Source of the DNA: Cytidiella melzeri
Taxonomy: Eukaryota; Basidiomycota; Agaricomycetes; Polyporales; Irpicaceae
DNA: 64,000 nt
NCBI GenBank assembly: GCA_022592445.1
Contig: JABYQR010000099.1
Span: 61,408-125,407 of the forward strand
Direction of reading: 5' to 3'
In this document: piece after piece, positions 1-64,000 of the stretch
Layout: each line of letters begins with the position of its first letter
How positions within the stretch are numbered: position 1 is the first letter of the stretch
The notes under the pieces: generated by a model
What the model saw: the letters and a program-made list of their open reading frames with translations, nothing else
Told to the model about the DNA's origin: nothing
Databases searched by the model: none
Position numbers and translations under genes: made by a program

Positions 1-2090
1 TATGGACATCTAATTCTATACATAATCAGGTGAGATATGGATACCGTTTGTTACAGGTTATATCATATTGATCTAAAATCAGCCAGTTATCATCTGTGTC
101 ACGAGAATTATCTGCTACTGCAGCAGTAGGCTTTCAAGGTGCACAGCTAAAGCCTGACAACAAACCGCCAAAGAAGAAACAGAGACTTGAGCACGTTCTA
201 GCGGAGCTCAAAGGGTCTGACAACTCCTTAGGCATTGGTAGTATGGAATGGGATGCAGATCGCTCATCCTCATGGGGCCTCCTTGCTACAGCTGGAGCCT
301 TTACAGCGCCACATCATGATGCTGGAGGAACATTGACTTTTGTTCTCTGCCGTCGTGGTTTGAAGGTTTGGAGGTTTTTGGAGCCCAAACTGTAACAGTT
401 AAGGTTACTACTCACCAGATAAGTGTTAGACTTGAGGGGGAGATAATGAGATAGAGAGTAAGAGGTGTGGTGAGCGAATTACTGGAGAGTACAGAGTAGT
501 CCTTTATCAACAGAGTGGATAAGACTGAGGGGATATGCCCTCAGGAGTGCCTCTATATATACATGAAGGGGATGACCCCAGGTACTACCCTAAGACCCCT
601 AATACCTACATGAGTAAGCGAAGTAATCTACCTTACTAAGCATGCCCTATGCCCTAGTGGTGCCACTTCAATAATCAACCAATAGCAATTGTCCCCATGA
701 CCTGACCCCATGACCCAGCTCCAAGGCTAGACTTGTTCTAGCTTGTTCTAAGACAAGGCTAGACTTTTCCAGAAGGTTCTAAGAACTATGACATCATCTA
801 ATGGAATGTTCTATACTATGACATCATAGTTCCAGCATGTTCCACAAGGTTCCAGAGAGTTCTATCATGTGATACACAGATAAGGAAAGGAGCGCATTAG
901 CGCATCAGAGACAGGAGGCGCATCAGCGCATCAATTGATAGGCACTGAGAATAAGCGCCGGAATAGGCGCCTGATAAGCGCCGGATAAGCGCTGGATAAG
1001 CGCTTGACAAGCACTTAAATATCCCAATGATACCGTTGCCTGGTAAGGCAAGTCTTGTAGAAACATTGAAAATCTGTGACACAAACACTCTACCCATACA
1101 ACATCTGATGCCATTTCAATCTACCGGCAACTCATTGACAAAGAAAACACAGATGAGTACTTTGAGACCATCAAGAAGCTTACCACTCCGGCCAACATCC
1201 TTTTACCAGCAAATACCCTGCTGTATGTAGACAATGCAGCGTGTTTCTTTAAGATTGGCCTGACTAAACTGTGTATTTTAGAATCCAGCCTCCGGGATGT
1301 GTTCACCAAGTTTATACTCTGGACAATAGCATCTGCACTGGCGGGCACTTTCTCATGTTGGACAGTATGCACTTGACAGAAATCACTCGCATTGGAGCCG
1401 TTATCACCAAACAGACGGCCACCAATGCTTCACATCCAAGTGTGATTTGGCTGCTATCTAGAATTACCATTGGAATCTTGTATGAGAACAATTGCAACGG
1501 TATGTGGTTTGAAGTTTGAACTTGCATGTACTGGTGACTTACTTGACAATCAGTTCTCAGAAAGCCTTTCATCTCTCTGGCCCGAATGATCCTTTGGCCA
1601 ACAATGTACATTGAAGGAGACCTGGACCCAGATAATCCGAGCTTTGTGTACAGCGAGGAATCCCGCTCAGAGCTCAAGGCAGCACAATCGATTGCTCGTG
1701 ACATTCTTCAGCACAACAACATATCTGTGGCCAAGATTGAGCCAACAATGAAGGCATGGGAAGAAGGCCGTTGGCTGGCAGATGATAGAGATGTTGCATG
1801 GAATGCGCCTGGAGCAGCAGTTGTAGCAATACCAGATAGGCGTACACACTTTGTAGCTTTTGACAATGCTGAAGCCTAGAGCTTCAACTCATATACTTTC
1901 TTCTCTACTTGTGTGTCTACACAAGTTGCTCAAATCTCCATCTAGCAATGGTGTGTTTGGCCATGAGCTGCTCAACAAGTTTTTGTGTGTTGAGTATGCA
2001 AAGGCGGGTGCGAAGGAGGGTTACAAGATGCTGGATCTTAACAATTACAGGAAACCAAAACCAAATGCAAGCGGGATGGTAAATCATTGA
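1..2090 (+). pseudogene. JmjC-like 2-oxoglutarate oxygenase-type gene, interrupted by a solo LTR
   Basis: Coding segments at 96-390 and from 1082 onward read as one protein when the LTR at 391-1081 and one copy of its target duplication are removed. The first part carries WGLLATAGAFTAPHHDAGG, in which the HHD resembles the iron-binding HxD/E of JmjC and cupin-type oxygenases. After the LTR the frame continues to VDNAA; a 41-nt GT-AG intron at about 1240-1280 then joins it to IQPPGCVHQVYT, whose histidine fits the distal metal ligand. A second intron probably lies near 1500-1553, followed by coding sequence to about 1879 and perhaps 2090. JmjC-like genes of this layout are common in mushroom genomes and often lie among transposons; the substrate is unknown. 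The start lies at or before the window edge. With the LTR in an exon it is probably dead. Confidence 0.6.
391..1081 (-). mobile_element. Solo LTR (same family as element A), 691 bp
   Basis: Read on the minus strand it starts TGTCACAG and ends CTGTTACA, matching in reverse orientation the 3' LTR of element A at 7682-8402. It is flanked by a perfect 5-bp duplication, CAAAC at 386-390 and 1082-1086. A TATA-like tatatata lies near 552-560. No internal retroelement sequence is present, so this is a solo LTR left by LTR-LTR recombination. It is about 30 bp shorter than the 3' LTR of element A, so the two copies differ by indels. Confidence 0.92.
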
Positions 2091-3269
2091 ATCCCACTTA
2101 CCACTGAAACTCACTTATTTGAACGCAAACTCAAGATCACTGGTAATGGTTTGCTCAACATCGATGCAGGCCAACATACAAAGAAGTTGTGAATACTCCC
2201 CCACCTCCCATGCTTGCAATGTAGAAGTTCCCAAGATCCACAGCAAAATTGTCACTGGGAGATCATGGACAAGAGAATTTATAGTAGGGTAATTGTTCGT
2301 GTCCAATGCTATGATCTGCTCACTTTTCCTTTGAATATTTACATCTATTCATAGTCATTTGTCTACCGTTCATTCACATCATCATCATAATCCTCTGCGT
2401 TAGTCTTCAATCTTGAGTTCTTACCCATATGTTAGCTCTGTTTCAGATTCTTGAATCATGCAACACTACTAATTGTCTACCTTTATGTCGGGAATGAGGG
2501 TCTGCAGGGTGAGCCACTTACATTAGCATAGTACATGAAGTGGACTAAGCAGTCAAGCAGCCATGCATGAAACCTAGACTGCAAAGTAGACTACATCAGG
2601 ATGTACTAGAAACCATAGGACTTCACAGTTCATATATACATCCATTTGTTGAGATTGACTGTATTACTCAATGATCAATACATGAAGTAATCATAGACGG
2701 TCAAGTAATAAGTGACAATGAAGCAGTCGAGAGTGATGTAGCAGTCAGAACCACTGGTGGCAAGGTGGGAGCTCCAGGTGCATTTAGCACTCGATTTAAA
2801 GCACATTTGCCTCCAATTGGCACAGGGCCGCTACATCGGGTCCTGACTTCAATGCCAAAAGAAGCAGTGCTGCAAAGAGGGCAACACTGATCACGGCAGT
2901 GTGGAGGCAGTCCGTGAAGCAGATGCTGTCAATTTTTTTGCGTAGAGAGATGATGAACAGGGGCACATACTGGTGGTGGTCCGTGATTAGAGCGTGCTAT
3001 GGAGGAAGCCCTGACTATTGGGATAGCTGAGTACCGTGTGTGCAGAGGGCACCCATACGAGAGGTGCATCTGGAGCATTTTGGGCAGTGTAGCATTGATG
3101 TCCTGAAGGAGAAGCAAGCGAGAGCAATGTGAGAGAGAAAGAGAAATGTACACTGGCAGTGGGTCATAGCAAAGGTCTTGAAAAACCGGTGTGTTGAGCG
3201 AGAGATGTGGCGGTAGAGAAGCTCGAGAGGTACAAGGCAGAGTGCTGTCGCTAAGCCCAGAATTTAGAT
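2091..3269. other. Stretch without a recognisable gene
   Basis: About 1.2 kb with only short frames and no recognisable domain. The right end merges into the Helitron-like 3' terminal sequence, so some of it may be Helitron interior. Nothing else is supported. Confidence 0.5.
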
Positions 3270-3392
3270 ATTGTGAGAAATGTATAACCTGCGTGATATT
3301 GAATTCTGATGTATTGATACATATGATATTGTGAGAAATGTATCAAGTCTTCAGAAATCGTACTTGCCGCTTGCCGGCCCTGCTAACGCTAG
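3270..3392 (+). mobile_element. Helitron-like 3' terminus (autonomous-type copy)
   Basis: This ~120-bp stretch matches 58120-58242 downstream of the helicase remains almost base for base. It ends in a small GC-rich stem (GCCG, five-base loop, CGGC) followed after about 10 bases by CTAG and then T, the layout of a Helitron 3' end (hairpin, CTRR, host T). The next base begins the reverse transcriptase of element A, so the Helitron appears to have inserted into, or truncated, that element. Confidence 0.7.
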
Positions 3393-4808
3393 TTACTGAG
3401 TGGCCGTGACCTGAAAAGGTTAAGCAAGTCCAAGCCTTCTTAGGCTTCGCCAATTTCTATCGGCGTTTCATCAAGGACTTTGCTAAACATGCGAAACCGC
3501 TCACTATTCTAACAAAGAAGGACCAACCCTGGATCTGGAAAGATGCTCAGGAACAGGCCTTCCAAAGTCTGAAACAGGCTTTTACGTCAGCACCTATTCT
3601 GAGAATACCAGATGACAAAAACCCTTTCCGTCTGGAAACAAAAACCCTTTGCGTCTGGAAACAGACGCTAGCGACTTTGCTACAGGAGCGGTACTATCAC
3701 AACTGGATCCAGCTGACAAGCTGTGGCATCCAGTGGCCTTCTACTCTAAATCACTCAACGTTCATGAACGTAACTATGAGATATACGATAAAAAGTTGTT
3801 GGCTATTATCCGCGCCCTGGAAGAGTATCGTCAACATCTGGAGGGACATCCAATTACCGTAGAAATATGGTCGGATCACCAAAACCTGACATATTTCAGG
3901 AATGCCCAGAAGCTGACTCGGAGACAAGCGCGATGGGCATTATACCTCACACGATTCAATTTCGTGCTCCAGCATAAACCCGGAAAGATCATGCTTACCG
4001 CAGATCCTCTGTCCAGGAGGCCAGATCATGAAGAGGGGGTAAATTCCGATAACGAGGACAAAATTCTCCTTAAACCCGAGTTTTTTGCTATCTCTCCTAT
4101 TGAAAACTCTCATGACTTGCCTATCAACGATGATGAATTCCTAAGACGGGTCAAGAAAGCGCTCATGAACGATGAAGTTACCAAGGACTATCAGCAGTTA
4201 CTTAACTCTGGTCCTAGGGAGTTCAAGAAATCACTAGAGGAATGGAATTATGAGAACGGATTACTCCTATACTGTGGAAGAGTCTACATCCCCAAAGATC
4301 AGGAATTAGATCTGAGATGCCAAATCATCCAGATGCATCACGATCTACCTTCTGCCAGACATCCTGGCAGATGGAAAACGTACAAACTGATCTCGAGAAA
4401 CTACTGGTGGCCAGGTTTAACCACCAATGTCAAGAAATACGTGACAGGCTGTGACACATGTCAGCGGATGAAGACTCGTCCGCAACAGCCTTATGGACCA
4501 CTCATCCCTAATCCGGTTCCGGCCGAACCATGGGATATCATGACTGTCAACTTGATTACTCAGTTACCGGAGTCTGATGGCTTCAATGCTATCTGCGTAG
4601 TCGTAGACCGCCTTACTAAAAGGACGCACTTCTTCCCTATCGTAAACAAGTTCTCGGCAAAAGATCTTGCAGCTCTACTCTATGAGAGAGTATGGACCCT
4701 TCACGGGTTACCTTTGCAAATCATTTCAGACCGAGGTCCACAATCTGCAGCAGATTTATTCCAGGAATGGTGTAAAATGCTAGGGATAGAATCTACGATG
4801 ACTACCGC
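3393..4808 (+). pseudogene. pol: Gypsy pol fragment: RT C-terminus, RNase H, integrase N-terminal half
   Basis: The translation begins with the reverse transcriptase thumb (QAFLGFANFYRRFI). RNase H follows, with the TDASDFATGAVLSQ motif and ELLAI-like helix, then the H2C2 zinc-binding integrase region (CDTCQRMKT) and the catalytic core with DRLTKRTHFF and SDRGPQ. Frames are broken: a TGA lies just after EWP at about 3408-3415, and a 23-bp tandem duplication at 3617-3662 shifts the frame before RNase H. The fragment stops at MTTA where the foreign insertion begins, and the frame resumes at [11 protein letters not shown] about 1.8 kb later. Confidence 0.9.
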
Positions 4809-5330
4809 TGTGACACTAACATACCCCCCGGACACAAAGGGACTGGGCACAAACACACCTGACCTTGCGAGAGGCGATTACATGTGTAAGTAGGGGTTGA
4901 GGGTATGCATGAATGTAGGTTGCGAGTGGGTCCAAGAGTCCTAGGCTGCACCTAGACTTGGGCAAGCGGTGATGCATTTGCAGCGCTCAGAGTGCAAAGC
5001 CAAAAGCGCTGTGGTTTGTTTGGGTAGCTGGGACAAGTTCCGGGTAGAAAGATGTAAAGTAAAACCAAGCAAGGCAATGCAATGCAAAGAGGCAATAGAG
5101 CTTAAGTGTTGCAAAAGAAAGTGGTATAAAAGTAATAGAGCTAGGGGCAATGCAGTGGTGAAGAAAGGGGAGCAATTGGAATGCGATACACAAGAGGGGG
5201 GAGAGGAAGTGGTGTGGTAAAGTGCAAGAGAAAGGACTGCGCTGGCTCATTGCAAGAGGATAACGCAAAACACCATGGCAAACACAGTAGGAAACGCAAT
5301 GGGAACACAGAATAAACGCAGTCTAAATCG

Positions 5331-5537
5331 CAGTAGCCTTGAGTAAGAGAAGGGGCGGCTGTAAAAGGAGGTCGCAGTGAAGGAGAACACAGTAAGACTC
5401 AGTAGCCTTGAGAAGGAGAAGGGGCGGCTGTAAAAGGGGGCCGCAGTGAAGGAGAACGCAGTAAGACTCAGTAGCCTTGAGATGGGGAAGGAGCGGCTGT
5501 AAAAGGGGGTCGCAGTGAAGGAGAAACGCAGCGCAGT
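5331..5537. repeat. 69-bp tandem repeat, about 3 copies
   Basis: The word cagtagcctt recurs at 5331, 5400 and 5469, each followed by near-identical sequence (ggggcggctgtaaaagg and so on). The period is 69 bp, a multiple of three, so minus-strand frames stay open through it. These frames have low-complexity translations and are not called as genes. Confidence 0.9.
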
Positions 5538-5959
5538 AAGTAACGCAGTGAAATAAACACAGTAGGAACACAAAGGGGGGTCGCAATGAAGGAGAAAGTG
5601 GCGCAGGGTGAGAGATACGCACTGCGGAGTTGCTCCAGAAGCAAGGGAAAAGTGGCAGGGGCAACTTTGAGGGGAAAACCGCGGGGGTGTCGTACTCTGA
5701 GCTAAGCAAGTTACAGACACAGCGTATATAAGTAAAAGGCAATAGGGGCTATAGCAAATTGAAGCCATGCAAGAGCAAGGCAAGGGAAGGGGCATCGCGT
5801 GATGAAACGAGGGACAAACGCGAAACATGTTACAGGAGCGATGGGGCACTGCCTTTAGCCGCTCTGCAAAGAGAACAGGCTGCGGAATCCGAGGGAGTGG
5901 AAAAGGGGGCCAGGGGGTTCCAACAGCTATGAGCTTGAGTGCGAGGGACTACAAGGATG

Positions 5960-6545
5960 CAATATGCGGCAAGTGAAGCCATGCAATGCGAAGCCATGTG
6001 AACCAAAGCAGAGGGAATGCAACGCGAGGCGGCGCGAGGCAATGCGAAGCAAGGCAATGCAAGGCGACGCGAGGCCAAGCAAAGCGGAGGAGAAGCGAGG
6101 CAATCGCGTGGCAGCGCGAGATAACGCGAGGCGAAGCAAGGCGGCGCGACGCGACGCGAAGCAACATGCAAGGCGAGGCAAGGCGAGGCGGCGCGAGGCG
6201 AAGTGACGCGGAGGGAATGCAATGCAATGCAAGGCAAGGCAAGGCAGGGCAAGGCAAGGCAATGCGAGATAACGCGACGCGACACGAGGCAAAGCAAGGC
6301 GGCGCGACACGACACGAAGCAACATGCAAGGTGAGGCAGAGCAAGGCGGCGCGAGGCAAAGCGAAGCGGAGGGAATGCAACGCAATGCAAGGCAAGGCAA
6401 CACGAGATAACGCAACGCGACGCGAGGCAACGCGAAGGGCATGCAAGGCGAGGGGATGCGAAGCGAAGGGAAGCAAAGCGACTCAATGCGAAGCAAGGCA
6501 AAATGAAGCGATGCAAAGCAAAGCAAGGCAAAGCGATGCAATGCA
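5960..6545. repeat. Degenerate pentanucleotide field (AAGGC/AATGC/GAGGC type)
   Basis: About 590 bp consist almost wholly of words such as gcaag, gcaat, gcgag and gcgac. The purine/pyrimidine pattern keeps several frames open on both strands, giving frames of up to 238 residues of LALPCF-like composition. Open frames on both strands at once indicate simple-sequence DNA, not genes. Confidence 0.9.
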
Positions 6546-6634
6546 AGTCTTGCCAGAACCAAGGGCTGCTGCTAGTTCATGCGAATGTGCTCGCCTTTGG
6601 GCCTGTTGCACGTCCAGCGATTTCCGGGCGTATC

Positions 6635-7444
6635 ACCGCATATCATCCGCAGACTGATGGTCAAACTGAACGGGTTAATCAAACACTCGAACAGTACTTG
6701 CGTTGTTACGTTGATCAACTACACGACGACTAGGCTAGACTGCTCAGCTCGGCTGAGTTCACATACAACAATGCAGCACACGAGGGAACTAAGCACTCAT
6801 CTTTCTACCTCGAATACGGCAGACACCCTAGAGCTGGTTCAACACTCACTAAGGACCTGAAAAGGTCTGACATGAATGACATCATGTGGAACCGCTTGCA
6901 AGCTCAAGAGCATGCTAAGGCGGCGTTACAACTTGCGGCTGAACGCATGAAGTGGTACTACAACAAGCACGTCCAGAAGGTCCCCTTCAACAAAGGTGAT
7001 CAGGTCATGCTAGATCTGAGAGACTACCAAAAATCTGGACATAAGCTTTCAGCCAAGTACTATGGCTCATCCAAGATTGCTGAAAAGTTTTCGCCGGTCA
7101 CATTCAGACTGGAATGGCCTGAACGTTCACCAAGGATACACCCTGTATTCCATGCAAGCAAGTTGGTACCGTATAACAAACCTGAATTCGAAGGCCAAAA
7201 GCTGGAGATGCCTCCGCCAGATATCATCGACGGAGAAGAAGAATACAAAGTCGAGAAGATTCTCAAGTCAAGACGTACAGGCCGTGCCAAAAAGCTTCAG
7301 TATTACATACTCTGGAAAGGCTACGGACCTAACGACGACACGTGGGAACCTGTAGAAAACATCACACACGCTCAAGAAGCGATCAAGAAATTCTACAACG
7401 ATCATCCCCAAGCTATTCGCTCAGCTACAATCTACTGTGTATAA
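6635..7444 (+). pseudogene. pol: Gypsy pol fragment: integrase C-terminus and chromodomain
   Basis: The frame resumes with [20 protein letters not shown], the conserved stretch after the third catalytic region of Gypsy integrases, and continues through KGDQVMLDLRDY and the HPVFHASKL motif. It ends in a chromodomain of about 60 residues (EEEYKVEKIL, then YYILWKGYGPNDDTWEP). A TAG at about 6730, where a tryptophan is expected (DDW), interrupts it. The chromodomain places element A among chromoviruses, whose integration is typically steered to particular chromatin. Confidence 0.92.
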
Positions 7445-7681
7445 AGTTACAAACAACACACCAAGGATCATCCACGATCCAATGACGCAACCGAGGAGGG
7501 TACGGACTAGACTACCATCAGCCAATGAGGTGATAACCCCATCAGGGACGTTGGTAGAAGCCGCTAGAGTCACTCAGAACTGCTTAGGCACCCTCTTGAC
7601 AATGGTGAAAAAGTGGACTCAATGACCAAGGTGTTCGTTCAAAACTCTTTGCACGGAGTTCAAAGCAAGAAGGGGGGGTAA
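7445..7681. other. Element A 3' untranslated region and polypurine tract
   Basis: A short non-coding stretch runs from the pol stop to the LTR. It ends in a G-rich polypurine run (agcaagaaggggggg) directly before the LTR, as expected for plus-strand priming. Confidence 0.7.
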
Positions 7682-8402
7682 TGTCACAGATTTTCAATGT
7701 TTCTACAAGACTTGCCTTACCAGGCAACGGTATTATTGGGAATATTTGAGCGCTTGTCAAGCGCTTATCCAGCGCTCATCCGGCGTCTATTTAGGCGCTT
7801 ATCCAGCGCTTATCTGGCGCTTATCAGGCGCTTATTCTGGCGCTTATTCTCAGTGCCTATCAATTGATGCGCTGATGCGCCTCCTGTCTCTGATGCGCTG
7901 ATGCGCTCCTTTCCTTATCTGTGTATCACATGATAGAACTCTCTGGAACCTTGTAGAACTTGCTGGAACTATGATGTCATAGTATAGAACATTCCATTAG
8001 ATGATGTCATAGTTCTTAGAATCTTCTGGAAAAGTCTAGCCTTGTCTGAGAACAAGCTAGAACAAGTCTAGCCTTGGAGCTGGTGGGGTCAGGTCATGGG
8101 GACAATTGCTATTGGTTGATTATTGAAGTGGCACCACTAGGGCATAGGGCATGCTTTGTAAGGTAGATTACTTCGCTTACTCATGTAGGTATTAGGGGTC
8201 TTAGGGTAGTACCTGGGGTCCTCCCCTTCATGTATATATAGAGGCACTCCTGAGGGCATATCCCCTCAGTCTTATCCACTCTGTTGATCAAGGACTACTT
8301 TGTACTCCCCAGTACACAATCTCACCCACACTCTACTCTCTATCTCACTATCTCCCCCTCAAGTTTATCAACTATCTGGTGAGTGTAACCTTAACTGTTA
8401 CA
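7682..8402 (+). repeat. 3' LTR of element A, 721 bp
   Basis: It begins TGTCACAG and ends CTGTTACA, imperfect inverted termini with TG/CA ends. It matches the solo LTR at 391-1081 in opposite orientation. It contains a run of gcgctta/gcgcttat words (7750-7860) and a TATA-like tgtatatata near 8231-8240, probably the core promoter. Confidence 0.93.
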
Positions 8403-8480
8403 AGCTGCAGCCCGGAGTTTTACAGATAAAAACAAGAGGTAAATTGCCAAAATCAAGGGCTAGTCGGGCCATCCACGACA
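8403..8480 (-). repeat. Truncated LTR remnant, same family as element B
   Basis: Read on the minus strand this is the first ~78 bp of the LTR that starts at 59897 (TGTC-TGGATGGCC, then gactagccctt). It abuts the end of the element A LTR exactly, so element A or its LTR lies inside an older LTR of family B. Confidence 0.75.
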
Positions 8481-8726
8481 CGGTGCTGATGAGAAGGCAG
8501 GGACTTGCTGTGGAAAGGGAGCAAGTGCACAAATGAATGGAGTTTGCCGTATTTCTGTGCTTAGCCGTGTTCTGGCCATATTGATTTCATTGCCTCTCGT
8601 GAGGTCTGGTGTGTTTGTGCCTTGTCCCTTGGTGTCCAGGGGGTGTGTCAGTGTATCAGTGTCTGGAATCCCCTTCTTTATTTCTTGTCACCAACAAAAA
8701 GCCTGGGTTGTGTTTGATTAAATAGA

Positions 8727-9665
8727 ACCAGCATTGACAAGGCCGGCAAGCCACAAGTACAATTCCTAAAGATCAAACGAGATACTACTTTTTGGACCAG
8801 ATTTGCAAGTAAACTTGCTGCTGGTAGCAACTTGACTAAGTGATCTTGTTGTGAATAGCGTTTTTGATGAGTGATGTATGGTGAGTTGTGGTTTGTCTTC
8901 ACTGGAGCATGCAATCATTCAGGAAAGGATAAAGACTGTGCTAATTGTTCAAGTGCAACAACAGGTGTAATTACAGAGTAGAGTGTAGAGATAAAGATTG
9001 TTTGACACATGTCTTCTTTGTAATGGTGTTGAACTATGTAAACTGCAGGATCAGGGTTACAAGTATGATGTTATTGATAGCAAATGATATTTGTCATATA
9101 GCCTGAAATAGTTGATTGAACCAGTGAATTTTGTACCAAAAGAACATTAGTAAACAGCTTTGTTCCTGGTAAGATCCTTGCCAAGTAATCTGGTCATGGA
9201 TATTGACTGTAGTAAGGGCATTTGCTATTGGTGACACCTTTGATAAGCAACTTGATCTGGGACAAAACAATTCCATTACAATTGATAAGTTTGGTTGTGG
9301 GAAAAGCAGCTAAACATTGATAAAGGTAGTCACCAATGTTAGCAAGGAGATTCATATATTTGTTCATTAATTTTATGCAGTGTTCACTGCTGATGCAACG
9401 ATCACCCGTGGTGCTCATTCACTCACTGCTGATTCCAAAAAGATTATTTGCTTCAAGAATAAAGGGGGGTTGAAGGTGTCTCATTAGATCAACTCCCAGA
9501 ACATGTTACGTGTGTCCTGTCAATGTCTGAACTGCCTCATCCTCATTGGGACTGCCACAAGCTGTGTTCTGATTGTGACTCCTGCTTAGAAGGCGACTAA
9601 TGGTTGTGAGACTTTGTGGAACAATCAGATGCAGTGCTCACTGCTTGTCACTGAGCGACTGCTGC
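8727..9665 (-). mobile_element. Degenerate non-autonomous Helitron-like copy
   Basis: The reverse complement of the terminal GC stem (ggccggcaag) sits at about 8740. It is followed to the right by the same interior found at 14151-14660 and, reversed, at 11820-12576. The interior passes into minisatellite-type sequence at 9480-9660. No gene is recognisable and the terminal CTAG has decayed. Confidence 0.6.
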
Positions 9666-10390
9666 TAGACTAACAAACCCTAAACAAGGGCGGAGTTAAG
9701 GTGGGTGGAAGTGAAAAGGGATCTCCAACGACAACAACGAGGTCAAAGTCGATGATAAGCAGGCAAGCAGGCACAGAGGCCGGATACTAGCAGTGCAAAT
9801 GACAGAGTTAATATGGTATGATACTAAATTACATGCAGTAACTCACCTAGCAGTGCAAATGACAGAGAGGTCAAGCTGCAGAGCTAGGGAGGGTAAGGTC
9901 TACTATATATACTGTGGCTGGGTGGTCTGTGCGCAAGTTCCCACACTAGGGACTGGAGTAACTGTGGGGCTGGGGTAACAATAGAACAACAAGGGACCAG
10001 GGTAACTGTCAAGGACCTGAGTAACTGTCAAGGACCAGGGTACGTAGAACAATAGAGAGAGAATAATAGAACAATAGAACAATAGAATAGGAACAGTAGA
10101 ACAATAGGAACTGGGGGAATCCCTGGAGAATCCCTAACAATGGATAGAAGACAATAGTCGAAAGACAATAGAACAATAAGAACTGGGGGAATCCCTGGGG
10201 AATCCCTATCAATGGAAGAGGAACAATAGAACAATAGCCTAGGTTGATCTGGAACCGCTCCAGATTGAGTCTAGGGCTTGGGTCTGGACTATTGATAAAT
10301 AAGGCAGGATGTCACGTGACCCGGGTCAGGGTTAGGTCCGGTAATACTCCTAGCCAGAAGATAAGCGCTCTAGATAGGCGCCTAATGCTG
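9666..10390. repeat. Low-complexity region with short direct repeats
   Basis: It contains a repeated cagtgcaaatgacagag at about 9788 and 9849, and many copies of agaacaatag between 9980 and 10235. A direct repeat of about 42 bp (aactgggggaatccctgg and flanks) occurs near 10105 and 10175. No gene is seen. Confidence 0.6.
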
Positions 10391-12576
10391 TTACAATTCC
10401 TGAAGAATGAAGAAGAATTGTTCCAGTGTGCTCCGGCACATTGATGCCTTTTCAGATGTGACCTTTTTGTCCCCCAAAGTGTGGGAATTTGATGGCAGAA
10501 TACAGACAGTAACAGTGTCAATAACAAAACAATGAATACAGGTGATGGCATCACACTGGCCTTGTTATCAGCCCTTTATGACTGTGTATCAGATCACTTT
10601 TGTAATCAAAATGCACTTTTTGATTTTTACAAGCTGCATATGGGTACAAATCTGTACATATGATACACCATTGGAAAGCCCTATCTTATGACAACAACCT
10701 TGTACAAATATCCTGTGAATTAAAGTGGAATTGAGCAAGTTATGGCCAGTCTGCTGAAAAAAGTCATCCAGACTCAGATTCAAACTCCATTCCTGCTGGA
10801 AAATGATGTCAAATTCTGGTCAGGTACATGTGCAGCAATCTACAGACATTGCTTGCTCTTTGAACAAGGATTACAATTAGAAGACATGCCACACATAGTA
10901 TTGCCGTTGAGCAAGAATTACAGTACTTTGGAAGCTAACTACAAATTCACAATCCCTACATTCTTGGACAATGTAAATTTTTGGCTGCATTAGTAGTGAG
11001 TACTGTATCTGATTGTTCCACAAAGTTTCACAACCATTAATTGCTCTCTAAGGAGGAGGTACAAGCCGAACACCGCCTGTAGAAGTTCCAGTGGGGCTGG
11101 TACAGTTGAAACATCAAGAAGACGTAGTTGCATCAGCATTGAGCACTGCCTTTGATTCTTCCATACAGTTTCACAACCACCAGTTTCTCCACAAGTAGGA
11201 GATACAATCAGAACACAGCCTTTGACAGCTCTAATGGGGGTGGGGTAGCGCAGCCATCAGCCAGACGTGGTTTTGTCAGCAGCCAGCGCTGCATTCAATT
11301 GGTCCACTAATTTTCACAACCACTACTTTCTAAACAAGAGTTACAACTGTGGCAGTTCCAATGGGGGTGACGCAGCTCAGACATCAACAGTGCATGGTTG
11401 CGTTGGCAGCAAGCACTGCATTCGATTGGTCACAAGGTTTCACAAACACTTCTCCCTAAGCAGGAGTTACAATCAGAACACAGTCTGTGGCAGTTCCAAT
11501 AGGGGTGATGCAGCTCAGACTGTGGTTGCATCAGCAGCAAGCACTGCATCAGTTTGTTCCACAAAGTTTCATAGCCATTAGTTGCTTTCTAAGGAGGAGT
11601 TACAATCACAACACAGCCTGTGGCAGTTCTAGTGGGACTGATGCAGTTCAGACATCAACAGGACATGCTTGCATCACCATAGAGCACTGCCTTTGATTCT
11701 TCCACACAGTTTCACAACTACTAGTTGCTCTATATGCAGGAGTCACAATCAGAACCCAGCCCGTGGCAGCTCCAATGGGGGTGAGGCAGTGCAGACATCA
11801 ACAGGACACATGTAACATGTTTCAGCAATTGATCCAATGAGACACCCTCCAGCCCTTCATTCTTGAAGCAAGTAATTTTCTAGAATCAGCAATTAACACT
11901 GCACAAGATTATTGACAAGATAGATGGAGCTCCTTGCTACCATTGGTGACTACCTTCATCAATGTATGGCTCCTGTTCCCGCAACCAAATTTATCAATTG
12001 CAGTACAGTCACTTTATCCCAGATCAAGTTGCCTATTAAAGGTCCCACCAATAGCAAATGCCTGTAATACAGTCAAGATTGATGAGCAGATGACTTGGCA
12101 AGGTCCTTAGCAGGAACAGAATTGTTTACTGAGGTTCTTTGTGATAACAAAGTCACAGGTGCAATTGACTATTTCATGGTATATGATTCATTCAATTTGC
12201 TATCAATAACAAAATCACTTGTAACTCTGCTCCTGCAGTTTACCAAATTGTATCTGGAATAATTAACATAGTTCAAAGAAGAAGACGCATGTCAAACAAT
12301 CTTTATCTCCATGCTCTACTCCACAAATTTCTACATGTTTTAATTCTGTACTCACACCCATTGTTACACTTCAAACAATGCAGCACAGTCCCCCTTTGTT
12401 CATAAATAATGGTGTGCTTCAGTGGGGACAAACCACCTAGTTACTATACATGAATTATTGAAGAAACTATTCCCAACAGAATTACTTGTTCAGGCTGATA
12501 ACAGCACCAAGTTTACTTACAGATCTGGCTCAAAAAGTGATACTTCATTAAATCTTGCCGGCCTCGCTAATGCTAG
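10391..12576 (+). mobile_element. Non-autonomous Helitron-like element carrying a minisatellite
   Basis: The left boundary is inferred from a conserved start, ttacaattcctgaag, which recurs at about 14022, 25985, 28090, 49162 and 58430. The right end has the GC stem and CTAG followed by T at 12573-12577. Between them lie a decayed coding-like patch (10400-10500, resembling a fragment FSDVTFLSPK), a ~135-bp minisatellite (10995-11820) and non-coding DNA. There is no helicase, so it would need help in trans. The left boundary does not show a clean Helitron TC start. Confidence 0.5.
10995..11820. repeat. Minisatellite, units of about 127-140 bp
   Basis: Each unit holds the order agcactgc, ttccacaaagtttcacaac, ttgctctctaag, gttacaatcagaacacag, tgtggcagttc, gacatcaacagg. 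Unit starts fall near 11209, 11340, 11470, 11603 and 11742. Copies differ at many sites, so the array is old. Similar arrays recur at 13200-13570, 27290-27780, 28690-29680 and 59040-59600. Confidence 0.85.
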
Positions 12577-12613
12577 TAGCAGCTCTGATAGAAGTGAGGC
12601 AGGGCAGACATCA

Positions 12614-13189
12614 CACAGCGTAACGGTGGTGTTGTTTCCTCCAGGAATAATATGGTAAACATGTAGAAACAATCAAGTGTATTCTCCGTAGTTTCCATTG
12701 CCAATAACATGGAAATAATGAAACCGGTTAACCAAATATTTCCGCCGGAAACTCTCCGGAAATCACCTCAATATACCACGCGACTTCATCATTGTTTCCT
12801 TCCCGAGTGGACAGCGTGCTTCCAGATGGTTTCAGTAGGAAACAATGAGGAATCAGCGACAACGTTTCCAAATCCTATTGGCTATGGTTTGCGGCCGAAA
12901 CTTATTGGAGATCAACCATAGCCAATAGGATTTGGAAACGTTGTCGCTGATTCCTCATTGTTTCCTACTGAAACCATCTGGAAGCATGCTGTCCACTCGG
13001 GAAGGAAACAATGATGAAGTCGCGTGGTATATTGAGGTGATTTCCGGAGAGTTTCCGGCGGAAATATTTGGTTAACCGGTTTCATTATTTCCATGTTATT
13101 GGCAATGGAAACTACGGAGAATACACTTGATTGTTTCTACATGTTTACCATATTATTCCTGGAGGAAACAACACCACCGTTACGCTGTG
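12614..13189. mobile_element. 576-bp foldback/MITE-like element with 3-bp target duplication
   Basis: This is two nearly perfect inverted arms of about 277 bp around a ~24-bp centre near 12890-12913. The ends are CACAGCGTAACGG and its complement. It interrupts a minisatellite unit, which reads gacatca before and tcaacagg after, giving a 3-bp duplication TCA at 12611-12613 and 13190-13192. A CAC start with a 3-bp duplication suggests a CACTA/CMC-type MITE. It carries no gene; open frames on the two arms are mirror copies. Confidence 0.9.
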
Positions 13190-13192
13190 TCA

Positions 13193-14146
13193 ACAGGACA
13201 CATGTAACATGTTATAGAGACTGATCAATGAGAACACACTCTGTAGCAGTTCCAATAGGGGTGATGCCACTCAGACATCAACAGGAAATGGTTGCATTGG
13301 CAGAAAGCACTGTATCGGATTGTTCCACAAAGTTGCAACAGCATTAGTTGCTCTCTAAGGAGGAGTTACAATCGGAACACAGCCTGTGGCAGTTCTAGTG
13401 GGGCTGATGCAGTCTAGACATCAACAGGACGTGGTTGTATCAAGATAGAGCACTGCCTTTGACTCTTACACACAATTTCACGACCACTAGTTGCTCTATA
13501 AGCAGGAGTCACAATCAAAACACAGCCTGTGGCAGCTCCAACAGGGGTGAGGCAGTGCAGACATTAACAGGACACAGGTAACACATTTCAGCAATTTATC
13601 AAATGAGACACGCTCAAGCCCTTCATCCTTGAAGCAAGTAATTCCATAGAATCAGCAGTGAACACTGCACAGGATTAATGACAGGATAGATGAAGCCCCT
13701 TCCTACCATTGGTGACCACCTTCATCAATGTATAGCTTCTTTTCCTGCAACCAAACTGATCAATTGTGGTACAGTCACTTTATCCCAGATCAAGTTCCCT
13801 ATCAAAGGTGTCACCAATAGTCAATGCCCATAATACAGTAAATATTCATGACCAGATTACTTGGCAAGATCCTTACCAGGAACGGAGTTGTTTACTGAGA
13901 TTATTTTTGGTAACAAAGTCACAGGTGCAATTCCTGGTCTCATGCTATATGATTTATTCAATTTTCCAACATAATATAATCACTTGTAACCCTGCTTCTG
14001 CAGTTCACCGAATTGTATCCAGATTTACAATTCCTGAAGAATGAAGAAGAATTGCTCCAGTGTGCTCCAGCACATTGATGCGTTTTCAGATGTGACCTTT
14101 TTGTCCCCCAAAGTATGGGAATCTGATGGCAGAATACAGACAGTAA
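13193..14146. mobile_element. Helitron-like debris with minisatellite (continuation around the foldback)
   Basis: Minisatellite units run from 13193 to about 13570. The common non-coding interior follows (taatacag, then ttcatgaccagattacttgg). At about 14022 the conserved start ttacaattcctgaag begins another copy, which is broken at 14146 by a minus-strand Helitron-like end. Confidence 0.6.
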
Positions 14147-14664
14147 CTAGCGTTAGCAAGGCCGGCAAGCGGCAAGTACAATTCCTGAAGATCGAATGAA
14201 ATATTACTTTTTGAGCCAGATTTGTAAGTAAACTTGGTTCTGGTAGCAGCCTGAACAAGTAATTCAGGTTGGGAATAGCTTCTTCAATGAGTAATGTATA
14301 GTCAGTTGGTGTGTTGTCTTCACTGGAGCACACAATCATTCATAAACAAAGAGGAACTATGCTGTATTAATTGAAGTGCAACAATGGGTGTGAGCACAGA
14401 ATTAAAAGAAGTTTGTGGAGTAGAGCATGGAGACAAAAATTGTTTGACATGCTTCTTCTTCTTGATGGTGTTGAACTATGTTAAATAATATAGATACAAT
14501 TTGATAAACTGCAGGAGAAGGGTTACATGTGATTATGTTATTGATAGCAAATTGAATAAGTCATGTAGTGTGAAATAGTTAATTGCACCTGTGACTTTGT
14601 TACCAAAAACAACCTCAGTAAACAACTCTGTTCCTGGTAAGAATCTTTCCAAGCCATCTGGTGA
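14147..14664 (-). mobile_element. Helitron-like copy, minus strand, cut by retrotransposon E1
   Basis: The minus-strand 3' end (stem, CTAG, then T) lies at 14147-14175. The interior runs right as in other copies until it is interrupted at 14665 by E1. The last bases, ccatctggtga, rejoin sequence now located at 29948-29965, so this copy is split by the E1/E2 rearrangement. Confidence 0.7.
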
Positions 14665-15286
14665 TATTACGATCCGATCCGATCACGTGATCGGCACCGG
14701 ACATCCGACATCCTTATCCTCGCACAGCCACATCCTCAACTCGTCACACGGTCCAACACCGATGTTCCTCCGATTTACCTTGTGCTCGCTATCACCGGTT
14801 TCATCAGTTGTAGATATCTCTTTGTACTTTTTCTCCGAATTTCCTCCGACTCCGATTATTCGCCTGATCTAATCCTCTCTTGTCTCGGACCATACACGCA
14901 TGCCTTATCAGACTTACAACTTCTAGTACTATATAACCAGACTCAATTGTACAGTAGAAGTTTAAGTTTGAATATTGAATAAGATCCCCATCCTATTCCT
15001 ACCTCTTCATTCAACTTCACTTGCTGAAGTCGTCTTACTCGTCGTTGCCCGACTTCTGTTCTGACACTCTTCCTCCGACTTCGTCTTCGCCGACCCCGAG
15101 TCTCCGAGGCCGAACCCTTGATCTTGCTAAGTCCAAATCCGAGTCACCGAGGATTCACGAGAGGCGCAACTTACTTAGTTGAAGCCGATTGACTCTTACA
15201 GCTCCCCCTGTCGCCTACTCCGATCGCCAACCCGATTAGCAGCATCGGACTTTGCGACAACGCCGATCCCGTATCAGTTCTTAACA
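14665..15286 (+). repeat. 5' LTR of E1, 622 bp
   Basis: It starts TATTACGATCC and ends TTCTTAACA. The termini are therefore TA..CA and not TG..CA, but the adjoining target duplications support these ends. A TATA-like tatataa at 14930-14936 is the likely promoter. Diagnostic bases (for example ctgacactc, cgtcgttg, ttcgtcttcgcc) match the 5' LTR of E2, not the 3' LTR of E1. Confidence 0.93.
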
Positions 15287-15326
15287 GCATATTCGAACTT
15301 CCATCTCGTATTCCTCTCACCATTTT

Positions 15327-16667
15327 ATGGCAACTCGCGTACAGACCAGATCCGAAACCCGCACCACAGCAGTAGTAACCGAATCAGCATCCGCACTCTC
15401 ACCCGCCGCTCGCCAAGCCGCAATTATGTCTAGAAACTCATCTCCTGCCCCCGCCGCCAGACGCCCCGAAGGATCCAAGAGCAAGGGGAAGGGAAAGGAC
15501 CCCAACCCCGATCCCGATGGTGAAGGTGGAGGTGGAGGAGGTGACGATGGCGATGGTGATGGTGGAGATGACAATAATGACGCCGAGGATGGCGGGAACC
15601 CGATTGAACAACTAACAGTGGCTATCACCAGAGCCCTGAGGAATAACTCGTCGGGAACCTCTGCCAAATTCCGCGTCCCCGATTCCTTCGACGGCTCCGA
15701 TCCCGCCAAACTCCGAAACTTCCTCACTCAGTGCGAAGTCTACTTCCGCTTGAGCCCCTCCAAGTTCAACACTGGTCAGAAGAAGGTCATGTTCGCCTTC
15801 TCCTATTTGACCGACGCCGCTCTCGAGTGGTTTGAATTGAAGTTCCTCCAGTACCAGCAATGGGAGGACACCCGTTTTAACCAATCAATTTCTCGCGCCC
15901 ACTCCCCGTACGCCGACTCCGAGGACTCGGCAAACGAGGTAGCCAAGACGTTAGGGACTAAGTTCTCGGAGTATGACTGGCTCAAGCACTGGACTGCCTT
16001 TGTTGCCGAGATCTGCACTCACTTCGGGCCTGCGGACGATGTCGGCGAAGCCGAGCAAAAGCTCTCCAACCTCCAGATGCCGTCCGACAAAAAATTATTC
16101 TGGTATAACCTTCGGTTCACTCGCTACGCTGTCCGAACGGGCTGGGACGACCGCACCCTCCGATTCCGATACTACGACGGCCTCCCCGAACGTCTGCAAG
16201 ATAACATCACGACAAACGGCAAGCCGAACTCCCTCTCGAGCCTTCAGCAGATGGCGCTGAAATGGGATCAACGATACTGGGAACGTCAGGGTGAAAGGAA
16301 AAAGACCGATCGGGAACCAAAACCCGCTAAGTCGACCTCTACCTCGATTACTACCACTACTACTACTGCTGCCCCCGTTGCTTCGGGTTCTAGGCAGCAT
16401 AATCGGAACTCTCGTCCTCCCGCTACCACTACCGTATCCACCTCAATCTCCACCGCAACGCCGAAGCCGAACCCGATCGCTAACCTCCTAGGCAGCGACG
16501 GTAAGCTCTCGGTTAACGAACGAGCTCGCCGCATCGCAAACAACCTCTGTTTGTTCTGTGGCCTACCCGGACATCGCGCAAGCGAGTGTTGCCGTGCAGG
16601 AAAGGCCCGAGCGGCCCAACTCGCATCGTCGACCGCTACCGCCGACTCCGGGTCGGGAAAAGTCTGA
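15327..16667 (+). CDS. gag: Gag polyprotein of E1
   Basis: The start is an ATG 40 bases after the 5' LTR, and the frame encodes 446 residues. The N-terminus is Ser/Arg/Pro rich and followed by an acidic Gly/Asp tract (about residues 60-90). Next comes a retrotransposon-gag capsid-like region (SFDGSDPAKLRNFLTQCEVY, and ALEWFE). A single CCHC zinc knuckle lies near the C-terminus (CLFCGLPGHRASEC). Gag forms the particle and binds RNA. The pol frame overlaps its end in the -1 frame, so pol is presumably made by frameshifting. E2 lacks this gene through an internal deletion. Confidence 0.93.
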   Translation: MATRVQTRSETRTTAVVTESASALSPAARQAAIMSRNSSPAPAARRPEGSKSKGKGKDPNPDPDGEGGGGGGDDGDGDGGDDNNDAEDGGNPIEQLTVAITRALRNNSSGTSAKFRVPDSFDGSDPAKLRNFLTQCEVYFRLSPSKFNTGQKKVMFAFSYLTDAALEWFELKFLQYQQWEDTRFNQSISRAHSPYADSEDSANEVAKTLGTKFSEYDWLKHWTAFVAEICTHFGPADDVGEAEQKLSNLQMPSDKKLFWYNLRFTRYAVRTGWDDRTLRFRYYDGLPERLQDNITTNGKPNSLSSLQQMALKWDQRYWERQGERKKTDREPKPAKSTSTSITTTTTTAAPVASGSRQHNRNSRPPATTTVSTSISTATPKPNPIANLLGSDGKLSVNERARRIANNLCLFCGLPGHRASECCRAGKARAAQLASSTATADSGSGKV

Positions 16668-19600
16668 GCAGCCCTCAGTCCTCCGCACAAGTCGAGGGCT
16701 GCGCTGATCCCGCTCGTGCACCTATGGAGGTATTTCTCAACGCGTCCAGTCTTTCCTCCGATGCTTTATATATTTCCGTATCCTGTCCCGATTTCCCACT
16801 TATGCCTCTTCATGCTCTAGTAGACAGCGGTTCTTCACATTGTTTTATGGACATTTCCACCGCGCAGAAGTTTGCTTTACCGATCCAATCCATTCCGCCG
16901 ATTCCGCTCCGATTGTTCGATGGACTTTCACGGTCTTTGATTCAATTCATGATAACACTCCCGATCCTCTTTCCGTCCGGAAAAACCTGTACGATTCCGT
17001 TCTACATCACAAATCTTGACAAATCTGCTTCTATCGTTCTAGGATACGACCGGCTCTCCCGCTACAACCCGTTGGTTGACTGGGCTAAGGGCCGTATTAC
17101 CTTCCAGAACTCTGAAGAATCTCCGACTAGGAGTCCCTCCGACGCCGATAGCTCCGATGAGCCCGACTCAGACACTCCCGCACCTCATGCTTCAGCTGTC
17201 CCACCAGTATCCTTTATAGGAGCTGCCACTTATATGCGTGCATGCAAACTGCCAGGCTCTGTCCAGATGCGACTTTCGTTGCGCGCAGCGCAAATACCCA
17301 CATCCGATCACAACCCCGACCTCTCAGCCCTCCCATCTGATTATCATGAATTCGCCGATGTGTTTTCCAACGACATCTTAGCCCCCCATCGTCCCTACAA
17401 CCTTAGGATCGAACTAGACAGCGATAAGCCGCTTCCGCCGAGTCCGATGTACTCGCTCTCCGCGGTCAAGCAGAAAGCCCTCCAGAATTCTTGGACAAAA
17501 ACGTCAATTCGGGTTTTATTTGCCAATCGACTTCTCCGCATGGTGCTCCGATTCTCTTCGTCAAGAAGAAGGACGGTACTCTCCGACTCTGCGTCGACTA
17601 TCGGGCACTCAACAAAATTACCAAGAAGGATCGCTACCCTTTGCCACTCATTTCCGATCTTCTTAACAGTCCAGGCAAGGCCCGGCTATACACCAAAATT
17701 GATCTCCGTCACGCCTACCACCTAGTCCGCATCGCCGAAGGCGATGAGTGGAAAACCACTTTCCGAACCTGATACGGCTCTTTCGAATGGCTAGTAATGC
17801 CGTTCGGACTTTCCAACGCACCGGCCGCTTTCCAACGCTTCATGAACGACATCTTCCAGGATCTCTTGGACGTCAATGTCATCGTTTACCTCGATGACAT
17901 TCTGGTCTTCTCCGACGACATCCAGTCTCACAAGAAGCACGTCAAGGAAGTGTTACGCCGACTCCGATTGCATGGGCTCTACGCCCGAGCCGATAAATGC
18001 GAATTCCACAGGGACACGGTAGAATATCTTGGGTTTATCCTTTTGCCAGAAGGCCTTCGTATGTCTTCCGACAAAGTCCAGACTATCCTCGACTGGCCAA
18101 CCCCTCGTAAGGTAAAGGACATCCAGTCCTTCCTCGGGTTCGCCAACTTCTATCGCCGATTCATTCCGAATTACTCCGATATTACCGTTCCACTTACCCG
18201 ACTCACTCGCAAAACAGCGACTTGGGCCTGGACCAAACAGTGCCAGACGGCTTTCGACTCCCTTAAACATTCCTTCACTACAGCTCCTGTTCTTGTGCAG
18301 TGGAATCCCGATACAACCATTATCGTGGAAACCAATGCCTCCGACTACGCCCTCGGCGCCATCCTCTCTATCGTCTCCGATGGAGAAATACACCCGGTTG
18401 CTTTTCACTCTCAACTTTCACCGCTCCCGAGTTGAATTACGACGTACATGACAAGGAACTCCTTGCTATTCATGAAGCCTTCCGGACTTGGCGCCATTAC
18501 CTCGAGGGAACGCCGACTCCGATCGACGTTGTCACCGATCACAAGAATCTGGAGTACTTCTCTACTACGAAACTCCTTACCCGACGACAGGCTCGTTGGT
18601 CCGAATTCCTATCCAGTTTTAATCTTGTTATCCGATTCCGACCCGGAAAGCTCGGTACTAAGCCCGATGCCTTGACTAGACGATGGGACATCTACCCTAA
18701 AGAGGGAGGTAGCGACTATGCTAGTGTCAACCCGCACAACTTCAAGCCTATCTTTTCCTCCGAACATCTCATCGCTTCTATACGCGCAACGGCCCTTATG
18801 GAACCGACTCTTCGCAGTGTCTATGTCTTCGACTCTGAAGAACTCTACCAGGATATCCTCCGATCACTCCCATCCAACACCTACGCTACACAGCTCCGAT
18901 CCAAGCCTCTTCCTCCGAGGTGGTCTGATGAGCCTAACGGCTTACTCTTACATGACGGCAAAATCTATGTCCCCGATGTTGGTGACCTCCGACTCCGAGT
19001 CTTACGTTACCGACATGACCATCTTCTATCCGGTCACTACGGAGTCAGCAAGACGTTAGCTCTTATCCGTCGGGAATTCTCCTGGCCCAAACTCCGAACC
19101 TTTGTTACCGATTACTGCAAGTCTTGTACGACTTGTAGACGATCTAAGGCCCCGAGACATAAGCCCTACGGAACGGTCCAACAGCTCCCGGTCCCGACTC
19201 GGCCCTGGGATTCGATATCCATGGACTTCATAGAACAACTCCCCGATTCCGATGGTTTCACTGCCATACTCGTCATTGTAGACCACCTCAGCAAGCAAGG
19301 CATATTCATTCCCACCTACGATACTATCGACTCTCCAGGCCTTGCTAAACTGTTCGTCCTTCACGTCTTCTCCAAGCACGGAGTTCCATCACACTGTACC
19401 TCCGATCGGGGTACCGAGTTTGTTTCGCGATTCTTCCGAGCCTTGGGACAGGCACTGGATATGAACCTACACTTCACTTCCGGTTACCATCCCGAAGCCG
19501 ATGGACAGACCGAACGGACGAACCAGACCCTGGAACAATACCTCCGAGCGTACTGCAACTACCAGCAAGACAACTGGTCGGGCTTGCTCCCGCTTGCCGA

Positions 19601-20300
19601 GTTTGCATTCAATAATGTTCCCAGTGCCACTACAGGCATATCTCCGTTCTTCGCCAATAAAGGCTATCACCCAAACCTCACCATCTACCCCGAACGCAGT
19701 CTCGCTTCCTCTCGCGCCCATGAACTCGCAGTAAACCTCGAGGACTTGCACGAACACCTGAAAGAAAATATGCGCAAAGCCCAACTCCGATACCAAGGTC
19801 CCGCCGATGCCGTTCGTACACCACCGCCAACCTGGGACATCGGTGATCGCGTTTTCGTTAAAGCCAAGTACTTCAATACCACTCGTCCGTCCAAGAAGCT
19901 TACCGAGAAATACTTCGGCCCATTCGAAATCATAGGACGGGTAGGACCGCAATCCTTTACCCTCCGACTTCCCGATGCTATGCGAGCTGTTCACCCCGTT
20001 TACCATGTTTCCATGCTCGAACCATACACTCCTAGCAAAATCCCGAATCGCGTTCCTTCCCCACCACCTCCAATTGAGATTGACGGCGAAATCGAGTATG
20101 AGATCGCAGAAGTCCTCGACTCGAAACTTGACCGCCGACGCCGAGCTTGTCCAATCCTCTACCTAGTTCGGTGGTCGGGTTACGAAGGAACCGATGAAGA
20201 AACATCTTGGGTACTCGCAACCGAACTTGACCGAGCCCCCGAAGCCGTTGCCGAGTTCCACTTGCGATACCCAAAGAAGCCTGGTCCTTTATCATTGTAA
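16586..20300 (+). pseudogene. pol: Pol polyprotein of E1: protease, RT, RNase H, integrase, chromodomain (frame broken)
   Basis: The aspartic protease has HALVDSGSSHCFMD. Reverse transcriptase follows, with [24 protein letters not shown] and the YLDD catalytic box, then RNase H, an H2C2 zinc region (CKSCTTCRRSK), an integrase core (SDRGTEFVSRFF, then GYHPEADGQTERTNQTLEQY) and a C-terminal chromodomain (EIEYEIAEVLDSK, LVRWSGYEGTDEETSW). Three defects are visible. A C is lost near 17485 (E2 has one more C there). A TGA lies at about 17770, and one base is lost near 18416. The last two are shared with E2. It overlaps gag in the -1 frame. Confidence 0.93.
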
Positions 20301-20427
20301 TTCATTTGTTCAACATATCCCATCTTATTTTTATCTCCGAATTTCTCCGAGTCCGATTCGCTCTCACACTTCAAGACAACAAGAAAAAGAAAACTATATT
20401 TTACAACAAATACAAAGAAAGTATTAT

Positions 20428-21541
20428 CTACTTCTTTGCCTTCTTCTTCCCCTCAACGACCGAGATCTCCGAGTCCGACCCATCCTCCTGCCCCATCCAC
20501 TCCTGCCAGAGGACAAAGTTCCTCCGAGTCACGTCGATTAACTCCCGGACAAGGTCCTGGAGTACCTCGACGTTACGGTTGAGCTCCCTGAGCTCGGACT
20601 CCGAATCGGTTGCCTCGGACGACTCAGGCTCATCGGCGTGCTCCACCAACTCCCGATGTTTCTTGCCCTTGTGCAAGAAGACCTTTGCCTCATACTTCTT
20701 CATCTTATTCGGCCGGCTACTCGCCTCGGACCCCTTCCTCTTCTTCGACGACGAGGCCTCGGAGTTCCCTGACGCCGCCTTCGCGATCGGGGGTGCGACG
20801 AGCCGATTCGCCGACCCCGATGGCGTCTCAGACAGCTGCCCCACCGTCTTCACCTTCACTCCACCCATCTCGCACTTCTGCTTGTCCTTGAAGCACTTCG
20901 CGCACGAGGACCCCCGACCGTTCACCTTCCACAGGCACTGGGCGCCGATCCTGGCGCACCAATCGCAGTCGTTTCCGACCGCCATGCCCTCTGGGATGGA
21001 GGCATCAACCATCTCCACATCACCCCCATCTTTCTCCTCGCCCGACAGGTCCGAGTCCGCGATGGTCGGCGCTGATTTTGCCTTTGCCTTTCCTTTCTGC
21101 TTCCCCAGGGTGACCGCCTTTGCGGCCTCCGTCACCGCGACCATAGGGTCGGCCCCCGATCCCGACACGACTGACGCTGCCTTCTGCTTGGGCTTAGCCT
21201 TCGACTTCCCCTTTGCTGCCTCTGCCACTTTCTTCGCCTCAGCCGCATCCCGAGCCTGCTGCTCGGCCAGCCGATCGGCCTTGGCCTGAGCAACCCTCTG
21301 GGCCTCCTTCTCCTTCTCCTTCTCCTTCTCCTCAGCCTCTCTCGCTATCTCTCACGCCATCTCCGCCTCCAGTTCGGCCTCCTCGTCCTGCAATCGCTGT
21401 TGCTCCGCGGCGAATCGCTGTTGAGCCTCCTCGCGTTGCCAACGAAGACGCTCGACTCTCTGGGCAGTAGTTTCTGACAACAGAAATGAAGTCAGCGAAT
21501 AAAGCCGATTCCGATTATGACTTACCAGCAGGGGCAGACAT
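20428..21541 (-). CDS. Antisense gene of E1: coiled-coil protein with Zn2Cys6-like cluster
   Basis: This gene runs opposite to gag-pol, between pol and the 3' LTR. A 16-nt first exon (MSAPA) starts at 21541; a 52-nt GT-AG intron (21474-21525) leads to an E/Q/R/A-rich coiled-coil segment (QRVERLRWQREEAQQRF) and a Lys/Ala-rich linker. The cysteine cluster DWCARIGAQC..SSCAKCFKDKQKC fits CX2CX6CX10CX2CX6C, the spacing of fungal Zn2Cys6 DNA-binding clusters. After it come a basic patch (KKRKGSEASSRPNKMKK) and a C-terminal helix. One in-frame TGA at 21352-21354, in a CGA-like context, interrupts it in both E1 and E2. Its role is unknown; DNA or nucleic-acid binding is inferred from the cluster alone. 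Confidence 0.7.
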
Positions 21542-21708
21542 TTCCGATAATGCGCAAGTTGTTTTGTTGGGTAGTGGGAGTTGGGGTGAAAAGTGTCAAA
21601 ATCCACATTGTCAGTCAGTCCTTGGTTTTTATACGCCTATCGCTATCTCCGATCATCAAGACGGGAGAAGCATTGCCCTCAGGGGTTCGGGCCTTAAGGG
21701 GGAGGTAC

Positions 21709-22330
21709 TATTACGATCCGATCCGATCACGTGATTGGCACCGGACATCCGACATCCTTATCCTCGCACAGCCACATCCTCAACTCGTCACACGGTCCAA
21801 CACCGATGTTCCTCCGATTTACCTTGTGCTCGCTATCACCGGTTTCATCAGTTGTAGATATCCCTTTGTACTTTTTCTCCGAATTTCCTCCGACTCCGAT
21901 TATTTGCCTGATCTAATCCTCTCTTGTCTCGGACCATACACGCATGCCTTATCGGACTTACAACTTCTAGTACTATATAACCAGACTCAATTGTACAGTA
22001 GAAGTTTAAGTTTGAATATTGAATAAGATCCCCATCCTATTCCTACCTCTTCATTCGACTTCACTTGCTGAAGTCGTCTTACTCGTTGTTGCCCGACTTC
22101 TGTTCTGAAACTCTTCCTCCGACTTTGTCTTCACCGACCCCGAGTCTCCGAGGCCGAACCCTTGATCTTGCTAAGTCCAAATCCGAGTCACCGAGGATTC
22201 ACGAGAGGCGCAACTTACTTAGTTGAAGCCGATTGACTCTTACAGCTCCCCCTGTCGCCTACTCCGATCACCGACCCGATTAGCAGCATCGGACTTTGCG
22301 ACAACGCCGATCCCGTATCAGTTCTTAACA
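21709..22330 (+). repeat. 3' LTR of E1, 622 bp
   Basis: It is preceded by a purine-rich tract (taagggggaggtac) and has the same ends as the 5' LTR. It differs from the 5' LTR at roughly a dozen sites, and most of those bases are shared with the 3' LTR of E2. Directly after it comes GAGCA and the second part of the Tnp2 gene. Confidence 0.93.
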
Positions 22331-23344
22331 GAGCACGACCTCGTGCACAACCACCACCTAGCCCTCCACCTCAGACAGTGCTTGTTACTTTTTGGGCCCG
22401 TTCATGGCTGGTGGGCTTTTCCTTTTGAGCGATACAATGGTCTTATTGCGAAGATCAAGACCAACAACGCAACCAGTGAGTCACGAGTTCGTAAGATTAA
22501 GACCATAACTAAATCTTTCTCAGGCAATATGCCTCTCACATTCCTTTGTTATTTCTGCATGGGCTCCAACCTACGTTGGAAGATGCACAGTCATTCTTGG
22601 CCTAAGGACGAATACTTTCAAGAAATGCTCGCGAACTTCCAAAATGTCTTTGGCGCAGCGTTCACCAACGGCCCAGGAAATGCGACGCAGGGGGGGGCAG
22701 ACGCTGTTGTTGGTAGCAAATCCAGAGCGGAGCCGATGACCCGCGACGTCTACGAAGCTCTTCGCTCGAAGCTAAACTCTACTTCGAATCTGTCATATGG
22801 GTCTGTGTATGAGGATAGCGACCTGGGATTCTCTTCGACACATCTGGCCCCCAATGCACATATGCTCACCGAAGCGGTGCACGATGGTCTTTCTTACGGC
22901 TGCAAAGATCGCCACAACTAGCGTAACTCGTTTGTCATGTTTCGCCGCAAACCGCATGAGAGCCCTACCGCCGGTCAAATCATCCAGATCTTTCGACACG
23001 CTCGTCACGATGGTGTGCACTCGATTGCTCAAGATTTCTGCGTAGTACATGCTTTCATGGATGGTGTGCACTCGATTGCTCAAGATTTCTGCGTAGTACA
23101 TGCTTTCATGGAACTCCAAACAAGAGCAAGTGATCCTTGGCGACTCTGGCCAGATATTCAGGCCCGGCTGTACTCTCATCGATTTGAAGCTTGCGTCAAC
23201 GCGGCACCGCGGGTGTATGTAGTACCTGTAGCTGAGCTCGTGTCTCACTGTGCCGCGTACATCTTTGTCCCCGAAGGCATTAGTGAAGAGTGCGTACTCG
23301 CTTTGTCATTGGACAAGGTTAGTGTGATTTATCGAGGTTGCTAA
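22331..23344 (+). pseudogene. 3' part of a Tnp2/DUF4218-type transposase gene, detached by inversion
   Basis: The frame enters directly from the retrotransposon edge with EHDLVHNHHLALHLRQCLLL and continues FGPVHGWWAFPFERYNG, the core of DUF4218 in Tnp2-type (CACTA/CMC) transposases. An intron starts at about 22472 (gtgagtcac..ctcag). A later part runs to the stop near 23344. A 51-bp in-frame tandem duplication lies at 23009-23110. The missing upstream part is on the minus strand at 35871-38794; its last codons (LGTSFE) join this segment in frame if one copy of GAGCA is removed. Confidence 0.88.
23009..23110 (+). repeat. 51-bp in-frame tandem duplication
   Basis: Two identical 51-bp copies begin at 23009 and 23060 within the Tnp2 3' part. 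They encode DGVHSIAQDFCVVHAFM twice. Identity of the copies indicates a recent event. Confidence 0.95.
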
Positions 23345-23597
23345 GACGAAAGCAACGCTGATAACTTGTTTTCGCAGTCCTGACTTGGTGACGACCTAAG
23401 TATGTTAGTCTAGGTATGTTAGTCCCCACTGCTTTTTACGTTGTATTAGCTTGTACTGTAGTAGCGATGAGTGAAGCAATCAGTCGTTCGAAGATCCTAC
23501 AGCTCGTTTTGAGCGATATGATATACAGTAAAGCTGAGATATACATTGGTCCTAACACTGCACTGAATATACAACGCGTCAAGTACACTCCCTACTA
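23345..23597. other. Spacer between convergent genes
   Basis: About 250 bp separate the end of the Tnp2 fragment from the end of the minus-strand companion gene. No feature is seen beyond a short repeated tatgttagtc near 23401-23422. Confidence 0.6.
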
Positions 23598-24827
23598 TCA
23601 AGCAGCATCCATCGCGTGCATCGCGAGATCAAAGTCAACGTCGTCAATGTCCAGATCACTAACCTGCCATGGCTTGAGCCTCACCACCCATTCCTGGTTA
23701 TAAAAGCATCGGGGGAGTCCGCGAGGAGCAACAGCTTCAAAGTCTGCGTCTTTTGCAGAGCGCACTCGAACTCGTGGAGGATTCCCAGCGCTGCGTCTGC
23801 GTCCAGAAGGACGAAGCCAGTGTTCCCGGTACTGTTGGTCCAGCTCTTCGAAGAACAGACGAAGTTGTTCGCTCTGCCAGGCTGGCGGGGTGTAATGATA
23901 GACCGGTGGATGTTGGGCACCCTCCCCTCCACTCTCATCTGCGCTCATGTGTACGGCCTCCATCTTAGCCAAGTAGAAGAGATGGTCCGCCAGCTCTGGG
24001 TGGCGTGTGCATGTCTTCAAACGCGAATTCAGAAGCTAAACCGCCTACCGTCAGAGGGATGGTAAGCTGCCAACAGACAGTATTACTCACCGTGGCCTTC
24101 CGAGAATTCACGGATTTTTTCTTGAGCTCAGCTTCATGCTGGCGTACGGTGTCAACACTATTGCAGCGCCGCCATCGCTCACGGGCATATTCCATGTGCG
24201 AGTCCAAGGTTTGACCGATATTCTCCTTGGTGAAATAATCGTCTGGGAGGGACAAATGGGCGTAGTGACCATTCTTCGATTTGGTCAGGATGTATGCCAC
24301 GAACACCCACCGAGCATGTCGATTAAATGAGCACTTCTTCCAGCCACGGCTGAGGCAGACACGAAACTGTTTTGTTGTGCACACCGGCGCGTCCATTGTT
24401 TCAGCTTTGAACTTGGCAAGCTCGTCGTCCATCATTCGAGGGAATTTCTTTGCCACCTGTGACCAAGATTTCCATCCAATGAGAGCGTAGAATTCATCCC
24501 TGATGAGCTTCTGCGGTGGATATGCATATTCGTAAGCTGGAAGGGAGCGATGTTATTGGAACTCACCAAGAAGCGATTCACTATTTCTTTCTCCTGCTCT
24601 CCTGATGGCTCCCCCTTGCTGATGTCTGCCTCGTCTTCGTCGTCGTCAGCCGCGGTGGCATGTCCCTTCCCCTTCCCTGTCTGCCTCGAGGTTCCCACTC
24701 CTCCAGATCCACTGGCCACGTCCCCTCCTGATTGCTCTTGCACCTGAGTATGACGTTTACCAGCGCGACGCTTTTCCACCACCGAGAAGGCTTTCTGGAC
24801 CCCCATCTGTATGCGCAGATTATCCAT
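23598..24827 (-). CDS. Companion gene of the Tnp2 transposon, function unknown
   Basis: The start is an ATG at 24827 (MDNLRIQMGVQKAF). Exon 1 (to 24567) encodes a basic N-terminus and a Ser/Gly/Asp/Glu-rich linker. A 30-nt gap with gtgagt..ccag leads to exon 2 (from 24536), with AYEYAYPPQKLIRDEFYALIGWKSW and VCLSRGWKKCSFNRHARWVFV. A second intron near 24040-24095 leads to exon 3, ending in DLDIDDVDFDLAMHAMDAA at 23598. It lies tail to tail with the Tnp2 3' part. CACTA-type elements often carry a second gene besides the Tnp2-like transposase, so it may be an accessory transposition protein; that is inference from position. No domain is recognised. Confidence 0.65.
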
Positions 24828-24881
24828 ATCCTTTCTGAATTAACCCACGTCAATGAGATAACGTCGTGCAGCTGTACATGT

Positions 24882-25060
24882 ACCTAACCTAACCTAACCT
24901 CACAAGGCGTAGTGGTTATCGCACCGGACCTTGCACCCCCTCCAGTGCAGGGCGTTCGGTTTGATCCCCACTCACGCCACACGCCGATATACTCGCTGGC
25001 TTCAAGCATTCCCTGCAACGTAAACCGTTACAGGTAATGCTTGTAGCAAGCATGTTTTTC
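24882..25060 (+). repeat. tRNA-like SINE candidate
   Basis: A short CCTAA-type run (24882-24900) precedes ggcgtagtggttatcgc, which resembles a tRNA A box. About 40 bp later ggtttgatccc fits a B box (24958-24968). The acceptor and T stems do not fold well, so this is not called as a tRNA gene. A degenerate tRNA-derived SINE head is the best reading. Confidence 0.4.
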
Positions 25061-25078
25061 TACCACCCCTTGCTCCTC

Positions 25079-25208
25079 CCCCGATAGCGCAATGTTTTCT
25101 TATCGGGAGAGTCTCACCGCCCACCATTATCCCGATAGCGTTCTAATTCACTATCGGGACAATCACCAACCTGCCTTTTCCCCGATAGCACACTATTTTC
25201 TTATCGGG
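25079..25208. repeat. Three spaced hairpins with a CCCGATAG/TATCGGG stem
   Basis: Stem-loops of about 28 bp lie at 25079-25107, 25131-25158 and 25181-25208, with a spacing of about 50 bp. Each has cccgatag on the left and a/tatcggg on the right with an AT-rich loop. The loops differ while the stems are kept. Confidence 0.75.
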
Positions 25209-25430
25209 CAACATGTCTCTCCCCTGCTACTCAGCTTCCAAATAGTGGTCACCTTGCTCATTGGGGATTTGGAGGTGGTACTCAAATTGTGCCTCTTTGG
25301 ACCTCAAATATAGACCTTCGCTTTTCAACACCCCTTGACCTTTATAAAACTGACTGTTGCTTTTTAAGGCCCTCCGGGCCCTCAAAAACAGAGGCTGAAC
25401 CTCAGGCTGAACCTTACCAGGGTAGTTCTT
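25209..25430. other. Stretch without a gene
   Basis: It contains a short palindrome ggccctccgggccc (about 25370-25383) and a small repeated gctgaacct. Nothing else is supported. Confidence 0.5.
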
Positions 25431-25875
25431 TAAGGTATAATTGACTATTTCACTCTATGTGATTTATTAAATTTGCTATCAATAACATAATCCCTTGTAA
25501 CCCTGCTCCTGCAGTTTACCAAATTTTATCTAGATTAACTTATATAATTCAACACCATTAAGAAGAAGACACATGTCATACAATCTTTATCTCCATGCTC
25601 CACCCCACAAACTTGTTTTAATTCTGTTCTCACAGCCATTGTTGCACTTCAAACAATCCAGCACAACCCCTCTTCTCTCATGAATGATTGTGTGCTCCAG
25701 TGAAGACAAACCACCAACTGACTAAACATTACTCATTGAAGAAGCTATTCCCAACAAAATCACTTGTTCAGGCTGCTACCAGCACCAAGTTTACTCACAA
25801 ATCTGGCTCAAAAAGTAATATTTCATTCAATCTTCAGGAATTGTGCTTGCCGCTTGCCGGCCTTGCTAACACTAG
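25431..25875 (+). mobile_element. Helitron-like copy, 3' part
   Basis: The interior matches 12150-12576 and ends with the GC stem, CTAG (25872-25875) and T. The 5' part is absent. No coding capacity. Confidence 0.7.
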
Positions 25876-25984
25876 TAGTTACACTCATAGGTGTGGTGTT
25901 GGTAGTGTGCGCATATGTTTGTGTGGCCTTGTTGGCACTAACGTGCTCATCTTCACCGCTTGCATGAGCGTGTTCATCTGCATT

Positions 25985-26643
25985 ACAGTTCCTGAAGAAT
26001 GAAGAACTGTTCCAGTGTGCTCCAGCGCATGGATGGTTTTTCAGATGTGACCCCCTTGTCCCCCAAAGCGTGGGAATTTGCTGTGAGAATACAGACAGTA
26101 GCAGTTACAATATCAAAGCAATGAGGACAGGTGATGGCATCACACTGGCCCTGTTATCAGCTCTTTATAGATATGTATCAGATCACTTTCAAAACCAAAA
26201 CGTACTTTTTGGCTTTTACAGACTGCATATGGATACAAATTTGTACATATTAAACATCATTGGATAACCATATCTTGGGCAACATCCTGTTACAAAAATC
26301 CTGTCAATTGAAGTGGAATTGTGCAAGTATAGCCAGTCTACTGAAAACAATCACTCAGACTCAGATTCAAACTCCACTCTTGCTGGCACATGATGTCAAA
26401 TTCTGGTCAGGTACATGTACAGCAGTCTACAGACATTGCTTGCACTGTGAGCAAGGAATACAATCAGAACACATGCCACATAAAGTATTGGGTCTGAGCA
26501 AGAGTTACCAGTACTTTGGAAGCTAACAAGACTTTTGCAACCCCTACATTCTTGTACAATGTAAAGGTGGATTGGTTGCTGCATCAGCAGTGACATGAAT
26601 AGTCCAACAGAGACCGGATTTCTCCAACATTGTCACAATTTTA
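25985..26643 (+). mobile_element. Non-autonomous Helitron-like copy, 5' part
   Basis: It starts with the conserved ttacagttcctgaag. Like the other copies it carries the coding-like relic around 26040-26100 and the segment ctgtgagcaaggaatacaatc. It is broken at 26644 by a minus-strand copy. Confidence 0.55.
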
Positions 26644-27290
26644 CTAGCGTTAGCAAGGCCGGCAAGCGGCAAGAACAATTCCTGAAGATTGAATAAATAT
26701 TACTTTTTGAGCCAGATGTAAGTAAACTTGGTGCTGGTAGCAGCCTGACCGAGTAAACTGGTTGGGAATAACTTCTTCAGTGAGTGATGTATAGTAACTT
26801 GGTGGTTTGTCCTCACTGGAGCACACAATTGTTCATGAAAGAAGAGGAACTATGCTGTATTGTTTGAAGTGCAACAATGGGTGTGAGTACAGAATTACAA
26901 CGAGTTTTTTGGAGAAGAGCATGGAGACAAAGACCGTTCGACACGCTTCTTCTCATTAATGGTGCTGAACCATGCTTAATAATCTAGTTAAAATTTGGTA
27001 AACTGCAGGAGCAGGGTTACAAGTGATTATGTGACTGACAGCAAATTGAATAAATTGTATAGCATGGAATAGACGTTTGATAGGCAAATTAATCCGGGAT
27101 CAAGTGATCTTACTACAATTAATAAGTTTGGTTGCGGGAAAAGGAGCCATATAATGATAAAGGTAGTCACCAATGGTAGCAAGGGGCTTCATCTATCTTG
27201 TCATTAATCTTGGGCAGTGTTCACTGCTGATTCTAGTGAATTGCTTAGTTCAGGAATGAACAGCTTGAAGGTGTCTCATTAGATCAATTG
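26644..27290 (-). mobile_element. Helitron-like copy, minus strand
   Basis: The complement of the terminal CTAG and GC stem lies at 26644-26672, and the interior matches 14147-14664 over several hundred bases. It runs into reversed minisatellite sequence at about 27290. Confidence 0.65.
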
Positions 27291-29700
27291 CTCAACCATG
27301 TTACATGTGTCCTGTTGATGTCTGAACTGTCTTGTTCACGTTCACATTGAAACTCCCACACGCTGTGTTCTGATTGTAACTCCTGCTCAGAGAGCAACTA
27401 GTGGGTGTGAAACATTGTGGACAATCAGATGCAGTGCTTGCTTCTGATGCAACCACATCTTGCTGATGTCTGAACTGCCTCACCCCCATGGAAACTGCTA
27501 CAGGCTATGTTGTGACTGTAACTCCTACCAAGGGTTGTAAAACTTGTTGAAGCAATTGGAAGCAGTGCCTGCTGCCAATGGAACTATGTGCTGTTGATGT
27601 CTGAACTGCCTCACCCCTATTGGAGCTGCTACAGCTGTAATTCCTGCTCAGAAAGTAGTGGTTGTGGAACTTTTTGGAGCAATTGAATGCAGCACTTGCT
27701 GCTGATGAAACCATGTCTAGCTGATGTCTGCACTGTCTCACCCCTATCAGAGCTGCTATAGGCTGTGTTCTGATTGTAACTCTTGCTTGGAGAGCAACTA
27801 ACAGTTATGACACTTTGTGGAATGATCAGATACAGTACTCACTGCTAATGCAGCCACAGATTTACATTGTCCAAGAATGTAGGGGTCGAGAATGTGTAGT
27901 TAGCTTCCAAAGTACTGGTAATTCTTGCTCAGAGCCAATGATGTTTGTGACATGTCTTCCGAATGTATTCCTTGTTCAGAGAGCAAGCAATGTTTGTAGT
28001 TGCTGTGCATGTACCTGACCAAAATTGGGCTGATAACAAGACCAGTGTGATGCCATCAGCTGTATTAATTGTTTTGTCATTGACACTGTTACAATTCCTG
28101 AAGAATGAAGAAGAATTGTTCCAGTGTGCTCCAGCACATTGATGTCTTTTCAGATGTGACCTTTTTGTCCCCCAAAGTGTGGGAACTTGATGGCAGAATA
28201 CAGAAAGTAACAGTGTCAATAAACAGACAATGAATACAGCTGATGGCATCACACTGGCCTTGTTATCAGCCCTTTATAACTTTGTATCAGATCACTTTTG
28301 CAATCAAAATGCACCTTTTAATTTCTACAAGCTGCATATGGGTACAAAGCTGTACATATAATACACCATTGGATAGTCCTATCTTGTGACAACATCCTGG
28401 TACAAACATCCTGTCAATTGAAGTGGAATTGAGCAAGTTATGGCCAGTCTACTGAAAAAGGTCATCCAGACTCAGATCCAAACTCCACTCCTGCTGGCAA
28501 ATGCTGTCAAATTATGGTCAGGCACATGTGCAGCAACCTACAGACATTGCTTGTTCTCTGAACAAGGAATACAATTAGAAGACATGCCACACATATTATT
28601 GGCTCTGAGCAAGCATTACCAGTATCTTAGAAGCTAACAAAAAAATTTCAACCCCTACATTCTTGGACAATGTAAATTTTGTGGCTGCATCAGCAGTGAG
28701 CACTGCATCTGATTGTTTCCTAAAGTTTGACAACCATTAGTTGCTCTCTAAGCAGGAGTTACAATCAGAACACAGCCTGTGGCAGTTCCAATGGGGGGTG
28801 AGGCAGTTCAGACATCAACAGGACGTGGTTGCATCAGCAGTAAGCACTGCATTTGATTGGTTCACAAGGTTTCACAGCCACTACTCTCTAAGCAGCAGTT
28901 ATATTCAGGACACAGTCTGTGGCAGTTCCAATAGGGGTGATGGTTGTGAAACTGTGTGGAAGGATCATAGGCAGTGCTCTATGCTGATGCAACCATGTCC
29001 TGTTGATGTCTGAGCTGCATCAGCCCCACTAGAGCTGCCACAGACTGTGTTCTGATTGTAACTCCTCTTTAGAGAGTAACTCATGGTTGTGAAACTTTGT
29101 GGAACAATCTGATGTAGTGCTTGCTGCCGATGCAACCATGTCCTGTTGATGTCTGAGCTGCATCACCCCTATTGAAACTGCCACAGGCTGTGTTCTGATT
29201 GTAACTACTGCTTGAAGAGCAACTAATAGTTGTGAAACTGTGTGGAAGAATCAAAGGCTGTGCTCTATGCTGATGTAACCATGCCCTGTTGATGTCTGAA
29301 CTGCCTCACGCCCATTGGAACTGCCACAGGCTGTGTTCTGATTGTAACTACTGCTTAAAGAGCAACTAATGGTTGTGAAACTGTGTGGAAGAATCAAGGG
29401 CAGCGCTCTATGCTGATGCAACCACATCCTGTTGATGTCTGAATTGCATCAGCCCCACTAGAACGGCCACAGACTGTGTTCTGATTGTAATTCCTCCTTA
29501 GAGAGCAACTCATGGTTGTGAAACTTTGTGGAACAATCTGATGCAGTGCCTGCTGCCGGTGCAACCATGTCCTCTTGATGTCCGAGCTGCATCACCACTA
29601 GTTGCTCTACAAGCAGGAGTTACAATCAGAACCCAGCCTGTGGCAGCTCCAATGGGGGTGAGGCAGTGCAAACATCAACAGGACACATGTAACATGTTTT
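27290..29700. repeat. Minisatellite arrays in both orientations with a Helitron-like relic between
   Basis: Reverse-oriented units fill 27290-27810 and about 28960-29590 (tgttgatgtctgaactg, ctgtgttctgattgtaactc). Forward units occur at 28690-28960 and 29590-29690. Between them, at 28088-28640, is a forward copy of the conserved 5' segment. Orientation flips inside the array suggest repeated rearrangement. No gene. Confidence 0.75.
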
Positions 29701-29965
29701 AGCATTTGATCTAATGAGACACCCTTAAGCCCTTCATTCTTGAAGCAAGTAATTTTCCAGAATCAGCAGTGAACACTGCACAAGACTAATGGCAATATAG
29801 ATGAAGCCCCCTTGCCACCATTGGTGACTACCTTCATCAATGTATGGCTCTTTTTCCCGCAACCAACCTTATCAATTGTAGTACAGTCACATTATCCCAG
29901 ATCAAGTTACCTATCAAAGGTGTACCCAATAGCAAATGCCTATAACACAGTCAATATTCATCACC
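29701..29965 (+). mobile_element. Helitron-like interior, cut by retrotransposon E2
   Basis: It matches 11820-12090 and 59600-59840. It stops at tcaatattcatcacc where E2 begins. The continuation (tcaccagatggc on this strand) is found reversed at 14653-14664, next to E1. Confidence 0.75.
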
Positions 29966-30587
29966 TGTTAAGAACTGATACGGGATTGGCGTTGTCGCAA
30001 AGTTCGATGCTGCTAATCGGGTCGGCGATCGGAGTAGGCGACAGGGGGAGCTGTAAGAGTCAATCGGCTTCAACTAAGTAAGTTGCGCCTCTCGTGAATC
30101 CTCGGTGACTCGGATTTGGACTTAGCAAGATCAAGGGTTCGGCCTCGGAGACTCGGGGTCGGTGAAGACAAAGTCGGAGGAAGAGTTTCAGAACAGAAGT
30201 CGGGCAACAACGAGTAAGACGACTTCAGCAAGTGAAGTCGAATGAAGAGGTAGGAATAGGATGGGGATCTTATTCAATATTCAAACTTAAACTTCTACTG
30301 TACAATTGAGTCTGGTTATATAGTACTAGAAGTTGTAAGTCCGATAAGGCATGCGTGTATGGTCCGAGACAAGAGAGGATTAGATCAGGCGAATAATCGG
30401 AGTCGGAGGAAATTCGGAGAAAAAGTACAAAGGGATATCTACAACTGATGAAACCGGTGATAGCGAGCACAAGGTAAATCGGAGGAACATCGGTGTTGGA
30501 CCGTGTGACGAGTTGAGGATGTGGCTGTGCGAGGATAAGGATGTCGGATGTCCGGTGCCAATCACGTGATCGGATCGGATCGTAATA
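29966..30587 (-). repeat. 3' LTR of E2, 622 bp
   Basis: On the minus strand it runs TATTACG to TTAACA. At the informative sites (ctgaaactc, cgttgttg, tttgtcttcacc, atccctttg, gtgattgg) it agrees with the 3' LTR of E1 and not with the 5' LTRs. Confidence 0.93.
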
Positions 30588-30754
30588 GTACCTCCCCCTT
30601 AAGGCCCGAACCCCTGAGGGCAATGCTTCTCCCGTCTTGATGATCGGAGATAGCGATAGGCGTATAAAAACCAAGGACTGACTGACAATGTGGATTTTGA
30701 CACTTTTCACCCCAACTCCCACTACCCAACAAAACAACTTGCGCATTATCGGAA

Positions 30755-31868
30755 ATGTCTGCCCCTGCTGGTAAGTCATAATCGGAATCGGCTTTATTCG
30801 CTGACTTCATTTCTGTTGTCAGAAACTACTGCCCAGAGAGTCGAGCGTCTTCGTTGGCAACGCGAGGAGGCTCAACAGCGATTCGCCGCGGAGCAACAGC
30901 GATTGCAGGACGAGGAGGCCGAACTGGAGGCGGAGATGGCGTGAGAGATAGCGAGAGAGGCTGAGGAGAAGGAGAAGGAGAAGGAGAAGGAGGCCCAGAG
31001 GGTTGCTCAGGCCAAGGCCGATCGGCTGGCCGAGCAGCAGGCTCGGGATGCGGCTGAGGCGAAGAAAGTGGCAGAGGCAGCAAAGGGGAAGTCGAAGGCT
31101 AAGCCCAAGCAGAAGGCAGCGTCAGTCGTGTCGGGATCGGGGGCCGACCCTATGGTCGCGGTGACGGAGGCCGCAAAGGCGGTCACCCTGGGGAAGCAGA
31201 AAGGAAAGGCAAAGGCAAAATCAGCGCCGACCATCGCGGACTCGGACCTGTCGGGCGAGGAGAAAGATGGGGGTGATGTGGAGATGGTTGATGCCTCCAT
31301 CCCAGAGGGCATGGCGGTTGGAAACGACTGCGATTGGTGCGCCAGGATCGGCGCCCAGTGCCTGTGGAAGGTGAACGGTCGGGGGTCCTCGTGCGCGAAG
31401 TGCTTCAAGGACAAGCAGAAGTGCGAGATGGGTGGAGTGAAGGTGAAGACGGTGGGGCAGCTGTCTGAGACGCCATCGGGGTCGGCGAATCGGCTCGTCG
31501 CACCCCCGATCGCGAAGGCGGCGTCAGGGAACTCCGAGGCCTCGTCGTCGAAGAAGAGGAAGGGGTCCGAGGCGAGTAGCCGGCCGAATAAGATGAAGAA
31601 GTATGAGGCAAAGGTCTTCTTGCACAAGGGCAAGAAACATCGGGAGTTGGTGGAGCACGCCGATGAGCCTGAGTCGTCCGAGGCAACCGATTCGGAGTCC
31701 GAGCTCAGGGAGCTCAACCGTAACGTCGAGGTACTCCAGGACCTTGTCCGGGAGTTAATCGACGTGACTCGGAGGAACTTTGTCCTCTGGCAGGAGTGGA
31801 TGGGGCAGGAGGATGGGTCGGACTCGGAGATCTCGGTCGTTGAGGGGAAGAAGAAGGCAAAGAAGTAG
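30755..31868 (+). CDS. Antisense gene of E2: coiled-coil protein with Zn2Cys6-like cluster
   Basis: This is the counterpart of the gene at 20428-21541. The 16-nt first exon starts at 30755, followed by the intron with gtaagtc and a long exon to 31868. The 266-residue downstream frame from 31068 is identical in translation to that of E1, including the CX2CX6CX10CX2CX6C cluster. The same in-frame TGA occurs at about 30942. It has no relation to gag-pol by sequence and may be an acquired host gene or a regulator of the element. Confidence 0.68.
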
Positions 31869-31995
31869 ATAATACTTTCTTTGTATTTGTTGTAAAATAT
31901 AGTTTTCTTTTTCTTGTTGTCTTGAAGTGTGAGAGCGAATCGGACTCGGAGAAATTCGGAGATAAAAATAAGATGGGATATGTTGAACAAATGAA

Positions 31996-34900
31996 TTACA
32001 ATGATAAAGGACCAGGCTTCTTTGGGTATCGCAAGTGGAACTCGGCAACGGCTTCGGGGGCTCGGTCAAGTTCGGTTGCGAGTACCCAAGATGTTTCTTC
32101 ATCGGTTCCTTCGTAACCCGACCACCGAACTAGGTAGAGGATTGGACAAGCTCGGCGTCGGCGGTCAAGTTTCGAGTCGAGGACTTCTGCGATCTCATAC
32201 TCGATTTCGCCGTCAATCTCAATTGGAGGTGGTGGGGAAGGAACGCGATTCGGGATTTTGCTAGGAGTGTATGGTTCGAGCATGGAAACATGGTAAACGG
32301 GGTGAACAGCTCGCATAGCATCGGGAAGTCGGAGGGTAAAGGATTGCGGTCCTACCCGTCCTATGATTTCGAATGGGCCGAAGTATTTCTCGGTAAGCTT
32401 CTTGGACGGACGAGTGGTATTGAAGTACTTGGCTTTAACGAAAACGCGATCACCGATGTCCCAGGTTGGCGGTGGTGTACGAACGGCATCGGCGGGACCT
32501 TGGTATCGGAGTTGGGCTTTGCGCATATTTTCTTTCAGGTGTTCGTGCAAGTCCTCGAGGTTTACTGCGAGTTCATGGGCGCGAGAGGAAGCGAGACTGC
32601 GTTCGGGGTAGATGGTGAGGTTTGGGTGATAGCCTTTATTGGCGAAGAACGGAGATATGCCTGTAGTGGCACTGGGAACATTATTGAATGCAAACTCGGC
32701 AAGCGGGAGCAAGCCCGACCAGTTGTCTTGCTGGTAGTTGCAGTACGCTCGGAGGTATTGTTCCAGGGTCTGGTTCGTCCGTTCGGTCTGTCCATCGGCT
32801 TCGGGATGGTAACCGGAAGTGAAGTGTAGGTTCATATCCAGTGCCTGTCCCAAGGCTCGGAAGAATCGCGAAACAAACTCGGTACCCCGATCGGAGGTAC
32901 AGTGTGATGGAACTCCGTGCTTGGAGAAGACGTGAAGGACGAACAGTTTAGCAAGGCCTGGAGAGTCGATAGTATCGTAGGTGGGAATGAATATGCCTTG
33001 CTTGCTGAGGTGGTCTACAATGACGAGTATGGCAGTGAAACCATCGGAATCGGGGAGTTGTTCTATGAAGTCCATGGATATCGAATCCCAGGGCCGAGTC
33101 GGGACCGGGAGCTGTTGGACCGTTCCGTAGGGCTTATGTCTCGGGGCCTTAGATCGTCTACAAGTCGTACAAGACTTGCAGTAATCGGTAACAAAGGTTC
33201 GGAGTTTGGGCCAGGAGAATTCCCGACGGATAAGAGCTAACGTCTTGCTGACTCCGTAGTGACCGGATAGAAGATGGTCATGTCGGTAACGTAAGACTCG
33301 GAGTCGGAGGTCACCAACATCGGGGACATAGATTTTGCCGTCATGTAAGAGTAAGCCGTTAGGCTCATCAGACCACCTCGGAGGAAGAGGCTTGGATCGG
33401 AGCTGTGTAGCGTAGGTGTTGGATGGGAGTGATCGGAGGATATCCTGGTAGAGTTCTTCAGAGTCGAAGACATAGACACTGCGAAGAGTCGGTTCCATAA
33501 GGGCCGTTGCGCGTATAGAAGCGATGAGATGTTCGGAGGAAAAGATAGGCTTGAAGTTGTGCGGGTTGACACTAGCATAGTCGCTACCTCCCTCTTTAGG
33601 GTAGATGTCCCATCGTCTAGTCAAGGCATCGGGCTTAGTACCGAGCTTTCCGGGTCGGAATCGGATAACAAGATTAAAACTGGATAGGAATTCGGACCAA
33701 CGAGCCTGTCGTCGGGTAAGGAGTTTCGTAGTAGAGAAGTACTCCAGATTCTTGTGATCGGTGACAACGTCGATCGGAGTCGGCGTTCCCTCGAGGTAAT
33801 GGCGCCAAGTCCGGAAGGCTTCATGAATAGCAAGGAGTTCCTTGTCATGTACGTCGTAATTCAACTCGGGAGCGGTGAAAGTTGAGAGTGAAAAGCAACC
33901 GGGTGTATTTCTCCATCGGAGACGATAGAGAGGATGGCGCCGAGGGCGTAGTCGGAGGCATTGGTTTCCACGATAATGGTTGTATCGGGATTCCACTGCA
34001 CAAGAACAGGAGCTGTAGTGAAGGAATGTTTAAGGGAGTCGAAAGCCGTCTGGCACTGTTTGGTCCAGGCCCAAGTCGCTGTTTTGCGAGTGAGTCGGGT
34101 AAGTGGAACGGTAATATCGGAGTAATTCGGAATGAATCGGCGATAGAAGTTGGCGAACCCGAGGAAGGACTGGATGTCCTTTACCTTACGAGGGGTTGGC
34201 CAGTCGAGGATAGTCTGGACTTTGTCGGAAGACATACGAAGGCCTTCTGGCAAAGGATAAACCCAAGATATTCTACCGTGTCCCTGTGGAATTCGCATTT
34301 ATCGGCTCGGGCGTAGAGCCCATGCAATCGGAGTCGGCGTAACACTTCCTTGACGTGCTTCTTGTGAGACTGGATGTCGTCGGAGAAGACCAGAATGTCA
34401 TCGAGGTAAACGATGACATTGACGTCCAAGAGATCCTGGAAGATGTCGTTCATGAAGCGTTGGAAAGCGGCCGGTGCGTTGGAAAGTCCGAACGGCATTA
34501 CTAGCCATTCGAAAGAGCCGTATCAGGTTCGGAAAGTGGTTTTCCACTCATCGCCTTCGGCGATGCGGACTAGGTGGTAGGCGTGACGGAGATCAATTTT
34601 GGTGTATAGCCGGGCCTTGCCCGGACTGTTAAGAAGATCGGAAATGAGTGGCAAAGGGTAGCGATCCTTCTTGGTAATTTTGTTGAGTGCCCGATAGTCG
34701 ACGCAGAGTCGGAGAGTACCGTCCTTCTTCTTGACGAAGAGAATCGGAGCACCATGCGGAGAAGTCGATTGGCAAATAAAACCCGAATTGACGTTTTCGT
34801 CCAAGAATTCTGGGAGGGCTTTCTGCTTGACCGCGGAGAGCGAGTACATCGGACTCGGCGGAAGCGGCTTATCGCTGTCTAGTTCGATCCTAAGGTCGTA

Positions 34901-35313
34901 GGGACGATGGGGGGCTAAGATGTCGTTGGAAAACACATCGGCGAATTCATGATAATCAGATGGGAGGGCTGAGAGGTCGGGGTTGTGATCGGATGTGGGT
35001 ATTTGCGCTGCGCGCAACGAAAGTCGCATCTGGACAGAGCCTGGCAGTTTGCATGCACGCATATAAGCGGCAGCTCCTATAAAGGATACTGGTGGGACAG
35101 CTGAAGCATGAGGTGCGGGAGTGTCTGAGTCGGGCTCATCGGAGCTATCGGCGTCGGAGGGACTCCTAGTCGGAGATTCTTCAGAGTTCTGGAAGGTAAT
35201 ACGGCCCTTAGCCCAGTCAACCAACGGGTTGTAGCGGGAGAGCCGGTCGTATCCTAGAACGATAGAAGCAGATTTGTCAAGATTTGTGATGTAGAACGGA
35301 ATCGTACAGGTTT
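31996..35313 (-). pseudogene. pol: Pol of E2: partial protease, RT, RNase H, integrase, chromodomain
   Basis: On the minus strand this matches E1 pol from within the protease (TCTIPFYITNLDKSASIVLG) to the chromodomain end at 31996. The one-base loss seen in E1 near 17485 is absent here, so the frame runs [16 protein letters not shown]. The TGA after TTFRT and the base loss before TFTAPELNYD are shared with E1. There is also a frame change near 34250, where LPEGLRMSS should follow LGFI. The DSG protease motif is gone. Confidence 0.92.
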
Positions 35314-35870
35314 GGAGTAGGCGACAGGGGGAGCTGTAAGAGTCAATCGGCTTCAACTAAGTAAGTTGCGCCTCTCGTGAATCCTCGGTGACTCGGATTT
35401 GGACTTAGCAAGATCAAGGGTTCGGCCTCGGAGACTCGGGGTCGGCGAAGACGAAGTCGGAGGAAGAGTGTCAGAACAGAAGTCGGGCAACGACGAGTAA
35501 GACGACTTCAGCAAGTGAAGTTGAATGAAGAGGTAGGAATAGGATGGGGATCTTATTCAATATTCAAACTTAAACTTCTACTGTACAATTGAGTCTGGTT
35601 ATATAGTACTAGAAGTTGTAAGTCCGATAAGGCATGCGTGTATGGTCCGAGACAAGAGAGGATTAGATCAGGCGAATAATTGGAGTCGGAGGAAATTCGG
35701 AGAAAAAGTACAAAGAGATATCTACAACTGATGAAACCGGTGATAGCGAGCACAAGGTAAATCGGAGGAACATCGGTGTTGGACCGTGTGACGAGTTGAG
35801 GATGTGGCTGTGCGAGGATAAGGATGTCGGATGTCCGGTGCCGATCATGTGATCGGATCGGATCGTAATA
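35314..35870 (-). repeat. 5' LTR of E2, truncated (557 bp)
   Basis: On the minus strand it starts TATTACG at 35870 and stops at cgcctactcc, where it fuses to protease sequence. It shares the 5'-type bases of E1 (ctgacactc, cgtcgttg, ttcgtcttcgcc, atctctttg). Confidence 0.9.
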
Positions 35871-38794
35871 TGCTCGAAGGAGGTTCCAAGGGTACGCAGA
35901 TAGTCGAACATGTGACCATCAAAGGCCTTAGCCCTATCCTTGGACATGGATTTCCGGCTGCCCAATTGGACGGCAGACACGAGGTGAAAGAAGTTTTTGA
36001 GCATCTGCTTCTGTCTCTTAGTGGCGTTGAGCGAGCCCCAGAGCCTTCCCAAAGTGATTACCAGATGAACTGTACAGATTGTACACCACTCATCTGCCTT
36101 CAACTTCCCGTGAGATGGGCTACCGAAGTTGCGCAGGGGATGGGACATCCAGGAGGGTATATACGTCTTGGAGATGTCCTCGCGAATCGCCTTGAGCAAA
36201 TGAGACATGAGAAGATTGACTGCCGACCAGTCCGAGGGCCTTGTAATGAGCCTGAAATCGGAAACTGGCTCATCCATGACTGGGGGAATCCGAATCTCCG
36301 TGGCTGTTTCTGCGAACTGAAAGGTGTGAGCGTTTAAAAGCAGTGAAGTCAAGAAATAGCTCACCCGTCGAACAAGAGCATCAACATAAGCTTTCTTTAC
36401 CAAGCTATTGTCACTAGGAACTACTTCGTTGAGCTCTGCGACTGCAACAACGTATCCTTTTCGCGCAGAGGCAACTTGAGATTTTGAACCTCTGCAAATC
36501 CCATCAACTACTGTTTTCAGCCAAACAGCCTGTTGTTCGGGTGTGTGTAGAGGGAGCTTTTGTGCGTCGCTCTCCTTTCCTCTGACCTCAATGCCTAACA
36601 CCTCACGACAGTGGTGGCGAATGGCACCTAGGTAAAGGTTGTGCATCGCGTCAACCAAGGCGTATCTTGTGGGGTCCCAGTACGGCAAGCGTAAGAGCTC
36701 GCTCCAGCGAATCCCCTCGCTCTCATAAATGGCATCTTGTTCCTTGTTGGTGGGGGCGTCTCTCCATTCTCTTGCGATCCTGAGATGCTCTACCCAAGAT
36801 CTTTTGACCCAGTGCTGATGATCGAGATTGTTCAGATTGTCTTTCTGAACGCAACAGAAAGAGCAGAAATTTCTCGAGGCGTGTCCTGAGAAGCCTGCTG
36901 TCTTGCGCAGAGCTGGTAGATCACAGACAAGTGGGATTACTGCAGCACGGACAAGGCGGCCGAACCTTCGAGAGGACGTTCTAGACAAAAAGATACCTCT
37001 ATCCCAGAGCGGGAGAAGCTCGTCAACGAGAACTCGAAGGAAATGATTGATTTGCTCGAGGGACGGCTCTTGTGGACCAGGAATGAGCCCAGCTAGGTAG
37101 ATATTCTCTGGGCGGTATCTGATGTCTCCAGGAAGGTTGAGACACGCCATGTAAACTGCTCCAATAGAGTGAGATTTACCCGCCTGCTTATTGCCAAAGG
37201 GATTGAACCAGTCAACAAAAAGGCTGAACACAAGGTGAACAGAGCCGTCAGATTGCTGGGAAAAGAGTATTTCATTGTCTGGACCTCGGAATTGACGTAT
37301 TCCAGGTGACTGCATGATGTCCTCCCACGACTCTCCCGCTGTTTCCCGCCACCCTTGTTCGAGTATCTGATCCATCCCAGGACGGCTCATGAGCTGCCCA
37401 ATCCACGAGTGCAAACTCTGTAAAGCGAAGCTCTTGATAGGCACATATCCACTTTGAACGCCAAGCTCTTGCTTGACCAATGGTGTTTTGCAAGGGTGCT
37501 CGGTGCGATTCGAACGGTGCGTGCAGAGATGCGGATATGGATTGGAACGGGATTCGGGGCGTGGTGGGTAGAGTGCAAAGCACTTGCTACAGCAAGCAAA
37601 AAGTGTGTAATCTGGCTCGAGGTCGAGCAGCTTGATCGCTGTCCTGACATCTTTTGGTACATCCTTCAAAAGACGGTGATGGGCTTCTGTGAGCATGCGT
37701 GGGAGACTTCTGAAAGTAAAAGCCCCAAAGATGACGGCACGGAATGTTGTGAGAATGTATGTCCCTTGCATTCTCGAGACCGAGCCGATTGTATGCAGGA
37801 CTACTACAAGGAAGAGGAGAGCGAGGAGAAAAGGTTCCTGGGAGTACGGGTGCTGGAACCACCTATCTATAGCGCAGGTCATAAACACGAATTAAACAGC
37901 AGCTGAACAAGTGAAAACCCCACCTGTGTTTACAAAGGTGGGACCATCATGAGGGGACGAAGACCCGGAACACAACCCTTGACAAACCTTTGCCTTCGTC
38001 CACGAAAACGACTTGACCAACTCTAAGCGATCCATGGCTTCAGAGAGTTCCTTTCGGAGAGCTCTTGTGCGACCCGCTGCTTCGGCGTGAGCGGTGAAGT
38101 GTCCACCTTCGAGGAAAGCAAGTTTTTCCCGTAGCCAAGCCTCGAAGACGAAGTAAGCCATGTTTTCACTCCGCCGAGCATCCAGCTGCCCAGGAGAGTC
38201 GTCAAGCGAGGTAGGGGGTGATACAAAGTAGAGATCTTGCGAATCAAAGCCATGGCAGCCGAAGAACTCCCCGTATTTCCGGTCTGATAGCGACTGTAAC
38301 TGGGATAGCATTTGCATCGTTGATTGCTCAAGGTCTTCTTCCTGAAAGTAGGGTAAGAACAGTTGAGAGGAAGCAAAGACAACATACCCGTGCCACTTCT
38401 CCTGCCTCTGACACACCATCCCATCCCTGTCGTAATCCTGCTGTTCTATTGAATCAGCCTGGCCAGCTGCTGGTAGCTCCGAAGGAGGTTTCTCAACCCC
38501 ATTCCCTTCGTCGACGTCACCCCTAGACCCTTCTCCTTCATCTACTGCCATCGGCACGCCATCTTTGGGTGGGGGAGAATCAAACGCGCTAGTCCAAAGC
38601 ACGGAAGCCTCGAAGTGTGACGCTTCCTGAGTGAGCTGAGCGAGCCGAAGCTCTTCTTCTTTGTGCCGTTTTGCTGTCCTTGGGTCCTGATAGCACCCAC
38701 GACGCGTGCGTCCACGGCTGTTGGTGGAACTGAATTCTCGACATTTTCGACAAGTACATAGCGCAAGCTTCGCGTTGAATTTGTTGGTGATCAT
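35871..38794 (-). pseudogene. 5' part of a Tnp2 (transposase_21) transposase gene
   Basis: The start is an ATG at 38794 (MITNKFNAKLALCTCRKCREF, a cysteine-rich N-terminus). A spacer follows, then short introns near 38340-38390 and 37870-37920; across the second the coding joins as NTDRWFQHPYSQ. A hydrophobic segment (FLLALLFLVVVLHTIGSVSR) comes next. The Tnp2 core has VDWFNPFGNKQAGKSHSIG, NLPGDIRYRPENIYLAGLIPGP, CDLPALRKTAGFSGHASRNFC and a YALVDAMHNLYLG box. A further intron lies at about 36318-36365. The gene stops at LGTSFE where E2 begins, and its 3' part is at 22331-23344 on the other strand. In CACTA/CMC elements this protein cuts and joins the transposon ends. Here it is dead. Confidence 0.88.
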
Positions 38795-38817
38795 TGTCGT
38801 GATGCAGAGACCCTCAA

Positions 38818-39233
38818 GGCAGCGAATGGATTCACTAGCCCTGAAGTGGTCGTATTTGAGAGATACCCAAGACAACGAATGAATTCGCTAGCCCTGGAGT
38901 GATAGTGGTGGTGGTGGTCTTAGTCATGGGCGGCTATAGCGACGCGACGCGACGCGACCTGGTGTTTAAGCGCCCTTAACTCAAAAGTTCGGAGTTCCGA
39001 CTGAGAACCACCACTGCCGCTACACCACCACGACCACCACTGCCTCTACACCGCTACCGCGACCACGACCACGACCACGACCACCTCTGCTCCACGCCGA
39101 TCGCTGTGCCGCCATAACAGCGCCGCTCACCACAACGACCCTTCCTCTCTTCTCTCTCCCGTCGGTTAATCTATTCGCCACGTCGAGTCTCCCGCCTGTC
39201 AGCATCCCTGGGCTAGTGAATCTATTCGCTGCC
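38818..39233. repeat. Inverted 24-bp motifs upstream of the Tnp2 gene (terminal or subterminal repeats)
   Basis: The motif ggcagcgaatggattcacta with gccc after it sits at 38818-38841, a variant at about 38872-38896, and its complement gggctagtgaatctattcgc at 39210-39233. Between them are a short (gcgac)n run at about 38940 and a CCACGA-rich stretch (39000-39090). The same motif recurs at 46422-46445 and several times up to 47360. Position next to the Tnp2 start suggests transposon ends or transposase binding sites. Confidence 0.6.
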
Positions 39234-39519
39234 TAGAGTGTTCTTGAATCGTTCTTGGTCCTCTGTGCTCCGGCTCTGAAGCTTAAGTCTCGGACTCGTG
39301 GCCAACACCCACTATCGGCGGATTGTTCATTGCGCCGGTCTCTAGCATATACTGCTGGTAAGCGGAGCTACTCACCTCGCACTGCAGAAGTACTCATGCC
39401 TTATCAGAAGCTCTCACATTAATTGTGTTGCTCCTTTCAAAAGTGTTTGTCGCTGCCATCTGTAAGTGAGTTATTTGAAATGTGTCCTCTCGTGAGGCTC
39501 ACAACCCTCCAGCTTCACC
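39234..39519. other. Upstream region of the plus-strand unknown gene
   Basis: No gene is seen. As the interval between the inverted motif and the first ATG at 39520 it probably holds the promoter, but no clear TATA element stands out. Confidence 0.4.
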
Positions 39520-42500
39520 ATGCCCACCCTCCCGCAAAAGTTTCCAGCACCCATGCTGTTCTGGGCTTCAGATGATGATGTCCCCGATCATCCAGGCCTT
39601 TATGTTTCACCCAATGCTGAGACTCTGCCGGAGATGCCTCCAAAGAACTTGGCTCCGTATTTGGGTGGACTCCCATCGCCTTTTCCGTGGCTCTACACAA
39701 GGCATGCCGACCAAATCCACTATTGGACAGCTCTCTGCCCTAGGAGTACACTGGCATGTTGCATCCATTGGACCCTCTTCAAATCACACAGGACAGAGAC
39801 AACCGCTTCCGACTTCGCAATGTGCAGGAATGGCGCATCTTGAGGCGTTGTTGATGAAACTCCTGGATTCCTCGCACAGAACTTTCCCCCTGAATCACCG
39901 TACGCCCCTCCTAGTCCAGGTAGAATCGCCTCTATCTCCCTGGCCACACGTATATGGCTACGACGGCAGCTGGCCGTCTAAGTCGGCAGCTAGCAAGGCA
40001 CTCAGGATTGTGCGATGCGTCTTCATGATCGCTATGGCTAAGCTCAGTTATGCTGGTCATCTCCTGCCTGAGTCGTGGCTCGAAGTTCTGCTTGAGCAGG
40101 GACAGCTTACCTCAGGCGAAATAGATTCTGTGCGCAAATCTTTCATCTGTCAGAGAACAGAGGATTCCACCACCACCATGACCATCCGCCGCTCGGGCAA
40201 TTATTGTCGACGTCACCCGCGGTGCCTTGACCCTGCATATGGAGGAAATCCAGCTCCTCATCCGTAATTTCTCCTTGCCTGTCTGGCTATACTTTGGCAC
40301 CAAGCCAGCTCCTTCTTCGCATCCTTGGTCTGCAGAATACCTTCCTTCTGCAGAAGATATTGAGAAGGTTCGTCGAGGTCCCTCAGCCCGTGTTCACAGT
40401 GGCGCTGGGGTAAAGAAGTGAACGCAACTCACTCAATGGCGACTCACTGGGTGGCACCCAGCGCAGCCCCATTGTCAACTTCCACTTGGGATACAACCAC
40501 GCTGGTCCATCCCACGCCGGTCCAGCTCCTTCCTCCGGCAACCACCATGGCTCGGTGATGTGTCTCCGCCGATCACGCTGGCTTCTGTGAAGCGCAACCC
40601 GTCAAATGTCAGCTGCCAGGTGAAACCTGGCAAGAATTCTTTGCCTGGGTCGACGCCGAGAATGTGAAGAAGGCTGCAAAGATGAGCCCCGAGCAGAAGG
40701 CCGAAGTGGCTGCAAGACAGAGGCTGCACGCTGCACTCGACCTGCCCAACAGAAGCCACGGCTGTCAGGTGTTCAAGTGGAGCTACAAAGCGATGGTTCC
40801 TACAACAGGAGAGTAGTGGGTCGCAAAAAGTGGGGTCATGTCTGGGCTGATTCGGCCAAAACTCAGCGCAGGTACGATCCTTACAGGAACGAGTTTGATA
40901 TCTGCGATGAGCTCGACCCAACGGCGCAGACTGAGGAAGAGCAGCAGTTTAATTATGACGACGACGACTTTCCCATGATCTCGCCTACGTCTCCAACTCG
41001 TTCTCGCTCTCCTCCTCAACCTCCGAATCGTGACGACGACACCCCCATGACTCTACCCACTCAGCAATCACTGACGCCTCACCCGCGTCCTCAGTCGCGA
41101 GCTCGTTCTCGAACTCCTCATCGACGTTCTCGCTCTCCTCGTCGCCGGTCTCGCTCTCCTCATCGCCGATCCCGCTCTCCTCGTCGCCGGTCTCGCTCTC
41201 CTCGTCGCCGATCCCGCTCTTCTCGTCGCCGGTCTCGCTCGCCTCCTCGCCGACCCTGCTCTCCTCGTGGCCGCTCCCGTTCTCCTCGTGGCCGCTCCCG
41301 CCCTCTTGCCCCCAGCAATCCTGACCGCTTTGGCCCTCAGCAGTCTCCGCAACAGAACAACCCCACCAGTACAAGAACCTCCCCGCACATGGCTAGGGCT
41401 CGCTCTTCCACACCTGAGCAGCCTGAATGCACTTCCATATCTTTTGGAACGTCGCTGATCTATCGCTATGGCATGATCGAGTACTCAACGGAGACGGTGT
41501 ATAGGAGCCTAGAGTCTTTGATGACAGAGACGAAGGTGTACAACATGATGGGCAGCCGCCAAGACGACGCCCCTCCTGAGTATCGCATCCCTATGCGAGA
41601 CCTGTTCACGTACCTCTCAGTACCGCCGCCAAACTTTGTAGCCCCTCCACCTACCCTGACCGACCTAGTCCCAGGTAGTGCTCGGGGATACCCTCTGCAT
41701 CAACGAAAGGAGTTTGTGGTACAAACTGTGTGCGACAATGGAGGTTCGTGGTGGTACTTCCTGTTCTTGAGGCAACAGGAAGGCAACGACGTGCCTTTTT
41801 GCATTTGCATTCGCGACCCTGTCACCGTGAATCACGTTCTGCGATCGGACGTGAAGGCGTCAGCATTTGCAGTAACGCGCCTACTTCTCAGCTGGGGGGT
41901 GCGCTTCAACACACTGCACTTAGTCACGAACGCGGTGGATCTGTTGCCAACACCATCGATGCCGATGTTCTTCAACCACATACCGCTGGGAATGGGCTGC
42001 AAGCCACACGGCTACGTATTCACCCCAGAGGATTATCGCCTCTATGTAGCGAAGCGTGACGAGTTAATCCGCTCTTTCCAGGGCCGTGCAGCCTTGCTAC
42101 GAGGTGGCTTGCTATGGCGACTTGCGCGTGACTCTTTCGCAGACTGGGGTCAAGTCTACGCAGGGCCGAGTGCATACCCGACACAGGGCAACCTTCGCAT
42201 ACTGGGTGGATGGGAGTTTGTGGATGACGATCTCTCCCAGCATCAAGAGGATGTTATTTGTGGGGTGTACAGAGTGCAGCCAGGTATGTCAAGAAAAAAT
42301 TGTTTGATTTGCGTAGCTAATATCTAAACTAGCTACCGCCAAGGAGGGCCCTTTGAGAAGTGCGTCTCGGTCATGGTGGCCATCTGTGGCGACTTGGGAG
42401 AATTCGGGCATGACTCTCGATTACTGGAGTACTGCCAATGAGCGGTTTTATATCCGCCATCGTGCTCTGATCCTCGCAGGCCAGGTCCAGCCAAGGTCCG

Positions 42501-42622
42501 TCGCAGAGTGGAAAAAATCCTTGGCTAGCAGGAAAGTGCCAAAGACGACTGTGTTGCAGAACACAAGGCATCTGGCGTCGCTGACTCTACCAGCTCCGAG
42601 AGGCGAGGACGTCACCAAGTAG
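39520..42622 (+). pseudogene. Large unknown protein gene of Agaricomycete type, frame broken
   Basis: Successive segments in changing frames look like one large protein: MPTLPQKFPAPMLFWASDDD at 39520; a central part with VYGYDGSWPSKSAASKALRI; a segment LPVWLYFGTKPAPSSHPW near 40270; EFFAWVDAENVKKAAKMSPEQ near 40640; then RRYDPYRNEFDICDE and a long frame to 42327. A last exon with WWPSVATWENSGM follows a ~50-nt intron near 42285-42333. The long frame has an Arg-Ser repeat tract and a C-terminal half rich in aromatic residues. I know this arrangement only as a recurrent uncharacterised family in mushroom genomes; no function is known to me. Frameshifts between segments mean it is probably inactive. 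Confidence 0.6.
41090..41310 (+). repeat. RS-type repeat tract within the unknown gene
   Basis: A 24-bp-scale DNA repeat (cgtcgccggtctcgctctcct) encodes tandem RRRSRSPR units, about ten in a row. Such Arg/Ser tracts in other proteins mediate RNA or protein contacts. Here it may simply be a repeat expansion, as the alternate frames are also open. Confidence 0.85.
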
Positions 42623-43565
42623 CATGTCGCTCTTGTGATCGCTGCTCCTGTTTGCGGTATTGGTGCTTCTCTGTGCTGGGGTGTCTCACTGTATTGTCTC
42701 TCGAACCGTGTATTCATATTGATCGGTAATATAATGTCGCAAGTTACCCTTGTGTAGCATATGGCGCGCTCAAGTGACTTGACGCGTCGACGCGTCGTAA
42801 TTATAAGCACAAAATCTCAACTCACGTTTAATCAGGAACGCGCACTCACCTCACTCTAGCTGTCGTCGCTTACTCAAATAGTACAAGCTCCAGGGTTTTA
42901 TGACTCAGTGCTCAGTGTTGAACATTGAGCGGTATTCCTCTCTCTTTCTTCCCCTCACAGTCTACCCATCGGTTCCTCACGATGAACTCTCAGCTCCCAA
43001 TGTCGAAGTCCCCTGCAACAGATGCCAGGACAAGGAGATGCCACACTACAAGGTGAGGAAGGAACCCGTCAAATCGCCACTCTTCCGGGTGGAGAGCGTC
43101 CTTGGCGTTACGACACGCTGCGGTATTGGTATGATCGCAGTATGAAGCCGGAGTACAGATGCCCTACTTGTCAGCTTCCAGTAACCAGTCCCCCAGTCGA
43201 GTCTGCAATGATTCGCGATGTTTCGTGTGTATTGAGGGTGGCAGCAAATGACTGTCAATGGCAATTGGCAGGACTTTTTCTTCGAATCCCCCCTCCCCCC
43301 CCCTCCCCCCCTATGGACACACTTAATCACGCATTCCGATGTATCATACAAGTCCAGAGCGAATCTAACGATGGAGTATGTCTTTGAATCCCTAACAGGA
43401 CTGGCATGTTAGGAACGACATGCAGCCTCTACGTGAGGGGGTGTGGGACGTTCGGGTATCGGCACTCATAGCGGGGCTAATCAGTACGTGTGTGTTCGCG
43501 CTGATGAACACATAACAATAGTATTACAAGTTAAGAGGGGGGGGGTGGCGGGGGGAAACAAGGCT
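42623..43565. other. Intergenic stretch with a possible small zinc-finger frame
   Basis: Between the two convergent unknown genes. A patch at about 43005-43190 has two cysteine pairs, CNRC and CPTC, in different frames, hinting at a relic of a small zinc-binding protein; I do not call a gene. A C-run lies at about 43287-43312 and a G-run at about 43537-43557. Confidence 0.4.
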
Positions 43566-45883
43566 TTACACATTGTTACCGTACACGATGAAAGTCAGAA
43601 GTCGCAATGAGCAATCTAGAGCGTACAGAATCCCAAAGTCCTCAAAGCACTCAACGAGAGTCAGAAAGCACCACATGGGCCCAAAAGGAGTGCCTCCGAA
43701 GGACGCATAAGCCGGCATACCGCCGGGAAAAACCCAGAGCCATGGCTGCATCTTCAGGTATGCGTAGGCCCAAAGGAGCTGGACGAGGTCTGGGTGTGGA
43801 AGTCTAACGACGACGGTCAGCCTAAGCAAGGACTCCGTCATGATCTAATACAGGAAGGCAGCCAATATCAGCGGAGAGTTTATGGATTGAGACTGCACTT
43901 ACTACCGTGTAGGCTCGTAAATCCTGCGCGTAGATTCGCACGCCCTGCGCAAGTTCTGGGAACAGCATCTCCAAAACTTCTCCTACAGAGGGCTTCGTAG
44001 CAGTGGGAGGGGTTTTGACTCGAGAATCCGTGAGCTCCGGATCGCCTTTCCTCTCGTCTTCTTTCGCATGTCCTTGTTCTCCATCAGTCTCGCCGTCTTC
44101 CTGGCGATCCGTCACCCCTGCTCCCTTATTGAGTTCTGTCCTCACTGACCCGCCTTCTCTCATCGCTGTCCCGCCCTCTCTTTCCCCGTTATCGTCGCTC
44201 TCTCCTTCGCATTCTCCTCCTTCCGCGCCACTGATTCCCTGCATTGTCTGGGCCTGGGGCTGCCAAGGCCTCGGACTGGAGAGAGGAGTGGATGAGGTGA
44301 ACACAAACGTCGACATGTGAGATTGGACAACGGGGGTGGTGGCCAAGGAACCAAGCTCTTCGCCGCGCCTACGAAGGGACGATTCCCACGCGAGAGCCCG
44401 AGGATCTCCATGAAGCGTGCCAGTCGCAGGGGAATCTGGCGGAGCAGGGCCGGCAACTCGACTATGATCAATTTTGGGAAAGGCCCTGTCAATACTCTCT
44501 AGGCTGTAGCGCCTCTTGGGAAGAGAGTCCCTAGCCAGTGGGGATGGGAAGAGCCCCTTCCGCTGCTAATGGGTCCAAATGGGCTATTTAAGTTGCTAGA
44601 AACAAGCGGGAACTCACATTTTTCGAGACATTTGCCCCAGCTGAACTTTGCTGCAGTTCTGACTGAAGAGTAGGAGGGTTTTCACGGAGAGCCTGTGAGG
44701 ATTGAAGGTTGCTCACATCTGTCATCAACTCTGCCAGACAGTCGCGTACCGTTGGTAGCTCCTCGTGAACGTCACGAAGGCCTTCCGACGTCTGCTGTGA
44801 GATTCTGAAAGTGTCTTCACATAGAGACGTAACAGCCTCAATGTTATCCACCACGTTAGACAGTTTGGGCGCATAGAGAGACAGCTTGCGGTGAATCGAG
44901 CCCAGCTGCTTGTCGAGTTGCTCATAATGCATAGAGAGCTCCTTTGTGCGTTCCTCTAATCTAACCAGGTCTTTGTGATTCGAGTCTGTTATCATAGTGT
45001 GAGATAGATAGAATTGCGAGACTGAGCAGCTCACCAATAGAACGCCTGAGTGTTGACATGGCTTTGGAAATGCGATCCTCAACATGATCTTGCATATGCT
45101 GCTGCAAGCCCTCCCAGGTAACAAATTCGGAAGTTGGAACCTGAAGTAGCGGTCAGCGCATTGCATACGCGTGTTCGAGGGGCGAGACTTACAGAAGGAC
45201 GTTTTGCAAGTGCGACCTTGGCAGTTGTTACCTGATTCTCTAACGCGGCTAGCCTGTCCTCTATCTCTGAAATATCGAGTGTGACGCGATAGAGTTCGCT
45301 CCTGAGTCATGTGTGAGCAGACTGGGGGACGTGATCTTTGGAAAACTTACTCCTTCACTGTTTTGCTGTACTTGTCGTTAACCCGCGAAACTTGATAATG
45401 CAGCGTTTCCTTAACGAGAGATTGAGGGCCAATGAAGGTACAATTACCACAAGGACTTACCAGATCCGTTACAACATCCAAGAATCTAACCTGCAATGAT
45501 TTGACAGCGTCTGTAGTGTGTTGAAGATTGTCTCCTTTCAAACTAAACAAGGTAGTAGCGGAGGACGATTGGCTGGTCAAGGTTTTTGTGAACCGGGGCA
45601 AAGACGAAGGTGGCGTGCGTGGCTTGTCTGCGGAAGTGGCACGCCTACCACTGTGAGTACGGATGGGAGTGAGAGCACACCCATCCGTGCGAGGGATGTC
45701 TGTTGTCGGAGAGCCTGACTGAAGGGGAGAAGCCGTGGCAGCGAGGACGGAGTGGACAGAGGAGTCCATCGAGCGATTCTCCTGTACTTCAGCAGAACCA
45801 GATATGAAGGGGGGAAGCATGGGAGCGACGTCAGCCTCGAAGGTGGAGGCTTCAGAATGCGAAGATTGTGGGATTTCGGACAT
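43566..45883 (-). CDS. Multi-exon unknown protein with coiled coils, convergent to the previous gene
   Basis: The likely start is an ATG at 45883 (MSEIPQSSHSEAST). The N-terminal ~130 residues are Ser/Thr/Pro rich. Several short introns follow (for example near 45410-45460). The middle has heptad-like helices (LEERTKELSMHYEQLDKQLG, then IHRKLSLYAPKLSNVVDNIE) and an acidic Gly/Glu-rich segment. The last exon, near 43566-43800, reads DLVQLLWAYAYLKMQPWLWV and GGTPFGPMW. Exon boundaries are uncertain. It lies between inverted copies of the 24-bp motif together with the gene at 39520-42622. No domain is recognised. Confidence 0.45.
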
Positions 45884-46421
45884 GGTGTGAGAGAAGTAAG
45901 GGGGGAGGATAGAGGGGATGTCAAGCCGTATAGGTAGCAGAACAAGACAGAGCAGTTGGCGTTTGCTGGTAACGGACGACATGCGCGTGTTGGCGGAAAA
46001 CGCCGCTGAAGCTTGCAGTTCGGGACTTGTGTATTGATACGATCGCGAGGGTCTCGGAAGTATGTATGTGATGAAAACGTTCTCGTCCCTACAATACACC
46101 GATTCAGAGCTGCGAGATACCGGCTTAGCAGCCGCGATGAATCCCACTAACCTCGATCAAGAAAAACAGGCACAGTGGGACAGGTAGTGTCCGAAATCCA
46201 TCAACGGTCAAGCCGACAGGGCAGTGTCCGATATCCGTCGACGGTGAAGCCGACAGGATATCGACCCTGGCGTCGTTGCCGGTAGGAAACGAAGGGTCCC
46301 AGTAAGCAGCTTTGGGGAGTGTCTTGTAGCAATGCGCTCGAAGGCATGCGGATCCGTGAAGAGAGCGGCTCAGAGCCCTAAAGACACTGAAGCTTGAAAG
46401 TTGCGACCCAAAGAACCTTAG
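45884..46421. other. Upstream region of the minus-strand unknown gene
   Basis: No further gene is supported. A short direct repeat (cagtgtccgaaatcc / cagtgtccgatatcc with gtcaagccgacagg-like flanks) lies at about 46182-46260. Confidence 0.5.
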
Positions 46422-47360
46422 GCAGCGAATGGATTCACTAGCCCAGAGGTGGTGGCGATGCGGCGAATGGATTCACCAACAGGCAAGCGAGAAGAGGAAA
46501 ATTTCACGTGGCGAATAGATTCACCAACGGGAAAGCTAATAAGAATTACTCTCACCTTTCTACCCTTTGTCACTTAGGATTGCTTGGCCATGGGGATGCG
46601 CTCGTGGTGGTGGCGTCAGGAAGCGTCGTCGTCGTCGTGGCTTGGGGATGAGTTCGGGGTCGTGGGGCAGGGAGGGTGTTCGTCGTCGCACATGCTGTAG
46701 CTGTAGTAGGAGTGGTGGCCGTGATGTCGTTCCTTGTCGTACAGAGAGGTGGTGGCGAAGTTGGATGCTCAGCGTGGCGATGGTCGTGGTCGTCATGGTT
46801 GGAAAAGTTGAAGTTTCGGAGTTGAAGTTCCGGGCGCTTGAGCGATACTCTCCCGTGTCCGTGACCCGCCACACTCCCTCAGACGACCACCATCCTCGAG
46901 CTCTCGCCAGTGAATTCATTCGCTGCGCTGAGTCTCTGTAGTCTTATCACTCTGGGGCTAGTGGATTTATTCGCCGTCTCGGACGACTTATCCTGGTTGT
47001 ATCAGTCCACCTCAGACGACCACCACACTCCCTCAGACGACCATCACACTCCCTCAGACGACCACCACACTCCCTCAGACCACCACCATCCTCTCGCAAG
47101 TGAATGTATTCGCTGCGTTGAGTCTGTACGACGACGGAAACGACATTACGGCCACCATTCTCATAACTACAGCTACAGCATGTGCGACACCGAACACCCT
47201 CCCTGCCCCACGACCCCCAGTTCATTCTCAAAGTTGTGTTTCCGCAACAAGGACATGCGGGCATCAGGCTCCTCTCTCAAATCTATCGCTAGTGAATTCA
47301 TTCGCTGCGTTGAGCCTCCGGATTTCCACTGCCTCTAGGCTAGTGAATTCATTCGCTGCC
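46422..47360. mobile_element. Palindromic (foldback) element with repeated 24-bp motif
   Basis: The outer ends are ggcagcgaatggattcact at 46422 and its complement at 47337-47360. Additional motif copies lie at about 46461 and 46502 in one orientation, and at 46908, 46952, 47096 and 47287 in the other. Inner arms of about 100 bp around 46650-46745 and 47125-47235 are also inverted copies (gtcgtggggcagggagggtg). A 21-bp tandem repeat (ctcagacgaccaccacactc) of four copies lies at 47011-47094. No gene; open frames reflect the repeats. Confidence 0.7.
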
Positions 47361-47474
47361 TGAGGGTCTTTCACTCGCTATTCAGGATGAGGAGGACGGG
47401 TCTTGAGAGGATGAACTTGCCATTGCTGTTGGGCAGTGAGTCCCTTCGTAGAGCCTGAGCAGCGCACCATATAC

Positions 47475-47666
47475 ATGGCGGCGACCAATCGTGTTCTTAT
47501 CGAGCTAGAGGTTTTCGCCACCCAAGCGTGCCGTCGTCTTATCGAGGAAGTTGGTCTGCCTTTGCCGAACTTGCAGCCTACCTATAACGGTTATGTGCTA
47601 CAACCTACGAAGACTAAGTACAACGCGCAGAACAGGTACGGTAAGCCCCGGGTATCCCTTTACTGA
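47475..47666 (+). CDS. Short unknown frame, possibly a first exon
   Basis: An ATG at 47475 opens 63 residues (MAATNRVLIELEVFATQACR). The region around 47634-47650 (aggtacggtaag) could be a splice donor. No continuation is recognisable downstream. This may be an exon of a lost gene or a chance frame. Confidence 0.2.
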   Translation: MAATNRVLIELEVFATQACRRLIEEVGLPLPNLQPTYNGYVLQPTKTKYNAQNRYGKPRVSLY

Positions 47667-48125
47667 CTAGGGTCTTGCCTCTATGATAGCTGCGTTGCAG
47701 ATAGGTAGCTAGAATGCAGCTGCAGGCGCATCGTGAATAGAAGGTGCGCAACTAAACACCCTACCTGCTCAATCCCCCCCGACATTTTACCTCATCTCGA
47801 CGTATTCGTCGCTCACGTCCGTCGCTGACGCACGTCAATTTAGGAGTGATCATACGGGTTCGATATATTCTACTTCTACTTAGCATCCTCTAGCCTACTA
47901 GTGACCAGTAGCTGAGCCTTGTAAGTACTTGTGAGTGGTGCGCGTCATTCACTCCCTTTCAGATCCTGGGCTCAACCACCTAGATGATATTGCGTCCTTT
48001 GCAAGCACTGAGTTCACCCTGGAATGTTTTTCAGCGACGCAGATGAGCCGCAGGAGGCCTGACGAGCCTCTGCATGTATCAATGCGCGAGGTACTTGATC
48101 GGCTGTCAGGGTAGGAGTTGCCAAG
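47667..48125. other. Stretch without a gene
   Basis: No recognisable coding, RNA or repeat feature. Confidence 0.5.
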
Positions 48126-48139
48126 GTGGGTGGTTAAGG

Positions 48140-48370
48140 TATGCGTGTGGGTTGGGGGAGGGGGGAGGAGGCAGGCAGACGGGGGCAGTAGTTATGGCGG
48201 GGGGGCGGGGGTGGCGGGGGAGCGGGGGGGCGGGGGAGACGGGGGAGACGGGGGGGCGGGGGAGACGGGGGAGACGGGGGTGGCGGGGGAGACGGGGGTG
48301 GCGAGGGAGGCGGGGTGGCGGGGGTGGCGGGGTGGCGGGGGAGGCGGGAAAGGTGGGGAAGGCGGGGTCC
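48140..48370. repeat. G-rich simple-sequence tract
   Basis: About 230 bp are built from ggggg, agacgg and tggcg words, with runs of four to seven G every few bases on the plus strand. It has strong potential for G-quadruplexes. Proline-rich and glycine-rich frames on the two strands are artefacts of composition. Confidence 0.9.
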
Positions 48371-49159
48371 CAGGCAAAAGTTAAAGGCACTAGACTTGTT
48401 GTAAAAATGTTTGAGAAGGTGTATGGGAATTTGACGCACATGTAATTAAAATTTACCTTTCAAGGCTCAGAAAACCAAGTGGAAAAGATGCCTTCCACGG
48501 ATTCGGCGGGGCGTGGGAAAAGGGCATGAAAAAATCAAGAAAAGGAAAGGGCGGGTAGAATTTCCGGCGGCCTACCTCGTTGCATGCACGTGCTACCGAA
48601 AAGTTCGTGAAAGTTGTTTGCCACGTTATGTTTGCCATCACCCGACACACGTGGAAATCTAATTGTTTTTACAATTTTAGGTCGGTCGGAAATCTGCCCG
48701 AAAAATCAATATTCACACAGATTTTCGGAGCGCGGAAAGGCTGCCAGTAGATAGGCTTGAAAATTTGTAGAAAAATCACAAAAATGTCTTTGATTGTATA
48801 TTAATCTAACCCCCCAAACATAACTATATATTCACGGGATTTTTAACATATCAAATAACTCTCACAATCATTTCACGTCATGTGAAATCGGCCTTTGCCT
48901 GCAGTGTGCTGGATAATATTCGGGGCTTTTCATGTTCTTCACCTTTTGTCCAAGAAGCTCATTGACACAGCTGAATGTAGACACATCCTCGATGCAAATC
49001 TCACTCCCCTTTGAGCAAGATTTGGGACCCCAATGGGTGTCAAGAATTGGTTCGAGTTCTGACCAACCCATATGCCACAGCTGAATTAAAGGTAGAGCCC
49101 AGCCATGCTGGTGATAGCTGTGAGAACAGCTGTCAAGGAAACACTTGAGGGTGCGAATT
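48371..49159. other. Stretch without a gene
   Basis: AT-richer than its surroundings, with only short frames and no recognisable domain. Confidence 0.5.
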
Positions 49160-49360
49160 TTTACGATTCCTGAAGAATGAAGAAGAATCGTTCCAGTTTG
49201 CGCCAGCGCATTGATGCTTTTTCAGATGTGACCTTTTTGTCCCCCAAACTGTGGGAATTTGATGGGGTAATACATGCGGTAATAAATTCTGTAACAGTGT
49301 GGTGTGATGATTTGATGGTGTTTCATTTGCTTTGTTATTCACTCTACAAATGCATGTGAT
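49160..49360 (+). mobile_element. Relic of the Helitron-like 5' segment
   Basis: It contains tacgattcctgaagaatgaag, the conserved start of the other copies, and the best preserved reading of the shared coding relic: RIDAFSDVTFLSPKLWEFDG. The patch recurs around 10410, 14050, 26010, 28110 and 58450, more decayed. It may derive from a gene fragment captured by the family; the source is not recognised. Confidence 0.5.
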
Positions 49361-50278
49361 GAGCTGAATCTCCCATAAAAAATCTGTTTTTGTTTTTTGT
49401 ATTGAACACATGTACATGAATAGACACAAATTTTACATCATCAGATAGTCCTGCCCTTCAGCAACACACAGACATAAAAATCTTCTTGGTTGAACCCAAC
49501 GTTAGAGATATACAGTCAATGTACTGATAAAAGTTGCTCAGACTCCGTTTGGAACCCCGCTGATCTTTTTCTTGCAGGTAATCACATGATTTTTGGCTAT
49601 CCGGTTTGTACCTATCACATAGTTTTCAAGCGGCTGCCGCCGCATCGGGCCGATTTCCCCTCTCTCTGATAGCAAACCTTATAATAGTCAGTAGGTAACC
49701 CTCTACCCCACAGATAAACCTGATTTAGAGAATTCGGACCTTCCAAATGTTCCAACCCTGTGAAATGTGCATTTGTCAACCACTCTGCAATTTCAAGTAC
49801 ACTTGGTCGGCTTGCAGGCTATCTTCTTGTGTTGCATGCATGACTCAGTGGTGAATTACTCAGTGGCTGTATTTTTGACGCATCTAGATGGCTGACCTAG
49901 AAAGTCTTCGCATTTGCAGTGAAACACATGCTATAGCCAGCAATGTATGTGCAGTTGTGGTAAATTCTACTTCATTTTGGTCTAAAGCATAGTATTTGGA
50001 TGCTAGTTTGTAATCTGCTGTGTACAGATATGAACAACGGTATCTATGTGTATTCTGTTAATTATCTCTAAATACAGCATCTGCTGAGAAGGTCTCAATA
50101 TTAGTGAGGAAAGTGTTTGCAGCTGATTTAGTTTGTCGCAGCCGTGACTTCCATTCACAGTTGGACACCGGGGTTGCTGTTCCTTCAACAATGTCCTTTA
50201 ATTGTTTCTGAAACCAGTCCTCTGCCTCCTCAGATGCACCAAGTATGTCCCCAATTACGCAACTGACACGGTGCTCCC
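49361..50278. other. Stretch without a gene
   Basis: Short frames only; no domain or repeat recognised. Confidence 0.5.
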
Positions 50279-50830
50279 ACGTTGTGACTTCGTAATTCGA
50301 TCGACTTCTGCACCCCGTGAGTTTGTATGGGTTTGCGGTTTTGAGGTCATACTATACCGCCAGGGTAAACTACGCCGTCATTGAGATACAGTGAGAGAGG
50401 TGGTGAAGGTGGGCAAGTCTTGTCCCTGGTAATCTAATGCAACGCCACACACTGATTGTGCACACGCCTTCTTCCCACTGCATGCAAATGCTCAACACTT
50501 GTTGATATATCGAACGGCAAATGGTCCACTCACCTTGATGCAAGCAGTACAAGCCTTGATAACGCAGATTGCTGGCCAATTTCCTTAGATGCTGTGGTCT
50601 GCGTGAGTGTTTGTTATGTTAGTACACTTCATAAGTCAGACACACCAAGTAAGCCCAACACAGTCCTCCAACGTTGTGACTTCGTAATTCGATCGACTTC
50701 TGCACCTTGTGATTTGTCTGGGTTTGCGGTGTCAAGGTCATACAATATTGCCAACAACAGGGTAAACTACCCTGTCGTTGAGATATGGTGAAAGAGGTGG
50801 CGAAGTCAGGCGAGGAGAGGTTCACAGTGA
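50279..50830. repeat. Direct repeat, about 150-bp units 398 bp apart
   Basis: Sequence from about 50280 (gttgtgacttcgtaattcg) recurs from about 50678, with gggtttgcggt, aaggtcata and gggtaaactac in the same order and with substitutions and a small indel. No coding function is evident. Confidence 0.75.
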
Positions 50831-50879
50831 GATACCGCAAGTCAATCAGCATGCTGATCCGATTGCTTAACAGGTCGGC

Positions 50880-51015
50880 CCGCACTTGCGGTCCGGTGTT
50901 AAGGTTAGGCGCCATCAGTCGACTCCTGGTTCTTGCGCGCTCTCTCCCCCTCCAGCACCCAAATTCCGGCCCAGGCTTGCGGTCCGGTGTTAAGGGTAGG
51001 CGCCATCAGTGAAGC
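50880..51015. repeat. 91-bp spaced duplication
   Basis: The words gcggtccggtgttaagg and aggcgccatcagt occur at 50888 and again at 50979. The copies are nearly identical over about 35 bp. Confidence 0.8.
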
Positions 51016-52195
51016 TTTGACTTGTTGTTCTTGCCCTCTTACTCGCTCTCTCCAGCCCCTGCATTCTCGGTCTTGGTCTTGCTCTCTCTCTCTCACTCTC
51101 CCACCTCTCCACGGTTTATGTTGCACGAGAGGGTAGTGTACCCTCTTGTGTAATGTACCGCGTTTATCCTTTTCTGTCTCACCCTCTCTTCTGTGTGCAA
51201 CTCAACACAGATGAACCGCGCGACAAATTCCTCACTACTCACATTTCCTCTCAGCTGCTCACTGCACACCAATATCACCTACAACAACAAATTTGCCGCT
51301 ATCTTCTTGCCATTGGCCTGTTCCGCCAACCATGATTGCTCGATCTGATGAAACCCGATCCGATCTTGACGTGGGAGTGAGCACGATTGTGTCGTTCTCG
51401 AGTTGTATTGTTGTAGAGTGCGGTTGGCATGCACAGCGTGTGCCAGAGTCTTGGGGTTGAGGAAGAAGACTACAGAGGGAAAAGGTGCGTGTTGTTTTGC
51501 AAGACGACGTACAGCTGATGGCAATTTGCTATGAGGTTGACAATGGAGTGTGCACTCTCGACGTGTCCGTCATCAGCCAGTCTTTTGTGAGGCAGGATGG
51601 AGCTGGAGAGTTTGGAAAATGATTTGCGGGTGTTTCCGGCAAAGTGCTGCACTTGTAGAGTATGCGAGTTGTGTTTATTAACCAGCAATCAAGTAACTCT
51701 GGCCGCGAAACGTAGTCATACGTACCCTTGCGATTGGTTTGATATATATATATATCATCCAGTTTTCCCTCTACACTACAAATATGTTGCTTGATATCAA
51801 TACAATCTCCATTCATCCCATTACCCGATACATTGTCATCAGGCTGCAATTAGCCGTCCTCCAATTGAGAGTCCTGCTCACGCCTGAGGGTGTGTCAAAC
51901 CTGCAAGCATGTTGATCTATGTCGACGTCGGTGATTACTTCTCCAAGTGGCCGCATACCATTCACTGACTTACCTAGCAACCCCTTTGTCCCTGTCCTGG
52001 TCTCGAGGTGCACCAATTTCTTCAACCTCCTCTGACTCTTTGTTTCCCTCCTCACCATCCCCGTCAACCTTGTTGTGCTTGACTTCCTCCTCAATTCCTT
52101 GCGTTTCCGGAAATGGATTCATTGCAATGTCGGCGAGGGCGACTAGTAGATGGGTGGTGCTGCAAAGAGCAGCTAAGCGCGGTAAGTCGGTATAT
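51016..52195. other. Mostly non-coding, possible minus-strand acidic exon
   Basis: It holds CT-rich DNA (51030-51110) and a (ta)n run near 51745. On the minus strand, from about 52122 down to 51975, a frame begins MNPFPETQGIEEEVKHNKVD and continues Glu-rich to a GTAAGT-like donor. It could be an exon of an unrecognised gene, but there is too little to call one. Confidence 0.35.
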
Positions 52196-52344
52196 CCTCA
52201 TGCGCCACAAAGCGTAACTCGGTGCTGACAGGCCAGAGCTTACGTCCTCTTTTGATAATGACACGCAAAAACGCGCGTCTTGTTCAAAAGAGGACGTAAG
52301 TTTTTGCCTGTCAGCACCGAGTTGCGCTTTGTGGTGCATGAGGA
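52196..52344. repeat. Imperfect inverted repeat, arms about 55 bp
   Basis: The left arm has gccacaaagcg..cggtgctgacaggc..cttacgtcctctttt and the right arm its complement (aaaagaggacgtaag..gcctgtcagcaccg..cgctttgtggt). The loop is about 28 bp near 52256-52283. It can form a long hairpin. Its right arm overlaps an open frame of about 90 residues that I do not recognise. Confidence 0.85.
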
Positions 52345-52689
52345 CATTGCTCCCTCTGTTTTCCTCCCGCCTCTCACCTCCATACGCTTGACCGCTCTCA
52401 CCCCTATATTGTTGCACACATCAATCCTCAAGGTCGGCTTTGCACTTGGTCTTGAAATGACAGAACCGGTGAGTACATGTTCGTTCCTATTGCTCTATAC
52501 ACGCAGGGGTATTTGTTCGTACGATGCGGCATTTGGTTTTTTTTTATAAGTTCACTTTGACTTCACATGTGGTGGATCGACCCCCTTCACACTTCCCTTC
52601 CCCGTCCTCGGCGCTCTTGCTCTTGCCCCCAACCGCCATCCTCTCTCTCTCCCCCCGCTGCTCAGATACCCAGCACATACATAAACATC

Positions 52690-53251
52690 ATGGTAACAAC
52701 CTCACACACGGTCTCAAATACCTCCTTGACACTATGGTCGACATGAACTTGGAAGTTTCGGACGACAACCTGCAGTACATCGAGTTGATCGAGGAGGCGC
52801 AGGATATTCGAGACGGACAGCTGTTCCCAGAGGAGTACCTAGAACCTCTACGGCGGTTGTGGGAAGACCCGAGCGTGCAAAAGTGCTGGGAACGAGGGAA
52901 CGAGGCCGCTCTTCCAGACAAGTATGTATCATATCGTGCCTCTATGCTGGCGAGTACATGTATTGACGTTGTTTCTTTCATAGCTTGAGCTATTTCTTTG
53001 GTGATCTCGATTGACTGTTCGATCAGTTCTATGTGCCGATCGAGCAAGATATTGTCCACACCCGTGCACGGACAATAGGCATCACAGAGACGGTCTTCAA
53101 CTTACAAGAAATCGAGATGCTCATGGTCGACGTTGGCGGGCAGAAGAGCGAGCGGCGGAAGTGGATCCACTGCTTCCAGGACGTGATGAGTATTCTGTTT
53201 TTGGTCAGCTTGAGCGGGTAGGATCAATGTCTGATTGAGGACAAGGACGCG
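52690..53251 (+). pseudogene. G-protein alpha subunit gene fragment
   Basis: The frame reads NNLTHGLKYLLDTMVDMNLE and on through the alpha-helical domain to ALPD. It crosses a ~60-nt intron (52922-52982), then [29 protein letters not shown] and the switch II motif [16 protein letters not shown]. It ends at LIEDKDA before a splice donor. The TRARTIGI segment fits switch I with its conserved Arg and Thr. The P-loop exon upstream and the NKxD/TCAT guanine-binding region downstream are not found. Two in-frame stops occur: TGA after DLD, where Arg is usual, and TAG after LSG, where Tyr is usual. The fragment is therefore dead. It lies among other gene fragments upstream of a Helitron helicase. Confidence 0.85.
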
Positions 53252-53805
53252 GTGAGTATTCTTCAAGTTGTCTCGCCTCCTTCTCTGCTCGCCACCATAC
53301 CCCTCTCTCCGTCTCTCTGTCCAACCATACACCTCTCTCTCTCGTCAACAACTCCCCCGTTTTGCTCTCTCGCCTCCGTCTCTGGTCGCCACCATACCCC
53401 TCTCTCTCTCATCTCTCTGTCCAACCATACCCCTCTCTCTCCGTCTCTCTTGTGTGGTCCGCAGTGTCTCCGGTTTCACCATACACCACGCTACGTGGCG
53501 TGGGTTCGCAAATGCTAGACCGGCATTCGAAAGCGGGGCGTGATAGTCGTTCGCGCACTGTGTACCCTTTCGGACGTCTCTGTCGTCTCTCCCCGTTCAT
53601 TGGTCCGGTTCAATCTTACCCCTCTCTCTCTTGTCGTGGTTTCTCTCCCTGTTTGTTTCCCCGTTTGTTGGTCTGGCTCTCTCGCATCCTTCTCTGGTCA
53701 CCACAACATTCAATGTTCCACCGTGACCGCGACATGCTCAGTCTCAGTAAGCCTCTTCTAGCAGAACCTCAGGCTGTTCAATAGTGAGGGTACACAGAGA
53801 AGCTA
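53252..53805. other. CT-rich spacer with repeated words
   Basis: It contains several copies of accatacccctctctct and related words between 53290 and 53440. There is no recognisable coding sequence, and the rest of the G-alpha gene is not here. Confidence 0.6.
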
Positions 53806-54263
53806 ATGGGCGAGATAGACACAAGCTACCACCAGATGCCATATGAAGACTTCATAAAACTGTTCGCCAAAGTCGGTGGTCTCGACCAGCCAAACCTTTC
53901 GAGTGCGCAGCTTGACGCGATTTCCAAGAACTACAAGTCTGACTGTTGGAATGGCAAAGAGTTGCCAATGTGTTCTTCAATCGTACGCTCCTCTTTCTTC
54001 AAATAGCTCATTGCTGCTAATAGCTGGCCTTCAAGTGTACCAGCTTTAACGACGTGGTCGCCGAAGCTGCCCGTGTCAACCCCGAAAGCACGTGTTTTGT
54101 CTTTAAAGAGGTCTCCGCTTGGCCTGAGAAGGCTGAGGACAAGATAAATATTGACGTTGCGATGTACCCAGACATGTCGGAAGCTCGACGAGTGTATAAC
54201 AGCGACATTCCATCTGAAATATCGCAGGAGAACCCCCACGTGGCGCGGGCAGCATGGGCGTAG
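53806..54263 (+). pseudogene. Unknown gene fragment, two exon-like pieces
   Basis: The first piece (53806 to about 53982) reads MGEIDTSYHQMPYEDFIKLF and on to LSSAQLDAISKNYK. A second piece (about 54028-54263) reads VNPESTCFVFKEVSAWPEKA and ends SQENPHVARAAWA. A possible short intron separates them. No family is recognised. The ICMT-like gene follows about 80 bp downstream on the same strand. Confidence 0.35.
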
Positions 54264-54341
54264 ATGACACCTGTCTGAAAGTGAAAGGAAGGGACCAGGA
54301 GAAACAACTCCCGCGTAAAGTGCCCTCATACGCACAGCCTA

Positions 54342-55058
54342 CACGCCGCCAAATCCTGTACCGGACACCACAGAGACCGCAAAATATGGCGCCAAGTCGG
54401 ACACACTGTCGCGACATCAGTTTACGCGTAGACTGGGGTTTGCTACAAAGGTGAATCTTGATGTCCAGGGATGTGACAGAATAATTACTCATCCGGCGTT
54501 CGGTAGGCTGGGTTCTGGATATACGCCGCCTGCGAGTCCGCCGTGATCCTCGCAAACACATTCCCGTCCGAGACGTCTTCCAGTGTGTTTTTGTGGCTTG
54601 TCCGTCCAGGCAGCTCCCCGTCTGCAGTGCGGGTGACCCCGACGTGGCTGGTCGGATGTGCGTGCATGTGTATAGGGCCAATAATCCGCTCAGTTGCCAT
54701 ACGTGAGCTGGGAAAGTTCTTTACGTGGGAGCTGTCCATTAAAAAAGGCCAACACCTCATCACAACGGGTCCTTACTCGTTCGTCCGACATCCCGCCTAC
54801 TTGGGCAACGTTTTCATGCTCGCCGGAACGTTTGTGGCCCACATCGGTCCAGGTAGTTGGTACAGAGAGGGAGGCTGGCTGAACACGGTTGGAGGCAAGG
54901 TAGTCGCGGCATTGTGGCTTGCAAACGCGTTGTTTGTGCCGGTAATGCTGTTACTTTGCGTACAAAAGGAGGATGAGACTCTGAGGGAGCATTATCCTGA
55001 AGAGTGGGATGCTTGGGCGAAGAACACACCGTACAAGGTTATACCTTATTTGTACTAG
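54342..55058 (+). pseudogene. ICMT-like protein methyltransferase gene, N-terminus missing
   Basis: An exon-like piece from 54342 reads YTPPNPVPDTTETAKYGAKS. It continues to a GTGAAT donor at about 54452, and after a ~55-nt intron the main exon (54507-55058) runs GFWIYAACESAVILANTF to the stop. It holds the family's conserved GPYSFVRHPAYLGN motif, several hydrophobic segments (for example VVAALWLANALFVPVMLLL) and a C-terminal EDETLREHYPEEWDAW. ICMT enzymes sit in the endoplasmic reticulum and methylate the prenylated cysteine of CaaX proteins such as Ras and fungal pheromones. Family members are usually about 200-290 residues. Here the first membrane segments and a start codon are not found, so it is probably a fragment. 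Confidence 0.75.
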
Positions 55059-55544
55059 TGGACGAATTGCATGCTGGTCGCTTGCTGTGTCTGCCATGTA
55101 ATCCTCTCTGTCTTTGTTACTGATCCCTGTTGTTGTCTTACCGTCCACGCCACCTACCCACATCCCGCATCTCGTCACTTGTGCCTCTTCTGTTTTGATT
55201 TTATTTCTCGCTTGCTCATTGTTTGTAGAAAACCTTAGCTGAGGTTGTACGAGCTATAATATCCCTCTCCTGTCTCTCTCTCGTCAAACAAACTCTTTTG
55301 TTTTTTTCACGGATTAAACCCACTCACCGACGCTTTTTTCTTTATGTCCTTGCGCTCCCTGGATTTATTGTTTGTTTTATGTATGCATCTGGTGTTGTAG
55401 CATCAGCGGTAGAGCGGATTTGACCGTCTCGTGCATAACTTGTTAATGCACATCCCACAGATTCACCACCTCCAGGCAAAATTGTCTCTTTGACTTCAGA
55501 CACGTTTGACATGTTATACCCACAATATATACCTATCTCTCACC
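55059..55544. other. Spacer between ICMT-like fragment and Helitron helicase
   Basis: T-rich DNA without recognisable genes. The upstream part of the helicase, including its P-loop, is not present here. Confidence 0.5.
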
Positions 55545-58073
55545 TGTCACGCATACTACTACATTTTTATGGATGAAATATCAATGATTGATTGTTTAAA
55601 CTTATACAATATTAGCAGACAAATGTGTATAGCCTTGGACAATGAGACTGAACCATTTGGAGGGAAACATGTCATCTTTGCGGGAGACTTTGCACAGCTT
55701 CCCCCAGTCTCAACAGGAAACGCCCTCTATTCAAGTACTGTTCAGTCTGTTATCCTACAACACAGTCTCATAAGGATCAGCAAGCTGCTTTAGGTAAAGC
55801 AATATGGCATCAGTTTGCCACTGCAGTCATCTTACGCACCAACATGAGACAAAATTCACAGACAGATAAAGATGCAAAATTCCGCACTTTGCTAGAAAAC
55901 TTAAGGTACAAGTCTTGTACCAATGAAGATATTACTTTTCTGCAAATTAGAACAGCTGGTATTTCAAAAAATTGACCAAAGTGGTCAAATACTGTGTTCC
56001 GTAATGTGTCAACTATAACATCTTACAATGCAAGTAGAGATAAATTCAATGACAGAGGCACAGAACGATTCTCGCAAGAGGCCCATCAAACTCTGAGTTA
56101 TTTTTACTCTGTAGATTGTTATAGTTCCAACAATGATGAGACAAAGCTTTTGACAAAGATCCGTAAAACAAAATCAGATCCATCACGGAATACTGACCGC
56201 CTTCGTCCACATGATCAAGCTGTGTTTTGGTCATTGCCTCCAAGCAATACTGGAAACCATCCTGGCAAATTAGGTATTTGTATAGGAATGCCTATTATGA
56301 TTAAGAAGAACAAAGCAACAGAGTGTGGTGTGACTAATGGAGCAGAAGGTGTTGTAGTTGGGTGGAAATCTCAGCCTATAAATGCAAATCACAGCACATT
56401 AGATGTGTTGTTTGTAAAGCTAACTTCACCACCAATACCAATCAAACTAGATGGATTGGAACCTGATGTGGTGCCTGTCACAGCAGAACCTATAAACGTG
56501 ATTTGTAAGCTTCCTGATGGCGTGCGAAGAACGATAAACCGCGTACAAGTGCCAGTAATAGTAAATTTTGGCATGACGGACTATGCATCCCAAGGTCGGA
56601 CAAGGAAGTACAATGTTGTTGACATACACAATTGTCGCAGTCACCAGTGTATATATACTTGCTTATCAAGAGGTTCAACATATCAGGGTACTCTTATTGC
56701 TCAAGATTTCTCAGATAAACACATGACTGGGGGATTGTCTGGATATTTGAGACAGGAGTTCCGAGAGTTAGAATTGCTAGATGAGATTACAAGATTGCGT
56801 TTCGAAAAGAAATCACCCAAGGGTGTAGGCGGTACCACACGGAACCATCTAATATCATCATATAGATATGCAAGAGGAAGTGACTATGTTCCTAGAACAA
56901 TGCCTAGTCCATTACAATGGGATTCAATCAACACGTATGATATCGATGATCCATTCCAAGAAGCAGAATGGCAAGTACTTGACAAAAAGAAAAGACTGAC
57001 AAAACAATCTACATCTAAACCTGAATCCAGCAAGAAAAACCCGTTGGGAGTCAATACTGATGCCAAACAATATATTCCTGCTCAGGGTACTGTACAGATC
57101 AATCAACTGAGTAGGCTACAAGGTGTCCGTATTCATAACAAGCGTAGACAGGAAGTAACTGAACATCAGGAAAGTTCCACCTGGCCATGTAAACGGCAGA
57201 AAACAATTATCAATGACCGTATACCTGTACTCAATGGCCCTATGGGTTTTGTATGGAATGGTCAAACATATAGCTGTGCATTTGATAGTCTGTTCACTAT
57301 TATATTGAGCATTATGAGGTATACACCAGAAGAATGGTGTAAATTAACATCAACAACAAATGAATATTTGAAACTATTTTGTGACATGTTTGAAGGTGTA
57401 GATCTTGACTCAGATGATATAGATAAAACTCGAGACCGTATACAGCTTGCATTTCATTGTAAAGATCCAAGTGTGTTCTCAATCAGTACAACAGGCAATG
57501 ATGTTAGAGAATTATGCGAATTTCTACTAAAAGCTGATGTTATCCATATTGTCAAAACTGTGTACTGTGTTGTATGTCAAAACGAAAAATTTTCTAGCTT
57601 ATTTTCCAACTATCTAATGTGGCAATGTACAAAGTCTGCATGGAGAAATAAAGCAAAATGAGCAGGAACGTGTAATGCTCAAAGTTCGTCTGCATGGATG
57701 ACAGCTCTATTGAGAACAAAGTCTAGAAGAAAATGCAGTGACTGTCACAGCGTAATGGAGAATATGTACAAATTTGGTCATGCACCACCCTTCATTGCAA
57801 TGTGTATAGAGGAAGATCTGGTTGTCAGGTTCCAACATGTCATTAACGTTAGTGGATACAATTAGAAACTGCGTGGCATCATTTACTATGGGAATAATCA
57901 CTATACATCTCGTATAGTCAGTGACAACGGAGATCTGTGGTTCCACGATGGTATAAGTACAGGTAGACATACAGAATATGATGGAAACATGAATGGTGTA
58001 AACTGCAACATGTTGGCAACAGCAAGACACGGTCAGACCAGTACTGTAGCAATTTATACATGTTGTGATGTTT
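55545..58073 (+). pseudogene. Helitron-type Pif1 helicase with C-terminal peptidase-like domain (truncated)
   Basis: The frame enters at FMDEISMIDCLNLY (Walker B) followed by GDFAQLPPVSTGNALY. It continues after a frameshift near 55755 with LGKAIWHQFATAVILRTNMRQ, an in-frame TGA near 55972, and the C-terminal helicase motifs: HPGKLGICIGMPIMIKKN, TNGAEGVVVGW, TDYASQGRTRKYNVVDIHNC and YTCLSRGSTYQGTLI. A linker leads to a second domain with WNGQTYSCAFDSLFTIIL, where Cys follows a GQ-type loop, and later NNHYTSRIVSDNGDLWFHDG, where His fits a C19/ubiquitin-peptidase-like active site. Stops at about 57659 and 57865 break this domain. The Rep endonuclease and Walker A parts are missing. The Helitron 3' end lies 170 bp downstream. 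Confidence 0.85.
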
Positions 58074-58242
58074 AAGATACCTGCGCAATGATGACATCTA
58101 ATTTATTGACATCTATGATATTGTGAGACATGTAAAACCTGCGTGATATTGAATTCTGATTTATTAATATATATGATATTGTGAGAAATTTATCAAGTCT
58201 TCAGGAATTGTACTTGCCGCTTGCCGGCCCTGCTAACGCTAG
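58074..58242 (+). mobile_element. Helitron 3' terminus downstream of the helicase
   Basis: It contains atattgtgagaaatttatcaag and ends with the stem GCCG-loop-CGGC, a 10-base spacer and CTAG at 58239-58242, followed by T. Because it directly follows the helicase relic, it ties the whole CTAG-ending family to a helicase-bearing parent. Confidence 0.75.
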
Positions 58243-58429
58243 TTTCTCTATAGTGGATTGGTTGCCTGTCACAATAGTAAGCATGCGGTTTACTTCATCC
58301 TTCTTCAAGCGAAGCTGGTTGAGCAGCAGGTCATTGATAAACTTGCGGTTCCCCTCTGTAGACCCTTCATTGTGTTCTGAAGCAGCCATTGGGAATGCCT
58401 GGGTAAGCCAACCTTTTCGCATACAATTA

Positions 58430-59896
58430 CAATTCCTGAATAATGAAGAAGAATTGTTCCAGTGTGCTTCAGCACACTGATGCCTTTTCAGATGTGACCT
58501 TTTTGTCCCCAAAGTGTGGGAATCTGCTGGCAGAATACAGAAAGTAACAGTGTCAATAACAAAACAATGAATACAGCTGATGGCATCACACTGGCCTTGT
58601 TATCAGCCCTTTATAACTTTGTATCAGATCGCTTTTGCGATCAAAATGCAGTTTTTGATTTTTATGCAGTTTTTGATTTTTACAGACTGCACATGGGTAC
58701 AAATCTGTGCATGTTATACACCATTGGATAGCCCTATCTTGCGGCAACATCTTGATACAAACAGCCTGTCAATTGAGGTGGAATTGAGCAAGTTATGGCC
58801 AGTCTACTGAAAAAGGTCACTCAGACTCAGATTCAAACTGCACTCTTGCTATGATGTCAAATTCTGGTCAGGTACATGTGCAGCAGTCTACAGACATTGC
58901 TTGCTCTCTGAACAAGGAATACAATTAGAAGACATGCCACACACAGTATTGGCTCTAAGCAAGAGTTACCAGTACTTTGGAAGCTAACTACCAAACACAA
59001 TCCCTACATTCTTGAACAATGTAAATTTGTGGCTGAAGTAGTAGTAAGTACTGTATCTGATTGTTCCACAAAGTTTCACAACTGTTAGTTGCTCTCTAAG
59101 CAGGAGTCAAAATCAGAACATAGCCTGTGGCAGTTCTGACAGCGCTGAGGCAGTCCAGACATCAACAGGCTGTGGTTGCATCACCATAGAGCACTGCCTT
59201 TGATTCTTCCATACAGTTTCACAACCACCAGTTGCTCTATAAGCAGGAGTTACGATCAGAACATAGCCTGTGGCAGCTCTGATGGGGGTGAGCCAATGCA
59301 AACATCAGCTAGACATGGTTTCATTAGCAGCCAGCGCTGCATTCAATTGGTCCACAAAATTTCACAACCGTTAGTTGCTCTATAAGGAGGAGTTACAATC
59401 AGAGCACAGCTTGTGGCAGTTCTAGTGTGGCTGAGGCAGTTCAGACATCAACAGGACACGGTTGGATCACCACAGAGCACTGCCTTTGATTCTTTCACAC
59501 AGTTTCACAACCACTAGTGGCTGTATAAGCAGGAGTTACAATCAGAACACAGCCTGTGGCAGTTTCAATGGAGATGAGGCAGTTCATACCTCAACAGGAT
59601 ATCAAGCCCTTAATTTCTTAAGCAAGCAATTTTCTGTCATCAGCAGTGAACACTGCACAAGATTCATGATAAGATATATGAAGCCCCTTGCCACCATTGG
59701 TGACTACCCTCATCAATGTATGGCTTGTTTTCCTGAAACCAAACTTATCATTTGTAGTACAGTCACTTTATCCCAGATCAAGTTGCCTATCAACAGTGTC
59801 ACCAATAGAAAATGCCTGTAATACAGTCAATATTCATGACCGGATGGCTTGGCAAGGTCCTTACCAGGAACAGAGTTGTTTACTCAGGTTCCCTTT
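58430..59896 (+). mobile_element. Non-autonomous Helitron-like copy with minisatellite, cut by element B
   Basis: It starts with ttacaattcctgaataatg at 58430. It carries the shared relic, an 18-bp tandem duplication (cagtttttgatttttatg) near 58650-58683, and minisatellite units from 59040 to about 59600. It then runs through the common interior to gttcccttt, where the LTR of element B begins. Confidence 0.65.
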
Positions 59897-60546
59897 TGTC
59901 ATGGATGGCCTGACTAGCCCTTAATTTTCGCAATTTACCTCTTGTTTTTATCTGTAAAACTCTGGGCTGCAGCTCAGTTGCAACCTTCTCTGCATAAAAC
60001 TCCCTTTTCACGTCTATTAAGCGCCCGTATCACGTGGCTTAGACGCTCCACACGGTCACATTACTTGCTACTACGTCACACTGGCATGTGACTTAGCTTA
60101 AGTAAGACCACATGGCTACAACCACATGGCTCAGCCCATAGCTAGGGTTTGACGTCATAGATACCGTCCACATGGACTCCTTTTGTTCTTTCCTTATTGT
60201 TCTCTGTATGGAAGGATGTTCTCACAGGTGTGGGAACGGAATACAATAGTTGGTCTCCTTTTAGATAGATTCTCTCACGAGTAGAGTTCTTGGCAAGGTC
60301 TAGACAATAGCTATTGTTCTCCTTTAGGTAGTTCTTTTGTTCTTCGTTCACACGGCTTCTTGCAAAGCCTGCCCTCAAAATGGTCTGTGCGCAGGTCCCT
60401 GAAGTCTATATAAGCAGCTGCATGTACGCTCCTAGCCCCCATCTCGACCTCTTGGTCTTTACTGGGCTAGGTAAGCAAACCCCTCTTGTACTACATAGCG
60501 GGTAGTATCAAACTAACTTGGTCTTTACTGGGCTAGCAACTTGAAC
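59897..60546 (+). repeat. 5' LTR of element B (right end approximate)
   Basis: It starts TGTCATGGATGGCC directly after interrupted Helitron-like sequence. A TATA box, tctatataagcag, lies near 60409. A direct repeat ttggtctttactgggctag occurs near 60452 and 60520. The end is taken at cttgaaca before a possible primer site (tggtgaaagc at about 60560); it could be a few bases off. Confidence 0.6.
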
Positions 60547-60572
60547 AAAGTCTGATAGCTGGTGAAAGCATT

Positions 60573-61526
60573 GTGCTCTACGCCTGCCACCACCTCCTCG
60601 TTGTTTTCCACTTCGTGTCCCTGTTTGTCACGTCGAGCCCCGTCTCCGTGTCATCAGGTCGAGATCGTTGTGAAACCCTGGGTTCCCTCATTCCCACCAA
60701 AAAAAAATATTTTTTGTTTGACAAGTACGTCTCCGGTCTTCTCATACCGTTGAGCTACACTTACGTCATCCGTTTCTACCCCCCTGCGCGTTGTTTGGTG
60801 CCTAAAGACACGCGCCCCCGTTTCTCCAAGACCCTCCCTACCACTGAGCCTCAGCTCAAGGGGAGTCTTCCACCATCTTTCCTTGACGCTCTCGCTGAAA
60901 AGCGTAAGAGCGGTCAACCTCATTGTTGGTCTGACAAAGACCTGGTCACTGTCGCAAAGTACGTGTCCAAGAAGCCGCCTGTCAAAGGCATCACCCTCAC
61001 CGTCCCCTCTTACGAGGAAAACCGACAACTTTGCGCCTCCGCACGAGCATACAGAGAACGAGCAGCTGAGGAGCGTGACCGCACCTTAGCTGAGCAACAG
61101 ACTCACAAGCCGACTCTCGCTGAGTGGCTAGCCAAGCTTCCCCCGCTCACTCCCGCTCCCGCTGCACCCAAACCGGTATTGATAGACTTCAAGAAGCTAT
61201 CACCGGTTGACCTCGTCGGCATCTTTAGGCCGAAACTCACAGCGGTTTGCACCCGCCTACAAGCTCTCACAGAGCTACAAAAACTTCTCAACTGCGCAGA
61301 CCCCGACCATCATCGTGCGCTACTCCACCTTGTCAACAAGGTCAATCGTTTCCTCAACCGACTTGACGAGCTCGCACCCGTCACAGCCAACCGCGAGTGG
61401 CAACTCCTAGACTGGGGTTGCAAAGCAATTGGGAAAGTTTTGTTTAAGCAGCTTCGCAAGAACTATAGCAAAGTTCTTGCGCAACTTAACGTAGTTAATA
61501 ACGATAGCTACTTCGAGTGGATCTAG
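60573..61526 (+). CDS. Unknown first open frame of element B
   Basis: An open frame upstream of gag. Recognisable coding begins about residue 60 (VIRFYPPARCLVPKDTRPRF) and continues LPPSFLDALAEKRKSGQPHC, an Ala/Arg/Glu-rich helix and a C-terminal helical part (DPDHHRALLHLVNKVNRFLN). No ATG start is certain; the frame as given opens on GTG. It may be an extra protein of the element or a displaced N-terminal part of gag. No domain is recognised. Confidence 0.5.
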   Translation: MLYACHHLLVVFHFVSLFVTSSPVSVSSGRDRCETLGSLIPTKKKYFLFDKYVSGLLIPLSYTYVIRFYPPARCLVPKDTRPRFSKTLPTTEPQLKGSLPPSFLDALAEKRKSGQPHCWSDKDLVTVAKYVSKKPPVKGITLTVPSYEENRQLCASARAYRERAAEERDRTLAEQQTHKPTLAEWLAKLPPLTPAPAAPKPVLIDFKKLSPVDLVGIFRPKLTAVCTRLQALTELQKLLNCADPDHHRALLHLVNKVNRFLNRLDELAPVTANREWQLLDWGCKAIGKVLFKQLRKNYSKVLAQLNVVNNDSYFEWI

Positions 61527-61866
61527 ACAGTCCACAGTTTTGCCCACCACGTCTTCAGAAAGCCTGATTTGTGATAATTGTATCCATTTCTTTGATCCTG
61601 TTGCGGTCACAGACGATCACTTCCGAGCCAACGAAGGATCATTCTACAAGTGTGAAGATCAACCGTGCCCTAATTGATTAAATCAGTTAGACCCAACTGA
61701 AGCCATCAAACACGAGTATTACACAGAAACCTACCAACCGCCCTCTGAAGAAAATTGTTGTCTGATCACGAAAGAAGACCTGGATCCGAACCAGCCCACC
61801 GCCACCGCTGCACCTGCTGCACCTGCTGCCCCTGCTGCCAACCTGAGCCAGTAAGACGTCCTAAAT
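61527..61866. other. Spacer of element B with decayed coding
   Basis: A frame reading ICDNCIHFFDPVAVTDDHF, then YKCEDQPCPN, has two cysteine pairs and is broken by TGA/TAA near 61675. It ends with an Ala/Pro repeat (AAPAAPAAPAA) before gag. It may be part of the preceding protein. Confidence 0.35.
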
Positions 61867-63036
61867 ATGTTGGGCGTCCTGACACAATGGATGGTTGACC
61901 TCACCAATCAGGTGGCTGCCTTGGCAGCTGTTCAAACACCAGCCATCGCCGCGGCCACGCATACGTCCTGAGAACGGAGTATTGTCGAGAAGCCAGTCTC
62001 TTTCAAGGGAAAGACGTCATCAGAAGCAAGGCTTTTCCGGCATGCTTTCATCATCTGGGCCCAGAACCAGGGCAAAGCGTTCTTTCAACAGGACGCGCAA
62101 GGCCAGGTCCGGGTGGACAACAATGGTGCAAGGATCTTCAATCCGCACAAACTCATCACCAGCGCCCTGTCGTTCATGCAGGACGACGCTGCTGACTGGG
62201 CTCGCCCTCATATTGAGGAGCTGGCCAGTAGCAAACCAGCTTTTGGCAACAGCTGGGATACGTTTATCGAGGCTTTCAAAGCCAAGTTTGAGCCTATGGA
62301 CGTGGTCATGGAGGCCAAGACTAAGGTTACCGGCATGAAGCAGGGTAACAAGACGTTTGCCGCCCACATCTCAGAGTTTGAGACCTGGGCCCCTCGCACT
62401 GGCTGGAGCCAGCAGGATCTTTTTGACCGTCTCAAGTCAAGCTTGAGTACGGAATACCTTCAGCGCGTCTCATACTTCCAGACCCGCGCCACAACCTACG
62501 ATGCACTAAAGGACCAGTGCAAGGCAGTAGACGCTCAGCTAGTGGATCTATGCAACAGTACTGGGAAGGTCATGGTAGACAGTTCCTCAGGACATGGCAA
62601 GTCCCACCAGCAAGCGTTCCGTGATCCCAATGCAATGGAGATCGACGCATCCCGTTTCTCCGCCTCGTTTGACTCGCTCTTTGCGGGTCTGGGCAAACAG
62701 GAGATCTTCCAGAAATGGAAGAAGGAGATGAGCAAGCGCTGCTCGGTTTGTGGATCTGAGAGTCACAAGAAGAGGGACTTAAAGCACCCAGATGACCCGG
62801 TCTGCAACCACTGCGGTGGTACCGGTCACTGGGGGGCAGTTTGCCTGAAACGGCTCCAAGGCATCCCTAAGGGACAAAAAGTTGCTGCTACCTCGTCGAC
62901 ATCGTCGACTACTACTGCAGCCAAGCAAGACGCGTCCAACAACAAGGATGCTAAGATTGCTGCGCTCAAGGACATGCTGGACATCCAGAAGAAGCAAATG
63001 GATGAAATGGCTGCCAAAATCAACGCGGTTTTTTGA
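61867..63036 (+). pseudogene. gag: Gag of element B
   Basis: An ATG at 61867 (MLGVLTQWMVDLTNQVAAL) leads, past an in-frame TGA near 61969, into a capsid-like region: ARLFRHAFIIWAQNQGKAFF, DWARPHIEEL and FKAKFEPMD, then KTFAAHISEFETWAP. Two cysteine clusters follow, CSVCGSESHKKRD (incomplete knuckle) and CNHCGGTGHWGAVC (full CCHC). A C-terminal helix ends at 63036. Capsid plus zinc knuckle is the normal Gypsy gag layout. Confidence 0.85.
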
Positions 63037-63224
63037 AGCAGACTTGTGACACAGCCGCAGCTGCGAGTCCCCCTGATACCCTGTCCTTGTCTCCTTTGTC
63101 GTCTACCTCGTCTTCTGCCTCGTGTACCATAGCAACTCCGTGCCCGTCATCTACTGTCTCTGCATGTACTATAACGTCTCTAGACCGGTTATTGTCCATT
63201 TCCGAATACATGTACTAGTAAAAG

Positions 63225-64000
63225 GTCTGAATAGAAGCATTCGCATTCCTGCCATGATCGATTCAGGAGCTACAGCTTTATTCATCAGTCATCAGTTCGT
63301 CAAAAAGCATAAGATTATTCAGCACCCACTCGAAAGGGTTATCTCATTGCACAATATCGACGGAACTAAGAATAAAGCTGGCGGATTAACGCATTTTGTT
63401 CGCCTTACACTCACGGTTGGAGACCACACAGAAAAGGCAGAGTTTCTTGTCACGGACTTAGGTCCAGAAGACGTCATTCTTGGGCTACCATGGCTCAAGC
63501 GGGTAAACCCTACCGTCAACTGGGAAAAAAGAGAAATGACAATTCCAAGCGGCTCGGAAGAATCTCCTGACGAACCTTTCCAGAAGGTTGACGGTAATCG
63601 CAAAGAACGTAGGCAGTGGGTCAAAGCCAGATTTATCCAAGACACCATTGACAAAGTTTGGTGTATGGCCAGCTTCACCTACTCTACCAAGCTCGCTGCC
63701 GAAGCAAACAAAGCTAAAGCTCAGCACTCCCTCAAAGACATTGTTCCATCAGAGTACCACAGACACGCTAAAGTCTTCTCTGAGGAAGAGTCTAATCGGC
63801 TACCCCAGCATCAGCCCTGGGACCATTCGATTGATCTCAAACCAGACACTCCTGAGACGATCAAATCGAAAGTTTATCCTATGCCCCTGAACGAACAAGC
63901 CGAGCTTGACAAATTCATTCAGGAGAACCTGTCAAAAGGTTACATCACGCCTTCTAAGTCTCCGATGGCTTCTCCAGTCTTCTTCATCAAAAAGAAGGAT
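63225..64000 (+). pseudogene. pol: Pol of element B: protease and start of reverse transcriptase (partial)
   Basis: The protease has MIDSGATALFISHQFVKKH with the catalytic DSGA and VILGLPWLKRVNPTVNW. The segment before reverse transcriptase reads FSEEESNRLPQHQPWDHSID, and reverse transcriptase begins with VYPMPLNEQAELDKFIQENL and MASPVFFIKKKD at the window edge. Most of it is beyond 64000, so integrity cannot be judged. The 190 bp between gag and protease (63037-63224) are Ser/Thr rich and may be part of either frame. Confidence 0.85.

Follow-up and report, generated by a model that had tools for sequence, protein, structure and literature searches.

The window analysed here, a stretch of 64,000 nucleotides from the basidiomycete Cytidiella melzeri, is part of contig C731 in an assembly of 49.7 Mb and 731 contigs. 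Matches to the second subunit of RNA polymerase are found on three contigs of this assembly, which suggests that it is of haploid size. Two copies of one LTR retrotransposon face each other in the window, copy A on the forward strand (14665-22331) and copy B on the reverse strand (29965-35870), with the boundaries given by an initial annotation of the same DNA. Copy A comprises a 5′ LTR (14665-15287), an internal region (15288-21708), and a 3′ LTR (21709-22331), each LTR being 623 bp in length, and the internal region encodes predicted Ty3 gag-like, RNase H, integrase, and chromodomain sequences. The domains PF19259, PF17917, PF17921, PF24626, and PF00385 score over the cut-off and PF00665 slightly below it, and comparison with the Ty3 Gag-Pol structure (7q5b) gives an E value of 1.6e-66. 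Based on the direct LTRs, the short target duplications, the Ty3-type capsid, the RNase H, the integrase, and the chromodomain, the element can be classified as a Ty3/gypsy chromovirus. Copy B retains its 3′ LTR (29965-30587) and 557 of the 623 bp of its 5′ LTR (35314-35870); a deletion of 1761 bp with its junction at 35313-35314 has removed element positions 558-2318, i.e., the final 66 bp of the 5′ LTR and the adjacent internal DNA. The two copies share 99.8% identity across 5350 bp, whereas other nearly complete copies of the family are approximately 95-98% identical to copy A.

Each copy is bordered by two different halves of 4-bp target duplications. GTGA is located to the left of copy A (14661-14664) and has its partner at 29961-29964 on the reverse strand (TCAC on the forward strand), adjoining the 3′ LTR of copy B; AGCA is located to the right of copy A (22332-22335) and again at 35871-35874 on the reverse strand (TGCT on the forward strand), adjoining the 5′ LTR of copy B. 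In the orientation of the element, copy A is thus GTGA-element-AGCA and copy B is AGCA-element-GTGA, and the duplications are swapped, as had been recognised initially. Four base pairs is the usual length in the family, as found in C480, C476, C33, and C222 and in the single LTRs C61a and C61b (copies are designated here by their contigs); in C282 it is obtained only after the end is shifted by one base, the duplication of C27 contains one mismatch, and C472 and C730 have none. The GTGA site lies in a dispersed repeat array, composed in part of 143-bp units, at 25442-29964 on the forward strand, which in the ancestral order continues from the array at 9038-14664. The flank to the left of copy B and the reverse-complemented flank to the left of copy A are contiguous in four paralogous units of this repeat elsewhere in the window (81-87% identity). 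There, the target position is single and unduplicated and its four bases have one or two differences from TCAC; therefore, the GTGA element formerly lay inside an intact repeat unit. Nowhere in the window do the two present flanks of copy A adjoin each other, nor do those of copy B or the two sides of the AGCA join, and a paralog of the AGCA site lacking the element was not found there. Judging from the flanking sequences, the DNA between the two copies is inverted relative to the ancestral order, an inversion either of the chromosome itself or of its assembly.

The 500 bases to the right of copy A occur in the assembly only on C731 and on contig C349, and the flank to the right of copy B occurs once. 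Contig C349 is colinear with 19436-25441 of the window, with 99.77% identity over 6006 bp that take in the 3′ part of the element, the AGCA flank, and a further 3.1 kb. As C349 terminates within the element, it lacks the 5′ half of this copy, and no third 5′-type LTR that could belong to the copy was found in the assembly. Similarity stops at 25441 not only between C731 and C349 but also in eight further places, which were picked because their match stopped near 25441; this position is therefore regarded as the end of a larger repeat, designated TE-X, which carries the AGCA-site element and of which 22332-25441 on the forward strand is the end segment. Beyond this end, the outer neighbour in C731 is the dispersed array, and two paralogs of the array run across the corresponding position; the outer neighbour in C349 is a different repeat, which is uninterrupted in all five paralogs fetched. 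Across the AGCA site from the end segment, C731 contains an ORF with a predicted tnp2 transposase domain (PF02992; 35663-37888, reverse strand), which is probably part of TE-X. A search for the opposite end of TE-X was negative, the terminal 24 bases of the repeat being present only once in the window. Given that C349 has the AGCA flank in common with C731 but not the outer neighbour, TE-X and the element within it are probably present at two places, and the element was probably duplicated as a passenger. The alternative that C349 is the other haplotype of the same locus is disfavoured by the apparently haploid size of the assembly, the single occurrence of the flank to the right of copy B, and the different outer repeat in C349, and a second location is preferred over an uncollapsed haplotype.

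The LTRs carry the main evidence regarding the origin of the two copies. The four LTRs can be compared over a shared 557 bp, in which 11 positions are variable. Four of these are changes in a single copy, and all seven informative sites (LTR positions 28, 155, 349, 379, 401, 418, and 425) separate the 5′ LTRs from the 3′ LTRs, with no site separating copy A from copy B or A5 and B3 from A3 and B5; with equal odds for the three splits, all seven sites would fall on one named split with a probability of 0.0005. The initial annotation had already reported this grouping, and the base pairs it quoted are included. Its statement that divergence is greater inside a copy than between copies likewise holds: 11/623 in copy A and 9/557 in copy B versus 3/557 between the 5′ LTRs and 4/623 between the 3′ LTRs. 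The common states of the family at the seven sites, in order from 28 to 425, are C, C, G, C, A, C, and G in a set of 42 LTRs, and this polarity indicates three derived bases in the 5′ haplotype (155T, 349A, and 401C) and four in the 3′ haplotype (28T, 379T, 418T, and 425A). No single site is proof, because the sites vary in other copies: six of the seven do so in at least one other copy of the set, the seventh, 425, is variable in C502, and 401C is also present in C222, C390, and C502. Five of the seven sites are CpG sites and two lie outside CpG. A 36-mer of the 3′ type, covering sites 401, 418, and 425, occurs at exactly three places in the assembly, namely A3, B3, and C349, and the corresponding 5′-type 36-mer occurs exactly in A5, in B5, and in both LTRs of C222, a copy without the 5′-haplotype bases at 155 and 349.

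The 42 LTRs were gathered genome-wide and are a subset, as 40 of the 501 candidates from a first look were scored in the LTR search; the LTRs of C98, C390, C350, and C421 and the 3′ LTR of C730, which belong to a second subfamily or are diverged or partial, were fetched but are absent from the set. A maximum-likelihood tree was constructed from the 40 LTRs longer than 450 bp, i.e., without the 155-bp 5′ piece of C102 and without C167 (232 bp). In this tree, which the initial annotation had proposed as a check, A5 groups with B5 (support 99/92), A3 groups with B3 and the C349 LTR (99/93), and all five LTRs form one clade (92/84). Eight further copies are represented in the tree by both LTRs. 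Four of these (C480, C222, C33, and C374) pair within the copy; the placement of C476 and C27, which lie within small clades, and of C472 leaves within-copy pairing unsettled in these three copies; and in C282 the LTRs do not pair, its 5′ LTR joining that of C730 (C730_5) at 97/74. Since four of the eight pair within the copy, the pattern of copies A and B is not a general property of the family, and a family-wide asymmetry between 5′ and 3′ LTRs was rejected. During reverse transcription, one LTR template is copied into both ends of the new element, and canonical genomic RNA of a retroelement lacks the 5′ U3. Because the two LTRs are equalised in this manner, the shared 5′ and 3′ haplotypes imply copying of an integrated element as DNA; the LTR sites and the tree thus support the proposal, made at first from the LTR differences, that copies A and B descend as DNA from one old integrated copy.

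The differences between the two copies are distributed unevenly. Across element positions 3010-7240 (17674-21904 of the window, forward strand), one substitution is found in 4230 positions, and outside this stretch there are 11 in 1675. The ratio of the middle to the outer rate is 0.04, versus 0.54-0.98 in 20 other pairs of family copies, 10 of which involve copy A or B. The boundaries of the stretch were set after the data had been seen; in a scan, 12 random changes, placed essentially on CpG positions, rarely leave such a stretch with at most one change (P 0.0001), and a binomial test of the middle deficit using the pooled family ratio gives P 0.00013. Furthermore, copies A and B share the derived bases 5947T and 6409T in the middle, both of which are absent from C349 and from five outgroup copies, and possibly a third, 5186C, which is adjacent to a gap in C349. 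The 3′ LTRs of the three copies are about equally distant from one another (of 623 positions, A-B 4, A-C349 3, and B-C349 3), and the changes between copy A and C349 are somewhat more frequent in the LTR than in the middle (3 of 7), without reaching significance (P 0.15). The near-identical middle fits a tract of conversion or crossover, or a collapse of two interiors by the assembler. The initial annotation had named conversion tracts covering part of the elements as a sign against its own reading, and such a pattern is present, the middle 4.2 kb being almost without differences and the outer parts not. As a separate observation, the changes between copies A and B comprise 11 G-to-A and one C-to-T by strand (P 0.006 in a test picked post hoc), and no common bias was seen in other copies.

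The history that best accommodates these data, to which we assign a probability of roughly two in three, begins with a single insertion of the Ty3-type element into TE-X, which would have generated the 4-bp duplication AGCA. The two LTRs of this insertion then drifted apart by several mutations, as the polarity of the LTR sites shows, and TE-X was duplicated together with the element to the location on C349, barring an assembly chimera or an uncollapsed haplotype. Subsequently, an inverted element approximately 7.6 kb away, at the GTGA site in the neighbouring array, would have acquired the same sequence including both LTR haplotypes. The most likely route for this step is that an ordinary insertion of the family was overwritten from its inverted neighbour by homologous repair of a double-strand break, i.e., gene conversion; this is the simplest route because the GTGA element lacks the TE-X flank and has an integrase-type duplication. 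Finally, a crossover in the near-identical middle may have turned round the DNA between the crossover points in copies A and B, so that the target duplications changed places, or the inversion may be the assembler's choice of orientation. If conversion occurred, its tract must begin no later than element position 155 and extend to position 7469 or further. Sequence of the recipient could be retained only in the terminal 154 bp of A5 and the terminal 198 bp of B3; these stretches do not discriminate, and no trace of the overwritten element was found at these LTR ends. Judging from sequence comparison, C730 and C98 provide an independent case of ectopic exchange within the family: the 5′ LTR of C730, from one subfamily, is joined to a 3′ LTR from another, and C730 shares the 3′ flank of C98, has a different 5′ flank, and lacks the target duplication of C98 (TTTC). 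Conversion between non-allelic LTRs is documented, with much shorter tracts (PMC4921805; also PMC7251063), and a human Y palindrome is a precedent for multi-kilobase conversion tracts and rare inversions (PMC3723533).

The foremost alternative is an artefact of assembly, in which elements at the GTGA and AGCA sites are real, their interiors were collapsed or mis-joined, and the inversion is unreal; in its strong form, the GTGA element is an ordinary member of the family with an interior filled in from TE-X copies. We regard this as unlikely, with a weight that is nevertheless appreciable. Among the one-ended copies whose contig ends were checked, a sample that excluded the partial copies C167, C421, C284, C350, C556, C643, and C396, 13 of 14 (all except C79) are cut off by a contig end within the element, at a distance of 1760-4481 bp from the known end. 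Because contigs so often break there, the assembly does not secure the pairing of A5 with A3 or of B5 with B3, nor therefore the inversion, and part of the identity of the middle could also reflect the assembler's choice. The un-inverted order gives both elements matching target duplications, the 5′ half of the C349 copy is missing together with any third 5′-type LTR, and because positions 1-154 of A5 match the LTRs C291_3 and C73_3 without a difference, a false join could have arisen there. However, the private changes differ between copies A and B in both LTRs and the first 3 kb, and the two copies are therefore not one consensus used twice. Furthermore, contigs that enter the element from a flank continue for 1.8-4.5 kb, whereas 155-198 bp would be enough to anchor the closest diagnostic sites, and the flank-anchored LTR sequence is probably sound. 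The grouping of the LTRs is independent of the inversion, as the un-inverted elements would be A5-B3 and B5-A3 with the same haplotypes.

DNA-level copying that keeps both LTR haplotypes would also be achieved by template-switching copy-and-paste repair or by a segmental duplication that made the inverted copy. This origin is improbable: the copy ends exactly at the LTR ends, with a 4-bp duplication of the integrase type at a site uninterrupted in the four paralogs, whereas segmental copies would bring flanking DNA with them, as the C349 copy does. The initial annotation favoured intramolecular replicative transposition of the Shapiro type, in which the integrase joins the ends of an integrated element to a new target on the same chromosome, leaving an inversion bounded by two inverted copies with swapped duplications. 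A single such step predicts both the 5′ with 5′ and 3′ with 3′ grouping and the swapped 4-bp duplications. However, both features are also given by conversion with crossover, and a crossover between inverted elements or a flip by the assembler explains the swapped duplications equally well, so this transposition is not needed. The patchy divergence and the changes shared by copies A and B in the middle relative to C349 are not predicted by it unless conversion followed. The patchiness speaks against two copies that were equal along their whole length at the outset, although a collapse of the middle by the assembler could produce it as well as later conversion. In addition, LTR integrases are known to act on free cDNA ends and not on integrated copies, and we know of no precedent for an LTR integrase acting on the ends of an integrated copy. 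We consider the Shapiro-type reading very improbable, and even less credence is given to its more specific form, a DNA-to-DNA replicative transposition by integrase attack with the ends of an integrated copy, in which the middle was later blurred by conversion. Of the initial interpretation, the copying as DNA is thus retained and the mechanism is not. Two independent reverse-transcribed insertions with parallel changes at hypermutable sites would draw on the five CpG sites and on the variability of six sites in other copies, but can be dismissed almost entirely, as all seven sites agree, including the two outside CpG, the 3′ 36-mer is confined to A3, B3, and C349, the five LTRs form one clade, and copies A and B exceed the identity of other nearly complete copies.

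The preferred history of conversion and exchange has several counterparts. In the K111/K222 study, the 5′ and 3′ LTRs of DNA-amplified HERV-K proviruses fall into separate clades; recombination and gene conversion propagated these proviruses of human pericentromeres as DNA within repeats, and crossover was argued from mixed flanks and target duplications (PMC4425911). Many copies on many chromosomes are described there, whereas one inverted pair and one passenger copy are found here. In trees of orthologous proviruses, grouping of 5′ with 5′ and of 3′ with 3′ LTRs is expected once an integrated copy has been inherited or duplicated, and violations point to conversion or recombination (Johnson and Coffin, as discussed in PMC8781664); the same expectation is discussed in PMC3228705, which also cites Hughes and Coffin (2001) on provirus-mediated rearrangements. 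Unlike those mainly between-species comparisons, copies A and B lie within one genome. The human Y palindrome P6 combines inverted repeats that are more than 99.9% alike with multi-kilobase conversion tracts and rare inversions (PMC3723533); P6 consists of arms of a Y-chromosome palindrome, whereas here each arm is one inserted mobile element. Ectopic recombination of Ty1 in yeast likewise includes non-allelic conversion of LTR elements with or without crossover, and a crossover between inverted elements on the same arm is expected to give an inversion (PMC9879454). That study differs in that breaks were induced by Cas9, and for the four isolates of one strain described in detail, it reports no recombination of inverted repeats on the same arm.

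Copies A and B look like a product of ordinary recombination biology, most simply of repair by recombination between neighbouring elements, which is an established process and not a novel type of transposition, and swapped target duplications should not be read as evidence of a new transposition mechanism. The pair provides a clear case of LTR divergence misdating a copy: judged by its LTRs, the GTGA-site element would appear almost 2% diverged, although most of this divergence was inherited from another insertion. Furthermore, one element has apparently been multiplied in two ways, carried along within a larger repeat and through exchange with a neighbouring inverted copy.

The two copies of the Ty3-type LTR retrotransposon in the window, A (plus strand) and its inverted counterpart B, differ by 12 substitutions between element positions 23 and 7645, of which 11 are G-to-A and one is C-to-T on the element plus strand, and nearly all of them fall at CpG. 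The G-to-A excess is absent from the older shared changes (Fisher P 0.004, for a strand-bias comparison chosen post hoc), and no consistent excess of this type is found in the other family copies. Close to the 3′ end of both elements lies an identical antisense ORF of 266 aa (20428-21228, minus strand, and 31068-31868, plus strand), and a Pfam search with one of the two identical ORFs returned no match.

TE-X, the larger repeat carrying the AGCA-site element, terminates in ...GGTATAA at window position 25441 and at 31897/31898 of contig C349, and within each of two distinct host repeats it seems to be flanked by an A on one side and a T on the other, a description of its end based on one terminus.

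Two inverted repeats were also observed in the window. The repeat array left of A contains a 277-bp inverted repeat (arms 12613-12889 and 12914-13190, spacer 24 nt), reported as 100% complementary, which may be a recent hairpin element or an assembly artefact. A further inverted pair (480-1003 and 7795-8314; complementarity 97-98%), with approximately 7 kb between its arms, encloses a Ty3 pol ORF (3649-4893), and each arm matches the same single place in C349 (29002-29731).

Elsewhere in the assembly, two LTRs of the second subfamily (G000:C390:50736-52289) are inverted to each other, their 3′ ends pointing toward each other approximately 170 bp apart. The C730 copy (L011; G000:C730:114866-121396) is of mixed LTR type, with a 5′ LTR of 624 bp of the A type and a 3′ LTR of 698 bp of the second subfamily. 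It shares its interior and 3′ flank with the C98 copy (L010; 98% over 7.5 kb), whereas their 5′ flanks differ and the TTTC duplication of the C98 copy is absent from it. Judged from these sequences, the C730 copy is probably the product of an ectopic crossover.
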